DNA from: Bacteroidota bacterium
GTDB taxonomy: Bacteria > Bacteroidota > Bacteroidia > Palsa-965
Direction of reading: 5' to 3'
Length of the DNA: 64,000 bases
Assembly: GCA_006218065.1 (NCBI GenBank)
Contig: VBWE01000030.1
Location: 24,128 to 88,127, forward strand
Each line of letters begins with the position of its first letter. Positions within the stretch are counted from its first letter, which is position 1. A program made the translations under genes and the position numbers. The notes under the pieces were generated by a model. The model did not search any database, was not told where the DNA came from, and worked only from the letters and a program-made list of their open reading frames with translations. Below, piece by piece: positions 1 to 64,000 of this stretch.

Positions 1-2
1 AA

Positions 3-824
3 CAGCAGAAGAAATACTCGCTGCTTTCGCTGGCCCTGCTCGAGAAAAACCCGTCGCTGATCAATGAAAATATCCGGGGTTACTTTTCGAGACTGATCAA
101 TATGGCGATCAGCTACGGGGAAAACGGCGACGCAAACGAACTGGAAATAACGATTGAAAAAATCCGCATGCTCCCGCAGCGTTTTCCCGGCGCGCGCGAC
201 CCGCATATCCTGCATGATATCCAGTCGGCGTATTTCGGGCTGTCGCTGGAAATGCGCCTGCAGCAGGGCGATTTTGCCAAAGGACTCGCGCTCGTTCCCG
301 CGGTTTCGGAATGGCTCGCGGAAAAGGAACAACTGATGGACCGGAATCACCGGATGGTGATTTATATGACGGTGGCCGACCTGTATTTTATGGCCGGCGA
401 TTACCGGAAAACACTGCAGTGGCTGCGCGGCGTGGTGCACGAAAGCAATATCGGTTTCCGCGACGACGTGCAGTGTTTTGCATATATCCTGCAACTGGTC
501 ACGCATTATAAACTCGGGCACGACGACCTGCTGCCTTCGCTGCTGAAAAGCACCTACCGTTTCCTGCACAAGCGAAAAAAAATGTTCCGCGTCGAACAAC
601 TCGTATTGGGTTTCATCGCCACGCAGATACGCCGGCCCGCCACGTCTGTCGACCTGCGCCTGTCGTTCAAAGCGCTGCACGAAGCGCTGTTGGGAGTCGT
701 GCAGGATAAAATAGAACGCAAAGCGCTCGACTTTTTCGACCTGGTGAGCTGGCTGGAAAGTGAAATTTCCGGTGAAGGATTTTCCGTAACCGTTGCGCGC
801 AAAAGCAAACTTGCCGGGAAGTGA
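3..824 (+). CDS. Helical-repeat (TPR-like) protein, 5' truncated
   Basis: The reading frame is open from the first bases of the window, so the true start lies upstream; the first internal ATG is at 102. The visible 273 residues are almost entirely amphipathic helices with alternating Leu/Ala and Tyr/Trp positions, such as DLYFMAGDYRKTLQWLRGVV, which reads like a tetratricopeptide hairpin. There is no signal peptide or membrane span in the visible part, so a cytosolic scaffold role is possible. I do not recognise a named family and the function is unknown. The stop is followed by a hairpin of iterated words at 838-910. Confidence 0.6.
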   Translation, partial: QQKKYSLLSLALLEKNPSLINENIRGYFSRLINMAISYGENGDANELEITIEKIRMLPQRFPGARDPHILHDIQSAYFGLSLEMRLQQGDFAKGLALVPAVSEWLAEKEQLMDRNHRMVIYMTVADLYFMAGDYRKTLQWLRGVVHESNIGFRDDVQCFAYILQLVTHYKLGHDDLLPSLLKSTYRFLHKRKKMFRVEQLVLGFIATQIRRPATSVDLRLSFKALHEALLGVVQDKIERKALDFFDLVSWLESEISGEGFSVTVARKSKLAGK

Positions 825-837
825 ATGATCAATACCA

Positions 838-910
838 AACGCACAACGCACAATTATCAACAAGGCTTTCCGATGAACATTGAATATGTTTGATATTGTG
901 CGTTGTGTGT
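838..910. repeat. Word-iterated inverted repeat (ACGCACAA word)
   Basis: The left arm contains ACGCACAACGCACAAT and the right arm reads ATTGTGCGTTGTGTGT, its near-perfect reverse complement, with flanking ATCAA/TTGAT also pairing. The arms are built from repeats of an 8-9 nt word. The loop is about 28 nt. It follows the stop of the first gene and could act as a terminator, but no long T-run follows the stem. It is one of several elements in the window with this architecture. Confidence 0.7.
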
Positions 911-1067
911 CTGGAAGAGATAGCTCCCGGGTTTTGCGCTTTCCCGTGTTGAAAGATATTTTTTCGCGGGCCGACAGGAGTTAGAAAAAACAATACACTT
1001 GTCCCACGGAGTACCCGTGAAGCCATCTTTCGCGTAATTTTACACGCAATCCGAACCACAGCAACCG

Positions 1068-2456
1068 ATGAAGAACGAAAATCGTGTGTTTGAGCCTTTC
1101 CTGCTGGTGCTGTGCAGCCTCGTCATTTTTGTCGGCCTGTCTTTTGTCAATACGGAGTTTTCCGCCGCCGGGTATTCCGCCAAAAAAATCCATCTCTTTT
1201 CCGACGTCATCGCTTCAGGCCGCGTGGCCGTTGCACCTGCGGTTGGTCCCGTGGTCAACGATTCCATGATGAAAAAGCGCGGCGTTTTTATGAAACCCGA
1301 TAACAAGCACTCCGCCGAGATCGTGGAGTTCGGCGACGACAGCCTGGGCGGACTGATCCGTTTTTTCATGGCCATCGAGCAGTTGAAAACGAAAGGCAAA
1401 CAGGTCCGCATCGCGTATTTCGGCGATTCGATGATCGAAGGCGACCTGATTTCACAGGATCTGCGTGCGCTGATGCAGGATACCTTTGGCGGCTACGGTG
1501 TAGGATTCATGCCTATCACCTCGATCGTTGCGGGTTTCCGGCAGTCCATTATACATTCGTTTTCCACCAACTGGACGGACCACAACCTGCTGGAGAAAAA
1601 CAGCGGCGGTCATGCGCCGGGAATCACGGGACATACGTTTGTTCCCGCTTTCACCGGCCAGGGCGACAGTACGATTACCGGGAGCTGGGTGAAATACACC
1701 GCACCGAACCGTGCGCGCCTGGATCGTTTTTATAATGTGCGTCTTTTTTATGGGAAGACCGAAAGCGCCTGCTACGTAAACTGCAACAAGCAAAACCATA
1801 AACTCGACGGCGTGAATGCGGTGAACCAGTTGTACGTTAATCGCGGCGGAGCGATCCAGGCTGTACAGGCGGGTTTCAGTTGCGGCGGGCCGCTGGATGT
1901 GTACGGTTTCAGCATGGATACCGACAGCGGAGTTTTCGTGGATAATTTATCGTACAGGGGAAACAGCGGGCTTCCGCTCACGCAAATGCCATATCGTGTG
2001 CTGAACGGTTTGAACCAGCATCTCGATTATGACCTGATCATCCTGCAATACGGTCCGAATGTTGTGAACAGTAAACTGAAAAGCTACGACTGGTATGAAA
2101 AAGGGATGGTAGAAGTGGTGAAACATCTGAAACAGGCTTTTCCCACGGCCAGTATCCTGGTGATCAGCACCGGCGATAAAGGCTATCGTAAAAACGGCGT
2201 GATGGGTACCGATCCCGCCGTGCCGATCCTCGTGGAATCGCAGCGCAAGACCGCGGAAAAAACAGGCGCGGCATTCTGGAATTTGTACCAGGCCATGGGG
2301 GGTGAAGCTTCGATGGTGAAATGGGTGCAGGGCGATACGGTGTATGCGAACAAAGATTATACGCATTTCAATCACCGGGGTGCGAAACGGATCGGGAAGA
2401 TGTTGTTTGACCGGCTGATGAACGAATATAAATCATACAAGAAGAGTGCTACATAA
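1068..2456 (+). CDS. SGNH/GDSL-type esterase-like protein, membrane-anchored
   Basis: This 462-residue protein starts with a hydrophobic span at about residues 10-27 without an obvious cleavage site, so it is probably anchored with a periplasmic body. Block I is FGDSMIEGD with the nucleophile candidate Ser121, and the C-terminal catalytic pair is in DYTHFN (Asp430, His433), as in SGNH hydrolases and the acetyltransferase partners of MBOAT proteins. The downstream gene is a second SGNH protein overlapping by 11 bases, followed by an MBOAT gene. This suggests a role in adding or removing acetyl groups on a surface polymer. The polymer itself cannot be inferred from the sequence. Confidence 0.8.
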   Translation: MKNENRVFEPFLLVLCSLVIFVGLSFVNTEFSAAGYSAKKIHLFSDVIASGRVAVAPAVGPVVNDSMMKKRGVFMKPDNKHSAEIVEFGDDSLGGLIRFFMAIEQLKTKGKQVRIAYFGDSMIEGDLISQDLRALMQDTFGGYGVGFMPITSIVAGFRQSIIHSFSTNWTDHNLLEKNSGGHAPGITGHTFVPAFTGQGDSTITGSWVKYTAPNRARLDRFYNVRLFYGKTESACYVNCNKQNHKLDGVNAVNQLYVNRGGAIQAVQAGFSCGGPLDVYGFSMDTDSGVFVDNLSYRGNSGLPLTQMPYRVLNGLNQHLDYDLIILQYGPNVVNSKLKSYDWYEKGMVEVVKHLKQAFPTASILVISTGDKGYRKNGVMGTDPAVPILVESQRKTAEKTGAAFWNLYQAMGGEASMVKWVQGDTVYANKDYTHFNHRGAKRIGKMLFDRLMNEYKSYKKSAT

Positions 2457-3744
2457 CTCACTGAAAATACTGCTCGCTGCATTTTTGTGGCTGTCCGCTT
2501 CGTGCGAAGAGGCGCCTGCGCAGGAAAGCATGGGCAAAACGCTCGATTCGATGCTGCTGCCGTACCCGTTCATCAAGAAGAGCGCAAGCAAAATCGAGAA
2601 CGACAGTCTCGGCGAACAACTGGCCGATTTTTACCAGAAATTATATGAACTGAAAACCGGCAAGCGCGATCGCGTTACGGTAGTCCATATCGGCGATTCG
2701 CATATCCAGGCCGATTTTTTTACCGGCCGCGTCCGCCAGAACATGCAGCTGGAATTCGGCAATGCCGGCCGGGGGACGGTTTTCCCGTATCGCGTGGCAA
2801 AAACGAACGGCCCGTCGGATTACCGGAGCTGGACGAATACAGAATGGTCGGCGCGGCGCAATGCCTACGGAGCAAATGAAATGCCGATCGGGCTGAGCGG
2901 GATTACGGTGGAAACGATGGACACGAATTCCATGCTGCGCATCACGATGAAAAACATGCCGGGCCTGGACTACGGGTTCAACAAACTGGCGCTTTTCCAC
3001 GAAAAGGGAATCGGTTCATTCGATGTAACGGTTTGCGATACCTTCAACTGCGAGCTGGCGAAAATCGACGTGCGCAGCGGCGATCCGCAATATTCGATCG
3101 TGAATTTCGACAAGCTCATGTACAGCGTGATGTTCGATTTTTCCGCACCCGATACCAACGCCAAACGCGAGCGGATTTACGGCATGGTGCTCGAAAACGG
3201 GCAGCCTGGCGTGCAGTACAATATGATCGGCGTGAACGGCGCGGAATACAGGCATTACAATATCTCCGAGTATTTCGTCAAACAGCTTTCGTACCTGAAG
3301 CCCGACCTGGTCATCGTTTCGATGGGCACGAACGAAGCGTATCACACCGGGTTCAAGCGCGATTTATTTTATGGTAATATCGATTCGCTGGTGAAAGATA
3401 TCGCAGCTGTTGCGCCGGAGGCAAAAGTATTGCTCACCACGCCCGGCGATTCTTTCCGCCGCACGAGAAAAGGCCGCGTGAAAAATCCCGACGTGAAAGA
3501 AGCGCGCAATACCGTAGCCGATTACTGCACTACGAACAAAATCGCTTACTGGGACCTGTTCAGCGTGATGGGCGGGTACGGCTCCATGGCCAAATGGTAC
3601 GTGAGCGGGCTGGCTGCGAAGGACCGCCTGCATTTCAGCAAAAAAGGCTACGACATCCAGGGACGCCTTTTGTACGATGCCATGATAAAATCCTACGAAG
3701 AGTACGTGATCAGGAAATACGGAAAAAAGCAGGGAGAGAAATAA
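2446..3744 (+). CDS. SGNH/GDSL hydrolase family protein
   Basis: Starts with GTG and overlaps the end of the previous gene by 11 bases, implying translational coupling. An N-terminal hydrophobic segment ends at LSASC (Cys20), a weak lipobox; signal peptidase I cleavage after APAQ is the alternative. Block I is VVHIGDSHIQAD (Ser85), and the C-terminal Asp/His pair lies in KDRLHFSKKGYD (Asp393, His396). VSMGTNEA near residue 290 fits the block III region. Its paralogy with the upstream gene and the following MBOAT gene fit an extracytoplasmic O-acetylation complex similar in logic to AlgI with AlgJ/AlgX. That functional assignment is an inference. Confidence 0.8.
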   Translation: MLHNSLKILLAAFLWLSASCEEAPAQESMGKTLDSMLLPYPFIKKSASKIENDSLGEQLADFYQKLYELKTGKRDRVTVVHIGDSHIQADFFTGRVRQNMQLEFGNAGRGTVFPYRVAKTNGPSDYRSWTNTEWSARRNAYGANEMPIGLSGITVETMDTNSMLRITMKNMPGLDYGFNKLALFHEKGIGSFDVTVCDTFNCELAKIDVRSGDPQYSIVNFDKLMYSVMFDFSAPDTNAKRERIYGMVLENGQPGVQYNMIGVNGAEYRHYNISEYFVKQLSYLKPDLVIVSMGTNEAYHTGFKRDLFYGNIDSLVKDIAAVAPEAKVLLTTPGDSFRRTRKGRVKNPDVKEARNTVADYCTTNKIAYWDLFSVMGGYGSMAKWYVSGLAAKDRLHFSKKGYDIQGRLLYDAMIKSYEEYVIRKYGKKQGEK

Positions 3745-3766
3745 CCCAACTCAACAGGATCGGCCG

Positions 3767-3808
3767 AACCAATTCCCCTCTCTGCAGGAGAGGAGTTGGG
3801 GTGAGGTC
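3767..3808. repeat. CCCTCTC/GGAGAGG hairpin repeat
   Basis: CCAATTCCCCTCTC pairs imperfectly with GAGAGGAGTTGG around a TGCA tip, followed by GGGTGAGG. A related CCGCTCTC...GAGAGCGGGCCGGGG element lies at 61763-61804. It separates the SGNH gene from the MBOAT gene. It looks like a dispersed REP-type element rather than an intrinsic terminator because no T-run follows. Confidence 0.6.
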
Positions 3809-3849
3809 TTCCGAACAACAGCAAAAAACAGCAAGAGCGGAATCGTAAC

Positions 3850-5403
3850 GTGTTCGACATCGACTGGCATAAAATAATTGATTCGCTCGCTTATAGCGAG
3901 AAAGATCCCCTGCTTTTCAACAGCGGTTTTTTCTTTTTCTTTTTTGCCGTCGTGCTCTTTTATTTGCAGTTCGTTCACCGGCGGAAGCTGACGCGCATAA
4001 TTGTTTTTTCGCTTTTCTCGCTTTACTTTTTTTACAAATGCTGCGGCTGGTACGTGGGTTTTATGCTCATCGCGGCCACCATCGACTTCGGTCTTTCAAA
4101 CTGGATCTATGCGCTGAAAAAGAAAGCGGGCAAAACGGCCGTGCTGGTGCTGAGTCTTGTACTGAACATTGGCCTGCTCTGCACGTTCAAATACACCGAT
4201 CTGTTTATCAATACCTGGAACAGCCTTGCCGGCGGAACACTGAAGCCGCTTGATCTCATTATTCCCGTCGGCATTTCGTTTTACACGTTCGAAAACCTCA
4301 GCTATACGATCGATGTTTACCGCGGTCATTTCAAGCCGGTGCGGAATTTCCTGGATTACCTGTTTTTCCTTTCGTTCTTCCCGAAACTGGTCATGGGTCC
4401 GATCGTCCGCGCCTCCGATTTCATTCCCCAGATCCGGAAGGATACGCTGATCACGCAGGAGGATATCGGGCGCGGCTTGTATCTTATCCTCAGCGGCCTT
4501 TTCCGGAAAGTGATTATTTCCGATTACCTCTACGTCAACTTCGTGCAGTATATTTTCGACGATCCTTCCAAGCACAGCGGCGTGGAATGCCTGTTCGGCG
4601 TATATGCCTACGCACTGGTGATTTACTGCGACTTTTCGGGCTACAGCGACATGGCTATCGGCATGGCGCGCTGGATGGGCTTTAAAATCCCCGCCAACTT
4701 CGATTCGCCTTACCAGTCGGGCAGCATTACCGAGTTCTGGCGGCGCTGGCATATTTCACTTTCTTCGTGGCTGCGCGATTATCTCTACATCTCACTGGGC
4801 GGAAACCGGCGCGGAACGGTGGGAACGTACGTTATTTCGGGGTTGTTTTTCGCGCTTTCCCTCACGGCCTGTTTCGTGATTTTCAACCAGTACGACACCT
4901 GGTGGCCTTTCCTGGCCTGGGGCGCACTGGTTTTGCTTTTCGTACTGCCGCCGCTGATCAGCAAAAAAGAAAAAAAGGGATTCAGCACCAGCCTGAACCT
5001 GCTCAATACCATGCTGCTCGGCGGACTCTGGCACGGGGCTTCGTGGAATTTCATGATCTGGGGCCTGCTGCACGGCATGGCACTCGCGGTGGATAAACTG
5101 CGTACGACGTTCCTGCCCGCGCCGAAAAGCAGGGCCGGGGCAACCTGGCTGCGCGTAGCGGGTGTTTTTATCACGTTCCATTTTGTTTGTTTCTGCTGGG
5201 TCTTTTTCAAAGCGGAAAATTTCGGGCAGGCTTCCGTATTGCTCGGCCTGCATTTCGTGCCTAAATCCATCGAAGAAAAGACCCAGCTTTTGCTTTCCCG
5301 GGCCCCGATGATCGGCCGGCTGGCGCTTATCGTGGTGGTACTGTGGCTGGTAGTCCAGTTTAAGCAGGCGGAACAGATCCTGCCGATTTACCTGCAGTTC
5401 TGA
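3850..5403 (+). CDS. MBOAT family O-acyltransferase (AlgI-like)
   Basis: A 517-residue polytopic membrane protein with a GTG start. Family hallmarks in order are DFSGYSDMAIG (about 261-271), FWRRWHISLSSWLRDYLYI (296-314), and the two conserved histidine contexts GGLWHGASWN (His395) and WGLLHG (His409). MBOAT proteins pass an acyl group, usually acetyl, across the inner membrane to a periplasmic acceptor enzyme. The two SGNH proteins just upstream are natural acceptors. It is slightly longer than typical AlgI (about 480), because of an extra hydrophobic stretch near 330-370. The acceptor polymer is unknown; alginate genes are not seen here. Confidence 0.9.
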   Translation: MFDIDWHKIIDSLAYSEKDPLLFNSGFFFFFFAVVLFYLQFVHRRKLTRIIVFSLFSLYFFYKCCGWYVGFMLIAATIDFGLSNWIYALKKKAGKTAVLVLSLVLNIGLLCTFKYTDLFINTWNSLAGGTLKPLDLIIPVGISFYTFENLSYTIDVYRGHFKPVRNFLDYLFFLSFFPKLVMGPIVRASDFIPQIRKDTLITQEDIGRGLYLILSGLFRKVIISDYLYVNFVQYIFDDPSKHSGVECLFGVYAYALVIYCDFSGYSDMAIGMARWMGFKIPANFDSPYQSGSITEFWRRWHISLSSWLRDYLYISLGGNRRGTVGTYVISGLFFALSLTACFVIFNQYDTWWPFLAWGALVLLFVLPPLISKKEKKGFSTSLNLLNTMLLGGLWHGASWNFMIWGLLHGMALAVDKLRTTFLPAPKSRAGATWLRVAGVFITFHFVCFCWVFFKAENFGQASVLLGLHFVPKSIEEKTQLLLSRAPMIGRLALIVVVLWLVVQFKQAEQILPIYLQF

Positions 5404-5432
5404 TTTTTACCCGGCCTATTTTTTAATGCGGA

Positions 5433-5464
5433 TTTGGTTTTTCCGGGTTTTTGATATAGATTTG
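5433..5464 (+). promoter_or_regulatory. Bacteroidota-type promoter for cspA
   Basis: TTTG at 5433-5436 and TAGATTTG at 5457-5464, separated by 20 bases, match the phylum's -33/-7 pattern (TTTG, TAnnTTTG). The start codon follows about 28 bases later. Confidence 0.7.
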
Positions 5465-5491
5465 CGCCTCATCATCAAAAAACAGATCAAA

Positions 5492-5683
5492 ATGAAAAAT
5501 GGTACAGTAAAATTCTTTAACAACGTAAAAGGTTTTGGTTTCATCAAAGAAGACGGAACAAACCAGGAAATTTTCGTTCACGTTTCCGGCCTGAAAGAAG
5601 AAATTCGCCAGGATGATCGCGTTGTATTTGAAGTTCAGGAAGGCAAAAAAGGACTGAACGCCGTTAATGTACGTCTGGCGTAA
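5492..5683 (+). CDS. cspA: Cold-shock domain protein
   Basis: A 63-residue single cold-shock domain protein beginning MKNGTVKFFNNVKGFGFI. RNP1 (KGFGFI) and RNP2 (IFVHVS) are intact, so it should bind single-stranded RNA/DNA as an RNA chaperone. I chose the ATG at 5492 because an in-frame ATG at 5426 would add 22 residues absent from the family and would lie upstream of the -7 box. It is monocistronic: its own promoter precedes it and a strong terminator follows at 5704. Confidence 0.95.
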   Translation: MKNGTVKFFNNVKGFGFIKEDGTNQEIFVHVSGLKEEIRQDDRVVFEVQEGKKGLNAVNVRLA

Positions 5684-5703
5684 GTCATAAGTGCATAAAA
5701 CTG

Positions 5704-5738
5704 AAAAGACCCTGTTCGAAAGAACGGGGTCTTTTTAT
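5704..5738 (+). terminator. Rho-independent terminator after cspA
   Basis: GACCCTGTTC pairs with GAACGGGGTC around a GAAA tetraloop, flanked by AAAA and a TTTTT tract. This is a textbook intrinsic terminator. Confidence 0.9.
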
Positions 5739-5837
5739 TTATACCGGTTCGTGAAAGTTTGGAAAACAAAACCCTCCTCGTGTGAAATCGGCTTCCGCGC
5801 ATCATCATAGGGGCATAACCGGAACGCTACCTACCGT

Positions 5838-7358
5838 ATGAAAAACCCTGGAATACGCCTATTTGCAGGCATCGTGATCATCCTGGCCAGTTCGGCTTCC
5901 GCGCATGCGCAAAAACTCCCCGGTCTTATTCCTTTCCGCGACAAACAGGGGCTTTTCGGCTATTGCGACAGCATGAAAAAAATCATCATTCCCTGCCGGT
6001 TCGATCGTGCGGAACTTTTTGACGGCGACAGCGCGTTGGTGGAATGGGAGAATAAACAGGGACATATTTTTAAAAACGGGAAAATGGGTAAGGTGGATTC
6101 CAATTTTGTACCGCCGCCGCCGCCGGCCTGGCCGTTTACGTGGATACCCATGACCGTTATGTTCCCCACGTATGTTGTCGAAACGGAATCAAGCCCGAAA
6201 CTCATCCCTGTCCGGGCAAAATCGGGCTTGTATGGCTACATGAACAGGAAAAGCGATACGGCTATTGCCTGCCGGTATAAAACCGCCGATTATTACGCCG
6301 AAGGACTGGCTTTCGTTACCGAAGGTGATTCGGTGAGCGGATTTATCGATGAACAGGGGAAATGGGCGCTCCGGTTCAGCCAGGCGGAAGTTTCCAGCGC
6401 TTCGGCTTTCAAACACGGACTGGCAGAATTCGCTTCGTCAAGAGGCCGGGGCATCATGACTAAAAAAGGAACCTGGATCATACCGCCCATATTCGATCTT
6501 GCGCCGGTGGTTATTGGTCCGGATTGTATTCTTGCCGGGAACTCGGACGCCCGCTTTTTCTGCAATGGGAAAGGCATTCCCGTGGAACCGAAATTCTATT
6601 CGGAAGTGAGTAGCCTCTCGTCCGGAAGAATACTCGTGCAGGATGCGCAGAGCCGGCTTTACGGCTATACGGACGCGAAAGGAAAGCTGGTCATTCCCTG
6701 CATCTATGCGGAAGCCGTCGGTTTTTCCATGAACGCAGCGCCGGCGTGCATGAGCGGCATGGGCTGGGGACTGATTGACCTGCAGGGAAGGAAAATCCTG
6801 CCTTTTGAGTATAACCAGGTCTTTTTCGCCGGGCAGGAATACTCCCTGTTTGTCATCCAGCGGGATGAGCGATACGGGTATTTCAATGCGCGCACGAAAA
6901 AAATGGATATTCCCCTGACCTGGCAGGATGCTTCCGTTTTTGATGAGCGGGGCTGGGCTTCGGTTATGGATACCAGTACCAACAGTTATGGCATGATAAA
7001 CCGGTCGGGCGAAAAGCAGATCGACTTTTTGTACGACGAGCAGATTATATTTTCCGGGGACAGCCTGGCGATTATCAGCCGTGAAAACCGCTTTGGACTC
7101 ATAAACAGGGCGGGGAAGGAAGTCGTTAAACCGGAATACAGCGAACTGAACAGTTTCAACAGTTTCGGCCTGGCCTGGGCGCAGAACTGGGATGGATATT
7201 ATGGTTGCATTAACAATAAAGGTGATACTATTATTGCATTCAAATTCAATACAATATATAATTTTGATGAAGCCGGAATGGCTAAAGTTGAAACCGGGGA
7301 CGGAGCGTACTATATTGACCGGAAAGGGAACGAGTATTTTGAGCCGGTGGAGGAGTAA
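5838..7358 (+). CDS. WG-repeat protein, exported
   Basis: The 506 residues begin with a signal peptide ending in ASAHAQ. The rest is a series of degenerate WG/KWG repeats of the form (L/R)YGYxxxxGKxxIPxxYxxA, for example GLYGYMNRKSDTAI and RLYGYTDAKGKLVIP, roughly every 45-70 residues. WG-repeat proteins are predicted beta-propeller-like or beta-rich surface/periplasmic proteins of unknown function, common in Bacteroidota. A proline stretch (PPPPPA, about residue 91-96) separates the first repeats. No enzymatic residues are evident, and no operon partner is obvious. Confidence 0.85.
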   Translation: MKNPGIRLFAGIVIILASSASAHAQKLPGLIPFRDKQGLFGYCDSMKKIIIPCRFDRAELFDGDSALVEWENKQGHIFKNGKMGKVDSNFVPPPPPAWPFTWIPMTVMFPTYVVETESSPKLIPVRAKSGLYGYMNRKSDTAIACRYKTADYYAEGLAFVTEGDSVSGFIDEQGKWALRFSQAEVSSASAFKHGLAEFASSRGRGIMTKKGTWIIPPIFDLAPVVIGPDCILAGNSDARFFCNGKGIPVEPKFYSEVSSLSSGRILVQDAQSRLYGYTDAKGKLVIPCIYAEAVGFSMNAAPACMSGMGWGLIDLQGRKILPFEYNQVFFAGQEYSLFVIQRDERYGYFNARTKKMDIPLTWQDASVFDERGWASVMDTSTNSYGMINRSGEKQIDFLYDEQIIFSGDSLAIISRENRFGLINRAGKEVVKPEYSELNSFNSFGLAWAQNWDGYYGCINNKGDTIIAFKFNTIYNFDEAGMAKVETGDGAYYIDRKGNEYFEPVEE

Positions 7359-7363
7359 TGAAC

Positions 7364-7468
7364 TTCACTGGTCGGCATAAATAGTCGCATGGAGTCGTCG
7401 TCTTCAGACGACGACTAGCGAAGTTCCCGGAAGACGACTCCACGCGACTATTTATGCCGACCAGTGAA
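7364..7468. repeat. 105-bp nested palindromic element
   Basis: Two perfect 25-base arms (7364-7388 and 7444-7468; the left arm begins TTCACTGGTCGGCATAAATA) enclose 55 bases. Nested inside, TGGAGTCGTC pairs with GACGACTCCA. The centre contains GACGACGACTAGCG. It starts six bases after the WG-repeat stop and lies upstream of the rpmB promoter. No target-site duplication or ORF is visible. The size and layout suit a MITE or REPIN-like element; it could also work as a bidirectional terminator. Confidence 0.85.
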
Positions 7469-7515
7469 ATACTTTTCTGACATTATTCTGTTTCTTCGCA
7501 CATCAAACAAAAAAA

Positions 7516-7579
7516 TTTGTCCGTTTCGTATAAAACTCCGTTATTTGCACCCCTGAATTCAATAAAAAACGATTGCATC
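7516..7579 (+). promoter_or_regulatory. rpmB promoter and leader shared with rpmG
   Basis: TTTG at 7516-7519 is followed after 20 bases by GTTATTTG, a weak version of TAnnTTTG. The transcribed leader from 7543 on (ATTTGCACCCCTGAATTCAA, then TAAAA and ACGATT) is almost identical to the leader of rpmG at 12221-12256. Confidence 0.65.
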
Positions 7580-7819
7580 ATGTCTAAAGTTTGTCAGATT
7601 ACCGGGAAGAAATCGATTGGCGGGAACAAAGTGTCTCACTCCAACCGTAAAACCAAGCGTCGCTTTAACGTAAACCTGCACGCAAAGCGCTTCTTCCTGC
7701 CCGAAGAAAACAAATGGCTGCAGCTCCGCATTTCTACCGCGGGTATGCGCACGATCAATAAAATCGGTATCAGCGAAGCCGTAAAGCGCGCCCGTGAAGC
7801 GGGTTATCTTGCGAAGTAA
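7580..7819 (+). CDS. rpmB: 50S ribosomal protein L28
   Basis: A 79-residue basic protein beginning MSKVCQITGKKSIGGNKVSH, matching bacterial L28 in length and sequence pattern. An upstream GTG at 7517 would overlap the -33 box, so the ATG at 7580 is the start. It is a large-subunit protein required for mature 50S assembly. It stands alone here rather than directly with rpmG, which lies about 4.7 kb downstream behind a nearly identical leader sequence. Confidence 0.96.
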   Translation: MSKVCQITGKKSIGGNKVSHSNRKTKRRFNVNLHAKRFFLPEENKWLQLRISTAGMRTINKIGISEAVKRAREAGYLAK

Positions 7820-7850
7820 CCGCTCATCCGCTTTTAAAAGCATTAATAGA

Positions 7851-7887
7851 AACGTTGTCGTGAATTCGCGGCAACGTTTTTATTTTT
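7851..7887 (+). terminator. Intrinsic terminator after rpmB
   Basis: AACGTTGTCG pairs with CGGCAACGTT around TGAATTCG, followed by TTTTTATTTTT. The T tract overlaps TATTTTTG (7881-7888), which also fits the -7 consensus and may start the transcript for the M24 peptidase gene at 7911. Confidence 0.8.
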
Positions 7888-7910
7888 GTAAGTATCCAAT
7901 CGCCAGCTAC

Positions 7911-9329
7911 ATGAAACGACCCGTTATTACCGCCCTTTTTTGCGCTCTCGGCCTGGGCCTTTTCGCCCAGGATTCCGATGCGGCCCGTTTCATGTACGAT
8001 AAAGACCGCCTTTCGAAAGAGTTCCATGCAGGCCGCCGCGATGCCTTGCGCCGCCTGATGCCCGACAGCAGCGTGGCCGTGTTCTTCGCCAACCCCGAAC
8101 GCAACCGCGCAAACGATGTGGATTACCAGTATCACCAGGATCCGAATTTTTACTACCTCACCGGCCTGGAAGAACCCAACGCCATGCTTTTCGTGTTCAA
8201 GGAAAAGCAGCACGTGGATACCTTGTACACCAACGAGATCATTTTTGTGCAGGGCCGCGACCAGAAAGAGGAAGCATGGACCGGCCGCAGGCTGGGGACC
8301 AAAGGCGTGCGCGACCTGTACGGGCTGAATACCGTGCTGCTGAACACGACTTTCGCCGACATGAATATCGATTTTGCGAAATACAAGCGCGTGCTTTTCA
8401 GTCCGCTCATTACCGACCTGCGGGATGATCCGGGCGATCGCGGCGACCTGTTCAGCATGATTCGTTACTTCAGGAACCGTACGGAGAAAAACAAAAACAA
8501 CGAAAACTATTACGTTGCGCAGTACATGGCTATGCTGCGGCAGATCAAGCAGCCGGAAGAAATGGTCCTGCTCCGCAAAGCCATCGACATGAGTTGTATC
8601 GGCCATATCGAACTGATCAAAGCGCTGGAAGACGGTATGAACGAATACGAAGCGCAGGCTGTGATCGAATACGTGTTCAAAAAATACGGGGCGGAATATT
8701 GCGGTTACCCGAGTATCGTGGGCGGCGGCGAAAATTCCTGCATCCTGCATTATATCTCGAACAGGCGGCCGCTTACGGGGAAAGACATGCTGGTGGTGGA
8801 TGCCGGCGCGGAATATCACGGCTACACGGCGGATATCACGCGTACTTTACCGACAGACGGAAAATACTCGGACCAGGAAAAAGCCATTTACAATATCGTA
8901 CTCGAAGCGCAGGAAGCCGGTATCAAAGCCTGCCGGAAAGGAAACGAATTCCGTGGTCCGCACAAAGAAGCGCTGAAAGTGATCCAGGCCCGGTTAAAGG
9001 AACTCGGCATCATCAAAAAGGACGAGGAATGCTTGCAGTATTTTTTCCACGGTACTTCGCATTACCTCGGGCTCGATGTGCACGATCCCGGTTTGTACGG
9101 TAAACTGGAGCCCGGCAACGTGATCACCGTTGAACCCGGCATTTATATTCCCGAAGGTTCGCCCTGCGATCCGAAATGGTGGAATATCGGCATCCGTATC
9201 GAAGACGACGTACTGATTACCGACGGCGATCCCGACGTACTTTCAAAAGCTGTTCCCAAAACAGTGGAATCGATCGAAAAGCTGATGGAGGAAAAAAGCT
9301 ACCTCAACCAGCCGAAAAGCGACAACTAG
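7911..9329 (+). CDS. pepP: M24 family Xaa-Pro aminopeptidase (aminopeptidase P type)
   Basis: A 472-residue protein with a signal peptide ending about ALGLGLFAQ, so it is exported. An N-terminal aminopeptidase-P domain covers about 30-190 and a pita-bread catalytic domain about 210-465. The five metal ligands are visible: Asp297 and Asp308 (DAGAEYHGYTADITR), His384 (HGTSHYLG), Glu408 (VEPGIY) and Glu431 (RIEDD). It should remove N-terminal residues preceding proline using two divalent metals. I chose the ATG at 7911 since an upstream in-frame ATG (7794) lies inside rpmB. The family is clear; the periplasmic location is inferred from the signal peptide. Confidence 0.92.
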   Translation: MKRPVITALFCALGLGLFAQDSDAARFMYDKDRLSKEFHAGRRDALRRLMPDSSVAVFFANPERNRANDVDYQYHQDPNFYYLTGLEEPNAMLFVFKEKQHVDTLYTNEIIFVQGRDQKEEAWTGRRLGTKGVRDLYGLNTVLLNTTFADMNIDFAKYKRVLFSPLITDLRDDPGDRGDLFSMIRYFRNRTEKNKNNENYYVAQYMAMLRQIKQPEEMVLLRKAIDMSCIGHIELIKALEDGMNEYEAQAVIEYVFKKYGAEYCGYPSIVGGGENSCILHYISNRRPLTGKDMLVVDAGAEYHGYTADITRTLPTDGKYSDQEKAIYNIVLEAQEAGIKACRKGNEFRGPHKEALKVIQARLKELGIIKKDEECLQYFFHGTSHYLGLDVHDPGLYGKLEPGNVITVEPGIYIPEGSPCDPKWWNIGIRIEDDVLITDGDPDVLSKAVPKTVESIEKLMEEKSYLNQPKSDN

Positions 9330-9416
9330 CGGGTATCGGCGGGACTAACAGAAGCCCTGAAAACGATAGACCGGGTATTGACAGGCATAAATAACCGCAC
9401 CTGAACTTGTAAAATC

Positions 9417-10229
9417 ATGGCAAAAGCTAAAAACGTTATTGTCTATATTCTGCTGCTGATCGCTTCCATGGGCAGCTTGCATGGGCAAACCAGTCCGCTT
9501 GCTGATGAATACATCCGGGCGGCAGATGATTTTAAAAAGAACATGAAACCGGACAGCGCGATGGTGTATTATGAAAAAGCGTCGGTTGAATTTCAAAGAC
9601 TGGGTAACGTAGAAAAATTCATAAGCGCATATAACCAGATTGGAATTATTTTAACCAGGCGGGATGAATATGAAAAAGCGAAATCGTATTTGGATAAGGC
9701 TTTATCAACAGGGCTTGCTTCACTGGACTCGAACAACCTGGAAATTGCAACGACTTATATCAGCCTGGGCGTAATTTATAACGCGGAAGAAAAATACACG
9801 GATGCTTTGGCTTACCACAACAAAGCGTTGTCAATACGGCTGCGGCAGTTAGGGAAGAACGATGCCCAGGTGGCAACGAGCTATGGTAATATTGGAAATG
9901 TGTACCTGTACGCAAAGGATTATAATAAATCCATTGATGCGCATTCGAAAGCGATGAAAATCAGGGAGAAGGTTTTTGGTGAAAAAAGTGCGGAGATTAT
10001 TGAAAGCTACAGGGGCTTAGGAAATGGGTACAGGGAGAAGGGAGAATATAAGAAGGCGCTGAAGTATTTTGAAAAAGCATTGGAAAATAAAATTATACAG
10101 CGCGGAGAAGGACATAAAGACCTGGGGAGGTTTTATAAAAACATCAGTGAAGTGTACTATTTGATGGAAAACAAAGCGCAGGGAGATTTCTATAAAAGCA
10201 AGTCCGAGGAAGTTTTAAAGAATCGTTAA
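9417..10229 (+). CDS. Exported TPR-repeat protein
   Basis: A 270-residue protein with a signal peptide ending near SLHGQ, followed by about six tetratricopeptide units. Examples are ATTYISLGVIYNAEEKYTDA and ATSYGNIGNVYLYAKDYNKS, the TPR_12-style pattern with long interhelix segments. In Bacteroidota such proteins are often the N-terminal part of sensor kinases, but this one ends after the repeats without a kinase or DNA-binding domain. The second half is visibly more A/T-rich in codon choice than its neighbours. Function is unknown beyond protein-protein interaction. Confidence 0.8.
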   Translation: MAKAKNVIVYILLLIASMGSLHGQTSPLADEYIRAADDFKKNMKPDSAMVYYEKASVEFQRLGNVEKFISAYNQIGIILTRRDEYEKAKSYLDKALSTGLASLDSNNLEIATTYISLGVIYNAEEKYTDALAYHNKALSIRLRQLGKNDAQVATSYGNIGNVYLYAKDYNKSIDAHSKAMKIREKVFGEKSAEIIESYRGLGNGYREKGEYKKALKYFEKALENKIIQRGEGHKDLGRFYKNISEVYYLMENKAQGDFYKSKSEEVLKNR

Positions 10230-10268
10230 GCCGGAACTGTTTATCCCTTCAGGGCGGGAACTTAATTT

Positions 10269-10332
10269 CGAATTTCGAACTCCGAATTTTGAAGTTGTAT
10301 GAAACACTTCGCAATTCGGCATTCGAAATTCG
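10269..10332. repeat. Hairpin repeat, AATTCGGCATTCG word
   Basis: The left arm (10269-10295) and right arm (10306-10332) pair over 27 positions with about four mismatches; both are iterations of ATTCG/CGAATT words. The tip, GAAGTTGTATGAAACACTTC, is the reverse complement, with one change, of the tip of the element at 13951. It lies between two convergent genes. Confidence 0.8.
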
Positions 10333-10340
10333 GTTTGTTA

Positions 10341-10937
10341 TTACTTCCTCCTGAAATAACTTTCCGCATCGGCCCGGCTTCCTTTCCTGAGCCACCCGGC
10401 AAAAAGCGAATCTTTTTTCATGCCCGGGTTTTCGTCAACCGGCGAGAACATATGATTCCAGGTATTGACGAAAATCACCGGCCGGCTATCCGTGAGCCGG
10501 AATGCTGATCCCGGGAAGGTTTGACTGAAATGCGTCACCATGTTTTTCCGGAAACGCTGATCCCTGCTGAACGTGGAAGGAAAAGCCACCGAATCGAGTG
10601 CATCCGTGGCCGCCGAATAATACAGCACAAAACTTTCGATGTCCTTTTTCCGCCGGTAATGGTTTCGCCGGTAGGCATCGTAGCACCAGTCGAAAAAGAA
10701 AAACGGCAGGTCTTCGTCAACAAAAACCACGGAAATTTCTTTACGGATACTGTTGTCCAGCGTATCCGTTTTTACAAAAAGGATCTCGACCGGGTTTTTC
10801 GCGTCTTTTTCGGGACTTACGAATATGCAGGGATAGTTGATGTAAGGCGAATGTTTGTGGTCTTCCGCCAGCTGCGGTAAAGGTCGGCAGGAAAGGAGCA
10901 GGAGGAAGGCAAAAAAGAAAAGTGGCTTCCGCGTCAT
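10341..10937 (-). CDS. Uncharacterised lipoprotein
   Basis: A 198-residue protein with an N-terminal signal ending in LLLLSC, a good lipobox, so it is a predicted lipoprotein. The body is rich in aromatic residues and has no motif I recognise. Its ATG overlaps the TGA of the upstream DUF1697 gene (ATGA, 10934-10937), so the two are probably co-translated. Function unknown. Confidence 0.65.
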   Translation of the reverse strand: MTRKPLFFFAFLLLLSCRPLPQLAEDHKHSPYINYPCIFVSPEKDAKNPVEILFVKTDTLDNSIRKEISVVFVDEDLPFFFFDWCYDAYRRNHYRRKKDIESFVLYYSAATDALDSVAFPSTFSRDQRFRKNMVTHFSQTFPGSAFRLTDSRPVIFVNTWNHMFSPVDENPGMKKDSLFAGWLRKGSRADAESYFRRK

Positions 10938-11485
10938 GATCCGGCAGGCAGGTATTTTTCAAGCAGCGTTTTGGTCGTGGCCCAGTTGCGGAGGGTGGTT
11001 TTCTGTTTCAGCTTTTTCTCGATCACGCTGCCGGCCATTTTGGATTCACCGAGTCCTTTCCGGCAAAGCCAGTACAATTCCGATCCGGCAAAGTGAAAAC
11101 TGTCGATTTTATTTTCGAGAACAAGCAGCGCATCCTGCATCTCTTTTTCAGCTTCCCGCTCGAGGAAGGCGATATAAAGCTGGATCGTTTTATCGGCCCG
11201 GATGTCGCCGAACGGGTTGTTTTTCACTACGTTTTTCATATCCGCTGCGCTGCGCACGAATGTTTCCACTTCGTAGCCGAGCGATTTATGCAGCCGTTTT
11301 TCAATTTTTTCCCGCAGGGCGGATTTATCGTTCTCCGCTGCGTCGAAAATCACGTTCCCGCTCTGGATATAGGTTTCGATATTCTTCAGTCCCGGCATCA
11401 CCATGATTTTCCGGAGTTCTTCCATTTTGATGATCTTGCTTCCGCCCACGTTGATGGCGCGGAGTAAGACTACGTAACGATTCAT
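10934..11485 (-). CDS. DUF1697 domain protein
   Basis: A 183-residue protein starting MNRYVVLLRAINVGGSKIIK, with the DUF1697 pattern: LLRAINVGG, the IQSGNVIF strand, and a C-terminal region ending ATTKTLLEKY (conserved RNWRT/TxxKL-like). It has no signal peptide and is cytoplasmic. The family has a ferredoxin-like fold and no assigned biochemical role. It is coupled to the downstream lipoprotein gene by a 4-base overlap. Confidence 0.85.
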   Translation of the reverse strand: MNRYVVLLRAINVGGSKIIKMEELRKIMVMPGLKNIETYIQSGNVIFDAAENDKSALREKIEKRLHKSLGYEVETFVRSAADMKNVVKNNPFGDIRADKTIQLYIAFLEREAEKEMQDALLVLENKIDSFHFAGSELYWLCRKGLGESKMAGSVIEKKLKQKTTLRNWATTKTLLEKYLPAGS

Positions 11486-11519
11486 GCAATTGGTTTTTGG
11501 TTATCCCTTCGGGAAAGTT

Positions 11520-11605
11520 AAGCGAATTCCGAATGCCGAATTTCGAATGTCGAATGCCGAAGTTTAGTCGTAAAAACAATGCACTTCATTGATTCGGCAT
11601 TATTC
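11520..11605. repeat. Hairpin repeat, GAATGCCGAA word
   Basis: The words GAATTCCGAATGCCGAATTT and CGAATGCCGAAG are followed after a short spacer by CACTTC and GATTCGGCATT. The terminal AATGCCGAA/TTCGGCATT arms pair. It is the same word family as the elements at 10269 and 13951, but the tip differs. It lies between two minus-strand genes. Confidence 0.65.
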
Positions 11606-11656
11606 TTTTCCCGTTGCATCAGACACGAGGTCCAGCGGCCGCAAAAAACGTTCGTT

Positions 11657-12094
11657 TCATTTCAACTGAAGCCTGGCGATGAGTACGGTATCGTTGTAAG
11701 CATCCTCTTTCGAATCGATCCCGAAATACAGGCTGACTGCTTTGCCGTTTTTGAAATCCGCGGAAGCCAGCAGGTCGCTCACAGGCGCTTTGGCGGAAAA
11801 GACAAGACCCGAATTACGGTATTCATACATTTTGATCAGTTCGTTTTTCTCGTTCCGGATAAAAAGCGTAGTGCGCGATGCTGTTCCCGAAGCTCCGCAG
11901 AGGTACCTGCTCACCTGCAAGGTATCGCGGTTGTTCAGTTTCTTTTTGTCGAGGAAGGCCAGTTCGCCCAACTGGTTTTTCTGGCTGGAAAGCAGTGTTT
12001 TTTTGCCGATGTCCAGCGACCAACTGTTGGCATTGAACGGTGCCCAGGAGCCGAGCAGAACGGCGAGGAACAGGGCGGAAAGCAGGGTTTTCAT
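11657..12094 (-). CDS. Small exported protein of unknown function
   Basis: A 145-residue protein with a signal peptide (MKTLLSALFLAVLLGSWAPF) and a beta-rich body containing two short basic/hydroxyl strands and one Cys. Overlapping plus-strand ORFs exist but lack a signal peptide, so the minus-strand reading is preferred. No family recognised. It is downstream of, but oriented away from, rpmG. Confidence 0.55.
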   Translation of the reverse strand: MKTLLSALFLAVLLGSWAPFNANSWSLDIGKKTLLSSQKNQLGELAFLDKKKLNNRDTLQVSRYLCGASGTASRTTLFIRNEKNELIKMYEYRNSGLVFSAKAPVSDLLASADFKNGKAVSLYFGIDSKEDAYNDTVLIARLQLK

Positions 12095-12195
12095 GATTTT
12101 GTACGGGTTATCCTGGATTGCTTACAAGATAACGAATTGTGCTTATTTCCATAAACAGGAGGCCGCCATCCGGGTCAATATTTTACCCTTAATTC

Positions 12196-12256
12196 TTGTC
12201 AAAAACAAAAAACTCCCTATATTTGCACCCCTGAATTCAATAAAAACGATTCAATC
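12196..12256 (+). promoter_or_regulatory. rpmG promoter and leader
   Basis: TTG at 12196-12198, a spacer of 19, then TATATTTG at 12218-12225, an excellent match to the phylum's consensus. The leader repeats the rpmB leader (GCACCCCTGAATTCAATAAA then ACGATT) up to a few bases before the ATG. Confidence 0.8.
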
Positions 12257-12439
12257 ATGGCTAAGAAAGGCAATCGCATACAGGTTATCCTGGAATGCAC
12301 CGAGCACAAGGAAAGCGGGAAACCGGGTACTTCGCGTTATATCACTACGAAGAACAAGAAGAATTCGCCCGACCGGATGGAGATCAAGAAATACAATCCC
12401 ATCCTGAAGAAAATGACCGTTCACAAAGAGATCAAGTAA
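12257..12439 (+). CDS. rpmG: 50S ribosomal protein L33
   Basis: A 60-residue protein beginning [20 protein letters not shown] with the L33 pattern [12 protein letters not shown] and a KKYNPILKK tail. Only one Cys is present, so this is the zinc-free type lacking the CxxC pairs. It leads a two-gene unit with the DUF4295 gene, as is usual in Bacteroidota. Confidence 0.95.
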
Positions 12440-12468
12440 CCGGCGAAAGCCACTAATACCATAAAGTC

Positions 12469-12627
12469 ATGGCAAAGAAAGTAGTTGCGACGCTCAAATC
12501 CGGTGAAGGCAAGCAGTTCACCCGCGTAATCAAGATGGTGAAATCGCCCAAGACCGGCGCGTATGCATTCAAAGAAGAAGTAGTGCACAACGATCATATC
12601 AAGGATTTCCTCTCCGACAAGAAGTAA
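12469..12627 (+). CDS. DUF4295 family small protein
   Basis: A 52-residue basic protein starting MAKKVVATLKSGEGKQFTRV and ending FLSDKK. This matches DUF4295, a short family almost confined to Bacteroidota and typically placed directly behind rpmG; here the gap is 29 bases. A ribosome-associated role is often assumed from context, but I know of no direct evidence for it. Confidence 0.9.
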   Translation: MAKKVVATLKSGEGKQFTRVIKMVKSPKTGAYAFKEEVVHNDHIKDFLSDKK

Positions 12628-12649
12628 GTTCTGAACGATACATAATCAG

Positions 12650-12685
12650 CCAAAGCTTTCCATACCGGGAAGCTTTTGGTGTTTA
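12650..12685 (+). terminator. Terminator-like hairpin after the rpmG operon
   Basis: CCAAAGCTTTCC pairs with GGGAAGCTTTTGG around ATACC. The following tract (TGTTTAT) is weak, so termination efficiency is uncertain. Confidence 0.6.
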
Positions 12686-12714
12686 TAAGCCGACCCGCCC
12701 CGCATTGCCGGCGC

Positions 12715-12936
12715 GCAAAAGGCAAAAAACAAAAAGCAATGAAAATCAAAAAAACAAAGGGCAAAGGCAAAAAATAGTAAACGTCACACTGAGCGGAGAC
12801 GAAGTGTGTGTAAAACAGACCTGACGTCTTTTTATTTTTTGTTTTTTGTGAGTTGCCTTTTGAAACAGGCCCTTCTGCAAAGCAGTCTCCGGTTATTTGC
12901 CTTTTGCCCTTTGCTATTTGCTTTTGCTTTTTGAAT
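12715..12936. repeat. Composite hairpin repeat, GGCAAAAAGC word
   Basis: This fills most of the 375-base gap before ftsY. The left arm (12715-12776) iterates GCAAAAGGCAAAAAAC-type words, and the right arm (12894-12935) iterates TTGCCTTTTGCCCTTTGC. Inside the loop, at 12785-12808, a second hairpin (CACACT-GAGCGGAGACGA-AGTGTG) belongs to the GAGCGGAGTCGA REP-like type also found at 53160. The same GCAAA word reappears in the elements at 24161 and 55503. Confidence 0.8.
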
Positions 12937-12971
12937 AAACGACCGGCGTGTAAAACAGACCATCTATTCCG

Positions 12972-12979
12972 TAATTTTG
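12972..12979 (+). promoter_or_regulatory. -7 box upstream of ftsY
   Basis: TAATTTTG is an exact TAnnTTTG match 24 bases before the ftsY ATG. No convincing -33 TTG is at the expected spacing. Confidence 0.55.
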
Positions 12980-13002
12980 CTCACGTTTTACGCGAACCTC
13001 TT

Positions 13003-13950
13003 ATGGGTATTTTCAGTTTTTTCAGCAAGGACAAAAAAGAAAGCCTCGACCAGGGCCTGGCCAAAACCAAGGAAGGTTTTTTCCAGAAGATTACGCGCGC
13101 CGTAGTCGGCAAATCGGCTGTGGATGCGGAAGTGCTCGATAACCTGGAAGAAGCGCTGATCACGTCCGACGTTGGCGTGGAAACAACCATTAAAATTATC
13201 CGCCGGATAGAAGAACGCGTTTCCAGAGACAAATACGTCGGTACTTCGGAACTGAACGCGATCATGAAAGAAGAAATCGCTTCGCTGCTGGCGGAAAACA
13301 ATACCGAGGACCTGAAAGATTTCGTAATTCCCGCCGATAAAAAGCCCTACGTGATCATGGTAGTCGGTGTAAACGGCGTGGGAAAAACGACAACCATCGG
13401 TAAACTCGCATACGCCTTTAAAAAAGCGGGCAAGAGCGTGATGCTCGGAGCCGCCGATACTTTCCGCGCCGCCGCAGTCGATCAACTCGTCATCTGGTCC
13501 AAACGCGTGGACGTGCCCATCGTGGCACAGGCTATGGGGTCCGACCCGGCATCTGTGGCATTCGATACGCTGAACTCGGCGGTTTCCAAAGGAACCGACG
13601 TAGTGATCATCGATACGGCCGGACGTTTGCACAACAAAGTGAACCTGATGAACGAACTGTCGAAGATCAAAAAAGTGATGCAGAAAGTCGTTCCCGACGC
13701 TCCGCACGACGTGTTGCTTGTACTCGACGGTTCCACCGGCCAGAACGCGATAAACCAGTGCCGCGAATTCACCGCCGCAACCGATGTCACCGCATTGGCC
13801 GTAACCAAGCTCGACGGAACAGCCAAAGGCGGCGTGGTGATCGGTATTTCCGACCAGTTCAAAATCCCGGTAAAGTATATCGGGGTAGGCGAGAAGATGG
13901 AAGACCTGCAGGTATTCAACAAACACGAGTTCGTGGACTCGTTGTTCTAA
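13003..13950 (+). CDS. ftsY: Signal recognition particle receptor
   Basis: A 315-residue SRP GTPase. The helical N domain (about 1-105) starts MGIFSFFSKDKK. The NG GTPase motifs are GVNGVGKTTTIGKLA (P-loop), AADTFRAAA, DTAGRLHNK and TKLDGTAKGG, with a C-terminal YIGVGEKMEDL. It docks ribosome-SRP complexes at the membrane. The acidic A domain of E. coli FtsY is absent, as in many Bacteroidota. I chose ATG 13003 because the longer frame runs back through a repeat element. Confidence 0.96.
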   Translation: MGIFSFFSKDKKESLDQGLAKTKEGFFQKITRAVVGKSAVDAEVLDNLEEALITSDVGVETTIKIIRRIEERVSRDKYVGTSELNAIMKEEIASLLAENNTEDLKDFVIPADKKPYVIMVVGVNGVGKTTTIGKLAYAFKKAGKSVMLGAADTFRAAAVDQLVIWSKRVDVPIVAQAMGSDPASVAFDTLNSAVSKGTDVVIIDTAGRLHNKVNLMNELSKIKKVMQKVVPDAPHDVLLVLDGSTGQNAINQCREFTAATDVTALAVTKLDGTAKGGVVIGISDQFKIPVKYIGVGEKMEDLQVFNKHEFVDSLF

Positions 13951-14006
13951 TGCCGAAGTGTTTTATACAACTTCAATATTCGGCATTCGCAATTCGGAGT
14001 TCGATC
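13951..14006. repeat. Hairpin repeat, TGCCGAAGTG / ATTCGG word
   Basis: This fills the space between convergent ftsY and the TonB-dependent receptor gene. It contains GAAGTGTTTTATACAACTTC, the same core as the element at 10269 in the opposite orientation, followed by ATTCGGCATTCGCAATTCGG. It may serve as a bidirectional terminator. Confidence 0.75.
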
Positions 14007-16667
14007 CTAAAACTTCGCTATTAAACGTACACTAAGCTGCCGGTTGGTGAGATAATTCGGAATGCCGTACAAACGCCCGGTCACGTCTTTTACCCAGTAA
14101 TACGAAACGGTATTGTTTACCTGCAGCAGGTTGTACACTTCGGCTCCGATCCAGAGCGATTTCATGAAACGGAACGGGTTGGATTCTTTCAGCGGCTTTT
14201 CTTCTTTGATCACCTGGTAGGAAAAACCGATATCCACGCGGCGGTAAGGAGGCATGCGCAGAACGGCCAGGTGCCGCTGGTGGTTGGGTGGTCCGAAAGG
14301 AAGACCCGTACCGACAACCAGCCCGAGGCTCATCTTGCAGTCGGGAAGCATAGGCAGGTAATCCTGGAAGTACATGGAAAAATTCACGATCTGGTCCGTA
14401 GGACGCGGAATGAAACCGGGAGCATTGACGATACTGTCGACCGCGATATTATTCACCGTGTAGCCGGGATAAATCGTATCGCCGTCGCTGTTCAGGTAAA
14501 TCACGAACCGGTCGTTATATAAATTTTCACGCGTGCGCAGGATGGAAAGATTTACCCACGAATCCGCTTTGCGCACAAACTGTCCGTTCAGTTTGAAGTC
14601 GATACCGTACGCGTAACCGTAAGCCTGGTTTTCGCCGAAATAGCGCAGGCGGACATCCGTTACTTCGTAAGGCACCAGGTTGTCGAGGTATTTGTAATAC
14701 GCTTCGGTGATGAAACGGAAAGGCCGGTTCCAGAGTTTGAAATGAATATCGCCGCCGAGTACGGCGTGGACAGCGGTCTGCGCTTTTACATTCTTGTGCA
14801 CGGTTCCGTTGAAATCGCGCAGTTCACGGTAAAACGGGGGCTGGCTGTAAAGTCCGCCCGCTACGCGGAAAGAAGCCTGGCGTTTCCAGTGCGGTTTCCA
14901 GGAAAGATTCACGCGCGGGCTCACGATCGTTTGCCCGTTCATGTTCCAGTAATGGCTGCGCACGCCGGCATTCAGTTCGAGCTGCGAAGTGTCGCGCAGT
15001 TTCCAGTTCCAGATATGCTGCACGAAAGCCATCGCCCGCGACGAAGCCAGTTCTGCTTTGCCTTTGATCAGGCCCTGCACTTCGAGCACTTCCAGCGGGT
15101 AGAACGGGATCGAATAACCTGCCGAATCCACCAGGCCCCATTCGCTCAGCTCGTCGGTAATCTGCTCGTGCTGGTAACGCAGTCCCCAGGAAAGAATGGA
15201 ATTATTCGCGTTGTACGTGTAATCGCCTTTATGCTCACCGTTAATGACAAGTGCATCGAGAAAGTTCCGCGCATGATTAAGATATCCGCCCACGCCGCGG
15301 TTAAAAGCCACCTGCCCGAAAGTCGGTTTTCCGAAATCCGTTTCCAGCTGATCGATATAATATGCGCCTTCGATATCGAAGGTTTCATTTTCGGAAGAGA
15401 AGAAAGAGGAACCGATAAATCTCAGCCGAAGCCGTTCGTTCGGGTGCATGTAATTCAACGCAAGCGCATTGAAATTCGTTTTGAAACTGTTCACTTCCTG
15501 CCCCTCGAAAAACACCGTAAAGCGCAGCGCCTGGTTCAGCGTGCCGAATTCGGTTTCGCGCGTTTCGGGTCGCAGTTCGTATTTGTTCTGCGCGTAATTG
15601 CCGAGATAATCGAGCCGCCAGTGTTCGGTAAAATTATACGTCAGGAAAGCCTGCACATCGGTGAACGAAGTGGTGTAATCGCCGCGCGTATCGAGTTTGT
15701 TCAGCAGGTAACGGTTGCTTTTCTGCCGCGCGCCAAGCATCCAGGTAAACCGTTCGTCTTTCGAAATGCCTTCCACTTCAAAACTTCCACCGAGCAGTCC
15801 CGCGGAAAAAGTGCCTCCGAATTTTTTCGGCCGGCGGTAGGTGATATCGAGCACCGACGACATGGCATCGCCGTATTTCGCTTCATAGCCGCCCGCGGAA
15901 AAAAATACGCGATCCACCATGTCGCCGTTCACGATGGTCAGTCCTTCCTGCTGCCCGGAGCGCGTGATCAATGGACGATACACTTCGATGCCGTTGATGT
16001 AAAGTTTGTTTTCGTCAAAACTTCCGCCGCGGATGGAGTATTGCGAACTCAGTTCGTTGTTTACCGAGCCGCCGATCACCAGGCGGAGCGCACCGATGAA
16101 ATCGCCGCTGGGGCTGGGAATATTCTGGATCGGCCCGGGAGGAAAATAATCGCCGGTGCCGAGTACGCCATACACTTCGGTGGTATCGCCGCCTTTGGGT
16201 TCGAGCTCAATCGCGAAATTTTTTATTTCCCCGGCCGTGAGCTTTACGGGAACATCATACCGTTTGAACCCGGTAAGCTGTACGGTGATCATCAGCGGCT
16301 GGCCTGCCGGGACGGTGAGTGTGAAATTTCCTTTAGCGTCGGTGAACGTTCCCTTGCTTTTTCCGCCGAGAATATACCCGACTGCGGCCGATTCCACAGG
16401 GCTGCCTTCCGGACCGGTGACGCGGCCGGTAATGGTTGCTTCCTGCGCGAGAGCCGGCAGGGTGAGTGCGAAAGCAAACAGGAGGAAAACGGAGCGTATC
16501 AGTTTACAGTTGGCAGTTGGCAGTTTCTGTTTTACAGGGATGTCGTCAAAAACCAGGAACTTCCGCTTATACAAGACAAAATTGCCAACTGTAAACTGCA
16601 AACGGCCAACTGCAAACCGGAATAACGACTTGATTGAAAAACGAATCTTTGAAATTTCCGCGGGCAT
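14007..16667 (-). CDS. TonB-dependent receptor with N-terminal regulatory-like domain
   Basis: After a signal sequence (RSVFLLFAFALTLPALAQ) comes a carboxypeptidase-regulatory-like beta-sandwich (ATITGRVTGPEGSPVESAAV). A plug domain follows (YSIRGGSFDENKLYINGIEV, then VVNGDMVDRVFF-like), and then a long outer-membrane barrel ending in an aromatic-terminated strand (LSVRLIAKF). It should import a ligand in a TonB-dependent manner; the ligand is unknown. The start is uncertain: ATG 16667 gives a 65-residue extension translated from a word-iterated repeat (16500-16618), and no ATG lies between that repeat and the signal sequence. It is 17 bases downstream of the partner gene. Confidence 0.85.
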   Translation of the reverse strand: MPAEISKIRFSIKSLFRFAVGRLQFTVGNFVLYKRKFLVFDDIPVKQKLPTANCKLIRSVFLLFAFALTLPALAQEATITGRVTGPEGSPVESAAVGYILGGKSKGTFTDAKGNFTLTVPAGQPLMITVQLTGFKRYDVPVKLTAGEIKNFAIELEPKGGDTTEVYGVLGTGDYFPPGPIQNIPSPSGDFIGALRLVIGGSVNNELSSQYSIRGGSFDENKLYINGIEVYRPLITRSGQQEGLTIVNGDMVDRVFFSAGGYEAKYGDAMSSVLDITYRRPKKFGGTFSAGLLGGSFEVEGISKDERFTWMLGARQKSNRYLLNKLDTRGDYTTSFTDVQAFLTYNFTEHWRLDYLGNYAQNKYELRPETRETEFGTLNQALRFTVFFEGQEVNSFKTNFNALALNYMHPNERLRLRFIGSSFFSSENETFDIEGAYYIDQLETDFGKPTFGQVAFNRGVGGYLNHARNFLDALVINGEHKGDYTYNANNSILSWGLRYQHEQITDELSEWGLVDSAGYSIPFYPLEVLEVQGLIKGKAELASSRAMAFVQHIWNWKLRDTSQLELNAGVRSHYWNMNGQTIVSPRVNLSWKPHWKRQASFRVAGGLYSQPPFYRELRDFNGTVHKNVKAQTAVHAVLGGDIHFKLWNRPFRFITEAYYKYLDNLVPYEVTDVRLRYFGENQAYGYAYGIDFKLNGQFVRKADSWVNLSILRTRENLYNDRFVIYLNSDGDTIYPGYTVNNIAVDSIVNAPGFIPRPTDQIVNFSMYFQDYLPMLPDCKMSLGLVVGTGLPFGPPNHQRHLAVLRMPPYRRVDIGFSYQVIKEEKPLKESNPFRFMKSLWIGAEVYNLLQVNNTVSYYWVKDVTGRLYGIPNYLTNRQLSVRLIAKF
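16500..16618. repeat. Hairpin repeat, CAGTTGGCAGTT word, at a gene start
   Basis: The left arm (16500-16529) reads CAGTTTACAGTTGGCAGTTG and onward. The right arm (16580-16618) contains GCCAACTGTAAACTGC and GGCCAACTGCAAACC. Both are iterations of a roughly 10-nt word. It directly abuts the codons of the TonB receptor's signal peptide. Confidence 0.8.
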
Positions 16668-16684
16668 AATTTCAACGGCCTCCT

Positions 16685-17347
16685 TTATTGTTTTTTGAGT
16701 GCGCCGCTTCGCCAGGCTTTTACAAATCGCGACCAGGCTACCGGGTTCAACAGGTTGTTGGGCGGGAGCTGCCCTGCGTAATACATTTTGTTGCTTTGCT
16801 GCTGCATGCCTGAACGGAAGTTGGAGGAACCGTCGGCCCCGATGCTCGCCACGCCGATCAGCATAGCCTGCTGGTCGAGGTTCTTCTGCGCGCGCGCCAG
16901 GTCGTCGTCCGGGATATCCAGTTTCAGGAAAGCATCCTTGAATTGTTCTTTGGTGGGCCAGGGATAAATCACGGCTTCGCGCAGTTCGTAGGTATCGCGC
17001 TTCATCAGCTGGATAAGCGAGTAACGCGTTTGTTTGAGCGTATCGGGAATAACAAAACTGTTGTCCTTGTACCCGAGCGTGGTAAACTGGATGGTATCGC
17101 CGGGCTGGGCTACAAACGAAAAGTATCCCGATACGTCGGCGAAAGTCCCGCGATGCGTATTTTGAATGATCACGGCTGTAAACGGAACGGGTTGCAGGCT
17201 GTCGGCATCCACAACAACACCGGAAAACTGAACGACCGGTTTCCGGGGCGGTGCGGGAGGCGTTTTCGGCTGGGCAAAACCGGTACCGGCTACGGCCAGG
17301 AAAAAAAGAAGAAAGAGTGCTCTCATTATAGATAACAGATGTCTCAA
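16685..17347 (-). CDS. Carboxypeptidase-regulatory-like domain protein
   Basis: A 220-residue protein with a signal peptide ending TGFAQ, a proline-rich linker, and one CarboxypepD_reg-like beta-sandwich (VVQFSGVVVDADSLQPVPF, then GTFADVSGYFSFVAQPGDTI). The rest is mostly helical, with a Gln/Asn-rich C-terminal part. In Bacteroidota such proteins often sit beside TonB-dependent receptors, as here, and probably act on the periplasmic or outer-membrane side. The precise role is unknown. The upstream ATG at 17326 (MRALFLLFFLAVAG) is an alternative start. Confidence 0.8.
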   Translation of the reverse strand: MRHLLSIMRALFLLFFLAVAGTGFAQPKTPPAPPRKPVVQFSGVVVDADSLQPVPFTAVIIQNTHRGTFADVSGYFSFVAQPGDTIQFTTLGYKDNSFVIPDTLKQTRYSLIQLMKRDTYELREAVIYPWPTKEQFKDAFLKLDIPDDDLARAQKNLDQQAMLIGVASIGADGSSNFRSGMQQQSNKMYYAGQLPPNNLLNPVAWSRFVKAWRSGALKKQ

Positions 17348-17503
17348 AGTTACAAAGAAAAGCCGCCCGATTATTCATAAGCATGTTATTCACTGGCTTA
17401 CAAACAAAAACGGTTCTGGATTATTGTTTAAGACGCAAAAAAAAGAAAAAAGAATAGGGCAGGGGTTTAAAATTGGCTACTTTTAACAGCCCAAACACAC
17501 CTT

Positions 17504-18586
17504 ATGAAGCACTCTTACGTATTGGCTGCTTTTCTATCTGCTGCCAGCCTGCCTCTCGGAGCCCAGATTACCATTACCGATGCGGATATGCCTGCTGCGA
17601 ACGATACGGTTCGTTTAAGCTATGCGCTGACGGTAGGTTCTGTCGATTATCACCTGACCGGGCCGGCGTATTTATGGGATTTTTCAAGTCTTGTGCCTTC
17701 CGCCCAGCAACTGGTTAATTACGAAACCCCGACGGCCTTTCCGTTTAATTTCACCGCAACATTCGGCGTTTACAATATTTCACCGGATTCGCTGCCTGTG
17801 ATCGGTACCGTTCCCAGTGATTTTTACGACTATTACAAGGTAAGCAGTTCGAGCTACCGCCAGGTTGGACAAAGTTTCATGTTCAATTTCAGTTTTGCCA
17901 TCCCGGTGATTTACAACAACGCCGATTACGTATATCGTTTCCCGATGAACCCGGGTAACGTGGATTCCTGTGATTACGATTACGGTTTCAGTATCCCCGG
18001 TTTCGGTTATTTCGGGCAGGACGGGCACCGGCATAACGAAGTGGACGGTTGGGGCACGCTGGTTACGCCTTTCGGCTCATTCCAGACCTTGCGGGTAAAA
18101 TCAATCCTCAACATTACCGATACTGTTTCTCTGGATACGACCGGGAACCAGGGATTTGCCATCCAGCGGCCCACGCTTACCGAGTATAAATGGCTCGCAT
18201 TGGGCGGCAAAGCGCCGATTCTCCAGATCGATGTACAGGATATCCTGAGTAACGAAGTGGTTACCGGCGTGTATTACCAGGACAGTATCCGCGACAGCGT
18301 ATTCCAGATCAGCGTTCCCGAATACCTTGTAGTATCCAGCGCCGAAGTATTTCCCAACCCGGCAAGCGACTTCGCCGTATTGCGTTACGATCTTAAACAG
18401 GCCTCGGATGTCTCTTTCCGCCTTTACGACCTGGGCGGAAGGCTTATCGATGAAATAAAAGCTTCCACGCAATTCGCCGGCACCCACATCCAGAGAATTC
18501 CCCTGGAGAAACTGGAATCCGGTATGTATATCCTGCAATTAAAAGCCGGTGATCATGTCCTTTCACGCAGAATTTGCAAACAATAG
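17504..18586 (+). CDS. T9SS type A sorting-domain protein
   Basis: A 360-residue protein with a signal peptide ending LPLGAQ, a beta-rich body of about 260 residues with many Tyr/Asp/Ser, and a C-terminal type A sorting domain. The last begins VFPNPASDFAVLRYDL and ends LQLKAGDHVLSRRICKQ. It should cross the outer membrane through the type IX secretion system and be attached to or released from the surface. The body is not recognised. It is a single gene, divergent from the regulatory-like gene upstream. Confidence 0.85.
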   Translation: MKHSYVLAAFLSAASLPLGAQITITDADMPAANDTVRLSYALTVGSVDYHLTGPAYLWDFSSLVPSAQQLVNYETPTAFPFNFTATFGVYNISPDSLPVIGTVPSDFYDYYKVSSSSYRQVGQSFMFNFSFAIPVIYNNADYVYRFPMNPGNVDSCDYDYGFSIPGFGYFGQDGHRHNEVDGWGTLVTPFGSFQTLRVKSILNITDTVSLDTTGNQGFAIQRPTLTEYKWLALGGKAPILQIDVQDILSNEVVTGVYYQDSIRDSVFQISVPEYLVVSSAEVFPNPASDFAVLRYDLKQASDVSFRLYDLGGRLIDEIKASTQFAGTHIQRIPLEKLESGMYILQLKAGDHVLSRRICKQ

Positions 18587-18840
18587 GATAAATGCGCCGA
18601 ATCATTCTAAATAAACGCCTGATTTACAGTCTTTATGCCGCTTGCGCAACTTTCGAACCCATTTTTCAGTATAAGTCTTCAAAACACCTGAATGGGGAGT
18701 ATGCATAAAACGTACAATCTGCCTCATTTTCACTATCTTAATTACACGAAACAGCCTTCCGCAAGTTGGGCCTGTTTACGTGTCGCTTCTTTTTGTTCAC
18801 TCTCCCATAACGCTTTCCTATTCTAAATCTTTTTCTACCT

Positions 18841-21800
18841 ATGAAAAAGCTGTACACGCTGTTCCTGTCGGTTTTATTCGCTTCTGCGCTGAATGCCCAG
18901 GATATTTCAGTTATCGCGATTACTTCACCCGTTAGCGGCTGTGCGCTTACGTCAACGGAAAATGTGACGATCCGGATATTCAACTACGGTCCAACGCTCG
19001 TGGCGGGAAGCTCGTTCAACGTTTCCTATACTATAAACGGCGGGCTCCCGGTAACCGAGTTGCTCGTTTTAGGCGCCAATATGCTGACCAACTCCACGTT
19101 GAACTATACGTTTACAACGCAGGCAGATCTTTCAGTCCCCGGTTCCTTTACATTTGATGCTACCTGCGCCTTGCCCGGGGATGTAAACCCCGGTAATGAT
19201 GCCTTTACGGGTTACCTGGTTACCAATACGGCCGCATCCGTGGGCGGAACGGTTACCGGTCCTGGCAGCGTCTGTTTTTCCGGCAACAGCGGTAACCTTA
19301 CGCTGGCCGGGCAGACCGGGAACGTACTGCGCTGGGAATATTCCACCGACGGAGGATTTACCTGGATCAACGTTACAAATACCACCACCACGCAGCCATA
19401 CAACAACCTCACCGTACCTACGCAATATCGCGCCGTTGTGCAGAATGGCGGCTGTGCAACCGCGTTTTCTTCCGTAGCATCCATTACGATTGATCCTGCC
19501 ACAGTGGGTGGCTCACTACCCGGTACGGCAACCCGCTGTTTCGGCAGCAACAGCGGAACAATTACGCTGAGCGGTCATACCGGTTCTGTCGTGCGCTGGG
19601 AGTTTTCTACCGATGGCTCTACCGATGGCGGTGCAACCTGGACCAATATTGCAAATACGACGACCTCGCAGTCGTACCTGAACCTTACCGTAACCACCAT
19701 TTACAGGGCACGCGTTCAAAGCGGAACCTGCGTGGCGCTTTATTCCACAAATGCAACGATCACGATCAGCCCGACAACGGTTGGCGGTTCTCTTTCCCCG
19801 GCAGTATCAACAGTATGCAGCGGGGCAAACAGTGGAACACTAACGCTGAGCGGCCACGTAGGAAGTGTAGTCCGCTGGCAGTATTCCACCGATGGTGGAG
19901 TTACCTGGATCAACGTAGCGAATACTACTACCACACAGTCTTATCTTAACCTGGTTGCCTCGCGCATGTACAGGGCACAGGTGCAAAGCGGCGCCTGCCT
20001 GCTGGTCAACTCGGCCACGGCGACTATAAACGTTACATCCGCTTCCATCGGGGGCAGCATTACGCCCGCGGCATCTACCGTATGCAGCGGGGCCAACAGC
20101 GGTACACTCACACTTTCCGGGCATACCGGGTCTATTATCCAGTGGGAATTTTCTATCGATGGCGGTGTAACCTGGTCTGTAATTGCAAACACGACGACAA
20201 CAGAAAATTACCTCAACCTGGTCAGTACCACCATGTATCGTGCGCTGGTGCAGAGCGGGGGATGTACCGCATCGTATTCGGCAACGGCCACGGTAACAGT
20301 CGATGCACCTTCCGTCGGCGGAACAGTATCAGGCGGATTATCCGTCTGCAGCGGCTCGAACAGCGGATCGCTTACACTCGGAGGACAAACAGGTTCGGTT
20401 ACAAGCTGGGAATTCTCCACCGATGGCGGCGTAACCTGGACGCCGATTGCCAATACCACGACCACACAAGCATATACCAACCTGGTAACTACGACAATTT
20501 ATCACGCTATCGTACAAAGCGGTGTATGTCCTTCGGCAACTGCTGCGGAAGACACCGTATTCGTTGATCCGAATACCGTGGGCGGAACGCTTTCTCCTGT
20601 GCTCGATACCGTTTGCAGCGGGAACAATAGCGGGGTTATTACACTGAGCGGCGAAACAGGCAGTGTATTGCGCTGGGAATTTTCTACCGACGGCGGTTCG
20701 ACCTGGATCGCAAATTCGAACACAAGCACGACACAGGCGTATACCAATATTGCTACGCCTACGTATTACCGCGCGGTAGTTCAGAGCGGAACCTGCGCGC
20801 TTGCGTATTCTTCTACAGCGGCTGTAACCATCGATCAGCCTTCTGCCGGAGGAACGTTGTACGGTAACGCCACGGTATGCAGCGGATCCAATAACGGAAC
20901 GATCACGCTGATCGGCAACGTAGGAACCATCCTCGGATGGGAATTCTCGAATGACGGCGGAACTACCTGGAATGCGATTGCAAACACAACAGGATCTGAA
21001 AACTACCTGAACCTGACTGATACTACGATATACCAGGCGATTTCACAGAACGGGGTTTGTCCTTCGGATACCTCCACACTGGTGACGATTCTCGTGGATG
21101 AAGTATCTCTCGGCGGAATCGTTACCATTGACGATACCGTTTGCAGCGGCGCCAACAGCGGTTCGATCACGCTGAGCGGGCAGCTCGGAACCGTTGATGG
21201 TTGGGAGTATTCCACTGACGGAGGATTTACCTGGATCAATATCTCGAATAATACGACGACGCAGAACTTCCTCAACCTTACGGCGACTACCATGTACCGC
21301 GCCCGCGTGCACAATGGGGTTTGCAGCCCGGTCAACTCAACTTTCGCAACAATTACAGTTGATCCCCCGGCAACCGGCGGAACAGTAGCCGGAACGACAG
21401 CGGTTTGCGCTTCGGGTAATACCGGGACACTCACGCTCGGCGGATCTTCGGGCGCCATCGTAAGCTGGGAAACTTCTACCGACGGCGGACTGACCTGGAC
21501 ACCCAACGGAAACACGACAGCCACAGAAACATATACCAACCTGCTTGATACAACCTGGTACCGCGTCATCATCAGCAGCGGCGTTTGCGGAAACGATACG
21601 TCTTCCGTCGGCGTCGTTACAGTTGACCCGGTTTCTGTGGGCGGTGCGCTGACGGTAAACGATACCGTTTGCAGCGGCACGAACAGCGGTACGATCTACC
21701 TCAACGGCTGGACTGGCAATATTCTCGGCTGGGAATATTCAACAGACGGCATGAACTGGATCGCGCTTACCAATACGGCGGATTCCATCAATTACGCCAA

Positions 21801-23130
21801 CCTGCTCCAGACTACGTATTACCGGACCATCATTCGCAACGGGGCATGTAATCCTGTTTATTCTTCGATTGATACGATTACCGTTATACCGCCTTCCAAC
21901 GCCGGAACGATTACCGGTGCAGTTGCCGGATGCGCAGGTGCCAATGCCGGAACGCTTGTACTGAGCGGATTTACCGGCTCGGTGCTCGGATGGGAATCAT
22001 CAGCAGATGGCGGACTGACCTGGACGCCGATCAGCAATACCACGTCTGTACAAACCTATTTAAACCTTGCTGATACAACCTGGTACCAGGCGATCGTGGC
22101 CAGCGGAAGCTGCACGCCGGATACTTCTGCTTCGGCAATGGTTGTTACGTATCCGCAGCCGGTAGCGGCATTCACTGTGGCCGACGGATGCTTCAACAGC
22201 CCGAGCGTTTTTGCAAATGCGTCTTCCGTTTCTTCCGGAAGCATCATCATCAACAACTGGGATTTCGGCGACAATACTACCTCGATCAATATCAGTCCTT
22301 CGCACGTTTACGCAAGCGCCGATACGTTTACGGTAGCGCTGGTAATCACAAGCAACTTCGGTTGTGCGGATACGCTGGTCGATTCCGTTATCGTTCACCC
22401 GCTTCCTGCTGCAGCGATTGCAGTAACCGGCAACAGCCCGCTTTGCACAGGCGATACAGCAGTACTGACTGTACCGATGGACACGCTGTTCACGTATCTC
22501 TGGAATACCGGCGACTCGATCAACACCATCATGATCGATTCTGCTGCAACGTATGTCGTAACCGTAACGGATACGATTACCGGCTGCGTCGCTATGGATT
22601 CGGTTACGATGACGATTCTCGCAAAACCGGTTGCCAGCGCAGGCCTGGATTCCACGATCGGTTTCGGAAGCAGCATCACGCTGAATGGCGAAGGCGGAGG
22701 TTTTTATTCCTGGACTCCGCTGGTAGGCCTGGATAATGCAAGTGCGGAAGATCCCGTAGCATCGCCGCCCACGACGATCACTTATACGCTTACAGTAACC
22801 GGTATCAACGGTTGCATGGATACCGACGTGGTCAAAATCACGCTGGTGAAAGATTACAACCTGGTGATCGCAAACCTGGTTACGGCAAACGGCGACGGGC
22901 ATAACGACAACTGGATCATCGACGGGATCAATTATTATCCCGAAAACGAAGTGCATATCTACAACCGGAACGGTATGGAACTGTTCACCGCAACAGCATA
23001 CCACAACGAATGGAATGCCACGTACAACGGGCAGCAGGTTCCCGACGGTACGTACTATTATGTTCTCAAATTCACCGACGACAGCGGCATGGTTCTGAAA
23101 GGCGCCATTACGGTAGTCAGCAACAAATAA
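18841..23130 (+). CDS. Giant surface adhesin with CHU_C (T9SS type B) C-terminus
   Basis: A 1429-residue protein with a signal peptide ending SALNAQ. A CARDB-like domain (about 23-130) is followed by eleven tandem repeats of about 88 residues (134-1100). Each repeat runs GGxL..VCSGxNSGxxTLxG, xWExSTDGGxTWxxIxNTT, xYxNLxxTTxYRAxVQSGxC, with two Cys per unit. A PKD-like domain follows (WDFGDNTTS), then an Ig-like stretch, then the gliding-motility-associated C-terminal domain (VTANGDGHNDNWIIDGIN through the end). The CHU_C domain marks it as a type B T9SS substrate. A PorP/SprF gene follows, the usual partner for this substrate type. Confidence 0.92.
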   Translation: MKKLYTLFLSVLFASALNAQDISVIAITSPVSGCALTSTENVTIRIFNYGPTLVAGSSFNVSYTINGGLPVTELLVLGANMLTNSTLNYTFTTQADLSVPGSFTFDATCALPGDVNPGNDAFTGYLVTNTAASVGGTVTGPGSVCFSGNSGNLTLAGQTGNVLRWEYSTDGGFTWINVTNTTTTQPYNNLTVPTQYRAVVQNGGCATAFSSVASITIDPATVGGSLPGTATRCFGSNSGTITLSGHTGSVVRWEFSTDGSTDGGATWTNIANTTTSQSYLNLTVTTIYRARVQSGTCVALYSTNATITISPTTVGGSLSPAVSTVCSGANSGTLTLSGHVGSVVRWQYSTDGGVTWINVANTTTTQSYLNLVASRMYRAQVQSGACLLVNSATATINVTSASIGGSITPAASTVCSGANSGTLTLSGHTGSIIQWEFSIDGGVTWSVIANTTTTENYLNLVSTTMYRALVQSGGCTASYSATATVTVDAPSVGGTVSGGLSVCSGSNSGSLTLGGQTGSVTSWEFSTDGGVTWTPIANTTTTQAYTNLVTTTIYHAIVQSGVCPSATAAEDTVFVDPNTVGGTLSPVLDTVCSGNNSGVITLSGETGSVLRWEFSTDGGSTWIANSNTSTTQAYTNIATPTYYRAVVQSGTCALAYSSTAAVTIDQPSAGGTLYGNATVCSGSNNGTITLIGNVGTILGWEFSNDGGTTWNAIANTTGSENYLNLTDTTIYQAISQNGVCPSDTSTLVTILVDEVSLGGIVTIDDTVCSGANSGSITLSGQLGTVDGWEYSTDGGFTWINISNNTTTQNFLNLTATTMYRARVHNGVCSPVNSTFATITVDPPATGGTVAGTTAVCASGNTGTLTLGGSSGAIVSWETSTDGGLTWTPNGNTTATETYTNLLDTTWYRVIISSGVCGNDTSSVGVVTVDPVSVGGALTVNDTVCSGTNSGTIYLNGWTGNILGWEYSTDGMNWIALTNTADSINYANLLQTTYYRTIIRNGACNPVYSSIDTITVIPPSNAGTITGAVAGCAGANAGTLVLSGFTGSVLGWESSADGGLTWTPISNTTSVQTYLNLADTTWYQAIVASGSCTPDTSASAMVVTYPQPVAAFTVADGCFNSPSVFANASSVSSGSIIINNWDFGDNTTSINISPSHVYASADTFTVALVITSNFGCADTLVDSVIVHPLPAAAIAVTGNSPLCTGDTAVLTVPMDTLFTYLWNTGDSINTIMIDSAATYVVTVTDTITGCVAMDSVTMTILAKPVASAGLDSTIGFGSSITLNGEGGGFYSWTPLVGLDNASAEDPVASPPTTITYTLTVTGINGCMDTDVVKITLVKDYNLVIANLVTANGDGHNDNWIIDGINYYPENEVHIYNRNGMELFTATAYHNEWNATYNGQQVPDGTYYYVLKFTDDSGMVLKGAITVVSNK
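19240..22150 (+). repeat. Eleven in-frame tandem repeats of about 264 bp in the adhesin
   Basis: Each unit encodes about 88 residues with recurring STDGG, NTTT and SG-Cys motifs. Units 3 and 4 share long nearly identical stretches at DNA level (GTATGCAGCGGGGC). Unit 2 carries an extra 12-base duplication at 19606-19629. Confidence 0.9.
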
Positions 23131-23161
23131 ACGCATGTCGAAACTGTCAACAGCACGCAAG

Positions 23162-24100
23162 ATGAAAAAGATCACAACAGCAATCGCACTGGTACTTGGA
23201 ATTTCGGGAAGCCTTTCTGCCCAGCAGTTACCGCTTTACAGCCAGTACTACTTCAACCCGTTCGTAAGCAACCCGTCGATGACGGGAATCAGCGACGAAA
23301 CCAACGCGTACCTGGTTCACCGTGCGCAATGGACGGGGATTCCCGGCGCGCCGGTTACCAATGCCTTTACCGTGGACGGGTCCATTAAGGACAAGAACAT
23401 GGGACTGGGCTTTATGGTATTCAACGACGTGCAGGATATCAACGAACGGCTCGGCCTGTATGCTTCATACGCGTACCGCCTGAAAATCGATGACAACAAC
23501 CGCGTACTGCTCGGGCTTTCTATGGGTTTCCTCGATAACCGTATCGACTTCTCGAAAGCTGTTGTTACCGATAATACCGACCCGATGCTGTTCTCCGCTA
23601 TCCAGCGCAAGAGCGCACTCGACGCGACATTCGGCGCGATTTACGAATGGAAAAAACTGCGCGCCGGTTTTGCGATCCCGCAGATCTTCGGTCAGCATGT
23701 AAAATACGACGGGCTGGATGCGCTGGCGTATTACCAGCTTGCACGGCATTACCAGGGAAGCGTGCAGTATAATTTCATGCTGAGCGAAACGGCAGAACTC
23801 AGCCTCGAACCGCTGGCGATGGTGCGCTGGGTTCCGAATACGCCCGTGCAGTATGATATCAACGCGATCCTGAACTGGAAAAATATCGGCTGGCTGGGAT
23901 TATCGTACCGCAGCAATTACGCTGTGGGCACAAACCTCCGCGTGAAATTATTCAACAGCCTCAGTGCAGGATATGCCTACGACGTGATCATCACGCCGCT
24001 TCGCACATCGGGCGGTGTAAGCCATGAGTTCATGCTCGGTTATACTTTCGGGCAGATGCAGGGCGGCGGCGGCGGAAAAATGCGCGGGAAATACGACTAG
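23162..24100 (+). CDS. PorP/SprF family type IX secretion membrane protein
   Basis: A 312-residue protein with a signal peptide ending GSLSAQ, then QLPLYSQYYFNPFVSNPSM, the PorP/SprF signature. The barrel is outer-membrane-like and ends in YTFGQMQGGGGGKMRGKYD. These proteins bind the T9SS apparatus or help retain type B substrates such as the adhesin just upstream (gap about 30 bases). ATG 23135 is an alternative start, but 23162 gives the cleaner signal peptide. Confidence 0.92.
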   Translation: MKKITTAIALVLGISGSLSAQQLPLYSQYYFNPFVSNPSMTGISDETNAYLVHRAQWTGIPGAPVTNAFTVDGSIKDKNMGLGFMVFNDVQDINERLGLYASYAYRLKIDDNNRVLLGLSMGFLDNRIDFSKAVVTDNTDPMLFSAIQRKSALDATFGAIYEWKKLRAGFAIPQIFGQHVKYDGLDALAYYQLARHYQGSVQYNFMLSETAELSLEPLAMVRWVPNTPVQYDINAILNWKNIGWLGLSYRSNYAVGTNLRVKLFNSLSAGYAYDVIITPLRTSGGVSHEFMLGYTFGQMQGGGGGKMRGKYD

Positions 24101-24160
24101 GCAATACTCCTCAAAGTACGATTGCTGAAAACGGATAATTTATTTCGGAAGACTTTAGAT

Positions 24161-24341
24161 CAAAAAACAAAAAGCAAAATGCAAACGGCAAAAAGCAAAC
24201 AAATCGGTTTATGGAAAAAGGAATTGCCATTTGCCATTTGCTTTTTGCTTTTTATTAAGTACAAAATGCAAACAGCAACACGTGATAAAATGAATACAGG
24301 AAAAAGGAAATTGCTTTTTGCATTTTGCTTTTTGCCTTTTC
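24161..24341. repeat. Two tandem hairpins of the GCAAAAAGC word at a gene start
   Basis: The first hairpin has its left arm at 24161-24201 (AAAAGCAAAATGCAAACGGC) and right arm at 24224-24256 (TTGCCATTTGCCATTTGC). The second pairs ACAAAATGCAAACAGC (24261) with TTGCATTTTGC (24316-24331). The right end touches the first codon of the next gene's signal peptide. Confidence 0.75.
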
Positions 24342-24343
24342 AT

Positions 24344-26314
24344 TTGAATATACGCCATTTCGCACTCTTACTTTTGCTCGTTGTACCGGATGCCGTTTCC
24401 GCAGCGCCCGTTTCAGAAGCGGACCTGCAGAAGAAAGCGGATATTCTCTACAACCGCCGCGAATACGAGCTTGCCTATGATTACTACCTGCGGCTGAAAT
24501 CCATACAGCCAGCCAAACTGCTGTACGAATTCCGTGCAGGAGTTTGCGCCATTTATTCGGGCGACGCGGTTACCGCGCTCGGTTTCCTGAAAGGATGCAT
24601 TGAAAAAGACACCGCGCTCACCGATATTCATTTCTTCCTCGGCCGGGCCTATCTTTTAAACAACAAGCCCGACGAAGCCCGTACCTATTTCATGAAGCAG
24701 GCTTCAAAAGAAACGGATGAAGCCCAGCGGAAAAAACTGCAGTACTGGGTGTATTACTGCAACAACGCTATCGAACAAATGGCGAAACCGGTAAATGCCA
24801 ACGTGCAGAATGCCGGCCGCCCTGTAAATACACCCGGAGATGAATTTGCACCCGTGCTTATGCCGGATAATATGGGCATGTGGTTCACGTACAAAGGCAC
24901 GCAAAGCACCGGCGGAAAAATGCGCGTATTCGGCCGCAACGATTCGGCGGGGTATTACCTCGAAGACGTACTCGATTGCCGGATGACCAACAACGGCTGG
25001 TCGATCCCGCTCCCGCTGAGCGACAGTGTAAACACCGCGAAGCACGACGCCTGCACGGCCGTTTCTCCCGACGGGCTGCACCTGTATATTTACCGGAGCT
25101 CACCGAAAGACGGCGGCGATATTTACGTTTGCCACAAACGCGGACTGGACTGGAGCCGCCCGGAAAAAATCCTAGGCGAAATTAATACGCCGGCGTGGGA
25201 GGGCAGCATCAGTTTTGCAGCGGACGGAAAAACGGCCTATTTCGCCAGCGAGCGTGAAGGCGGTTATGGCGGAAAAGATATTTACCGGAGCACATTGAAA
25301 GACGACGGTACCTGGGGAAATATCGAAAACCTCGGGCCTAATATCAATACGGAGATGGACGACGATGCGCCGTTTCTTTTCGAAGAAGGCAAACGCATGT
25401 CGTACGCATCGAAAGGACAAAACAGCATCGGCGGTTATGATATTTTTATTTCGGAGCTGCTGCCCGACGGAAAAACATGGAAAGAAGGCGTAACGATCGG
25501 CTACCCGGTAAACAGTACCATGGACGATATTTATTACGCACCGAACCCGGATGGATTTTCCGCTTATCTCTGCTCCAACCGCGCGGGCGGAAACGGCGGG
25601 ATGGATATTTACATCAGTGAACCCGGCATGCCCGCGAAAGCCGGCGACCTGGTACTCATCAAAGGCATTGTAACGCTCGACGATCTTCCTGCCGCCGCCG
25701 CCGTTTCGGTTACTGCCGGCGGAAAAGATTCGCTGGTGGGCGATTACCGCAGCAACGGGGCTTCCGGCCGCTATGCCGTTTCGCTTCCGCCTGGAAACGA
25801 TTATAAAGTAACCTTCATCATGAGCGGCTGCATCGATTCGGTAAAATCATTCAATGCTTCCGATGTAAGCAGCTTTGTAGCCAAATCGTTTGATGTTGCG
25901 TTTTACTCCGCGGAATATAAACGCGTGCACTACGAACGTTTCGGCGTGAAGGACACCAGTACGTTTACCAAAAAACTGCTTTTCCTTTCCGGCGACGAGA
26001 TTACGCTTCCGAACGGGGAAAAAACGGTTGTCCGCCGCGACTCCAGCAAAACGTACCAGGACGAAAAAGGACAAACGATGGGGCAGGGTATGTTTATCGT
26101 GATCGGTTCGTTTAAAAATGCGCCGTATGCCAAACGCCTGCAGGCCAAAATCAAAAATGATAAGGTATATCCAGCGCACGACCTGGTGTATAACCGCGAA
26201 AACGGATTTACTTACGTGGTTGTTGCACGCCCGAAATCAACGGAAGAAGCCGCCGACTGGGTAACACGCGCAAGAAAAGAATATCGCGATGCCTGGATTC
26301 AGCAACTCGAATAA
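24344..26314 (+). CDS. PD40 beta-propeller and SPOR-domain protein (T9SS-associated type)
   Basis: I place the start at a TTG (24344), which gives a normal signal peptide ending AVSAAP. In-frame ATGs at 24122-24291 would translate the repeat element upstream. The domains are TPR-like helices (30-130), WD40-like PD40 propeller blades (about 150-440, with GSISFAADGKTAYFASEREG and GYDIFISEL), a carboxypeptidase-regulatory-like sandwich, and a C-terminal SPOR domain (GMFIVIGSFKNAPYAKRL onward). This resembles PorE-like proteins, except that SPOR replaces the usual OmpA-like peptidoglycan-binding domain. Next to the adhesin and PorP/SprF gene it probably ties the secretion/attachment machinery to peptidoglycan. 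Confidence 0.82.
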   Translation: MNIRHFALLLLLVVPDAVSAAPVSEADLQKKADILYNRREYELAYDYYLRLKSIQPAKLLYEFRAGVCAIYSGDAVTALGFLKGCIEKDTALTDIHFFLGRAYLLNNKPDEARTYFMKQASKETDEAQRKKLQYWVYYCNNAIEQMAKPVNANVQNAGRPVNTPGDEFAPVLMPDNMGMWFTYKGTQSTGGKMRVFGRNDSAGYYLEDVLDCRMTNNGWSIPLPLSDSVNTAKHDACTAVSPDGLHLYIYRSSPKDGGDIYVCHKRGLDWSRPEKILGEINTPAWEGSISFAADGKTAYFASEREGGYGGKDIYRSTLKDDGTWGNIENLGPNINTEMDDDAPFLFEEGKRMSYASKGQNSIGGYDIFISELLPDGKTWKEGVTIGYPVNSTMDDIYYAPNPDGFSAYLCSNRAGGNGGMDIYISEPGMPAKAGDLVLIKGIVTLDDLPAAAAVSVTAGGKDSLVGDYRSNGASGRYAVSLPPGNDYKVTFIMSGCIDSVKSFNASDVSSFVAKSFDVAFYSAEYKRVHYERFGVKDTSTFTKKLLFLSGDEITLPNGEKTVVRRDSSKTYQDEKGQTMGQGMFIVIGSFKNAPYAKRLQAKIKNDKVYPAHDLVYNRENGFTYVVVARPKSTEEAADWVTRARKEYRDAWIQQLE

Positions 26315-28033
26315 TCAGCGCGTAAATTTCTTTTTGTATTCCGTCGCATTTCCTTTTTTATCCGAAACGAGCAGCCGCAGCTCATGATCGCCTTTTCCCA
26401 CGCGCGAATCGAAAGAGTAATAGAGTAATTTTTTCTTCGGCTCGTATTCCAGCAGCACCCATTTTCCGTCGATATACAATTTATAGCTGCCGATCCCGGA
26501 AAGATTATCACTCACGGTAAAGCCGATGTATTTCAGCGCTGCGAAGCCGGACTGGATACCTTTCTGGTCGAAATTGGCGGGCTTTACGGAAGGAGCCGTA
26601 GTATCGGGCGCGACGGAGTAATTTCCGAATTCCTTGATCATTGTCGTAATCTGCCCGTTTTCATAAACGCCGCCCACGCTGCTGCGCCCTCCTTTCGGGG
26701 AAATTTCAACGACCAGTAATTTTGAAGCAAGCGAGTCCGGGATTCTTCCTGCGGGTTTGATGGTCAGCGAGCAGGGCAGTTGCAGCGGCGTTTTGTCGTT
26801 GTGCAAACTCACGACCGGCCAGGTGGCCCCTGCCGCGCGGCTTGAACCGGATTTGAGGTACTCATCTTCATATAAAGCGCCTGCCGGGATGACAAAACGG
26901 AAATGCTCGGATTGCAGTACGTTTTCCTGGTCCCATTTTTTCGGTGCGAGCGACTGGCCCATGATGTTTTTTCCTGATCCTTTGATTTTGAATTCCGCCG
27001 CAGCCGTATTTCCGTTCACATCGATGAGTACGTATTTTATACGGTACACGCTGTCACCGGAGATCAGTAACTGTCCTTTGGAAACAACCGAATCGTAAAT
27101 CGGCAGTTTGTTGTTCGGCGCGAGAAAACTTTTCTGGTAATACTTTTTGCCGGTCTGCAGTTCCGGGTAGTCGATATAACAATTGATGTAACGCGACTCG
27201 TCAAACCCCATTTTGCGGAAGCCGTGACTGTAAATCAGCTTGTCGTTTTTCCAGACCTGCATGCCGTACACGCCGTTTTTCCCGTGGCGCGTATCTTCCT
27301 GGTCGAAACCTTCCATCGCGAAACCGATCCTTCCGCAGGCCACGATACTGTCGGCCGGGTTGGCGAAAACATATTTCTGCCCGGATTTTTTCAGCGTGAT
27401 TTTTTTGCGTCCCGATTTCGCTCCTTTGACTTCCGCAGCGCCATCCAGTTCGTACACTACCAGCGTTTGCGGCGTGGGCGGGATGGAATCGGAAATGGGC
27501 AAACCGAAAAGCTGCGGGTTCAATGCTTCTTCCGTATTCGCATCGCGTATCTCGAAATGCAGGTGCGGTCCTCCCGAACTGCCGGTATTGCCCGAGTATC
27601 CCATGATCTGTCCCTGCTTCACCGGCAGTTCGCCCGGGCGCGGAAAAAGTTCCACTTCAAATGATTCGCGCGAGTATTGTTCGTGCTCTACGTATTTCCC
27701 GATCCCGGGATTGAATTTCGAGAGGTGCGCATAAACCGTCACGTAACCGTTGGCATGCATCACGTAAAGCACCCGCCCGTACCCGTAAGGACCCACTTTG
27801 ATGCGCGTAACAAAACCTTCGGCGGAAGCCATTACCGGGATGCCTTCTTTGTTGCTGGTCGAAAAATCGAGCCCGGCGTGAAAATGGTTCGGCCGCAGTT
27901 CCCCGAAATTCCCGGAAATGCGCGGCGGAATGTTCATCGGCATCCGGAAATAATTCTTCGGGAAATTATCCTGGGCAGTGGAAACCAATACCGGTAAAAA
28001 GAGCAGGAGGTTTATGGAAATCAGTCGGCGCAT
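26315..28033 (-). CDS. M23 family metalloendopeptidase, exported
   Basis: A 572-residue protein with a signal peptide ending VSTAQ. The LytM/M23 domain is at the N-terminus. Zinc ligands are visible in HAGLDFS (His52, Asp56) and HLHFE (His159), with His103 in YAHLS also conserved. It should cut peptidoglycan cross-bridges. The remaining 400 residues are beta-rich, ending in an Ig-like domain (ASIL-type DNLSGIGSYKLYIDGKW). It is convergent with the PD40 gene with no spacer (stops abut at 26314/26315). ATG 28063 is a possible earlier start. Confidence 0.9.
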   Translation of the reverse strand: MRRLISINLLLFLPVLVSTAQDNFPKNYFRMPMNIPPRISGNFGELRPNHFHAGLDFSTSNKEGIPVMASAEGFVTRIKVGPYGYGRVLYVMHANGYVTVYAHLSKFNPGIGKYVEHEQYSRESFEVELFPRPGELPVKQGQIMGYSGNTGSSGGPHLHFEIRDANTEEALNPQLFGLPISDSIPPTPQTLVVYELDGAAEVKGAKSGRKKITLKKSGQKYVFANPADSIVACGRIGFAMEGFDQEDTRHGKNGVYGMQVWKNDKLIYSHGFRKMGFDESRYINCYIDYPELQTGKKYYQKSFLAPNNKLPIYDSVVSKGQLLISGDSVYRIKYVLIDVNGNTAAAEFKIKGSGKNIMGQSLAPKKWDQENVLQSEHFRFVIPAGALYEDEYLKSGSSRAAGATWPVVSLHNDKTPLQLPCSLTIKPAGRIPDSLASKLLVVEISPKGGRSSVGGVYENGQITTMIKEFGNYSVAPDTTAPSVKPANFDQKGIQSGFAALKYIGFTVSDNLSGIGSYKLYIDGKWVLLEYEPKKKLLYYSFDSRVGKGDHELRLLVSDKKGNATEYKKKFTR

Positions 28034-28077
28034 GAGTCTATACTGCAAAAGTAGTTTCGCCATCCATGCACATTGCC

Positions 28078-28085
28078 TATTTTTG
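28078..28085 (+). promoter_or_regulatory. -7 box before the MORN/TonB_C gene cluster
   Basis: TATTTTTG matches TAnnTTTG and lies 28 bases upstream of the GTG start at 28113. The -33 region (TTTC at 28055) is weak. Confidence 0.5.
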
Positions 28086-28112
28086 ATAAACAATCCCCAA
28101 TACTTTTCAACT

Positions 28113-29894
28113 GTGCTGAATAGACTCATTTCTGTTTTCCTGTTTCTCGCAATTGCCGTGCCTCTTTCGGCGCAGCCGCGAAACGGGCGGCACAAAGAGC
28201 AGCATCCTAACGGGAAAACGTCGGTGAGCGGGCATTTCAGGAAAGGACTGCGGAGCGGTAAATGGGAATATTACGCCGAAAACGGGTTACTGCTTCGCCG
28301 CGAATATTATAAGCAGGGGAAAGCGCAGGGCTGGTCGCGGGCTTTTGAAGACGGGAAGTATCTCCGCACGGAGACACATTATACGGACGGAAAACGTGAC
28401 AGTATTTACCGCGAATTCGACCGGCAGGGAAACGTTATGCTGGCCGGCCGTTATGCCGGTGATATGAAACAGGGAACCTGGACAACATACAGCAGTCCTT
28501 CGCCGGATATGATCAGCAGGAAGAGTTTTTACATTCCATACGTCCGTTTCCGCTTCGTATATGCGCACAAACTGGTCAAAGGCCGCCAGCTAACGCTGAA
28601 AACGGAAAACTACCTCGACGGTCTGCTGCACGGGGAATACAAACAATTCAACGAAACATTCAACCTGGTCGTTTCAGGTCAGTACGAAAACGGGAAACGA
28701 TCGGGACTTTTCACCGAATTCAGTAAAGATTTCACTACGCGTTATGAACGTACGTACCGGAACGACAGCCTGGTGAAAGAAGCGGAGTTCGGCCGGAAAC
28801 ATATAGAGTATGAACTGCGGGACGGCGTAAAGCATGGTGTTTATAAAGAATGGTCCACATACTCGGGCGGACATCTGAAACTGCAGGGACAATATGTAAA
28901 CGGTGAACGTCACGGAACTTTCCAGGAATGGAACCGCACGGGAAAAAAATGGCTGGAGTATAATTATGTAAACGGGGAACTGACGGGCGAACGAAAAGAG
29001 TTTGACGAGAACGGGTGGGTTACCATACACGCGTTTTTCAAAAACGGTGATTACGACAGTACATACACAACATACTACGATAAGTCTTTAAAGCATGAAG
29101 AACAGTGGTTTTGCCGGGATGGGAAATTCGAAGGTACTTACTTCCGCTGGCATGAACATGTCTGTATTGACAAACAGGCGTATCAGCCGGAACTCTACCC
29201 GGGAGCGCTCATGGGCATACCTTCGCTTGCGGAAGAAGGACAATATGTGAATGACAAACGCGAAGGCAAATTCACCGGTTACGCCTGCGACGGTAAACTG
29301 CTTTATACAGCGCATTATAGAAGCGGGACGCTGGACGGACTTTATGAAGAGTATCATGCTAATGGGAAAATATTTATCCGGCAGGAATTTAAAACCGGTC
29401 AGCTTGCCGGAACGCTGAAAGTATGGGAGCCCAATGGGAAACTGCAGAAAGAATACTCCATCGCTGAGATAAAAAGCAACATGGTAGATCAAGATCCGGT
29501 CGCGGGCATCAGGCGATTCGCAGCGCGGGCCAGCAGAAGACCGGATGAGGTGACCGATCCTGGAGATGAGATTGGCTTGATGGAATTCCCGGAAGAACAA
29601 CCTTCCTTTCCCGGCGGTGAGAGTGAAATGTACAAGTACCTGTCTCAAAATATCCGCTATCCGGCCATGGAGAAGGAAATGGGCATCCAGGGAACGGTGT
29701 ATATCAAGTTCATTATCGGAAAAGACGGCTCGGTTTCGGAAGTGGAAGTTGCAAGATCCGTTCCCGGCGGCACTGGCCTGGAAAAGGAAGCTGTACGCGT
29801 GATCAGAAGCATGCCCCGCTGGAGCCCTGGTAAAACAAACGGAAGACCTGTTCGCACAAAATACACGCTTCCTATCCGTTTTATCCTGCACTGA
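28113..29894 (+). CDS. MORN_2-repeat protein with TonB C-terminal domain (paralogue A)
   Basis: GTG start (the frame extends upstream, but only this start gives a signal peptide, ending PLSAQP). Residues about 30-470 are MORN_2/YwqK-like repeats of the type GxxxNGKxxxxGxxxxGxRxGxWxxY. An acidic linker follows, and then a TonB C-terminal domain: SFPGGESEMYKYLSQNIRYP, GTVYIKFIIGKDGSVSEVEV, RSMPRWSPGKTNGRPV. Unlike canonical TonB it has a cleavable-looking signal peptide instead of a membrane anchor and Pro-rich spacer. It is the first of five tandem paralogues. Function unknown; a periplasmic or outer-membrane scaffold is a reasonable guess. Confidence 0.85.
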   Translation: MLNRLISVFLFLAIAVPLSAQPRNGRHKEQHPNGKTSVSGHFRKGLRSGKWEYYAENGLLLRREYYKQGKAQGWSRAFEDGKYLRTETHYTDGKRDSIYREFDRQGNVMLAGRYAGDMKQGTWTTYSSPSPDMISRKSFYIPYVRFRFVYAHKLVKGRQLTLKTENYLDGLLHGEYKQFNETFNLVVSGQYENGKRSGLFTEFSKDFTTRYERTYRNDSLVKEAEFGRKHIEYELRDGVKHGVYKEWSTYSGGHLKLQGQYVNGERHGTFQEWNRTGKKWLEYNYVNGELTGERKEFDENGWVTIHAFFKNGDYDSTYTTYYDKSLKHEEQWFCRDGKFEGTYFRWHEHVCIDKQAYQPELYPGALMGIPSLAEEGQYVNDKREGKFTGYACDGKLLYTAHYRSGTLDGLYEEYHANGKIFIRQEFKTGQLAGTLKVWEPNGKLQKEYSIAEIKSNMVDQDPVAGIRRFAARASRRPDEVTDPGDEIGLMEFPEEQPSFPGGESEMYKYLSQNIRYPAMEKEMGIQGTVYIKFIIGKDGSVSEVEVARSVPGGTGLEKEAVRVIRSMPRWSPGKTNGRPVRTKYTLPIRFILH

Positions 29895-29935
29895 TTGTCC
29901 CTGCATTATCTTAAATTTGATCAAAACCGTGCCGG

Positions 29936-31153
29936 ATGAGATTCGTTTCTCTTTTTTCCTTTTTCCTGTTTTTCTCTGTCATCCTCCGGGCTCAGCCGGA
30001 GAACGGGTATTATGCGGAAAAACATCCCGGCGGGGAAAAATCCTGTGAAGGCAATTACAAAAAAGGGAAAAAAGAAGGCACCTGGAATTGCTGGTCGGCC
30101 AACGGCGTACTGATCCGCAAAGAAAATTACCGCCAGGGAGAACTGCATGGCAGGCAGATCGAATGTTACGGCGAAAAATTCATTACCAGCAGCAGTTATT
30201 ATACAATGGGCCTGCGCGACAGCGTATGGAAACGTTTCGATGAAAAAGGCCGCGTAATCTCGGAAAGGACATACCGCAACGATCTGCCCGGCGGAGGCTG
30301 GGATTATTATGACTGGACCAGTGGGCAGCAGATCCGGGTGAAAAGAGAATTTTACCGCGACGGCCTGCGCGACGGCCAGTTTATTGAATGGACCAATACC
30401 GGCGTGAGAAAATCGGAATCGTGGTACAAAAAAGATCTGCGCGACAGTCTCTGGCTGACTTTCGATAATTCAGGACGTGTGCTTACCGAATCACGTTACC
30501 GGGATGATTTGCCAAACGGAGTATGGCGCACCTGGCAATGGTCGGGGCAAAAAAAAATACTTGTGCAAAGCGAAAATTACGTGGACGGAAAAAGAGACGG
30601 GCTTTTCGAAGCCTGGAACCCCGACAGCACAAAGAAAGTCAGCGCTAAGTTTAAAGCCGGTAAAATACAGGCTGCGCCCGAAGCCTGGGATTACACCGGT
30701 GCGCCTGTCGCTCCGGATCAGTTCGAATATTGTGCTATCGTTTACAGTACCGACCTGAGATCGTATTACATGAATGATACTGTACTCGCGCGCAAACACA
30801 TGCCCGGTTGCTATGGTTACGATCCTACCGAACAGGTATTTGATTATACCGATACCCGCGCTGAATTTCCCGGCGGAATTGATTCGATGAATGCGTATAT
30901 CCGCAGGAACCTGCGTTATCCCGACCTCTGCAAAGAACAGGCGATCCAGGGAACCGTGTACATTAAGTTCATCGTGGAGAAAAACGGCATGATTACCGAT
31001 GCGAAGATCGTGCGGGGCATACGAGGTTGTCCGCAGATGGAAAAAGAATCGTTGCGGGTGGTGAAAGGAATGCCCCGGTTTAAACCGGCCCGGCAAGGCG
31101 GCAGGATTGTTCGTTCCTATTCTACAATCCCGTTCCGCTTTAAGCTGAGCTGA
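29936..31153 (+). CDS. MORN_2-repeat protein with TonB C-terminal domain (paralogue B)
   Basis: A 405-residue paralogue with a signal peptide ending LRAQP, fewer MORN_2 repeats (about 25-250; SCEGNYKKGKKEGTWNCW), and a linker with Tyr/Asp. The TonB_C domain (AEFPGGIDSMNAYIRRNLRY to the end) has the same GTVYIKFIVEKNG and MPRFKPARQGG signatures. A TAAATTTG -7 box at 29912-29919 may drive it separately, although the gap to paralogue A is only 41 bases. Confidence 0.85.
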   Translation: MRFVSLFSFFLFFSVILRAQPENGYYAEKHPGGEKSCEGNYKKGKKEGTWNCWSANGVLIRKENYRQGELHGRQIECYGEKFITSSSYYTMGLRDSVWKRFDEKGRVISERTYRNDLPGGGWDYYDWTSGQQIRVKREFYRDGLRDGQFIEWTNTGVRKSESWYKKDLRDSLWLTFDNSGRVLTESRYRDDLPNGVWRTWQWSGQKKILVQSENYVDGKRDGLFEAWNPDSTKKVSAKFKAGKIQAAPEAWDYTGAPVAPDQFEYCAIVYSTDLRSYYMNDTVLARKHMPGCYGYDPTEQVFDYTDTRAEFPGGIDSMNAYIRRNLRYPDLCKEQAIQGTVYIKFIVEKNGMITDAKIVRGIRGCPQMEKESLRVVKGMPRFKPARQGGRIVRSYSTIPFRFKLS

Positions 31154-31210
31154 AGCGGTATGGAAAATGCCGGTTCGATGCATCCAGTAAGAAACCAAAA
31201 TGGAATTTCT

Positions 31211-32926
31211 ATGCGTTTCTTTACCCAAACCATCCTGATTGCAAGCCTGTTCAGTTCATCCCTTTTGGCCCAGCCCGGAGATACAGACGGATTTAAAACC
31301 GAAAAACATCCCAACGGGCAAAAAGCCGCAGCCGGTTATTACGTAAAAGGCAAAAAAGACGGTTTCTGGAAATACTGGTCCGAAGACGGCAAACTCCGCA
31401 AAACGGAAATGTACCGGAAAGGCCTGTTGAACGGTTGGTACAGGCTGTATTTCGCCAACGATTCCACAGCCGAAGAAATGTTTTATGCAAACGGCGAGCT
31501 GGACAGTTCATACAAAGAGTTTAACGATGCCGGCAGTTTGCTGGTCAGCGGACATTATAAGAGCGGGAAAAAAACGGGCGAGTGGAATCATTACCTGCGC
31601 AACACAACAATTAACGGCGTTAACATGAACTGGGGCGGACAGAACGGCAGCCAGGCGAGGCCCGCACCTCCGAAACTTCCGCTGGTAAAAACGGAAAACT
31701 ACCGCGAAGGATTATTGCATGGAACGTATATCGAAAATGACGCCTGGGGAAGAGTGACCTTGCGGGGCCAGTATACGAATGGCAAGAAAGACGGCAAATT
31801 CGAAAAGATTTATGAAAGCCTCGTGCAATGGTTCAGCCGTGATTCGCTGGTGCGGGAGAAGAAAGCGAAAGACGGCGGCATGGAAGAATCAGAATTGAAA
31901 AACGGGCAGAAGCACGGCGAGTACAAATATTACAAACCGGCGAATGTCCTGCGGATCGAAGGACGTTACAGGAATAATATCCGCCACGGAAAATTTACCG
32001 AATACCGCGCCGACGGAAGCAAATGGCTCGAATACACATACGTTGACGGCACCCTGCATGGTGAAAAAAGAGAATTCGACGCAGCCGGGAAACTCAGCCT
32101 GGTATGCCGCCTGAACAACGGAATTTTCGACAGCCTGTATACTACGTTTTACCCGAAAGGAACGGTGAAAGAACAATGGAGATGCGTGAAAGGAGATTTT
32201 GAAGGCGCTTTTACGGCGCATCATCCAAACGGCAGGCTCGCGGAAACGGGCATGTACCGGAACGATATGCGCGAAGGTATTTTTACTTCGTACGATACGC
32301 TGGGAAATAAAATGGGTGTGGTGCAGTACCACGAAGGTATGAAAAACGGTACTTATACCGAATGGTATTCGTCGGGCAGCGCGAAGAAAATGGAACTGAA
32401 ATTTGTGGACGACAGCCTGGCCGGTGCACCGAAATTCTGGTCGAAGGAAGGCCGGATGCTCCGCGGCCCGCAGCTCGGAGGGATTTACGAACTCAACGGG
32501 AGTTACGCGAATTATTACGGGTACGCGATGCCGGATACGCTTACGGAAATTTTTGACCAGATGCGTTTTATTTTCAGCCTGCCGCTCGAAAACCGGAACG
32601 AAAATGTAAAACCTGCGCGTTATGCCAAAGGCGACAAGGGCCTGGTGAGCGATCTCGCGCGTGTGCTGCTTCCGTATGCCAATAATTATTATTATGGATC
32701 GGGAATCGTGGTGCTTACTTTTGATGTGACGGAAAAAGGCGTGATGGAAAACCTGAAAGTGTATAAAGCATACGACCGGAAAAGTATTTACAACTACAAT
32801 GCGCAGTCTTTCAGCCAGAATATACTGGCCGCAATGAACACCTTGCTTAATGAAAAATGGATCCCTGCGGAAGAGAACGGTCAGAAAAGAAAGAGCCGGG
32901 AAATCCTGGTCATAAAATCCAAATAG
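31211..32926 (+). CDS. MORN_2-repeat protein with degenerate TonB_C-like tail (paralogue C)
   Basis: A 571-residue paralogue; the ATG at 31211 gives a signal peptide ending SLLAQP (an upstream ATG at 31160 adds 17 polar residues). Most of the protein is MORN_2-like repeats (NGQKAAAGYYVKGKKDGFWK). The last 80 residues (IVVLTFDVTEKGVMENLKV through EKWIPAEENGQKRK) align in layout with the TonB_C domains of its neighbours, but the FPGG opening and the final PIRF strand are lost. It may therefore have lost or changed the partner-binding function. Confidence 0.8.
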   Translation: MRFFTQTILIASLFSSSLLAQPGDTDGFKTEKHPNGQKAAAGYYVKGKKDGFWKYWSEDGKLRKTEMYRKGLLNGWYRLYFANDSTAEEMFYANGELDSSYKEFNDAGSLLVSGHYKSGKKTGEWNHYLRNTTINGVNMNWGGQNGSQARPAPPKLPLVKTENYREGLLHGTYIENDAWGRVTLRGQYTNGKKDGKFEKIYESLVQWFSRDSLVREKKAKDGGMEESELKNGQKHGEYKYYKPANVLRIEGRYRNNIRHGKFTEYRADGSKWLEYTYVDGTLHGEKREFDAAGKLSLVCRLNNGIFDSLYTTFYPKGTVKEQWRCVKGDFEGAFTAHHPNGRLAETGMYRNDMREGIFTSYDTLGNKMGVVQYHEGMKNGTYTEWYSSGSAKKMELKFVDDSLAGAPKFWSKEGRMLRGPQLGGIYELNGSYANYYGYAMPDTLTEIFDQMRFIFSLPLENRNENVKPARYAKGDKGLVSDLARVLLPYANNYYYGSGIVVLTFDVTEKGVMENLKVYKAYDRKSIYNYNAQSFSQNILAAMNTLLNEKWIPAEENGQKRKSREILVIKSK

Positions 32927-32934
32927 AGCGAATT

Positions 32935-34638
32935 GTGAAGAAGTGTCTTTTTCTTGTCTTCCTGTTTTTTGCAGGCATAACCGTTGCAGATGCGCAAACC
33001 ATTCCTCCGCACCGCGGCAGGCATATTGAAAAGTATCCGAACGGAGAAAAGAAACTCGTCGGGCGTTGCAAAAAAAGCGGGGCCACAGGCAAATGGAAAT
33101 CATACTATGAAAACGGGAATCTCCGCGAATTAAGCCATTATCATAAAGGCGAACGCACAGGTTCATTTACATCCTGGTATGAATCCGGTAAAGTAAAAGA
33201 GACCGGAACGTATATGCAGGACAAAAAAAACGGGGAATGGATTGTCCTATATGAAAGCGGGAAACGGAAAAACGTGCGTTATTATGACCAGGGCCAGGCC
33301 GTGGGCGAGTGGATGCATTGGTACGAAAACGGCAGGGTGGAAAAAACGGAATCGTTTGCCGATGGTTTGCTGTACGGCCCTTCGGAATATTTTTATAGTA
33401 ATGGACAAGTCATGCGCCTGGTTTCATACGATGCCGGCCGGAAAAACGGTTATTGGAACGAATATGATTCAACAGGCGCAGTTACGCTGATGATCGAATA
33501 CCGGCTGGATGTGCTCGATGGAAATTACCGGCAGTGGGAAAATGGTAAACAAATTAAGGATTACTGGTACGCCAACGGTTTGCTCCACGGTTCGCAGCTC
33601 GATATGAATGTAAAAGGCGATACGGTGCTTTATGAAAACTACAGCGCCGGTAAATTTCACGGCATACAGAAACGATATGAAAACGGGAAATGCGTGTATG
33701 CCGCCATGTATTCCGACGGCTCCCGGAACGGCGAAGTAAATTCCTATGCCGTAACATCCGGTGTGCTGCTGCTGCGCGAATGGTTTACGATGGATCACGT
33801 GGACAGTACGCTGGCGCGGTATGTAAACGGGTACGATAAATATTTCCGCCGCTACGACCGGAACGGAAAACTGCACGGCATTTACGAGGAATGGAATGAC
33901 AACGGGAAATTGCTGGTGCGCGGAACATATGTACATGGATTAAAGAGCGGGGAGTGGACAGTATATTATCCCGAAGGGCAGAAAAAGTCGACGGTAACTT
34001 TTGTGGACGGGAAAGCGCACGGACTTTTCCAGCGTACCTATCCGAACGGTAAAAAAATACTGGTGCAGCGTTTTGAAAACGGCGAAGCGAAAGGATACGC
34101 CGAAATATGGGACGATAAAGGCCGACTGTTCCGCCGCGGAAGCCTGATGTATGAAGCGATACTCGCCAGCAGCCTGATCGATGAAACCTTTGTGGGCGCA
34201 AACGACGAACCGGATATGCCCGAACCGCCGAGAAGAACAAAGCAGCACGATGCAAGGAATGAAATACCTGTATATGATTATGTTATTGAGCCGCCCGTAC
34301 CTGAACTGCCCGAACCTGAAATATTCCAGGTTGCAGAAGAAATGCCGGTTTTTCCCGGTGGCGAAGCGGGGATGATGGAATTTATAAAGAGAAATATGGT
34401 TTATCCGCGGGAAGAACTGGAAGCCGATAAAAAGGGTACTGTTTACCTCAGCTTTGTTGTTGAAAAAGACGGAAGCATATCGGATGTGAAACCGCTTAAA
34501 GAAGTCCGCGACGCCCCCGGCCTCAGCAAAGAAGCTATCCGCCTGGTCAAGACGATGCCCCGGTTTACGCCGGCTAAAATGAACGGAAGAACCGTGCGCG
34601 CACGCATGACCATCCCGATCCGGTTTGTATTGCGTTGA
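32935..34638 (+). CDS. MORN_2-repeat protein with TonB C-terminal domain (paralogue D)
   Basis: GTG start 8 bases after the stop of paralogue C; the signal peptide ends TVADAQ. Residues 30-410 are MORN_2-like repeats (NGEKKLVGRCKKSGATGKWK). Then comes a Pro/Glu-rich linker (PPVPELPEPEIF), the nearest thing here to a TonB spacer. The TonB_C domain includes PVFPGGEAGMMEFIKRNMVY, GTVYLSFVVEKDGSISDV and MPRFTPAKMNGRTV. Very likely co-transcribed with C. Confidence 0.85.
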   Translation: MKKCLFLVFLFFAGITVADAQTIPPHRGRHIEKYPNGEKKLVGRCKKSGATGKWKSYYENGNLRELSHYHKGERTGSFTSWYESGKVKETGTYMQDKKNGEWIVLYESGKRKNVRYYDQGQAVGEWMHWYENGRVEKTESFADGLLYGPSEYFYSNGQVMRLVSYDAGRKNGYWNEYDSTGAVTLMIEYRLDVLDGNYRQWENGKQIKDYWYANGLLHGSQLDMNVKGDTVLYENYSAGKFHGIQKRYENGKCVYAAMYSDGSRNGEVNSYAVTSGVLLLREWFTMDHVDSTLARYVNGYDKYFRRYDRNGKLHGIYEEWNDNGKLLVRGTYVHGLKSGEWTVYYPEGQKKSTVTFVDGKAHGLFQRTYPNGKKILVQRFENGEAKGYAEIWDDKGRLFRRGSLMYEAILASSLIDETFVGANDEPDMPEPPRRTKQHDARNEIPVYDYVIEPPVPELPEPEIFQVAEEMPVFPGGEAGMMEFIKRNMVYPREELEADKKGTVYLSFVVEKDGSISDVKPLKEVRDAPGLSKEAIRLVKTMPRFTPAKMNGRTVRARMTIPIRFVLR

Positions 34639-34655
34639 AAATCGCAATAGCTTTG
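34624..34655 (+). promoter_or_regulatory. Promoter for paralogue E
   Basis: TTTG at 34624-34627, inside the last codons of paralogue D, a 20-base spacer, then TAGCTTTG at 34648-34655. The start codon is 22 bases further on. Same spacing as the cspA promoter. Confidence 0.65.
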
Positions 34656-34677
34656 CAGCGGCAAATACATTCCACCC

Positions 34678-35925
34678 GTGAACAAAATTCCGCTTTACAT
34701 CCTCGGTATTCTTTTTACTTTTTCCTGTATCCATGCTTCGGCTCAGCCTGAAAACGGCCTGTTCAAAGCGAAGCACGCCAACGGGGAAACCGCGTCGCGC
34801 GGACATTACAAGGACGGGCTTAAAACCGGCAAGTGGGAATACTGGACGGAAACCGGCAGCCTGGTGAAAGTGGAAACCTTCGAGAAAGGCAAAAGGAACG
34901 GACGCTACGAAACCTATATCTATTCGAACAAACCTGCTGTTACCGGTTCATTCCTCGATGATAAGGAAGATGGCGAATGGCGCGGCTATTACGAAAACGG
35001 TTTGCCGCATTATATAAAATATTACAAAGCCGGTTTGCCGGATAAAACCTGGATTTATTTTCACCTGAACGGGCAGAAAGCATCCGAGGAGAAATATGTT
35101 GACGGCCTGAAGGAAGGACTTGCCACGACCTGGTCGGTGAATGGAGAAGTATCAACGGAAATTATGCACAGCAAGGGAAAATGGAACGGCACCGCGAAAA
35201 CCTACGAGGAATCGGGCAAGCTGAGTATCGTTTCCGAATACCGCGACCAGTTGCGGCACGGGGAATACAAAGAATGGAAAAAAGGCGTGCTCGTGGAAGC
35301 TTCCGCGTACAGTGAAGGTAAGCTGCACGGCCGCAGAACAACCTGGTCTGCCGCAGGCGATACGCTTTTACAGGAGCATTATAAGAACGGTATCCGCGAG
35401 GGCCATGCGATCGTATGGAGCAACAAGCGCCGCGTAAGTGAAACGAATTACATGAACGGAAAGCTCGAAGGCGTTTCCAGATTTTACGATTCGGAAAAAG
35501 GCAATTTGCTGTACGTCATGTGGCTCCACGAGGGCCGTCCCGACAGCGCGATGAATTTTTATCCCGATGGAAAACGGCAGAACCTGATCATCTACGGAAA
35601 AGACGGCCTGCGCACCGGCAATTTCACGGATTGGTATGAAGACGGTAAAATAAAAACCACCGGCTATTATATGAATGGCGAACGCCAGTTTATCTGGAAA
35701 ACGTTTTTTCCCGACGGTTCGATCGCATCCATCGCCGCCTACCAGTTCGGCGACCTGGTGGAAACGTATACGGCCAAATATCCCAACGGGAAAAAGAAAA
35801 TCGAGCAGAATTATAAAGAAGGCAAACCTGTCGGCCCGGCAAGAATATGGGACGACAAAGGGAAATTACTGCCCGCATCATCCGAACAGTATAAGGAAAT
35901 TCTGAAAACCGGTTTGCCGGATTAA
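34678..35925 (+). CDS. MORN_2-repeat protein without TonB_C domain (paralogue E)
   Basis: A 415-residue paralogue with a GTG start and a signal peptide ending IHASAQP. MORN_2-like repeats run to the end. Its last residues (ARIWDDKGKLLPASSEQYKE) align with the point in paralogue D where the linker begins (AEIWDDKGRLFRRGSLMYEA). It therefore corresponds to D without linker and TonB_C domain. It has its own promoter overlapping the end of D. The loss looks clean rather than a frameshift. Confidence 0.82.
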   Translation: MNKIPLYILGILFTFSCIHASAQPENGLFKAKHANGETASRGHYKDGLKTGKWEYWTETGSLVKVETFEKGKRNGRYETYIYSNKPAVTGSFLDDKEDGEWRGYYENGLPHYIKYYKAGLPDKTWIYFHLNGQKASEEKYVDGLKEGLATTWSVNGEVSTEIMHSKGKWNGTAKTYEESGKLSIVSEYRDQLRHGEYKEWKKGVLVEASAYSEGKLHGRRTTWSAAGDTLLQEHYKNGIREGHAIVWSNKRRVSETNYMNGKLEGVSRFYDSEKGNLLYVMWLHEGRPDSAMNFYPDGKRQNLIIYGKDGLRTGNFTDWYEDGKIKTTGYYMNGERQFIWKTFFPDGSIASIAAYQFGDLVETYTAKYPNGKKKIEQNYKEGKPVGPARIWDDKGKLLPASSEQYKEILKTGLPD

Positions 35926-35962
35926 ATACCCGGCGAAGTCTCGTGAAATTTTTTCGCGACGA

Positions 35963-37423
35963 TCAGTAAAAACATACGCAGGCTTTATAAACCGCATTGT
36001 TCTCCCCGGTTACTTCGACAAAATAAATACCGGGACTTTGCCGGCGAAGTTGTATGCGCTGTTCCCCGTTTGTCGTTAAAGTTTCCACAATTCTTCCGGT
36101 TACGTCCACCAGTTTTATGCTGGCATGATCAAAAGAAATGGCCGGGAGGTCAAGCGAAACATTTCCATTTGCCGGGTTGGGATAAACGCGAAGCATGCCT
36201 GCGCCCGCCGGTTCGGAAATGCTGTTCGGGGCAAGTGTTGCGCTTTTGTATTTAACGTTCCCGGAGTTCAGGTCGGTGAAGACAAAATGAAATGTGCCGT
36301 TTGAAAAAGCGACGTGCGGATTCTGCTGCTGTCCCGCCATAGAACTGTTCAGCATATTCACATTCGCGAACAGTCCGGCTGAACCGGTTACCGACCAGGA
36401 ATAATACGTGTCGATATTCCCGCTTGTGTTTTGCTGCCATACCATCACCAGCGTATCACCGTTCCCGGCAATAAACGGGTAGTTCTGGCTGCTTGATCCG
36501 GAAAGACTGGGTGTCAGCATAGCCGTATACCCGTCCTGCTGTGTAAGTATATTGTGTGAGTTGAAAATAATGCGCGGGTCGCCGGAAGCTTCACTCATGA
36601 AAACAGTAAACAAACTGTCATTCTTCAGAAGAGGAGCCGGGCCGGTAGAAGGGCAGGAGCCGATCATCCAGTTTGTATTGTCCACATCCAGTCCTGTTGT
36701 AAAACTCATACCGCTGTTGGTTGAAACGCCCGCCCACATATCGCGGAGGTTGTTGTTGTTTCTGCGCCAGGATGCTACCTGGTTATTGCCCTGGATAGTC
36801 ATGTAACCGGGACAGCAGTCGCAGACTTCGGACGATCCCAGGCCACTTACCGTTACCGGCATCGGGAATGTTTGCCCGCCATCGGTCGAATTCGTGACCG
36901 CGTAAGCGGGATTTCCCCAGCTCGTATCAAATGTCATAAACATGACTGCCGGATTTCCTGCGGATGAAACAGCGACCGATGGAAAACGGGTATATGGACC
37001 GTTCATGCCGTCCACGCGTGTGGTATCTGACCAGGTTACGCCGCCATCGGCAGATTTTACAATAAAAATATTGTTCATCATTTCCATCTGCCGTTTGAAA
37101 ACGACAAACACATTATTCCCGCTGGCAGCCATGTCGGCGCCCGCCCAGGTATCAATAAAAGGATCGACATTGTTCGGTGTTACGGTTGCCGGCGTATTGA
37201 AACCGGTTCCATTCCACCGGGCGGCGTATAAAGGTTCCGATCCGGCTCCGCCTCCCCACATTACTACGGGAATATTGCCGGAAGCAACCGCGATCCGCGG
37301 GCGGATATATCCGTACGGGTTTCCGTTTGCGACGACAATTTCGCTGCTCCAGGTAAGCGATTGTGAGTATGCATCGGTTACAAAAACAACGGAACAGATG
37401 AGAAACGTATATATTGTTTTCAT
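35963..37423 (-). CDS. T9SS type A protein with sialidase-like (BNR) propeller repeats
   Basis: A 486-residue protein; ATG 37423 gives a signal peptide ending DAYSQ. The body shows BNR/Asp-box-like units (STDGGQTF, SADGGVTWSD, STNSGMSF) typical of six-bladed sialidase-fold propellers, but no sialidase catalytic Arg triad can be assigned, so it may only bind. The C-terminal type A sorting domain runs from MLRVYPNPANGNVSL to VYKACVCFY. Secretion by T9SS is expected. Confidence 0.82.
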   Translation of the reverse strand: MKTIYTFLICSVVFVTDAYSQSLTWSSEIVVANGNPYGYIRPRIAVASGNIPVVMWGGGAGSEPLYAARWNGTGFNTPATVTPNNVDPFIDTWAGADMAASGNNVFVVFKRQMEMMNNIFIVKSADGGVTWSDTTRVDGMNGPYTRFPSVAVSSAGNPAVMFMTFDTSWGNPAYAVTNSTDGGQTFPMPVTVSGLGSSEVCDCCPGYMTIQGNNQVASWRRNNNNLRDMWAGVSTNSGMSFTTGLDVDNTNWMIGSCPSTGPAPLLKNDSLFTVFMSEASGDPRIIFNSHNILTQQDGYTAMLTPSLSGSSSQNYPFIAGNGDTLVMVWQQNTSGNIDTYYSWSVTGSAGLFANVNMLNSSMAGQQQNPHVAFSNGTFHFVFTDLNSGNVKYKSATLAPNSISEPAGAGMLRVYPNPANGNVSLDLPAISFDHASIKLVDVTGRIVETLTTNGEQRIQLRRQSPGIYFVEVTGENNAVYKACVCFY

Positions 37424-37551
37424 GGTATTGGGTTTTAGATAACCAATATATAAAAAAAACAGCACTATGAAATTTATTGGACCGTAGCTGCATCAACGGC
37501 GGGAAACAAGGAAGTTCATATCCCGTGGTTGATAAATCACCGGGATATTGC

Positions 37552-37582
37552 TTTGATTTTCAGAGAAAAGAGGCTACATTTA
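37552..37582 (+). promoter_or_regulatory. Promoter-like site before the HYC_CC_PP gene
   Basis: TTTG at 37552-37555, a spacer of 19, then TACATTTA at 37575-37582, one base off TAnnTTTG, nine bases before the ATG at 37591. Confidence 0.45.
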
Positions 37583-37590
37583 ACCTTCGT

Positions 37591-38019
37591 ATGAAACGCG
37601 CTGCCGCATTGCTTATCCTGATGTTGTACGTTATCTCGGTTTCCGGGGCTTCGTTCAACGTGCATTTCTGCGGGAAAAAGTTTCAGAAAATCTCATTTTC
37701 CGGTTTCGAATCTTCGGGCTGCTGCTGTGAAGGCAAAATGAAAATGAAGAAAAAGCGCAGTTGCTGCGCCAAAGCGAAAAAGAAGAAAAAATGCTGCGAG
37801 GATAAAGTCATCAGTTTCAAAGCAGCCGAAAAGCATAAAAACAGTGAAATCGCCGTCTTGCCGGTTTCCGTTCCCAAGGCGATTGCACTGGAACAGCCGG
37901 TTTTTCTCTGCATCGGCAAAATAATATCCACGTTTTCCGTCGCTCCGAATTTTCACTCTCCCCCTATACGCGGCGGTGATACCGGCCTGTTTATACGTTA
38001 CGGTATTTTAAGAATCTGA
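37591..38019 (+). CDS. HYC_CC_PP family Cys-rich exported protein
   Basis: A 142-residue protein with a signal peptide ending VSGASF. It is named for three spaced motifs, seen here as HFC, several CC pairs (SSGCCCEGK, RSCCAKAK, KKCCEDK) and a C-terminal PPIRGGD. Lys/Cys-rich clusters suggest metal binding. In Bacteroidota this family commonly accompanies heavy-metal transport genes, and here it opens a stretch ending in a multicopper oxidase and a Cus-type efflux operon. Direct metal specificity is unproven. Confidence 0.75.
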   Translation: MKRAAALLILMLYVISVSGASFNVHFCGKKFQKISFSGFESSGCCCEGKMKMKKKRSCCAKAKKKKKCCEDKVISFKAAEKHKNSEIAVLPVSVPKAIALEQPVFLCIGKIISTFSVAPNFHSPPIRGGDTGLFIRYGILRI

Positions 38020-38099
38020 TCCTCCATTTCATCCGCAGACTGATTTGGGGCGCTTTGGCGTTCCCGGCTATATCCATTTTCAATACAAATAATCACAAA

Positions 38100-38885
38100 A
38101 TGAAAAACAAACTATTTTTTGTTTTCGCTCTGATGTTCGCGTTTACGATTTCCAGGGCACAACAAACCGCCATGCAGTTCAGCGGTGTTGATTGTAACAG
38201 CAACGCGGTTGATCTTTTTGCAGACCTGAATGCAGGTAAAGCGGTTGTCCTGTTTTATTACATGCCCAACTGCGGCGCATGTCCGCCTCCTGCGCAGAAG
38301 ATTCAGACTATGGCGAATAATATTATGAATACATATCCCGGGATGGTTAAAGGGTATGCTTACCCGTACCAGAACTCCACTACCTGCGCATATTCTGCGT
38401 CATGGGTTACCAACAATAACCTCACGATGTACGCGCCGATGGACAGCGGGGCAGCGCAGGTTGCCTATTACGGCGGTTTCGGAATGCCTACCGTGGTTTT
38501 GGTAGGCGGCGCCGATCACCGGGTTCTGTTTTCCACACTGAGCTTTTCAACCAGCGATACCACGATTATGCGCGATTCTATTCTTGGGTTGCTCAACCCG
38601 TCGGGAATAAACGGTTTAAACAGCGTTGTTTCCTCGGTAAATGTATTTCCGAGCCCGGCAACGGACAAGGTACAGGTAGAACTGAACCTGAAGCAATCGG
38701 CCGATCTGAAAATAGAAATCGTAAACATGCTGGGAGAACTGGTCTCTTCCGTTTACAACCAAAACACGCAGGCCGGTTTGCTGAAAAAAGAAATTCCGAC
38801 TGCTGCGCTCAGTAACGGTGTTTATTTTATCCGCCTGAGCGCCGGCGACAAAGTGCAGAACCATAAGTTCACGGTTGCACATTAA
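38100..38885 (+). CDS. Thioredoxin-like protein with T9SS type A sorting domain
   Basis: A 261-residue protein; ATG 38100 gives a signal peptide ending ISRAQQ. The N-terminal 150 residues resemble a thioredoxin fold with a redox pair in PNCGACPPP (CGAC) and a cis-Pro-like GMPTVVLVGG. A type A sorting domain follows (VNVFPSPATDKVQVELNL to NHKFTVAH). An extracellular thiol-disulfide or metal-chaperone role next to the multicopper oxidase is plausible. The next gene starts within about 20 bases. Confidence 0.82.
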   Translation: MKNKLFFVFALMFAFTISRAQQTAMQFSGVDCNSNAVDLFADLNAGKAVVLFYYMPNCGACPPPAQKIQTMANNIMNTYPGMVKGYAYPYQNSTTCAYSASWVTNNNLTMYAPMDSGAAQVAYYGGFGMPTVVLVGGADHRVLFSTLSFSTSDTTIMRDSILGLLNPSGINGLNSVVSSVNVFPSPATDKVQVELNLKQSADLKIEIVNMLGELVSSVYNQNTQAGLLKKEIPTAALSNGVYFIRLSAGDKVQNHKFTVAH

Positions 38886-38903
38886 CGTATGCGCAGTTAT
38901 TGC

Positions 38904-39593
38904 ATGACAAAGCTGAAAATGGTACTGGCAGTGACATTTGTCACTGCCGGTACCTTTGCTTTCGGGCAAGGCTATGTGCTGTCGCCGGGAGATAGTCTCG
39001 TTGATGTAACACCGTTCAATGACCTGAACCATTTTACCATTCAGCAAAACAATATTTCCGGCATGCCCATCATACTGAGCTGGCAGCAGGTGGCATTGAA
39101 TATTCCTTCCGGCTGGACGGCTTACCTCTGCGATAACGGGAATTGTTTTACCGGTTTCCCGCAGAGCGGAACGATGGATACGGTTTTTGCCGGCGATTAT
39201 GGGATGCTTTCCGTTGCGATCGATCCCATCAACATTACCGGTACGGCATTTGTCCAATATGCCGTTTGGGACAATGCCAGTCCGAGTCAAAAGGATACGC
39301 TGACCTGGACGATATCGGCTAACGGTACAGCCGGCCTGGCGCAGGCGGAAAATGCAAAACCGTTTACCGTTTTTCCCTCCGTTGCGAATACGCATATCAC
39401 GCTGCGGTCGGGCAGGAGGGAACCGGTACAATATTTCCTGCTGGATATTTCAGGAAAAATCGTCAGCAACGGAAGTATGCAGTTGCCCGAAACACGCGTA
39501 TCCGTAGAAACATTGCCGGAAGGAATCTACTTCATCTCCTTGCTCGATTCAAACAGGAACCGATTCACTGAACGCATTATCGTGAAGCATTAA
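38904..39593 (+). CDS. Small T9SS type A sorting-domain protein
   Basis: About 229 residues; a signal peptide ending FAFGQ, a beta-sandwich-like domain of about 120 residues with one Cys pair (CDNGNC), and a C-terminal type A sorting domain (FTVFPSVANTHITLRS to RFTERIIVKH). ATG 38889 is an alternative start. Codons 6-17 lie on a 15-base-pair hairpin (38921-38954). It is sandwiched between the thioredoxin-like gene and the multicopper oxidase gene, with gaps of about 20 and 7 bases, so the four genes are probably one operon. No function recognised. Confidence 0.75.
   Translation: MTKLKMVLAVTFVTAGTFAFGQGYVLSPGDSLVDVTPFNDLNHFTIQQNNISGMPIILSWQQVALNIPSGWTAYLCDNGNCFTGFPQSGTMDTVFAGDYGMLSVAIDPINITGTAFVQYAVWDNASPSQKDTLTWTISANGTAGLAQAENAKPFTVFPSVANTHITLRSGRREPVQYFLLDISGKIVSNGSMQLPETRVSVETLPEGIYFISLLDSNRNRFTERIIVKH
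38921..38954 (+). repeat. Near-perfect hairpin inside a signal-peptide coding region
   Basis: GGTACTGGCAGTGAC pairs with GTCACTGCCGGTACC around ATTT; 14 of 15 pairs are Watson-Crick and one is G-T in RNA. It begins 17 bases after ATG 38904. Confidence 0.8.
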
Positions 39594-39600
39594 GCAGAAA

Positions 39601-41328
39601 ATGAAAAAATCTTTTTTGACCATTGGCGTTTTCATAAGCGGAATAGCGCTTGCCCAAAACCCGCTTTTTATTCCCCCGGCGCTTACCGGGACAACGTTCA
39701 ACTTAACTGTTCAGAACGGGGTGACGCAATTTTACCCGTCCGTGAACACGCCGACATACGGGATCAACGGGCCTTTGCTTGCGCCGACACTGATCCTGAA
39801 CAAGTTTGACTGGGTAACGATGAACGTGACCAACACGCTGGTCGGGAACGGAAATTCAACCACCATGCACTGGCACGGTTTGCATCTCCCGGCTATGGCT
39901 GATGGTGGCCCGCACCAGGTCATCGCCCAGAACACCACCTGGAGCCCGACTTTCCAGGTACTGAATACGGCCGGAACATTCTGGTATCATCCGCACGGCG
40001 AAGGGAAAACCGATCTGCATGTTTCGAAAGGACTTGCCGGGATGATCATTATCAAAGACAATGTGGAAGCCGCGATTACTTTGCCGCGAACTTACGGTGT
40101 TGACGATTTCCCGGTTATCGCGCAAACCAAAAGTTTTGATATCCTGAACCAGATCGCCATTTCAACGGGTTACGATACCGTTCCGATGGTAAACGGAATT
40201 ATTGATCCTTACCTCGATGCGCCCGCACAGGTAATACGTTTGCGCCTGCTGAACGGATCGTCGGGCCGCAGTTTCCTGTTCGGACTTTCGACCAATGCGA
40301 ATTTTCACCTGGTCGCGAACGACGGCGGATTGCTCGACACGACGGTTACGCTGAACCGTTTGCTTTTGTCGAACGGGGAACGTGCCGAAATTCTCGTTGA
40401 TCTAACCGGCCTGCAGGGCGATACCGTTTTTTTAATGAATTACGGTTCCGAAATACAGCATGGCATTATGGGCGCTGATTCTGTCGGTGATGGGTTTAAC
40501 CAGGTACCGGATTATTACAATAATTTCCTGAACGGCGCCGATTTTAATCTTTTGCAGATTAACGTGGTTGCGCAGAACGGAAACCCGGTAACCACTATTC
40601 CGACGACACTAGCCGCACTGAATCCCTGGAGCGAATCATCAGCCACGGTCAACCGCAGGTTTGAGCTGGATACCTTATCCGAAATGTTTACCATGCCGAA
40701 CTTAGCCGAAGGGCCTTTCGGAATCAACCGGAAATTTTTCGATATGGATTCCATCAACGAAGTGGTGTACCTGAACGATATCGAAATATGGACGCTGCAT
40801 AACAAAACGATGGTCGCTCACCCGTTTCATATTCACGATGTCCAGTTTTATATTCTTGACATCAACGGCGGCCCGGTTCCCGCTCACCAGCGCGGACAGA
40901 AAGACGTGGTACTCGTCATGCCCGGCGACAGCCTGCGTTTCATTACGAAGTTCGAAGACTTCGCCGACGATTCTGTTCCGTTCATGTATCATTGTCACCT
41001 GCTTCACCACGAAGATGACGGCATGATGGGATCGTTCGTCGTCATCGATACGAGCGGCACGGGTGTTCCGGAAATGGCTACGCTGTTTACCACGGATGTT
41101 TACCCGAACCCGGCATCGGCTGAGTTTACGTTGAGTATGAATGGATTTTCGCCCGGCGGAACTGCAATCGTTACCGTGTATAATGCAATCGGGCAACGTG
41201 TATTTTCTGTTTCGTGTACTGAACCTTCGCTTAAAATCGATACGCGCAGTTGGAATAGCGGGGTATATGCTTTGACGGTATCGCAGGATGGAAATACGTC
41301 ATCCCGGAAAATCCTGGTCAGGCATTAA
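39601..41328 (+). CDS. Multicopper oxidase with T9SS type A sorting domain
   Basis: A 575-residue protein with a signal peptide ending GIALAQ. The copper-binding motifs are complete: MHWHGLH (His90, His92), WYHPHGEG (His130, His132), AHPFHIHD, and YHCHLLHHEDDGMM, which gives the type 1 Cys, His and Met. It is CueO/bilirubin-oxidase-like. The end is a type A sorting domain (VYPNPASAEFTLSM to SSRKILVRH), so the oxidase should be exported to the surface. Beside the Cus operon, periplasmic or extracellular Cu(I) detoxification is the likely role. Confidence 0.93.
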   Translation: MKKSFLTIGVFISGIALAQNPLFIPPALTGTTFNLTVQNGVTQFYPSVNTPTYGINGPLLAPTLILNKFDWVTMNVTNTLVGNGNSTTMHWHGLHLPAMADGGPHQVIAQNTTWSPTFQVLNTAGTFWYHPHGEGKTDLHVSKGLAGMIIIKDNVEAAITLPRTYGVDDFPVIAQTKSFDILNQIAISTGYDTVPMVNGIIDPYLDAPAQVIRLRLLNGSSGRSFLFGLSTNANFHLVANDGGLLDTTVTLNRLLLSNGERAEILVDLTGLQGDTVFLMNYGSEIQHGIMGADSVGDGFNQVPDYYNNFLNGADFNLLQINVVAQNGNPVTTIPTTLAALNPWSESSATVNRRFELDTLSEMFTMPNLAEGPFGINRKFFDMDSINEVVYLNDIEIWTLHNKTMVAHPFHIHDVQFYILDINGGPVPAHQRGQKDVVLVMPGDSLRFITKFEDFADDSVPFMYHCHLLHHEDDGMMGSFVVIDTSGTGVPEMATLFTTDVYPNPASAEFTLSMNGFSPGGTAIVTVYNAIGQRVFSVSCTEPSLKIDTRSWNSGVYALTVSQDGNTSSRKILVRH

Positions 41329-41418
41329 CGGGCGGTAATCGTAAGAAACGGAATCGTCCGGCGAGCATTCGTTACTTTCAGATATGCGCATCGTGAAAGC
41401 AACTCGTATCACATGCGG

Positions 41419-42498
41419 TTACATTTTCATTCCGCCCATAGCGTTTGCACCATTGCGTAAAATAAGCTCGCTGTTCAGAAGATAAGCGCCTGAAATCACA
41501 ACCCGTTCTCCTGCTTTTACGCCACCTGTGATTTCCATCTCTGCGGTATTGCTGATGCCTGTAGTTATCATTCGTTTTTCATAAAGTCCTTCGCTCAATT
41601 CCACCCATACCACAGGTTCTTTTTCCATAAGCAAAGCTGATTTGGGAACAACGAGTCCTGTTTTTTTCCGGGCATTCAATTCTATTTCAGCCATCATGCC
41701 CGGGCGGATAGAGCGATCCGCGTTCGGAACTGCATAACGGACCAGGCTGATTTTCGATTGCTGCTCAACGGAAGGGTTTCTGTAAACCGGGACAGCCGCC
41801 ACTTTCTTGCCAGGTATGCCGGGGAAACTGATGTTTGCTGCAGAACCGCTGTAAACTGTTGTCATTTCATCCGGGTAAACCTGCGCTTCGATCCAGGCCT
41901 GTGAAATATCCGCCAATTCTGCCAGTTTTGTTCCTGCCTCTGCGTATTGTCCTTCCGAAACAAAAACGGCTGTAACTGTTCCGGCTGCCGTACTGTAAAA
42001 CGTAATGAGAGCAGACGGTGTTTTTGTTTTTTCGAGCGTTGTGATTTGTGTCTGGGAGATGCCCCACCATTCGAGTTTTTTTCTTGCAGCGTCCGACAAT
42101 GCCCGCCCGGCAGCGCTGGTATACCGAAGCGCGTTGACGAAATCGTTCTCATCAGAAAGCAACTCTTCACTGTAAAGGGAATACAGCGGAGCGCCAACGG
42201 AAATATATTCGCCGGCAGTACGGATATAAAGTTTTTCGATTCGTCCTTTCGCCCTGCAGGTGAGAAGTTCACGGCTGTTTTCATCTATGGCTGCAATCCC
42301 GGTAATTATTTTCGATTCATGGATTTCCTTTACGGATACAGTATCTGTTTTAATGCCTGCCAGCAGTATTTCGCGTGGCGTGAGGTAAATCTGGTTCGGT
42401 CCGTGCTCGTGAGCCATATGTTGCATCTTCGGTGTTTTCCGGTCGCAGGCCATTGCGAGGAACAGGCAGCCAAACACAATATATCGGGCGTGTCTCAT
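41419..42498 (-). CDS. RND efflux periplasmic adaptor (CusB-like), second copy
   Basis: A 359-residue lipoprotein (lipobox FLAMAC) with a His/Met-rich start (MQHMAHEHG). It has the HlyD/MFP layout: AKGRIEKLYIRTAGEYIS lipoyl half, an alpha-hairpin, then SEGQYAEAGTKLAELADIS and a membrane-proximal domain ending GMKM. It is the last gene of the efflux operon, one base after the stop of the first adaptor. Two adaptors in a row are common in Bacteroidota copper operons, possibly forming a mixed hexamer. Confidence 0.88.
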   Translation of the reverse strand: MRHARYIVFGCLFLAMACDRKTPKMQHMAHEHGPNQIYLTPREILLAGIKTDTVSVKEIHESKIITGIAAIDENSRELLTCRAKGRIEKLYIRTAGEYISVGAPLYSLYSEELLSDENDFVNALRYTSAAGRALSDAARKKLEWWGISQTQITTLEKTKTPSALITFYSTAAGTVTAVFVSEGQYAEAGTKLAELADISQAWIEAQVYPDEMTTVYSGSAANISFPGIPGKKVAAVPVYRNPSVEQQSKISLVRYAVPNADRSIRPGMMAEIELNARKKTGLVVPKSALLMEKEPVVWVELSEGLYEKRMITTGISNTAEMEITGGVKAGERVVISGAYLLNSELILRNGANAMGGMKM

Positions 42499-42499
42499 C

Positions 42500-43696
42500 T
42501 TATTTGGGATTAATGAGTGTTTGACTGTCGGTCATGAAACCTGCATCAAGGGCTACTTCATCTTGTACTGTAAGCCCGCCGGTTATTTTGATCCGTTCAC
42601 CGTTTTCGGCTCCTGTTGTGATCGTGCGTGCTTCAAAAACAGAACTTCCTTCGTTTGTTTTGCCCGTTCTGACCCAGACTATTTTTCGCTGACCAAGAGA
42701 TAACACGCTTGATACGGGTAATTCCATGCCCTCGCCGGCATCAGAAACTACCTGTGCTGTAACCAGCGAGTTCAGCAAGAGCGCTCGTCCCGGGTTATCC
42801 AGGTAAACTCTGTAACTGGTAAATTTTTGTCCTTTGCTGAAAACAGGTTCCACCAATCCGATTGTTCCGCTGATGATACTGTCTTTCCATTGTTCATTCG
42901 AAAGCCGCACGGGTGCATGCAAGGGAAATGCCGCGCCACCTGAAGAAAGAATCACCCAGGCTTTTTTAAAATCATTGAGCAGAAAAAGCGTTTGCCCCTT
43001 GATAATATAACCTCCTTCGCGAATGACCCCGCTGCTTTGTGGCGCAATTGCCGTTTGCCCGGGTTGACTCATGCTGCTCATGTCACTTTTCACCGACATT
43101 GAGCCGGACATACCGACCTGTTGATCTTCCGGTGTCATTTTTACATATCCTTCATAAGGAGAATAGATTGTAATATTTTCTGTGATTTCCCGCTTTGTTT
43201 CCAGGCGCAGAACCTGGTCGATGCTCAGGCCCATGTTGATCAGTTTGTTCCGGGCTACTGCGGCAAGCGCTGAATTTGTGCTGTTTTTCAGGAGATACAA
43301 ATACTCTTCTTCGGCCGTTTTTAATTCAGGGCTGTAGATTTCCATGATCTTTTCGCCTTTCGATACGTATTGAAAATCATAACGGATGTACAATTTTTCA
43401 ATTCGCCCGCCGAAACGTGCAGCGACCTTTTCATTCCGGCCCGGATCAACCGAAACATAACCGGGAACAGGTTTACTGTAAGCTGTGGAGGAAAACCCGG
43501 GCTTAACAACCGGCTGAGACGATATCACGGTTTGTGCAGGAGAAAGCACAACTGTTGTGAGCGAGGTATCGGCCGTTCCTGTTTTCCCGGCATCCATGTC
43601 CATTTGGGAATGATCGTGCCGGGAACTGTCGTCTTTACAGGAAATCAACCCGGCGACGCAGAAGAAAAAACAGATCGTATTGTTCCGGTTCATCAT
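42500..43696 (-). CDS. RND efflux periplasmic adaptor (CusB-like), first copy
   Basis: A 398-residue lipoprotein (AGLISC) with a His/Met-rich N-terminus (HDHSQMDMD) suited to copper or silver. The MFP domains are visible: RFGGRIEKLYIRYDFQYVSK and VIREGGYIIKGQTLFLL. A Ser/Met-rich insertion (GMSGSMSVKSDMSSM) between the lipoyl halves may be a further metal-binding loop. Its ATG overlaps the TGA of the TolC-family gene upstream. Confidence 0.9.
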   Translation of the reverse strand: MMNRNNTICFFFCVAGLISCKDDSSRHDHSQMDMDAGKTGTADTSLTTVVLSPAQTVISSQPVVKPGFSSTAYSKPVPGYVSVDPGRNEKVAARFGGRIEKLYIRYDFQYVSKGEKIMEIYSPELKTAEEEYLYLLKNSTNSALAAVARNKLINMGLSIDQVLRLETKREITENITIYSPYEGYVKMTPEDQQVGMSGSMSVKSDMSSMSQPGQTAIAPQSSGVIREGGYIIKGQTLFLLNDFKKAWVILSSGGAAFPLHAPVRLSNEQWKDSIISGTIGLVEPVFSKGQKFTSYRVYLDNPGRALLLNSLVTAQVVSDAGEGMELPVSSVLSLGQRKIVWVRTGKTNEGSSVFEARTITTGAENGERIKITGGLTVQDEVALDAGFMTDSQTLINPK

Positions 43697-44952
43697 TTCG
43701 CTTCGGTTTCATATTCGTACCCGGTTTGCAGTTGCAGGGCCGAGTTAAAAGCATCCAGCATTTGCAGCCGGGTCATCAGGAGCATGTCCCACGCATCCAG
43801 CAGGACAAAAAAACTGCCGGTGTTCTGCCGGTATGCAAGCAGGGATACATCGTAATTCGATTGGAAAGCAGGTACAACACGGTCGCGGCAGTTGGCATAC
43901 ACCTGTTGCTGGTAATTGAGCATGACGCGTTTTTCGGTTGCCATCTGCCGGGCCATAAGCTGCATGGTTTCTGTTTCCTTCCGCATGGCATCGATTTCAT
44001 AACTCATCGCCTTTACCCCGGATTTGTAGATTCCCGAAGACCAGGGAGCAATCGGTATGGTCAGCATGCCCATGATGGAATATTGATTTTCCATGCCGAA
44101 CATCTGTGCGTGCGTTATCGCGGCTCCAAAATCAGGCCTGCGTTCCTGTGTCATTTGGTTTTGTGCAGCTTTCATCGCCTGGATAGAATAGTGCATGGCC
44201 AGGAGATCGCTTCGTTCACAGATGACGGAATCATTTGACGGACTGTGTACATAATTTTTCAGGCTGATTGTCGTATCGAGAACGAGCGGAGCCAGCGGAT
44301 CTCGATTCATGAGCGTATTCAGCCCGATGGTGCACGCGGCAATCTCGGCCCGTATCATCAGCTCCATATTGTTCAACGCCGCAAGACGCGCTTCCGCTTT
44401 ATAAATACCAGCCAGATCAGCCTGGTTGTATTTATACCGTTCCTGCGCAGAAGCGATCAGTAGTTTAAGTACGGATTTGTTTTCTGCGATTACGGATAGT
44501 TTTTTTTCAAAAACGCAACGCCGGTAATAGTAAGATTTAGCATCGGCATGCAACCGGTTTTTCGTCCAGCCGGCATTGCTGCTCTGAATCTTATACTGCG
44601 ATTCGATGGCAGCCTGTTTTGCTTTGAGTTTCGCCGGGTTGGGAATCATTTGTTCCAGGCTGATCATGATCCCGGCCTGGTTTTCAGGGCCTGTTTCACC
44701 CAGCATAGAAGAACGGTAAGGAAAACGATCGAGTCCAGCAGACAAGGTAGGCGGCATCCAGCTTTTAGCGCCACCGGCTTGTGCCTGCAGGGCATCCTGC
44801 TTTGCAGCATAAACGGCAAGCTGCGGAAAAACACTGTCGATCCGGGTAAAGACCTGCTCCATCGTAAGGCGGAGCGTATCGGTGGATTGCGCATGCAGCA
44901 AGGAGCTGAACATGAAAAAAGTAAAGCCAACCGACAGAAGAAATATTTTCAT
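43693..44952 (-). CDS. TolC-family outer-membrane efflux protein (CusC-like)
   Basis: A 419-residue protein with a signal peptide ending LLHAQ, then two OEP (PF02321-type) repeats of long amphipathic helices (ALQAQAGGAKSWMPPTLSAG and later YQQQVYANCRDRVVP). It should form the trimeric outer-membrane exit duct for the CusBA pump. It is 3 bases downstream of the cusA C-terminal segment and overlaps the adaptor gene by 4 bases. Confidence 0.88.
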   Translation of the reverse strand: MKIFLLSVGFTFFMFSSLLHAQSTDTLRLTMEQVFTRIDSVFPQLAVYAAKQDALQAQAGGAKSWMPPTLSAGLDRFPYRSSMLGETGPENQAGIMISLEQMIPNPAKLKAKQAAIESQYKIQSSNAGWTKNRLHADAKSYYYRRCVFEKKLSVIAENKSVLKLLIASAQERYKYNQADLAGIYKAEARLAALNNMELMIRAEIAACTIGLNTLMNRDPLAPLVLDTTISLKNYVHSPSNDSVICERSDLLAMHYSIQAMKAAQNQMTQERRPDFGAAITHAQMFGMENQYSIMGMLTIPIAPWSSGIYKSGVKAMSYEIDAMRKETETMQLMARQMATEKRVMLNYQQQVYANCRDRVVPAFQSNYDVSLLAYRQNTGSFFVLLDAWDMLLMTRLQMLDAFNSALQLQTGYEYETEAK

Positions 44953-44955
44953 GGC

Positions 44956-46884
44956 TCAGTCTTTTATATCGTTAATAACCGGGTTTCCGTATTTTTTCAG
45001 TTCGTGTTCTTTCACGATGCCGTAGATCACCGGTAAAACCACCAGCACAAAAAATGTGGATGTGATCAATCCGAAGACGAACGGGATCGTGATCGGTTTC
45101 ATGACATCACTGCCTGCGCCTGTTGCAAAAAGTATCGGTAACAGCCCGATCATGTCGGCCATCACCGTCATCAGTTTGGGTCTTACCCGGAGTACTGCGC
45201 CTTCGTGTATGGCTTCTTTTATATCACCGGCAGTAATTGTTCCTGCACTGTTCTTTTTCCGTTCGGCCATGCGCGCAATAGCATCGTTCATGTAAACGAT
45301 CATCAGGACACCCGTTTCCACGGCAATGCCGAATAACGCGATGAATCCGACTGCTACGGCCACTGAAAAATTTACGTGGTAAAAGTAAAGCGAGTACACA
45401 CCGCCGATCAGCGCGACCGGCACGCTGATAAATACGATGAGCACATCTTTTACCGAATGGAAAGTGAAATAAAGTACGAATGCAATGATGATCAGTACGA
45501 CCGGGATGATCAGCATCAACCGGTTTTGCGCGCGTACCTGGTTTTCGTACTGACCGCTCCATTCGGTTGTATAACCTTCGGGCAACTTGTGAAACAGGCT
45601 GTCCAGTTTTTGTTTGGCGTCTTTTACTACACTTCCCATATCGCGTCCGCGTACATTGAACAGTACTGTTCCGCGAAGCATAGCGTTTTCCGAATTGATC
45701 ATCGGCGGACCGTCGCTGGTGGAAATATCGGCCACGGCGGAAAGCGGGATGGTGCCATAACCGGTTGTCTGCACGGGCAAACGCTTCATCGCCTGGAGAT
45801 CATCCCGGTAATCCTGGCCGAGTCGTACGCCCACGTTGAAACGCTGGCGTCCTTCCACGGTCGAAGTGAAGTTCATTCCGCCGATAGCCGCTTCAATCAC
45901 CATATTCACTTCATCCACACGCAGCCCGTATCGGCCGAGTTCTTCCCTGCGAACCCGGATATCGAGGTATTTTCCGCCGGTTAACTGCTCGACATACAAA
46001 TCTGCAAGGCCGGGAATTCCTTTCAATACTTTTTCAGCATCCAGCCCGATTTTATAAATCGTATCGATATCCTGTCCGTATACTTTAAGCCCGACGTCCG
46101 TGCGAATACCGGTGGAAAGCATATTGATCCGGTTGATGATCGGTTGCGTCCAGCCAACGGTAACACCGGGAATGCGCACCTTTTCGTTCATTTCGGCGAT
46201 GAGTTTTTCTGTTGTCATGCCTTTCCGCCACTGCGCGCGCGGTTTGAGTATGACAATGGTTTCGATCATGCTCATGGGCGCATTATCGGTAGCGGTATAT
46301 GCGCGCCCGGCTTTTCCCAAAACAGTTTCCACTTCCGGAAAACTTTTCAGTATTTTATCCTGTACCTGCAGGATCCGTTTGACTTCGGTATTCGAAACGT
46401 CCGGCAAGGTGACGGGCATCATCAGTAACGAACCTTCATCCAGCGGGGGCATAAATTCCGTACCGAGGTTGATCACCAGCGGAATGCTTCCCACTAAAAC
46501 GAACAGGGCAAGCGCAAGTACGGTTTTCCGCCACCGGAGACATATTTGCAGAACAGGACTGTAGATACGAATGACAAACCGTGTAATTACGTTCCTGCTT
46601 TCGGGTACGAGCTTTCCTTTCATCAGGGAACGCATGGTTGCAGGAATGATGAAAAGCGCCACAAACGCCGAACCGATCATGGTGAGTGTTTTCGTAAGCA
46701 CAAGCGGTGTGAACAATTTCTTTTCCTGTCCTTCGAGAAAAAGAACCGGCGCAAAAGAGATCAGTGTCACAAGAATTGAAAAGAACACGGCCCGGCCTAC
46801 TTTGCGGGAAGACGTTTCTATGATTGCCAGCCTTTCCAGCTCGGTCAATTCGTTTGTATGTCCGATTCGCTCCCGTTCCATCAC
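44956..46884 (-). CDS. cusA: CusA-type RND permease, C-terminal part of a split gene
   Basis: 642 residues covering transmembrane helices 5-12 and the second periplasmic half, including LGTEFMPPLDEGSLLMM, AGRAYTATDNAPMSM and the final VLPVIYGIVKEHELKK. It overlaps the N-terminal part by 4 bases in the -1 frame. Adding one A to the A6 run near 46893 would join both parts into one protein of about 1060 residues, the usual CusA length. The apparent GTG/ATG start falls inside the cytoplasmic linker, so it is not a natural domain border. Functional if translated by frameshifting or coupling; otherwise broken. Confidence 0.85.
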   Translation of the reverse strand: MMERERIGHTNELTELERLAIIETSSRKVGRAVFFSILVTLISFAPVLFLEGQEKKLFTPLVLTKTLTMIGSAFVALFIIPATMRSLMKGKLVPESRNVITRFVIRIYSPVLQICLRWRKTVLALALFVLVGSIPLVINLGTEFMPPLDEGSLLMMPVTLPDVSNTEVKRILQVQDKILKSFPEVETVLGKAGRAYTATDNAPMSMIETIVILKPRAQWRKGMTTEKLIAEMNEKVRIPGVTVGWTQPIINRINMLSTGIRTDVGLKVYGQDIDTIYKIGLDAEKVLKGIPGLADLYVEQLTGGKYLDIRVRREELGRYGLRVDEVNMVIEAAIGGMNFTSTVEGRQRFNVGVRLGQDYRDDLQAMKRLPVQTTGYGTIPLSAVADISTSDGPPMINSENAMLRGTVLFNVRGRDMGSVVKDAKQKLDSLFHKLPEGYTTEWSGQYENQVRAQNRLMLIIPVVLIIIAFVLYFTFHSVKDVLIVFISVPVALIGGVYSLYFYHVNFSVAVAVGFIALFGIAVETGVLMIVYMNDAIARMAERKKNSAGTITAGDIKEAIHEGAVLRVRPKLMTVMADMIGLLPILFATGAGSDVMKPITIPFVFGLITSTFFVLVVLPVIYGIVKEHELKKYGNPVINDIKD

Positions 46885-48158
46885 GTTTCTTTTTTATTAA
46901 GAACGGCATTGGTAAGTTCCCTGTAAGTATTCTCCGACATAACGATCCCTGCATCCACCAGGTCGCCGATGGCCAGCGCAATTCCCCCGAGCGACATGAT
47001 GTTCAGGCTGATTCCCGAGAGTTTCATCAGTATAAAACCGATCAGTACCGAAAGGGGGATGGTAATAATGGCTACGGCTGCGCTCCGGAAATGAAACATG
47101 AATACAAGCACTACCAGCGAAACAATAAGTATTTCCTGCCAGAGCGCATCCTTCAGCGTGGTAACTGCCGCTTCGATCAGGTCGCTGCGGTCGTAGGCGA
47201 TTTTAAATTTAACGCCCGCGGGAAGACCCTTTTCAACGGCTTTCATCCGCTCTTTCACTTTGTCGATGACGGTCTTGGCGTTTTCACCGTAGCGCATCAC
47301 AACAATTCCGCCAACCACTTCACCTTCGCCGTTCACATCCGTTATCCCGAGCCGGAGATCGCCCGTGACCTGCACATCGGACACATCACTGATCCGGATT
47401 GGAATGGAATGGTATGTTCCGACGGTCATGTTTTTGATATCGTCGATGGTCTTGATGTAGCCCAGTCCCCGCACGAGAAAACTCATGCCGTTCATTTCGA
47501 AATTGCTTCCGCCCACATCCCGGTTGTTGGCGCCGATCGCGTCCGTCACATCCATCAGCGGAATATTATAATACACCAGCTTCTGCGGATTAATGGTTAC
47601 CTGGTATTGTTTTTCAAAACCGCCGAAAGAAGCGACTTCACTTACGCCTTCCGTATTCTGCAGGGCAAACTTGATGTACCAGTCCTGCAAGGCCCGCTGC
47701 TCGCCGAGATTGTAACCCGGTGCATCGAGCGTGTACCAGAAAATATGACCGACACCTGTTCCGTCGGGACCGATGGCAGGCATGACGCCGGCGGGAAGCA
47801 GCCGTTGCGCATAATTCAATCGCTCCAGCACCCGGGTTCTCGCCCAATAAATATCAACATCATCCTGGAACACGACGAACACGAAACTCATGCCGAACAT
47901 CGACGAAGCGCGGATGGATTTAACCCTGGGCAAGCCCTGCAGGTTGGATACCAGTGGATAAGTCACCTGGTCTTCCATGATCTTCGGATTACGTCCCATC
48001 CACTCCGTATAAATGATTACCTGGTTCTCGGAAAGATCAGGAATAGCGTCAACCGGTGTAGTGAAAATGGCCCAGGTTCCGCCCGCAACAATCATGACAA
48101 TGCCCACCCACACAAAAAAGCGGTTGTGTATTGACCAGGATATGATGCGTTCAATCAT
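46881..48158 (-). CDS. cusA: CusA-type RND permease, N-terminal part of a split gene
   Basis: 425 residues: helix 1 (HNRFFVWVGIVMIVAGG), first periplasmic domain, helices 2-4 with LGGIALAIGDLVDAGIV, then VLNKKET and stop. The Asp in GDLVDAGIV belongs to the proton-relay region. Intact CusA continues into the region encoded by the next frame. The 5' end overlaps the arsR-like gene by 8 bases, indicating coupling. Sequence quality on both sides of the break is high, arguing that the event is recent or artefactual. Confidence 0.87.
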   Translation of the reverse strand: MIERIISWSIHNRFFVWVGIVMIVAGGTWAIFTTPVDAIPDLSENQVIIYTEWMGRNPKIMEDQVTYPLVSNLQGLPRVKSIRASSMFGMSFVFVVFQDDVDIYWARTRVLERLNYAQRLLPAGVMPAIGPDGTGVGHIFWYTLDAPGYNLGEQRALQDWYIKFALQNTEGVSEVASFGGFEKQYQVTINPQKLVYYNIPLMDVTDAIGANNRDVGGSNFEMNGMSFLVRGLGYIKTIDDIKNMTVGTYHSIPIRISDVSDVQVTGDLRLGITDVNGEGEVVGGIVVMRYGENAKTVIDKVKERMKAVEKGLPAGVKFKIAYDRSDLIEAAVTTLKDALWQEILIVSLVVLVFMFHFRSAAVAIITIPLSVLIGFILMKLSGISLNIMSLGGIALAIGDLVDAGIVMSENTYRELTNAVLNKKET

Positions 48159-48468
48159 GTCGTTTTTTCAAACAATGGCTGATGCAGATCGTTACGGTAT
48201 TTTCCATATTGAGCAAAAAATAGGCGCTGGTTCCTTTCATTTCTCTTTTCAGCAGACCGCTTCTTTTCAGTATCCCGAGATGCTTCGATGCAACAGGTTG
48301 TTCGATTTTTAACCGCTCGTAAATATTCTTGACCATCATGCGCTCGCAACCACAGTTGCATAAAAGATCGATGATAGCGATGCGTGCCGGATGGGCAAGG
48401 GCTTTGAGCATTTCGGAAATATCAGCGAAACGCGAATCCTTGTTTTTCTGCAGGGGACTTTTATTCAT
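48151..48468 (-). CDS. ArsR/SmtB-family transcriptional regulator
   Basis: A 105-residue winged-helix protein: ALAHPARIAIIDLLCNCGC, then KIEQPVASKHLGILKRSGLL (recognition helix) and the wing (REMKGTSAYFLL). CNCGC near residue 35 is a likely metal site of the ArsR type. ATG 48468 is chosen because the longer frame is a translation of the repeated upstream region. It heads the efflux operon, and a palindrome 27 bases upstream (48495-48512) is a candidate operator, so autoregulated metal-responsive repression is likely. Confidence 0.9.
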   Translation of the reverse strand: MNKSPLQKNKDSRFADISEMLKALAHPARIAIIDLLCNCGCERMMVKNIYERLKIEQPVASKHLGILKRSGLLKREMKGTSAYFLLNMENTVTICISHCLKKRHD

Positions 48469-48494
48469 GACGAAACAATATGCCATTCCTGGTA

Positions 48495-48512
48495 TATGCA
48501 AACATCTGCATA
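48495..48512. promoter_or_regulatory. Candidate ArsR operator palindrome
   Basis: TATGCA-AACATC-TGCATA, an 18-base perfect interrupted palindrome just upstream of the arsR-like start. A degenerate copy (TATGTA/TGCATC) exists at 51662. Confidence 0.5.
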
Positions 48513-48603
48513 CTGTTATATCTGGATCATGATCTGCAACAGGAGGAGGAGTGATCTTCGTCACTCCGTAAAAATTTGACCGGACATGGACGGGCAGTAA
48601 TCA
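48495..48603. repeat. 108-bp direct repeat, copy 1
   Basis: Copy 1 lies upstream of arsR and copy 2 at 51662-51769, in the same orientation with about 80-90% identity and a one-base indel. Shared landmarks are GTTATATCTGGATCATGATC, AACAGGAGGAGGAGTGATC and GACGGGC(A/G)GTAATC. Both keep GTGA-N6-TCAC (48551-48564), the layout of CRP/FNR-family operators. Confidence 0.85.
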
Positions 48604-48614
48604 GAAAGCTGTAC

Positions 48615-49124
48615 TCATTTTGAATGTTTGTTTTCTGGTTCGACGTGCTTTTTCGTATCGCCCAGCATATTTTCAAGGCACCAGCGACAATACCATTTGG
48701 CGAACAGCACCGACAGTAAACGATAGAACCAGCCTTTCGGCTTTTTATATTTTATCCATAATGTTGCTTCTGTATCCTTTCCCTTTGACTCTAGTTCGAA
48801 ACCCATCTGGTACCAGGAGAACAGGATGACTTTTGCATCGCTGATAGTTTCCCATTTCTTCGACTTGTCGGCCACCCATTCGGTTACCGTTTCCGTAAAA
48901 TCCATTTTCATTCCCATCATTTTGCCATACCACCGGAAAGTGGAACCAACACCGGTTCCGCTGTTCGTGATGTCTTCCAGTGTTAGTTTGCTGCCCATCA
49001 TCATCATAGAACGTTTGGTCATGTGCATACCCGTCTTGGCAAGATCATCCATGAAAGAGAAAACCGAATGCGGATTTCCGTGGATGAGCAGGTTTCGGGA
49101 AAAGGTTTTTACAGTAGCATCCAT
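48615..49124 (-). CDS. SRPBCC-family protein
   Basis: A 169-residue protein with an SRPBCC/polyketide-cyclase-like layout: N-terminal beta-strand (KTFSRNLLIHGNPHSVFSFM), a GTGVGSTFRWYGKMMGMKMD strand pair, and a long C-terminal helix (WYCRWCLENMLGDTKKH). It should fold as a helix-grip binding a hydrophobic ligand, which is unknown. It follows the PRPP synthase gene by 12 bases and precedes the arsR promoter region, at the inner edge of the repeat-bounded cassette. Confidence 0.75.
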   Translation of the reverse strand: MDATVKTFSRNLLIHGNPHSVFSFMDDLAKTGMHMTKRSMMMMGSKLTLEDITNSGTGVGSTFRWYGKMMGMKMDFTETVTEWVADKSKKWETISDAKVILFSWYQMGFELESKGKDTEATLWIKYKKPKGWFYRLLSVLFAKWYCRWCLENMLGDTKKHVEPENKHSK

Positions 49125-49136
49125 GCGAATAAATTT

Positions 49137-50009
49137 TTAGAGTACAATGCTGAGTTGATGTGTTAAGTCGATTTTGTTGGACGGATGAATTATCGTATTG
49201 CAGGAAATAATTTCTCCTGTACCGGCAGCTTTAAGTTCTGCATAAGCATCACCGGCAAAAACAGGGTGAACACCAATACAAACGGGTGGCTTCATCCTTA
49301 ACTCATTTAAATGCTTCACTGTTTCAATCATGGTATGCGCAGTAGAAATAATATCATCAACGAGTACAGGAATGTGATCGTGGTACTTTTCTACATCGGG
49401 TATGGAAACATCAACATCCCGGTCTCCTTTCCTGTTTTTCAGTAGCACTTCGAACGGCGCCCCGGCAGCTTTAGCAACTGCTTCTACCCATTGACGGCTT
49501 TCTTCATCAGGCCCGATCAGTAATGATTTTTGTATGTTGTTTTTAATCCATTGCGAAATCGGCTCCGCAGCATGGACAAGGCTCGTTGGAATAGAATAGA
49601 TTTCCGCAAGCGAATGGTGCCGATGCAGATGAGGATCAACTGTCACCAACCGGTCAACAAAGCCTGAGAGCAAAGCAGCAAACGCATCAGAGGTGACGGC
49701 TTCTCCCGGGTGAAAGCGTTTGTCCTGGCGCATGTATGCGAGGTACGGTGCAACGAGTTCCACACGGGATGAGCCAAGTTCTTTCAGTGCACGACAGGTA
49801 AAATAGAGCGGCAGTAGTTTATTATCGGGGCGATCGAGCGAACAGATCAGGATGCTTCGGCAGTCCTTAACGTTCGAAATGATTCTTACATACGATTCCC
49901 CGTCTGGAAATTGCCTGATCTCCAACCCGCCGATAGCAAATCCCGGTTTCTCCGACAGTTTTTTTGCCAGCACTTCATTTCCGGGAAAGCAGAACAGGAT
50001 AGTTTTCAT
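49137..50009 (-). CDS. Ribose-phosphate pyrophosphokinase family protein
   Basis: A 290-residue PRPP-synthase-fold protein. It has an FPDGESYV strand, YLAYMRQDKRFHPGEAVTS (catalytic loop region), DPHLHRHH (metal/ATP site), and the PRPP-binding loop VLVDDIISTAHTM. It makes PRPP from ribose-5-phosphate and ATP, or runs in reverse in nucleotide salvage. At 290 residues it is shorter than housekeeping Prs (about 310) and resembles the class found beside AMP/thymidine phosphorylase genes. It overlaps the phosphorylase stop by 4 bases. Confidence 0.88.
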   Translation of the reverse strand: MKTILFCFPGNEVLAKKLSEKPGFAIGGLEIRQFPDGESYVRIISNVKDCRSILICSLDRPDNKLLPLYFTCRALKELGSSRVELVAPYLAYMRQDKRFHPGEAVTSDAFAALLSGFVDRLVTVDPHLHRHHSLAEIYSIPTSLVHAAEPISQWIKNNIQKSLLIGPDEESRQWVEAVAKAAGAPFEVLLKNRKGDRDVDVSIPDVEKYHDHIPVLVDDIISTAHTMIETVKHLNELRMKPPVCIGVHPVFAGDAYAELKAAGTGEIISCNTIIHPSNKIDLTHQLSIVL

Positions 50010-51046
50010 GGTTCGATCTTAATGATGTGATCAGCGGTGTGATAATAATCCAATGCGTATTCCAGTTCACCCGGTGATTCTGCATAGAGAACAAACAATA
50101 TTTGACCGGGTACGACTTTTGTTCCTAACGGAGCCAGGAATTTTATTCCTGCCGATAAACTTCTTGGTGCGCCTGCGAGTTTTGCCAGGCGCGACAGGCG
50201 GCGGTTATCAATTGCTTTGACTTCGCCGCTTTGAACAGCCTTTATTTCCTCCGTGTACCCCGCATATTTCGGCTCTGTAAATCTTCCCTGCGCTTTACAA
50301 ATCGCTTCAAATTTTTTGAAAGCTTCGCCGCTTTCGAGAATCGAAGCTGCTTTGTTAAATCCTTCACCATTCTGGCATAAGCCGGATAGCTCCAGTAATG
50401 TTCCGGTAATGCGCAGCGCACGCTCTTTGAGGTCAGCCGGTGCATCGGTTTCGTTCCTGAGCACGGCAAGCACATCCATTGCTTCGAGCGATGGTCCAAT
50501 TCCCCGGCCAACCGGCTGGCTTCCGTCGGTGATCATCACTTTTATTTCAAGACCAATGGAACGCCCTGCAGCAGTAAAATAATGTTCCAGGCGCGACGCT
50601 TCTTCGATCGTGCGGATTTTGGCTGTTTCACCTACGGGAATATCAATCACGACATGCGTTGCGCCCGCTGCTGCTTTCTTGGAGAGCACGGAAGCTATCA
50701 TCTGTCCTTCACTGTCAATATCGAGTGAACGCTCAACGGAAATCAAAATATCATCGGCGGGACTGAGCTGAACGGAACCGCCCCAGGCCAGGCAACCATC
50801 CTGCTGTGCAACAATTGATCGGATCTGATCCAGTGTCAGCTCCACGGATGTAATTGTTTCCATTACATCGGCTGTTCCGGCCGGGGATGTAATCGCACGG
50901 GATGATGTTTTCGGTATGATCAATCCTGCTGCCGCTGCGATGGAAACAACGATAGGCGTTGTGCGGTTTCCGGGCAATCCGCCCACACAGTGTTTATCCA
51001 TGATCATTTTTTCCTCCCAGCCGATTCGCTGTCCCGTCGTAATCAT
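50006..51046 (-). CDS. AMP/thymidine phosphorylase-like protein, C-terminal part (split)
   Basis: 346 residues carrying the catalytic core: DKHCVGGLPGNRTTP, KTSSRAITSPAGTADVME, GGSVQLSPADDILISVERSL, and ITDGSQPVGRGIGPSLEAMD. These are the AMP phosphorylase/thymidine phosphorylase signatures. The same frame is open upstream of ATG 51046 and encodes SNLDLHEIIGLTRAM, which belongs to the same protein. The N-terminal domain is in the neighbouring frame (51055-51516). One extra A in TTTTAAGG near 51098 would restore a protein of about 500 residues. AMP + Pi to adenine + ribose-1,5-bisphosphate is the archaeal-type reaction; substrate here is not proven. Confidence 0.87.
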   Translation of the reverse strand: MITTGQRIGWEEKMIMDKHCVGGLPGNRTTPIVVSIAAAAGLIIPKTSSRAITSPAGTADVMETITSVELTLDQIRSIVAQQDGCLAWGGSVQLSPADDILISVERSLDIDSEGQMIASVLSKKAAAGATHVVIDIPVGETAKIRTIEEASRLEHYFTAAGRSIGLEIKVMITDGSQPVGRGIGPSLEAMDVLAVLRNETDAPADLKERALRITGTLLELSGLCQNGEGFNKAASILESGEAFKKFEAICKAQGRFTEPKYAGYTEEIKAVQSGEVKAIDNRRLSRLAKLAGAPRSLSAGIKFLAPLGTKVVPGQILFVLYAESPGELEYALDYYHTADHIIKIEP

Positions 51047-51054
51047 TGCTCTTG

Positions 51055-51516
51055 TCAGTCCAATGATTTCATGCAGGTCCAGGTTACTTCCTTAAAAGCT
51101 GCAATCTCGATGTTGGAGTACATGCCATCGGTAATGTCTTTGATTATACGGAAGAAGGCTTCATCTTCTAAAGGGCGTCGATACATTTTCGCCCGTACAT
51201 CACTGAGTGAATGGATGGTACGGGGATGAGAAACGGTGATCGTATCGCCTTCTTTTGCTTCCAGGCGCTCGAAACCGATTTCAGAAAGAATCACTTCTCC
51301 TTCCGCAAGAATATCCGAATTCACCACATTGAGCGTAGCAATAATACTTTTGTCGCCAAACTGAACTTTTATCCGGGTAAGTGCTGAAAATCCTTCCGAC
51401 CGGCAGATATGACAATCCGCCCGCATGAAAATAATATTCTCGCGATAGGTGTCGATGCCCAGCCGTTTCAGTTTGAGCATATTTCCGTGAACGTGCATGT
51501 TAAATTGAGATTTCAT
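51055..51516 (-). CDS. AMP/thymidine phosphorylase-like protein, N-terminal part (split)
   Basis: 153 residues matching the N-terminal barrel and linker of the AMP phosphorylase family: GEVILSEIGFERLEAKEGD, then FFRIIKDITDGMYSNIEIAA, just before the frame break. The last 12 residues (KEVTWTCMKSLD) are out of frame and not conserved. It starts with ATGA overlapping the remnant of an MBL gene upstream, showing the original operon order MBL, phosphorylase, PRPP synthase. Confidence 0.82.
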   Translation of the reverse strand: MKSQFNMHVHGNMLKLKRLGIDTYRENIIFMRADCHICRSEGFSALTRIKVQFGDKSIIATLNVVNSDILAEGEVILSEIGFERLEAKEGDTITVSHPRTIHSLSDVRAKMYRRPLEDEAFFRIIKDITDGMYSNIEIAAFKEVTWTCMKSLD

Positions 51517-51640
51517 AAATGGGAAAACAATTCCGGTTTAACACTATCCCACCCGAAACGCTCCTTCATTTTTTGTTGAAGGGTATTCGCGCCTTTGGTC
51601 TCGCCATAAACAATGAATATTTTTCCCGGTGCTTTCTTCA
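51513..51640 (-). pseudogene. 3' remnant of an MBL-fold (beta-CASP-type) hydrolase gene
   Basis: Only the C-terminal tail remains: APGKIFIVYGETKGANTLQQ and FGWDSVKPELFSHL. This matches the closing part of MBL/beta-CASP RNA-processing-type hydrolases (the xVFxVHGExxxAxxLxxKIxE pattern). Upstream of about 51640 the frame runs into the 108-bp repeat instead of MBL sequence, so the first roughly 400 codons are missing. The catalytic MBL motifs (HxHxDH) are absent. Confidence 0.65.
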
Positions 51641-51661
51641 AACCGTATATTATTCCTCGTT

Positions 51662-51769
51662 TATGTAAACATCTGCATCCTGTTATATCTGGATCATGAT
51701 CTGTAACAGGAGGAGGAGTGATCTTCATCACCCCGGGAAATTCTGATCAGGCTTTGACGGGCGGTAATC
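51662..51769. repeat. 108-bp direct repeat, copy 2
   Basis: It has the same order of landmarks as copy 1 (48495-48603) and the same orientation. It abuts the MBL remnant, so the repeat junction appears to have replaced the 5' part of that gene. GTGA-N6-TCAC is conserved although the flanking stem is not. Confidence 0.85.
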
Positions 51770-51832
51770 GGCGCCTTCTGCCCGGAAAAAACGGAAACAG
51801 CTTTTTCGTATCTTTAATGCAAATAAATCCCG

Positions 51833-52279
51833 ATGCGAATCGCCATTTTCCTTTTCGTCATCATCCCCGTTTTCTGCCAGGCGCAGGTTTTTCCAGGAAA
51901 AAAATCGTTCTCCGTATCGATGCCGGATACTGTTGTTGCAGAGGATACTACGGTTTATTCGCCCGGAGCGGTGGAAAAAGAAGCCAGTTTTCCGGGCGGC
52001 ACACCGGAACTGATGGCTTATATGAGAAAAACTGTAAAATACCCGGCTGTCGATGGAGACAGTATGGCAAGCGCACACCCGATGGTTGCTTTTATTATAG
52101 AGAAAGACGGTTCGGTCAGTCATGTACGTCCGGCGAAAAAAGAATTGCCACCCGATCCATTTGTGCGTGAACTGATGCGTGTTGTCAGTCAAATGCCGAA
52201 ATGGGAACCGGCGCAGATCGCAGGAAAAAATGTCCGGATCGAGTTCGTACTTCCGATGTTTATTTGTTTCAAAGATTAA
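51833..52279 (+). CDS. Small exported TonB C-terminal-domain protein
   Basis: A 148-residue protein: signal peptide ending FCQAQ, a short linker, and one TonB_C domain (ASFPGGTPELMAYMRKTVKY, AFIIEKDGSVSHVRPA, MPKWEPAQIAGKNV). No membrane anchor or Pro-rich spacer. It is the same domain as in the MORN_2 proteins at 28-35 kb, but alone. A TATCTTTA box (51809-51816) lies 17 bases upstream. The phosphatase gene follows after 2 bases. Confidence 0.85.
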   Translation: MRIAIFLFVIIPVFCQAQVFPGKKSFSVSMPDTVVAEDTTVYSPGAVEKEASFPGGTPELMAYMRKTVKYPAVDGDSMASAHPMVAFIIEKDGSVSHVRPAKKELPPDPFVRELMRVVSQMPKWEPAQIAGKNVRIEFVLPMFICFKD

Positions 52280-52281
52280 TC

Positions 52282-52857
52282 ATGCGCATACTATTCATCT
52301 TACTGATCGCGGTTTCATCTCTTGATACAACAGCGCAATCCACAAAGCCGGCGGTAACAGATACTGCATCACACACGCTGATCCTGCTCCGCCACGCCAA
52401 ATCAAACCACGATAACCCGGTGCTCGCCGATTTCGACCGGCCCCTGGATACTTCTGGAGTTACAGAAGCGAAACAAATGGCGAAATACCTGCGCGATAAA
52501 ACGGGCATGCCCGATCTCATCGTTTGCAGCCCGGCCCTGCGCGCCCGGCAGACCGCGGAAATCGTGTGTAAAAGTCTTGGTTACAAAATGGAAAATGTCC
52601 GTTTCGACAGTACGATCTACGCCTGCTCCGCCGAACAACTGGTGAAAGTCATTCAGCAAACGGAAGAAAAATACCAGGCGATAATCGTGATCGGGCACAA
52701 CTCTTCCATGACAAACGTGTCTAATCTTCTGCAGGCCGATACGCAGATTGCCGAAGTAAAAACCTGCGGAGCCGTCGCTATCGATTTCGGTCGCCGCAAA
52801 TGGAGCGGAGCCGGAACAGAAAAAGGGAAACTTCTTTTTTACAAAAAGCCGGAATAA
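52282..52857 (+). CDS. SixA-like histidine phosphatase, exported
   Basis: A 191-residue protein with a signal peptide ending DTTAQ, then the RHAKS phosphoglycerate-mutase-like motif (LILLRHAKSNHDNPV), DFDRPLDTSG, CSPALRARQTAEI and the second catalytic His in VIGHNSS. SixA removes phosphate from phosphohistidine domains in the cytoplasm, but the signal peptide here places this one in the periplasm, so the substrate is probably different. The fold and active site are clear. Confidence 0.88.
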   Translation: MRILFILLIAVSSLDTTAQSTKPAVTDTASHTLILLRHAKSNHDNPVLADFDRPLDTSGVTEAKQMAKYLRDKTGMPDLIVCSPALRARQTAEIVCKSLGYKMENVRFDSTIYACSAEQLVKVIQQTEEKYQAIIVIGHNSSMTNVSNLLQADTQIAEVKTCGAVAIDFGRRKWSGAGTEKGKLLFYKKPE

Positions 52858-52860
52858 AAC

Positions 52861-52929
52861 AACCACAGAGACACAGAGAACACGGAGGAACACAGAGTCT
52901 CCGAGGTTCTCTGTGTATTCCGTGGTAAA
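52861..52929. repeat. Hairpin repeat, CACAGAGA word
   Basis: ACCACAGAGACACAGAGAAC, followed by ACGGAGG, pairs with CTCCG and GGTTCTCTGTGTATTCCGTG. It follows the phosphatase stop and is the first element in the 488-base gap before btuB. Confidence 0.8.
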
Positions 52930-53033
52930 TTTTGAAACTTCTCCCGGTCGTTTTGTTGCTGATTCCCGGGAATTGAATTTTATCCGAAGTACTCCTCTGG
53001 AGAAAATTGTTTTTCCTACCTTCGCCACCGCAA

Positions 53034-53240
53034 ACGGTTCCGGTCTGAACATTTCCGACCGGATTAAAAGGGAATCCCGTGTAAAACGGGAGCTGTACCC
53101 GCAACTGTAAGCTCGTTCGTCAGCATACCGTACGAATTTGCGCCTTCTGCATACCACTGTTATTACCGTCAGGTCGAGCGGAGTCGAGACCCGGTAATAA
53201 TGGGAAGGTGGCGCCAGAGCAAGCCAGGAGACCTGCCGCA
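53034..53240 (+). ncRNA. Cobalamin riboswitch (with REP-like insertion)
   Basis: The conserved parts are AAAAGGGAATCCCGTGTAAA (core), GAGCTGTACCCGCAACTGTA, and the B12 box AAGCCAGGAGACCTGCC (53221-53237). It precedes btuB by about 105 bases and should repress it when adenosyl- or other cobalamins are abundant. The peripheral arm between the core and the B12 box is enlarged by a 41-base hairpin (53160-53200). Confidence 0.93.
53160..53200. repeat. GAGCGGAGTCGA REP-like hairpin inside the riboswitch
   Basis: TTATTACCG pairs with CGGTAATAA; between them lies TCAGG-TCGAGCGGAGTCGA-GACC. The GAGCGGAGxCGA tip also occurs in the loop of the repeat before ftsY (12791-12802). Confidence 0.75.
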
Positions 53241-53345
53241 GGCACATTTCAATTCATGCTTCGGGTAAAAAGCAGTGAATGCGAAGACTCCATGCTTCCG
53301 TTCCACTTTTTACTCCTTTTGTCAAACCTTTTAAACCATTGCACC

Positions 53346-55499
53346 ATGCAAAAGGAGAAAAAAAATGCGGCCCTGTTTTTCACGGCAGCGCTTATTTCAT
53401 GCAGTATGTCGGCGCAACAGCCCGACACGACCAAAGTTCCTGAAGTGGTTATTTCCGCCACGCGCAGCGAACAGGACCCGATGAAAGTCGGGCGAAGTGT
53501 TTCCGTTATTTCCGCGGAAGACATTAAAAAATCCGGTTTCCATACGCTGAGTGAACTGCTTTCACAGCAGGAAGGACTTTACATCGTGGGCAACGGGCAG
53601 ACTCCCGGCAGCAACCAGAGTTTGTTTACCCGCGGAGCCGCCAGCAACCAGACCTTGGTGATGGTGGACGGTGTGCGCCTGAGTGATCCTTCGACGGTGA
53701 ACAATACGGCCGATCTTTCGGAACTGTCGCTGGCCGACGTGGACCGGATCGAGATTGTGCGCGGCTCGCACAGTACAATGTACGGGTCGGCAGGCGTAGG
53801 CGGTGTGGTGAATATCATCACGCGCCGTGAGCAGGATCCCGGTTTTCATGTCAACTTTTTCGGATCGGCGGGAACCTTCGGAACTTCCACGATTGCGGCG
53901 GCGGAAAACCTGGCGCTCAATTATACCGACTCGAGCGGATTTTATGTGAACGCCGGAATTTTCAACGCGAACATCAGCGGACTGGATGCGACCGTAGATA
54001 CCGTTACCGATCCGAATGCGTTTAAAAACCGCGACCGCGACGGCTTCGACAAGATGGACATCACCGGCCGCCTCGGGTACAAAAAGAACAAACTCGACAT
54101 TTACGGCGGCATTAAAATCACGCAGCAGATCGCGGATATCGACAAGCGCGCGTATGCAGATGATGAAAATTATACGCTCGATTTTCACCGGAATTTATTC
54201 ACCTACGGCGCCACTTTCCGCCCGAACGATAAAATGGATATCCGTTTTTACGGCGGCTATTCCATGATGGAACGTTTTGCGAAAGACGATTCCTCGAAAG
54301 TGGATGCAAATGGTACGACCGATCATACTTATTTCGACGGCCTTTACAACGGTACGCAGCTCACGAATGAACTGCAGTACAACTATCACCGCAACGGCAT
54401 CGACCTGGTGGCCGGCGGCGGCATGTACGGCGAAACGATGAACAACGTTACGCATACCATCATCACGAGCTGGATGTACAACGATACCACCGACCTCGAT
54501 TCACTTGACCTGAACGTATCGACGTACAACGGGTTCCTGCGCGCCGGGCTGAACGGCGCTTTGTTCAACGACAAGTGGGAAGGCGTTTCGCTTTCGCTCG
54601 GCGCACGTTTCAATAGTCACAGCGTATTCGGAACGGCGACTACGTTCGATATCAACCCGGGCGTGCAGGTGGGCGAGGGCGGACTGCTTTACGGGGTGTA
54701 TTCAACCGGTTTCAATGCGCCTTCGCTGTACCAGATGTATGCGCCGGAAAAAGATTTTACTTCGGGCCTCACGCGCGGAAATGACAAACTCGACCCGGAA
54801 ACTTCGGTGAGCTGGGAACTCGGTTTCAAACAGCAGGTGAACGACCGTACGAAAGTATGGGCTTCCATATTTCACACCGAAGTGAAAAACCTCATCGAGT
54901 ATGTTTATCTCTGGGAAAAAAACACCTCGCTGGATTCGCTGAGTTTCCTCGATTACCGCGGCGACCGTTACCTGAACATCGGTACGATGATCACCCGCGG
55001 AGCAGAAGGCGGCATCAGCACGCAGGTGAGTGAAAAGTTTCTCTTCGGCGCCAACCTGTGTATCGTAGGCGGTAAACTGACTTATGCTTCCGAAGGAATT
55101 GACACGGCGCAAACGCACGGACATCATGTGCAGCTTTACAGCAACGGCGCATTTGCCGGGAAAGAACAGGAAACGATCGGTCTTTCACGCCGCCCGTCAT
55201 CCGCTTCGCTCAACCTGAGTTACATGCCCTGCAAACCGCTCACACTTCGTGCCGATCTGCGTTACGTGGCGGCCCGCGGCGATATTTATTACGAACCGCT
55301 GCTCGGACCTTTCGGCGCTTTGGGGACAACGGCCGTGGAAGATTACAGCCTGATCGATCTTTCACTTCGCTATAAATTCAAAAAGTTCGCCACGGCCATG
55401 CTCCGCGTGGAAAACCTGCTCGACAAGGAATACAGCGAGATCAACGGTTTCACAACACGCGGACGCGGGTTTTATGTGGGACTGCGTTTTGAGATGTAA
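53346..55499 (+). CDS. btuB: TonB-dependent vitamin B12 receptor
   Basis: A 717-residue outer-membrane receptor; ATG 53346 gives a signal peptide ending SMSAQ. TonB-box/plug motifs follow: PEVVISATRSEQDP, FTRGAASNQTLVMVDGVRLS, VDRIEIVRGSHSTMYGSAG and GGVVNIITR. The C-terminal barrel ends GRGFYVGLRFEM with the terminal aromatic strand. Unlike the receptor at 14 kb it lacks the regulatory-like domain, as in BtuB. The riboswitch upstream and the DUF6580 and DUF71 genes downstream support cobalamin or corrinoid uptake. Confidence 0.93.
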   Translation: MQKEKKNAALFFTAALISCSMSAQQPDTTKVPEVVISATRSEQDPMKVGRSVSVISAEDIKKSGFHTLSELLSQQEGLYIVGNGQTPGSNQSLFTRGAASNQTLVMVDGVRLSDPSTVNNTADLSELSLADVDRIEIVRGSHSTMYGSAGVGGVVNIITRREQDPGFHVNFFGSAGTFGTSTIAAAENLALNYTDSSGFYVNAGIFNANISGLDATVDTVTDPNAFKNRDRDGFDKMDITGRLGYKKNKLDIYGGIKITQQIADIDKRAYADDENYTLDFHRNLFTYGATFRPNDKMDIRFYGGYSMMERFAKDDSSKVDANGTTDHTYFDGLYNGTQLTNELQYNYHRNGIDLVAGGGMYGETMNNVTHTIITSWMYNDTTDLDSLDLNVSTYNGFLRAGLNGALFNDKWEGVSLSLGARFNSHSVFGTATTFDINPGVQVGEGGLLYGVYSTGFNAPSLYQMYAPEKDFTSGLTRGNDKLDPETSVSWELGFKQQVNDRTKVWASIFHTEVKNLIEYVYLWEKNTSLDSLSFLDYRGDRYLNIGTMITRGAEGGISTQVSEKFLFGANLCIVGGKLTYASEGIDTAQTHGHHVQLYSNGAFAGKEQETIGLSRRPSSASLNLSYMPCKPLTLRADLRYVAARGDIYYEPLLGPFGALGTTAVEDYSLIDLSLRYKFKKFATAMLRVENLLDKEYSEINGFTTRGRGFYVGLRFEM

Positions 55500-55502
55500 T
55501 TT

Positions 55503-55586
55503 CAAAAAAGCAAAGGGCAAAATGCAAAAAACAAAATAGTGTATAAGAAGAATTGCTTTTTGCTTTTGCCCTTTGCTTTTTATTAA
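55503..55586. repeat. Hairpin repeat, GCAAAGGGCAAA word
   Basis: Left arm 55503-55536 (AAAAAAGCAAAGGGCAAAAT), right arm 55553-55586 (TTGCTTTTTGCTTTTGCCCT). The same word family occurs at 12715 and 24161. It sits between btuB and the DUF6580 gene, inside what should be one operon. Confidence 0.8.
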
Positions 55587-55598
55587 AGCGACACATGC

Positions 55599-56168
55599 AT
55601 GAAAAACAAAACAGAAATCCGTTTCAGCGTACTTGTCCTGCTGATCCTGCTCGCGGCATTCAGCCGGGTGGTTCCGCACATGGCGAACTTTTCGCCGCTC
55701 GGCGTGATCGGTTTGTTCGGTGCGGCATATTTCAGTCGCGCATGGCAGGCTTTTTTGGTGCCGATTGCTGCGACCTGGCTGAGCGACCTGTTCATCAATA
55801 ATGTGATTTACGCGCAGTATTACCCGGAGTTCACCTGGTTTTATCCCGGCTTTTACTGGCAGTACGGAAGTTACCTGCTGATCACCGCCTTCGGTTTGCT
55901 GCTGTTCCGGAAAAATGTTTCCGTGGTCCGCGTTGCCGGAGGAGCGCTGACTTCGGGCGTGCTGTTTTTTCTCATCACCAATTTTGCCTGCTGGACGGGC
56001 AGCACGGTGTATGCGCAAAACTTCGGCGGATTAATGACCTGTTACGCTGCCGGAATTCCATACTATAAAGGAACTTTGCTCGGCGATTTGTTTTATTCGG
56101 GCGTGCTTTTCGGCGGATACTATTTTCTGCAGGCGCGTTTTCCCGTGCTGCGTACTGAAAAAAGATGA
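55599..56168 (+). CDS. DUF6580 family membrane protein (ECF S-component-like)
   Basis: A 189-residue protein with five or six hydrophobic helices, for example FSVLVLLILLAAFSRVVPHM and GALTSGVLFFLITNFACW. It carries the DUF6580 pattern RxxPHxxNFSPLGVIGLFGAA. The shape recalls substrate-binding components of ECF vitamin transporters. Its place between btuB and a DUF71 gene downstream of a B12 riboswitch makes inner-membrane corrinoid transport a good hypothesis. It ends in a 4-base overlap with the DUF71 gene. Confidence 0.8.
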   Translation: MKNKTEIRFSVLVLLILLAAFSRVVPHMANFSPLGVIGLFGAAYFSRAWQAFLVPIAATWLSDLFINNVIYAQYYPEFTWFYPGFYWQYGSYLLITAFGLLLFRKNVSVVRVAGGALTSGVLFFLITNFACWTGSTVYAQNFGGLMTCYAAGIPYYKGTLLGDLFYSGVLFGGYYFLQARFPVLRTEKR

Positions 56169-56833
56169 AAACAGTTATTCTCTGGACGGGCGGAAAAGAC
56201 AGTTGCATTGCATTTCATGAAGCGGTGAAAGCCGGCCACGAGGTGCAATGCCTCGCTACTTTCGCCCCGGAGCAGCCCGATTTCCTGGCGCATCCGCTGG
56301 ATGCTGTGAAATTGCAGGCTGCAGTAACCGGTATTCCGCACCGGCAGATGACCGTTACTGCGCCGTACAAAACAAGTTATGTCGAACAACTCCGGCTATT
56401 GAAAACAGAACTCGGCACGGAACAGGTCGTAACCGGCGATATCGACGAAGTGGACGGCTGCGCAAACTGGATGGAAACCTGCTGCGCAGAAGCAGGTATT
56501 ACACTCTGGCGCCCGCTCTGGAAAATGAATCGCCGCGAAGCGATGCAAAAACTGGACGAACATAAAATCCGTTTTCTCATTTCCTGCGTGATGCCCGACA
56601 GGCTTGGCCCGGAATGGGTGGGAAGAGAATTCGGCGCGGGGAATTACGAAGCATTGCTGAACGAATCCGTGCAGAAAAATTTCGATCTCTGCGGCGAAAA
56701 CGGCGAGTATCATTCGCTGGTGATCGATGCGGCGCTTTACCGAAAAAAAATCCTGCCGAAAGAAATGACAACGGGCAACCGGAATGGTTTTAGTCACCTG
56801 CTTGTTTCGCGTTGGGAAACGGTCGTGAAATAA
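56165..56833 (+). CDS. DUF71/COG2102 ATP-pyrophosphatase (B12-linked subgroup)
   Basis: A 222-residue PP-loop protein: WTGGKDSCIAFHEAVKAGHE (ATP-binding PP motif), GDIDEVDGCANWMETCC, and a C-terminal GENGEYHSLVIDA motif of the diphthine-ammonia ligase family. Bacteria lack diphthamide, so the ligase name does not fit. Comparative genomics had predicted that a bacterial DUF71 subgroup acts in B12 salvage. Here the gene is translationally coupled (ATGA) to DUF6580 in a riboswitch-linked operon. The reaction is unknown. Confidence 0.85.
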   Translation: MKTVILWTGGKDSCIAFHEAVKAGHEVQCLATFAPEQPDFLAHPLDAVKLQAAVTGIPHRQMTVTAPYKTSYVEQLRLLKTELGTEQVVTGDIDEVDGCANWMETCCAEAGITLWRPLWKMNRREAMQKLDEHKIRFLISCVMPDRLGPEWVGREFGAGNYEALLNESVQKNFDLCGENGEYHSLVIDAALYRKKILPKEMTTGNRNGFSHLLVSRWETVVK

Positions 56834-56880
56834 AGTAGCTGCGTACTGTGAGCGTTTCTTCGTATTCCTGTTCTGGAATA

Positions 56881-57013
56881 ATCTTCACCGCAGAGACGCC
56901 GGGACGCAGAGTTTACGCAGAGGTATTTCTCTGCGGCGGAGCATGTGCGGCCTGTCCGCCGTACAACTCTGGCAGGCGGGCTGACTCAGCGTCTCCGCGC
57001 CTGCGGTGAAGAT
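56881..57013. repeat. Hairpin repeat, ACCGCAGAGACGC word
   Basis: ATCTTCACCGCAGAGACGCC (left) pairs with GCGTCTCCGCGCCTGCGGTG and AAGAT (right). The inner loop contains CTCTGCGGCGGAG-type words. It lies between the ends of the DUF71 gene and speA (convergent). Confidence 0.75.
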
Positions 57014-57025
57014 TCCGCAAAAGCT

Positions 57026-58432
57026 CTAGTACCCTAACGTTTTCAGCATGGATTTGTAGCTCTGCTCTTTGGCAAAAAGGCGCGTGGTGATTTCGCCGTC
57101 CTCGTCGCGATCGATCAGTACGTGCTTGGGTGCGGGGATGAGGCAATGCTGGATGCCGCCGTATCCGCCCAGCGATTCCTGGTACGCGCCGGTATGGAAG
57201 AAACCGATATACAACGGTTCTTTTTCGCTCGGTGAAACGCGCGGCAGGTACACGTTGTTGGCGTGCGCTTCCGTATTGTAATAATCCATGCTGTCGCAGG
57301 TCATGCCGCCCAGGTTCACGGGCTGGTATTCGCGTTCCCAGTGATTGATGGCGAGCAGGATGAAACGCTGGTTGATGCCCCAGGTATCCGGAAGCGTGGT
57401 GATGAACGAACTGTCGATCATGTACCAGAGTTCGCGGTCGTTCTGCAGTTTCTGGTCAATAACCGAATACAGCGCCGCGCCGCTTTCACTCACCGTGAAC
57501 GAGCCGAACTCCGTAAAAATATTCGGCTCCGGGATATCGTGGTTGTCGCAGAAGTTTTTGATCTGCGAAATAATTTCTTCGATCATGTATTCGTAATCGT
57601 ATTCGAAACCGAGCGAGGTTTTGATCGGCATGCCGCCGCCGATGTTGATCGAGTCGAGTTCCGGGCAGATTTTTTTCAACTCCCAGTACACTTTCAGCGC
57701 TTTGGCCAGCTCGGTCCAGTAGTAAATCGTGTCCTTGATCCCGGTATTGATGAAGAAGTGCAGCATCTTCAGCTCGAAACGCGGGTTGCTCTGGATCTTT
57801 TCCTTGTAATAGTCAACGATGTCCCTGTGCCGGATACCCAGGCGCGAGGTGTAAAACTGGAAATTCGGTTCTTCTTCTGAAGCGATGCGGATACCGAGTT
57901 TCACTTTCGCGGCTTTGGCGTGCTTGGCGTAATATTCGATCTCGCCCTTGCCGTCGAGCACCGGGATCAGGTTTTCGAAGCCTTCGTTGATGAGTTCGGT
58001 AATGTTCTGCTGGTACTGCTTGCGCTTGTAGCCGTTGCAGATGATGTATTTCGTCTTCTCTATTTTCCCTTGTTTGATCAGCTCTTTCAGGATCGGGATA
58101 TCAAAAGCGGATGATGTTTCGATATGCACATCGTTTTTCAGCACTTCATCCAGCACAAAGGAAAAGTGCGAGCTTTTTGTGCAGTAACAGTAAGTATAAG
58201 TACCTTTGTAATCCACCTTGGCCATGGCCACGTTGAAATAACGTTTTGCTTTCTGTATCTGCGAACCGATTTTTGGCAGATAGGTGATTTTGAGCGGCGT
58301 ACCGTATTTCTTGATAATCTCCATCAGGGGAATATCATTGAAAAACAGCTCATCATCCGCTACATGAAAGCCTTCCTGCGGAAAGTTGAACGTTTGCGCG
58401 ATCAATTGCTGGTAGGTGTTGTCCATGCTCAT
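57026..58432 (-). CDS. speA: Arginine decarboxylase (fold III, PLP-dependent)
   Basis: A 468-residue protein of the alanine-racemase-like decarboxylase fold. The likely PLP lysine is in YCYCTKSSHFSFVL, followed by IETSSAFDIPILKEL, HFFINTGIKD, INIGGGMPIKTS and the active-site Cys in GGMTCDSMDYYN. It is shorter than E. coli SpeA (658) and matches the Bacteroidota type. It makes agmatine for polyamines. Divergent from an arginase gene, which competes for the same substrate. ATG 58432 or 58426 are both possible. Confidence 0.88.
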   Translation of the reverse strand: MSMDNTYQQLIAQTFNFPQEGFHVADDELFFNDIPLMEIIKKYGTPLKITYLPKIGSQIQKAKRYFNVAMAKVDYKGTYTYCYCTKSSHFSFVLDEVLKNDVHIETSSAFDIPILKELIKQGKIEKTKYIICNGYKRKQYQQNITELINEGFENLIPVLDGKGEIEYYAKHAKAAKVKLGIRIASEEEPNFQFYTSRLGIRHRDIVDYYKEKIQSNPRFELKMLHFFINTGIKDTIYYWTELAKALKVYWELKKICPELDSINIGGGMPIKTSLGFEYDYEYMIEEIISQIKNFCDNHDIPEPNIFTEFGSFTVSESGAALYSVIDQKLQNDRELWYMIDSSFITTLPDTWGINQRFILLAINHWEREYQPVNLGGMTCDSMDYYNTEAHANNVYLPRVSPSEKEPLYIGFFHTGAYQESLGGYGGIQHCLIPAPKHVLIDRDEDGEITTRLFAKEQSYKSMLKTLGY

Positions 58433-58468
58433 AGTCAATCCGGGTTACTTACATTGATATGTGAAGGG

Positions 58469-58489
58469 CAAAAGTAAGTAACTTACTTT
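58469..58489. promoter_or_regulatory. speA -7 box overlapped by a 19-bp palindrome
   Basis: On the minus strand TACTTTTG (58476-58469) is an exact TAnnTTTG. AAAGTAAGTAACTTACTTT (58471-58489) is a perfect palindrome with a central A. A further ACTTAC half-site lies at 58447-58452. Candidate operator shared by speA and the divergent arginase gene. Confidence 0.6.
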
Positions 58490-58514
58490 ATACTTAATGT
58501 TAATTTTTGAGCTT

Positions 58515-59468
58515 ATGAGAGCCTTCAAAAAGATAAAATTCATAGAAGTCAAGTCCGAAATCGGGGCGGGAACCCGCGGCGCCAGTATGGGGCCCGATGC
58601 CATCAAGATAGCCGCCCTGGACTACGGAAGCACGATGTTCCGCCAGATCGAGTCGGTAGAAGTGAAGAACGAGAATGCCCTGCTTTTCGAGTCCCCGGGC
58701 AGCCCGTATGCCAAGCGCATCAAGGGAATGATCCTGATGTATGAGCGTATTACCACCGAGATCAAGAAAACGCTGCAGTCCAATGGTTTCCCGATCGTAC
58801 TGGCCGGGGATCACAGTACTGCCGGGGGAACCATTGCCGGCATCCGCGCAGCCTACCCGAAGCAGCGACTCGGGGTGATCTGGATCGATGCCCATGCCGA
58901 TCTCCATTCGCCTTACACCACACCTTCGGGCAACCTTCACGGCATGCCGATAGCTGCCTCGCTGGCCGAAGACAACCTGCCCAACCGGGTAAATAAGCCG
59001 GATAAAGAGACCGCGGAATTGTGGAATGCCCTGAAAAGGATAGGCGGTATTTCGCCCAAAATCCAGTACCGCGACCTGGTTTATATAGCCGTCCGTGATG
59101 TGGAACCGGAGGAAACATCCCTGCTCAAGAAGCATAATGTGAAGATGTTCACGGCCAACGAAGTCAAACGGAACGGCGTGGAACGTATCGCCCGCGATGC
59201 CCTGGCTTACCTGAATCACTGCAACCTGATTTACATTTCCTTCGATGTGGACAGCATGGATTCGTCCATTTCCAAGGGCACCGGGACGCCCGTCCGCAAC
59301 GGAATCACCGAAAAAGAAGCGGGATCTTTGCTCGTCCGGCTCATCCAGAACGAAAAAGTATGCTGTTTCGAGGTCTGCGAAGTGAACCCGACCCTGGATA
59401 AAGAGAACCTGATGGCCGAGAATACCTTCGAAATCCTGCAAAAAGTGGTAAGCCAGTTGATTAACTAA
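58515..59468 (+). CDS. Arginase family protein
   Basis: A 317-residue ureohydrolase. Metal-binding motifs are LAGDHSTAGG, WIDAHADLHSPYTTPSGNLH and ISFDVDSMDSS. SGNLHGMP and GTPVRNGIT are closer to arginase than to agmatinase. It should hydrolyse arginine to ornithine and urea with a dinuclear Mn site. ATG 58515 is preferred to 58497, which adds six hydrophobic residues. Its divergence from speA and the argS gene downstream group three arginine-consuming enzymes. Agmatinase activity on the SpeA product cannot be excluded from sequence alone. Confidence 0.88.
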   Translation: MRAFKKIKFIEVKSEIGAGTRGASMGPDAIKIAALDYGSTMFRQIESVEVKNENALLFESPGSPYAKRIKGMILMYERITTEIKKTLQSNGFPIVLAGDHSTAGGTIAGIRAAYPKQRLGVIWIDAHADLHSPYTTPSGNLHGMPIAASLAEDNLPNRVNKPDKETAELWNALKRIGGISPKIQYRDLVYIAVRDVEPEETSLLKKHNVKMFTANEVKRNGVERIARDALAYLNHCNLIYISFDVDSMDSSISKGTGTPVRNGITEKEAGSLLVRLIQNEKVCCFEVCEVNPTLDKENLMAENTFEILQKVVSQLIN

Positions 59469-59474
59469 AATATT

Positions 59475-59586
59475 TACCGCAGAGGCGCGGAAGAAAATCT
59501 GTTTTACAGGGTCTTCGCTAATCGACGACTCAGTCGTCGACTAGCTGAGTCTATTTAAAGACGACTAATTGCGTCTTCGCGGTGAA
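59475..59586. repeat. Hairpin repeat before argS
   Basis: TTTACCGCAGAGGCGC pairs with GCGTCTTCGCGGTGAA. Inside, TCGACGACT-C-AGTCGTCGA is a perfect hairpin followed by CTAGC, which recalls the centre of the element at 7364-7468. It occupies nearly the whole gap between arginase and argS. Confidence 0.7.
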
Positions 59587-59603
59587 GAAAAGGAATACAG
59601 ACT

Positions 59604-61397
59604 ATGCAATCATTAGAATCCCTGCTGTCGCTGAAAACAGCAGAAGCCGTGAAAACGCTCTTCAATAAAGAGATCGACCCCGCAACGGTTACTTTCCAGA
59701 AAACAAATAAGGATTTCGAAGGCGATATTACGCTGGTTGTTTTCCCGTATGTGAAGCTGGCGGGCAAAGGGCCGGAGGATACCGGGAAACTGATCGGTGA
59801 ATACCTGCAGCAGAACAGCGGGATCGTGGATCACTTTAACGTGGTCAAAGGCTTCCTGAACTTAGTCATCGGCCAGTCCTTCTGGCTCGACTGCTTTGCA
59901 GAACTGAGCAAGGACGATGCTTTCGGGACTATGAAAGCCGGAGAGCGGGCTCCTTTCATTATGGTGGAGTACAGTTCACCCAATACCAATAAGCCGCTTC
60001 ACCTCGGCCATGTGCGGAACAACCTGCTGGGCTATTCGGTAAGTAACCTGCTTAAGGCTGCCGGGAACAAGGTAATGATGGTGAACCTGGTGAACGACCG
60101 GGGTATTCACATCTGCAAAAGCATGCTGGCCTGGCAAAAATGGGGAAACGGCGAAACGCCGGAGTCTTCGGGCATTAAAGGCGATCATTTGGTGGGGAAA
60201 TACTACGTGGAGTTTGATAAACATTACAAACAGGAAATCAAATCGCTGGTAGCAGAAGGGCAGAAAGAGGAAGAAGCGGAGAAGAATGCCCCATTAATAC
60301 ACGAAGCCCAGCAAATGCTCCGCGACTGGGAAGCCGGCAAAGAAGAAGTGATAGCACTCTGGAAAAAAATGAACGGCTGGGTGTACGATGGTTTTAAAAT
60401 CAGTTACAAAAAACTCGGCGTCAGTTTCGATAAAACCTATTACGAATCGGATACGTACCTGCTCGGCAAAAACATCGTGGAAAAGGGACTTGCCTCCGGC
60501 GTACTGCAGAAACGTCCGGACGGCGCGGTGATCATCGACCTCACGGCCGACAAACTGGATCAGAAAGTGTTGCTCCGCAGCGACGGTACTTCGGTGTACA
60601 TGACGCAGGACCTCGGCACGGCGGAAGAACGGCACAAGGAATTTCCGTTCGACAAGCATATTTACGTGGTCGGCAACGAGCAGGAATATCATTTCAAGGT
60701 GCTGAAAATTGCGCTGAAACGACTGGGCAACGACTGGGCCGAAGGCCTGCACCACCTGTCGTACGGCATGGTGGAACTTCCCGAAGGAAAAATGAAATCG
60801 CGCGAAGGAACTGTCGTGGATGCGGATGATTTGGTAGATGAAGTTTGCCTCGAAGCGCAGCAGATGGCGGAAGAGCGCGGCCTGATCGATGAAATGACGG
60901 ATGAAGAAAAATCGAATTTGTACCGCATGGTCGGCATGGGTGCGCTGAAGTATTTCATCCTCAAAGTCGATCCGAAAAAAACGATGCTCTTCAATCCCGC
61001 GGAAAGCGTGAAACTCGAAGGCGATACCGGCCCGTTTATTCAATACGCGTACGCGCGGACGAGACAAGTGAAAACCAAAGTGGGTGAAGAAGGAAGCATG
61101 AGCGCGGCAACGTACAAACTATCGCTTCATCCGAAGGATAAAGAACTGATGCGTTTGTTGTATTTCTTCCCCGCACAGGTAAAAGAGGCCGCCGAAAGCT
61201 ACAGCCCGGCCGTGATTGCGGCATACGCATACGAACTGGCGAAGCTGTACAACTCCTGGTACCACGATACGCCGCCCATCATCAAGGAAACCGACCCGGT
61301 GATGAAATCGTACCGTGCGTTGCTTTCGCTCGTCACCGGCCGCACCATCAAAACCGCGCTGGGCCTGCTGGGGATCGAGGTGCCGGAAAAGATGTAA
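59604..61397 (+). CDS. argS: Arginine--tRNA ligase
   Basis: A 597-residue class I synthetase. The Arg-N domain is at the N-terminus, HIGH appears as NKPLHLGHVRNN, the KMSKS region as GKMKSREGTVV, and the C-terminal DALR anticodon-binding domain is around FIQYAYARTRQV. It charges tRNA-Arg. The length and motif order are standard, and it stands as a single gene behind a repeat element. Confidence 0.96.
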   Translation: MQSLESLLSLKTAEAVKTLFNKEIDPATVTFQKTNKDFEGDITLVVFPYVKLAGKGPEDTGKLIGEYLQQNSGIVDHFNVVKGFLNLVIGQSFWLDCFAELSKDDAFGTMKAGERAPFIMVEYSSPNTNKPLHLGHVRNNLLGYSVSNLLKAAGNKVMMVNLVNDRGIHICKSMLAWQKWGNGETPESSGIKGDHLVGKYYVEFDKHYKQEIKSLVAEGQKEEEAEKNAPLIHEAQQMLRDWEAGKEEVIALWKKMNGWVYDGFKISYKKLGVSFDKTYYESDTYLLGKNIVEKGLASGVLQKRPDGAVIIDLTADKLDQKVLLRSDGTSVYMTQDLGTAEERHKEFPFDKHIYVVGNEQEYHFKVLKIALKRLGNDWAEGLHHLSYGMVELPEGKMKSREGTVVDADDLVDEVCLEAQQMAEERGLIDEMTDEEKSNLYRMVGMGALKYFILKVDPKKTMLFNPAESVKLEGDTGPFIQYAYARTRQVKTKVGEEGSMSAATYKLSLHPKDKELMRLLYFFPAQVKEAAESYSPAVIAAYAYELAKLYNSWYHDTPPIIKETDPVMKSYRALLSLVTGRTIKTALGLLGIEVPEKM

Positions 61398-61762
61398 GTC
61401 TGCAGTACTTTCTGTTTTCCATTTTTTTACCGCGGAGCCGCCGGGAACGCTGAGCCAACCCCACATCCTCTGCCGCAGAGATTGTAATGCCCTGCGCTTT
61501 TAATTTTAACGACGGTACGACAAAAGGTTTGCCGATCGGCGGATATGACCATACGGATACGCTGCGCTGCCTGCGCAGGCAGCCTTTCTTCAATATCGGG
61601 CTTTCGCGTTTGGCGCGCCGCCCGGCCGGGAAAGACTAAGTTCCGGCCACTGTTCACAAATCCCTGTTTATAACTGCCTGTCGCCGAACGGAAACCGCGG
61701 TGACACATTCCCTAAACTTGTTCAGGATTTATCCCCCGGTACTAAGGACCTGGAAACTACTT

Positions 61763-61804
61763 CCGCTCTCTTTCGCCTTGCGCGGGAGAGAGCGGGCCGG
61801 GGTC
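61763..61804. repeat. CCGCTCTC hairpin repeat
   Basis: CCGCTCTCT pairs with AGAGAGCGG around a 15-base tip and is followed by GCCGGGGTC. Related in layout to the element at 3767. Confidence 0.6.
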
Positions 61805-61823
61805 TGAACTTGGCGTTTTTCGT

Positions 61824-61920
61824 TTGACAAATGTAAAATGACAAATTTCAAATGATAAAGTCCAAAGTGTTATCGTTATGACTTTTTCATTTGTTATTTG
61901 GCATTTTACATTTGAAATTC
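61824..61920. repeat. Hairpin repeat, AAATGACAAATTT word
   Basis: Left arm 61824-61860 (GACAAATGTAAAATGACAAA), right arm 61884-61920 (CATTTGTTATTTGGCATTTT). It ends 9 bases before the ATG of the substrate-binding protein gene. Confidence 0.75.
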
Positions 61921-61929
61921 TTTTAACAG

Positions 61930-63585
61930 ATGAACTACATTACCTATAAGCCGCGCACGATTATCAGCCTGCTGGTCGCTGGTTTTATGCTGACCACCTG
62001 CGGTGATAAACAGCAGGAAGGCAAGCACAAACTTTTCCGGTACAATGAGCTCGGCGATGTGAATTCGCTTGATCCTGCGCAGGCGGCGGATTTCGAGAGC
62101 GGCTGGGTGGTCAACCAACTGTACAACGGGCTGGTGGAACTGGACAACGATCTGCACGTGCAGCCTTGTCTTGCAAAATCGTGGACGGTGAGCGAGGACG
62201 GGAAAGAGTATACGTTCCTGCTGCACGACAGCGTATTTTTTCACGACGATGCCTGTTTTGAAGGCGGGAAAGGCCGTAAAGTGGTTGCTTCCGATTTCGA
62301 ATTCAGTTTCGACCGGCTTTTCAATAAAAAAATCTCCAAGGCATCCACGCTGGTGGACATGATCGACCGCGATCCGGCCAAAGGCAAAACAGGATTCGAA
62401 GCGAAGGACGATCATACCTTCATCATTCACCTGAAAGCGCCGTTTGCCCCGTTCATCAGCATCCTGGCGATGAAATATTTTTCGGTGCTGCCGAAAGAAG
62501 CGGTGACACATTACGCCGAAAGTTTCAGCCGCCATGCGGTCGGCACAGGGCCTTTCATGTACAAGAACTGGGTGGAAGGTGTGAAACTGGTGCTCGTAAA
62601 AAATCCGAATTATTTCCGCACGGACGAAAAAGGTGTGCGCCTGCCGTATCTCGACGGGGTGGTGGTAAATTTTATCCGCGATCCCGAATCCGCTTTCCTG
62701 CAGTTCATGAGCGGCGATCTCGATATGCTTTCCGGCATGGATGCCATCAACAAAGAAAAAGTGCTGGAGAAAAACGGCGAGCTGAAAAGCGCGATGCAGG
62801 ATAAATACATGCTGCTGAGCCGGCCTTTCCTGAAAACGGATTATCTCGGCGTGCTGGTGGATGAAAAGCTGGATATCGTGCTGAACTCGCCCCTGCGGAA
62901 AAAACTCATGCGCCAGGCGCTGAACTACGGCCTCGACCGGCAGAAAATGATCCGTTACCTGCGCTACAGCCTGGGAACGCCCGCTGAAGCCGGTTTTATG
63001 CCGCCCGTTCTGCTAGGCAAGTACGGCAAATCGGTGGAAGGATATGAATACAATCCGCAGCTCGCCAAACAACTACTCAGGGAAGCGAAGTACGAAAACA
63101 ACGCGAATACGCCGCCGGTCGTGCTTTTCACCACCAAGCAGTACAACGACATCGCCGAGTTTGTACGCAACCAGTGGAGCGAAATCGGCGTGAAAGTAGA
63201 GATCAACGTGATGGAACCTTCACCGTTTAAATCGGCCGTGTCGAATGCGAAAGTCAATCTCTTCCGCAAATCGTGGGTAGGTGATTATCCCGACGCGGAA
63301 AATTTCATGTCCGTTTTTTACAGCAAGAATTTCTGCCCCGAAGGAAGCAATTACATGCATTTCAGCAACCCGCTTTTCGATAAATTGTACGAACGGAGCA
63401 TGATCGAGCAAAATGACACGGTCCGCGCCGATCTCTTCCGCCAGATGGACCAGATCGTGATCAACGAAGCGCCCGTAATTCCGTTGTACTATGACCAGGC
63501 CGTGCGGCTCGTGCAGAAAGGGGTAGAAAATATGACAATGGATCCCACCAATATGCTGAACCTGGAACGCGTTTCGAAGAAGTAG
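61930..63585 (+). CDS. Peptide-type ABC transporter substrate-binding lipoprotein
   Basis: A 551-residue lipoprotein (lipobox FMLTTC). SBP_bac_5 family signatures include VNSLDPAQAADFESGWVVNQ, LAKSWTVSEDGKEYTFLL, VGTGPFMYKNWVEGVKLVL and a C-terminal APVIPLYYDQAVRLVQK. It should bind oligopeptides or similar solutes in the periplasm for an ABC importer. No permease or ATPase genes are in the window after it, so its partners are elsewhere. Confidence 0.9.
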   Translation: MNYITYKPRTIISLLVAGFMLTTCGDKQQEGKHKLFRYNELGDVNSLDPAQAADFESGWVVNQLYNGLVELDNDLHVQPCLAKSWTVSEDGKEYTFLLHDSVFFHDDACFEGGKGRKVVASDFEFSFDRLFNKKISKASTLVDMIDRDPAKGKTGFEAKDDHTFIIHLKAPFAPFISILAMKYFSVLPKEAVTHYAESFSRHAVGTGPFMYKNWVEGVKLVLVKNPNYFRTDEKGVRLPYLDGVVVNFIRDPESAFLQFMSGDLDMLSGMDAINKEKVLEKNGELKSAMQDKYMLLSRPFLKTDYLGVLVDEKLDIVLNSPLRKKLMRQALNYGLDRQKMIRYLRYSLGTPAEAGFMPPVLLGKYGKSVEGYEYNPQLAKQLLREAKYENNANTPPVVLFTTKQYNDIAEFVRNQWSEIGVKVEINVMEPSPFKSAVSNAKVNLFRKSWVGDYPDAENFMSVFYSKNFCPEGSNYMHFSNPLFDKLYERSMIEQNDTVRADLFRQMDQIVINEAPVIPLYYDQAVRLVQKGVENMTMDPTNMLNLERVSKK

Positions 63586-63646
63586 GTTTTTCCGCGAAGT
63601 TTTCTTTTCCCATTTAACGTCACTTTAAATCGCGATGTATTTGCTA

Positions 63647-63770
63647 AGCGGCAGTGGCAGTCGGCAGGAGGCAGGAGGCAGTCTCCGTATTACAGAAATG
63701 TCACCGAAAATCCCAGGCGACATGCGAGCGTACCAAATGACTACCGCTGCCGACTGCCTCCTGCCGCTGA
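63647..63770. repeat. Hairpin repeat, GGCAGTCGGCAGGAGG word
   Basis: AGCGGCAGTGGCAGTCGGCA then GGAGGCAGGAGGCAG pairs with CCGCTGCCGACTGCCTCCTG then CCGCTG. Loop about 58 bases. It lies between two plus-strand genes. Confidence 0.75.
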
Positions 63771-63833
63771 AAAAAAGACATACTGCAAAACGATCTTTAT
63801 ATTTACACCGACTTAGTTTTACAGCTACCTGGA

Positions 63834-64000
63834 ATGAATCCTTTTTCCGAAAAAATGGCATCGCTTTCCGACGAGAAACTGCTCGAAGTCCTCGAGCGGC
63901 GCAGCGATTACCAGCCACAAGCCGTGGAGGCTGCAGAAGCGGAATGGGAAAAACGGAAACACGACAGTACGTATGCCGAAAATATCCGCGCAGGCTGGAA
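63834..64000 (+). CDS. Start of an unidentified protein (truncated by window end)
   Basis: The frame opens with ATG at 63834 and runs to the end of the window: MNPFSEKMASLSDEKLLEVL, then ERRSDYQPQAVEAAEAEWEK and a polar continuation. The acidic helical N-terminus resembles short segments that precede membrane or zinc-ribbon domains in many Bacteroidota proteins, but the diagnostic part lies outside the window. TATATTTA at 63798-63805 is a possible -7 box. Confidence 0.6.
   Translation, partial: MNPFSEKMASLSDEKLLEVLERRSDYQPQAVEAAEAEWEKRKHDSTYAENIRAGW

What the first reader, a model, noticed from the sequence alone, without database searches (positions are those of the whole stretch)
838..63770. 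A class of hairpins defined by architecture rather than sequence: arms made of an iterated short word
At least ten gaps (838, 10269, 11520, 12715, 13951, 16500, 24161, 52861, 55503, 56881, 61824, 63647) hold inverted repeats whose arms are themselves tandem iterations of a 7-12 nt word. Examples of the word are ACGCACAA, ATTCGGCATTCG, GGCAAAAAGC, CAGTTGGCAGTT, CACAGAGA, CGCAGAGACG, AAATGACAAATTT and GGCAGGAGGCAG. The words have no similarity between families, yet the build is the same: arm of iterated word, 15-120 nt loop, complementary arm, always at gene borders. A shared generating process, for example template switching or slippage on folded single strands, would explain the same form with different letters. 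REP/REPIN elements normally share sequence, which these do not across families.
Basis: partly seen in the sequence, partly recalled or inferred. Interest (0 to 1): 0.72.

Follow-up and report, generated by a model that had tools for sequence, protein, structure and literature searches.

The report
Word-armed hairpin mobile elements
The gaps between genes in this bacterium hold hairpins whose arms repeat a short DNA word, and they are most likely stripped-down copies of small mobile elements whose complete forms, found in this and many other bacteria, carry one of two little-studied genes between arms of the same build.

Summary
In 864 kb of this genome 78 detections (71 places) have iterated-word arms, against none in six shuffled copies. 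The usual word is a heptad, five fixed letters and two variable.

Some word families are related: GGCAG, CAGTT and CGTTT hairpins share loops, and copies with loops are dispersed.

Complete versions exist. In this genome all four PF05635 genes (23S-rRNA-IVP; one broken) and three of four GxxExxY genes lie between such arms; none of 139 small genes in the sample reach that flank score. The pattern recurs in Bacteroidota and on some plasmids of other phyla. Word class follows the protein tree. Elements sit inside co-directional gene pairs. One thiG|thiH gap across a genus shows gene-bearing, gene-less and empty states.

Best reading: ORF-less members of an element class related to 23S rRNA intervening sequences, predicted to be moved by proteins that recognise the word. 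Transposition, word binding and RNase III processing are untested; dependence on the genes in trans tested inconclusive. Template switching may still shape the arms.

The parts
835..914 (.). hairpin, word ACGCACA (heptad), arms 835-854 / 895-914
   Evidence: IR p=0.007, period p=0.020
10269..10332 (.). hairpin, word CGAATNN, arms 10269-10295 / 10306-10332
   Evidence: p=0.003, 0.003
11523..11561 (.). one-sided CGAATNN heptad array without an inverted partner (solo arm)
   Evidence: IR p=0.75, period p=0.003
12716..12933 (.). compound hairpin, word GCAAANN, between a DUF4295 gene and ftsY; its loop is homologous to that of C41:75522-75767
   Evidence: p=0.037, 0.003; gene names
13949..14003 (.). 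weak or half hairpin of CGAATNN type, arms 13949-13957 / 13979-13987, behind ftsY; end set by eye
   Evidence: IR p=0.28, period p=0.007
16500..16622 (.). hairpin, word CAGTTNN; loop TTACAGGGATGTCGTCAAAA shared with CGTTT- and GGCAG-word hairpins elsewhere in the genome
   Evidence: p=0.003, 0.003
24154..24348 (.). compound hairpin, word GCAAANN, several mutually complementary arms
   Evidence: p=0.003, 0.003
52862..52926 (.). hairpin with the CACAGAGN word (8-9 nt) that elsewhere flanks GxxExxY genes
   Evidence: p=0.003, 0.040
55505..55581 (.). hairpin, word GCAAANN
   Evidence: p=0.003, 0.020
56880..57014 (.). hairpin with the CGCAGAGACG word that elsewhere flanks GxxExxY genes, arms 56880-56912 / 56984-57014
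   Evidence: IR p=0.007, period p=0.086
59474..59587 (.). probable CCGCAGAGGCG hairpin seen by eye (outer arms not tested apart), with a REP-like palindrome 59517-59545 in its loop
   Evidence: sequence; palindrome
61828..61914 (.). hairpin, word CAAATNN; 88% identical over 93 nt to C20:236779-236871, match ends within about 10 nt of the hairpin ends
   Evidence: p=0.003, 0.003
63647..63768 (.). hairpin, word GGCAGNN; copy at C78:94832-94933 (84% over 98 nt)
   Evidence: p=0.020, 0.003

Best explanation
The window's hairpins are most likely gene-less members of a class of small operon-dwelling mobile elements whose complete members carry, between arms of the same iterated-word build, either a four-helix-bundle gene (PF05635, the S23/IVP protein of 23S rRNA intervening sequences) or a GxxExxY gene (PF13366, predicted Cas4-like PD-(D/E)XK nuclease).

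Shown here: the arms are arrays of a 7 nt (IVP type in Bacteroidota) or 8-11 nt (GxxExxY type) word, mostly oriented outside to inside; the same build flanks both gene families in Bacteroidota and on plasmids of other phyla; the word class follows the protein lineage; gene-bearing, gene-less and empty states occur at one orthologous site; copies with their loops are dispersed; different-word families can share a loop; gene-bearing elements read in the direction of the surrounding genes; the nuclease's catalytic residues are invariant in 29 sequences and the gene is under purifying selection at one site.

Inferred, not shown: the element settles directly behind stop codons inside transcription units, where its RNA would fold into a long stem that RNase III could cut, making the insertion tolerable, as in rRNA intervening sequences. 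Its protein would bind the word array, each unit being one binding site, and act on the hairpin so that it is copied to a new place; gene-less hairpins with a matching word would be moved in trans, like MITEs. Slippage and arm-to-arm copying on the folded strand would keep both arms alike and let the word drift in both at once.
For: Chance: 78 detections (71 places) against 0 in six shuffled 864 kb sets.

Gene link in own genome: 4 of 4 PF05635 (one broken) and 3 of 4 PF13366 genes have flanking arms with pair score >=18; in the 864 kb sample 0 of 139 genes of 80-200 aa and 7 of 460 longer genes do.

Gene link elsewhere: IVP loci score >=18 in 39 of 83 and >=25 in 17 of 83, against 4.5% and 0 of 664 mismatched flank pairs (83 of 84 loci, L187 left out as too short). 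GxxExxY loci >=14 in 30 of 33, >=18 in 19 of 33, against >=18 in 9 of 264 mismatched pairs.

Pitch: best flank lag 7 in 55 of 84 IVP loci (13 in 15, 6 in 7); 8-11 in 37 of 38 GxxExxY loci, 7 in none; flanks 770-900 nt away show no such peak.

Word follows protein: GxxExxY tree (43 rows, 39 labelled) 8 changes against shuffled mean 18.3, 0 of 200 as low; IVP tree (76 rows, 68 labelled) 6 against 14.0, 0 of 200.

Orthologous site thiG|thiH, 30 loci of one genus: 15 with GxxExxY and GCAGATT words, 13 gene-less CGCAAAG hairpins, 1 empty, 1 other palindrome. bioF|bioD, 30 loci: 9 gene-bearing by motif, 10 with gaps of 6-106 nt, 11 with longer gaps and no motif match.

Selection: median dN/dS 0.063 (49 of 55 within-clade pairs); own arms pair better than clade-mates' arms, permutation p=0.012.

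Operon position: upstream gene co-directional in 68 of 72 IVP and 29 of 32 GxxExxY loci; both neighbours in 62 of 72 and 26 of 32. Gene-less hairpins start a median 28 nt behind the stop codon in 35 co-directional gaps.

Dispersal and word drift.

Against: No movement was observed and no target-site duplication or precise empty-site junction could be read, because no near-identical genomes were at hand. The prediction that gene-less hairpins need the protein in trans was tested and is inconclusive: Spearman 0.42, p=0.09 over 17 genomes of 40 kb each, rich against poor p=0.26, and G031 with one IVP and no GxxExxY gene has hairpins. Pitch 7 is not a rule for IVP: of nine cyanobacterial plasmid loci the flank lags are mostly 8-9. 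L007 (GxxExxY) in the own genome has only direct repeats. At the thi site the own partner arm ranks first within its clade in only 5 of 15, and the outer arms of L216, L227 and L234 are decayed. Word polarity has exceptions: C78:2471 and the best pair of the Gemmatirosa locus L312. Foldseek found no PDB match at E<=0.001. Low dN/dS and conserved arms could equally mean a host function. Neither protein family has a known transposition activity.
Confidence: 0.6

Rival explanations
1. Host-made RNA-processing or regulatory sites: the hairpins are 3'-end or inter-cistron stems kept by selection for mRNA processing or binding of a regulator, and the small genes are host factors that bind them. This is how a Geobacter genome paper read similar hairpins of tandem heptanucleotides ('predicted global regulator binding sites', PMC2700814, passages seen).
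For: Position just behind stop codons and over-representation in convergent gaps (20 of 62 against 39 of 265 gaps; divergent 7 of 62 against 55 of 265); arms co-vary; GxxExxY under purifying selection.
Against: The same orthologous gap holds different words, gene-bearing, gene-less and empty states within one genus; relatives at ftsY lack the hairpins or have other words (7 detections in 12 stretches of 6.6-20 kb); the gene lies inside its own hairpin and the word follows the gene's lineage, not the host's.
Confidence: 0.22
2. Independent generation without descent: slippage and template switching on folded strands build such hairpins anew from any word.
For: Arms of one hairpin are more alike than arms of the same family; fold-back copies of the left arm in 5 of 15 thi elements.
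Against: Homologous loops between hairpins with different words, dispersed copies with loops, recurrent association with two gene families and congruence with their trees, word on the 5' arm in 47 of 47 classified hairpins. The process may still maintain arms.
Confidence: 0.1
3. RNA-mediated spread: the folded transcript is reverse transcribed and inserted, with the IVP protein as helper like its homologue Avd in diversity-generating retroelements.
For: Own-genome IVP proteins L001 and L003 match the Avd model below its cut-off (43.1 and 30.6 bits against 80); gene-bearing elements are sense-oriented in transcription units.
Against: No RVT_1 match in a genome rated 99.98% complete; GxxExxY elements have the same build with a nuclease and no Avd.
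Confidence: 0.08

Closest known systems
23S rRNA intervening sequences (IVS) with the S23p/IVP gene (Salmonella, Leptospira, Coxiella)
   Same: Long stem with the PF05635/TIGR02436 gene in the loop; the Coxiella IVS has tandem heptamers (GACAGAT) ahead of the gene and is excised by RNase III (PMC4990558, abstract and passages).
   Different: The elements here lie between protein genes; most copies lack the gene; words differ by family; a second gene family (GxxExxY) occupies the same position; RNase III processing is untested.
Geobacter metallireducens multicopy hairpins of tandem heptanucleotides, 'predicted global regulator binding sites' classes 1-4 (PMC2700814, passages)
   Same: Paired, strand-switching sites with tandem heptanucleotides (class 3: fifteen of sixteen sites with five repeats, MTYCTGA); class 4 said to resemble multicopy sequences in many genomes.
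   Different: Read there as regulator sites; the passages seen link them to no enclosed gene, word turnover or element state.
TAACTGA heptamer repeats of Beggiatoaceae, Cyanobacteria and Bacteroidetes (PMC4679880, abstract and passages); STRR heptanucleotides of cyanobacteria (recalled; only a search listing seen)
   Same: Intergenic heptads in the same phyla; the reverse complement TCAGTTA holds the CAGT core that dominates IVP arms.
   Different: Described as direct repeats, horizontal spread with 'no mechanism' evident; the link to IVP elements is my inference.
REP/REPIN with RAYT (TnpA_REP)
   Same: Dispersed extragenic hairpins, many copies per genome.
   Different: Word-iterated arms; no Y1 transposase linked. 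The genome's RAYT-like gene L009 has a different palindrome.
MITEs
   Same: Many short gene-less inverted-repeat copies (71 places in 864 kb) beside rare gene-bearing ones (seven in the whole 5.26 Mb genome).
   Different: No known transposase, no target duplication read, arms are iterated words and not a fixed terminal repeat.

Membership tests
23S rRNA intervening sequence (IVS/IVP) | gene of PF05635/TIGR02436 in the loop of a stem | tested here: met
   4 of 4 PF05635 matches of the genome; TIGR02436 for the three scanned. Not met by the window's own hairpins, which have no gene
23S rRNA intervening sequence (IVS/IVP) | sits in a helix of the 23S rRNA gene | tested here: not met
   Rfam finds no rRNA in 20 of 84 IVP loci scanned, the four own ones included; 72 of 84 have ORFs within 450 nt on both sides. 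The other loci were not scanned for rRNA
23S rRNA intervening sequence (IVS/IVP) | tandem heptamers beside the gene | tested here: met
   lag 7 best in 55 of 84 IVP loci; known for Coxiella from PMC4990558
23S rRNA intervening sequence (IVS/IVP) | excised from RNA by RNase III | not testable with these tools
   no RNA data
REP/RAYT | Y1 (HUH) transposase linked to the repeat | tested here: not met
   2 Y1_Tnp matches in the genome; L009 has its own palindrome, L010 none of it; no word hairpin seen by eye in the 260 nt before or 390 nt after either match
REP/RAYT | copies of one family share sequence | tested here: met
   within word families yes, loops included
MITE | dispersed gene-less copies with inverted ends | tested here: met
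MITE | target-site duplication / precise empty site | tested here: inconclusive
   empty orthologous gaps exist but relatives are too diverged to read the junction
MITE | mobilised in trans by a gene-bearing relative | tested here: inconclusive
   density against gene count, Spearman 0.42, p=0.09, 17 genomes
Diversity-generating retroelement | reverse transcriptase | tested here: not met
   no RVT_1 match in the genome
Cas4/RecB-type PD-(D/E)XK nuclease (for GxxExxY) | fold and catalytic D / ExK (and QxxxY) residues | tested here: met
Cas4/RecB-type PD-(D/E)XK nuclease (for GxxExxY) | nuclease activity | not testable with these tools
   no assay

The most novel reading that the evidence does not exclude
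A bacterial mobile-element class in which the end sequence is not a fixed terminal repeat but an array of a short word matched to the element's own small protein: the protein family sets the pitch (7 nt for the four-helix-bundle protein in Bacteroidota, 8-11 nt for the GxxExxY nuclease), the protein lineage sets the letters, and the folded strand copies arm to arm so that the word can drift in both arms at once. rRNA intervening sequences would be the branch of this class that happened to land in rRNA, and the heptad repeats reported in cyanobacteria, Beggiatoa and Geobacter would be its solo arms.
Probability: 0.3. Interest if true: 0.88.

Novelty: new variant of a known kind. Interest (0 to 1): 0.76.

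Why it matters
It gives two widespread orphan protein families (S23/IVP four-helix-bundle proteins and GxxExxY) a genomic setting and a testable role, joins scattered reports of heptad repeats and rRNA intervening sequences into one class, and offers a case where a recognition site can change its letters while keeping its protein. Whether IVS elements are or were mobile has been debated since the 1990s (hypotheses quoted in PMC4990558, passages); gene-bearing, gene-less and empty states at one operon gap across a genus make it directly testable.

Tried and rejected

Empty-site comparison with near relatives of the window's genome: no same-genus genome was among the 30 genomes searched as relatives, and family-level relatives at ftsY differ too much; moved to another genus with many species.

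Trans-dependence of gene-less hairpins: inconclusive. G031's 7 counts are overlapping calls of about two places; some AT-rich detections of other genomes there may not be word hairpins.

'Pitch is set by the protein everywhere': rejected as a rule, since cyanobacterial IVP loci have lags of mostly 8-9.

Weak spots of the trees: row L086 has an impossible branch length, probably read on the wrong strand, and was left in; L191 was labelled AGATT by stray counts although its arms read CATTTAAG-like; 4 'other' rows were not counted; of 15 thi and 7 bio rows only 2 and 3 were used. In one search, 8 of 84 rows with stop codons in the matched stretch were left out, 8 of the remaining 76 had no clear word, and L004 is a long branch. 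Family words for the polarity count were chosen by eye from the list; of the 9 unclassified hairpins 4 scored as pointing the other way on fewer than three word copies, C78:2471 clearly so.

Rfam on the window: only a cobalamin riboswitch at gathering scores, so no word hairpin matches a curated RNA family there.

Literature: (all ten searches) listed no paper that I could see ties word-armed hairpins to IVP or GxxExxY genes; the library holds open-licence papers only and most hits were seen as listings, so this does not show absence from print. Read as passages only: PMC8934634, PMC4990558, PMC2700814, PMC4679880. All other papers: listings.
Full report
Check of the observation. The window lies in a 5.26 Mb, 81-contig draft genome rated 99.98% complete. 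Inverted repeats and tandem arrays were listed with two tools and the gaps read by eye. A detector for ungapped inverted repeats plus arm periodicity was run on the window and 800 kb more of the genome. The extra contigs were long ones already seen to hold matches, so the density may be biased upward. It found 78 periodic-armed hairpins (9 in the window, 21, 26 and 22 in the three other pieces), 71 places after merging overlaps, and none in six block-shuffled copies. Without the periodicity filter the counts were 203 against a shuffled mean of 9.3. The lag is 7 in 56 of 78 and 8 in 11. A few of the 78 do not look like word hairpins by eye.

The word. The period-7 families read as five fixed plus two variable letters: CGATTNN, CGAATNN, TGAGANN, GCAAANN, CAAATNN, GGCAGNN, CAGTTNN/CGTTTNN. 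Of 56 period-7 hairpins 47 were classified with words chosen by eye, and in all 47 the word stands on the 5' arm, read from outside to inside. Of the nine not classified, four scored the other way on few copies, C78:2471 clearly so. Arms of the same hairpin match better (0.79) than arms of different hairpins of the family (0.65), so the variable letters tend to be shared between the two arms of one hairpin.

Position. By a simple gene caller 63 of 78 have arms under 30% coding. In 35 co-directional gaps the hairpin begins a median 28 nt after the upstream stop codon. Convergent gaps are over-represented (20 of 62 against 39 of 265) and divergent gaps under-represented (7 of 62 against 55 of 265).

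The enclosed genes. Two small gene families recalled as occurring near such repeats were searched in the genome. PF05635 (23S rRNA IVP) has 4 matches, one of them (L002) broken by a TGA, and PF13366 (PDDEXK_3) has 4. The seven unbroken proteins are TIGR02436 'four helix bundle protein' (three) and TIGR04256 'GxxExxY protein' (four) in NCBIfam. All 4 IVP genes and 3 of 4 GxxExxY genes lie between iterated-word inverted arms, with words GCAAAAN, AGTAGC, GGCAGTC and CGATTNN for IVP, and CGCAGAG (two) and CGCAGATT for GxxExxY; L007 has only direct CGCAATGG repeats. In the 864 kb sample 0 of 139 genes of 80-200 aa reach the same flank score, and 7 of 460 longer genes do.

Other bacteria. PF13366 was found in 75 of 148 genomes drawn from the phylum. 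Of the 33 loci examined (4 own, 29 delivered as loci from the best matches), 30 have flank arm pairs scoring >=14 and 19 score >=18, against 9 of 264 mismatched flank pairs >=18. With the four own loci and without L187, 39 of 83 score >=18 and 17 of 83 score >=25, against 4.5% and 0 of 664 for mismatched flanks; both nulls are inflated by words shared between loci. The best lag near IVP genes is 7 in 55 of 84, 13 (6+7) in 15 and 6 in 7. Near GxxExxY genes it is 8-11 in 37 of 38 and never 7. Flanks 770-900 nt away show no such peak. The core CAGT outnumbers its reverse complement 312 to 51 on the 5' side and 326 to 65 on the reverse-complemented 3' side of IVP genes. On plasmids, 12 of 39 records with a match were read. 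Eight of nine cyanobacterial IVP genes stand between arms (pair scores 14-31) with words such as GCAGGGGA, of 8-9 nt with one of 7 (L305); the ninth (L309) has heavy direct repeats on both flanks, pair score 4. Of three GxxExxY genes, Bernardetia has CACAGAG arms (20), Gemmatirosa a perfect CGCAGAGG pair (32) whose polarity is reversed and whose gene matched in two pieces, and Treponema weak ACACGGATTCG arms (12). The 7 nt pitch is therefore a rule for Bacteroidota IVP loci and not for the family at large.

Word follows gene. On a 43-row GxxExxY tree the three word classes need 8 changes against a shuffled mean of 18.3 (0 of 200 as low). Eleven AGATT-class rows from several host families, one of them from this genome, form one group, while this genome's CAGAG rows lie elsewhere. 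On a 76-row IVP tree the classes need 6 changes against 14.0 (0 of 200). Arms and gene thus behave as one inherited unit.

States at one site. In one species-rich genus the thiG|thiH gap (names checked: PF05690, TIGR02351) was read in 30 loci, the best 30 of 60 genomes with a match among 150 searched. Fifteen carry a GxxExxY gene with GCAGATT words, 13 a gene-less CGCAAAG hairpin, one (L235) a 53-nt gap without either, and one (L238) another palindrome. At the bioF-like|bioD gap (the bioF match is below its cut-off), 9 of 30 carry the gene by motif with ACGGATT-type arms, 10 have gaps of 6-106 nt, and 11 have longer gaps without a motif match. GxxExxY at the thi site is under purifying selection: median dN/dS 0.063 in 49 of 55 pairs. 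Synonymous sites are near saturation (median pS 0.63), so the exact value is rough. A locus's own arms pair better (24.1) than arms of clade-mates (20.2), permutation p=0.012, though the own partner ranks first in only 5 of 15. In 5 of the 15 an inverted copy of the left arm sits beside it with a 13-33 nt loop, before the gene; in three of these the outer arms are decayed. Loss of the gene and the far arm would leave a hairpin like those of the window; this route is inferred.

Transcription. Where both neighbours are within 450 nt (72 of 84 IVP and 32 of 38 GxxExxY loci), the upstream gene runs in the direction of the enclosed gene in 68 of 72 and 29 of 32, and both neighbours do so in 62 of 72 and 26 of 32. 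Symmetric arms would allow either orientation, so the gene-bearing elements appear to depend on, or be tolerated only with, read-through in the sense direction. Rfam finds no rRNA in the 20 of 84 IVP loci scanned, the four own ones included.

Dispersal and drift. Hairpins with loops recur at other places of the genome, the best at 80-95% identity: window 61828 against C20:236779, 88% over 93 nt, and C20:172321 against C20:183146, 88% over 114 nt, end near the hairpin ends; C78:109025 against C78:111054, 93% over 131 nt and inverted, runs on into an outer layer. Among 60 hairpins with loops of 25-200 nt, 86 loop pairs exceed the maximum (14.5) of 1764 letter-shuffled comparisons, 38 of them between hairpins with different word labels. 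Twenty-six of those 38 join the GGCAG, CAGTT and CGTTT families through a common loop (TTACAGGNATGTCGTCAAAATC); 11 involve a hairpin with no clear label, and overlapping hairpins are counted twice. These families are therefore related by descent, with the word changed in both arms.

What does not fit. The genome has no RVT_1 match, so an RNA-copying route is unlikely here. Its two Y1_Tnp genes are not linked to the words; one of them, L009, stands beside a GTCGACTAG palindrome that also occurs at window 59517-59545, so a RAYT/REP-like pair coexists as a separate family. Hairpin density across 17 genomes does not significantly follow the number of IVP and GxxExxY genes (Spearman 0.42, p=0.09; rich against poor p=0.26). 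No insertion junction could be read.

Conclusion. The window's hairpins are best read as gene-less members of a class of operon-dwelling elements related to 23S rRNA intervening sequences, with two alternative small genes and word-iterated arms. Shown: the build, the gene link, co-inheritance of word and gene, element states at one site, dispersed copies and word drift. Inferred: movement by the enclosed proteins, binding of the word, RNase III processing, and the fold-back route to gene-less forms.

Noticed in passing
window 53018-53254: Cobalamin riboswitch (Rfam RF00174, 82.7 bits), just behind the CACAGAG hairpin and ahead of the 763-aa ORF listed at 53208.
   Followed up: no
window 59517-59545; L009 2026-2055: A REP-like palindrome (CTAGTCGACGACTCAGTCGTCGACTAG in L009) stands right behind a Y1_Tnp (RAYT-like) gene, and a close variant lies in the loop of a word hairpin of the window: a RAYT/REP-like pair in the same genome.
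   Followed up: partly
window 7354-7478: The longest inverted repeat of the window (49-nt arms, 88%) has no iterated word and holds GACGACGACTAG in its loop; it looks like a facing pair of the REP-like units.
   Followed up: no
L009 2050-2200: Four to five direct, slightly varied copies of CGAAGACCCTTTTCCACGGACTCGTGTAA behind the Y1_Tnp gene.
   Followed up: no
L007 1240-1490: The one GxxExxY gene of the genome without inverted arms is preceded by a long run of direct CGCAATGG/CGCAATGA repeats.
   Followed up: no
C78:192942-193109, C41:70266-70428, C78:109000-111201: Two-layer hairpins: outer CGATT words with an inner TTAGCGTC/ACCGCGAAG hairpin whose ACCGC end faces the loop; one neighbouring pair is inverted with respect to each other.
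   Followed up: partly
L304, L308, L314, L315: On four cyanobacterial plasmids the IVP element sits beside a tyrosine recombinase gene.
   Followed up: no
L251, L259 (bioF|bioD gaps): One-sided CGCAAAG-type arms without a partner in otherwise short gaps, perhaps remnants of excised or decayed hairpins.
   Followed up: no
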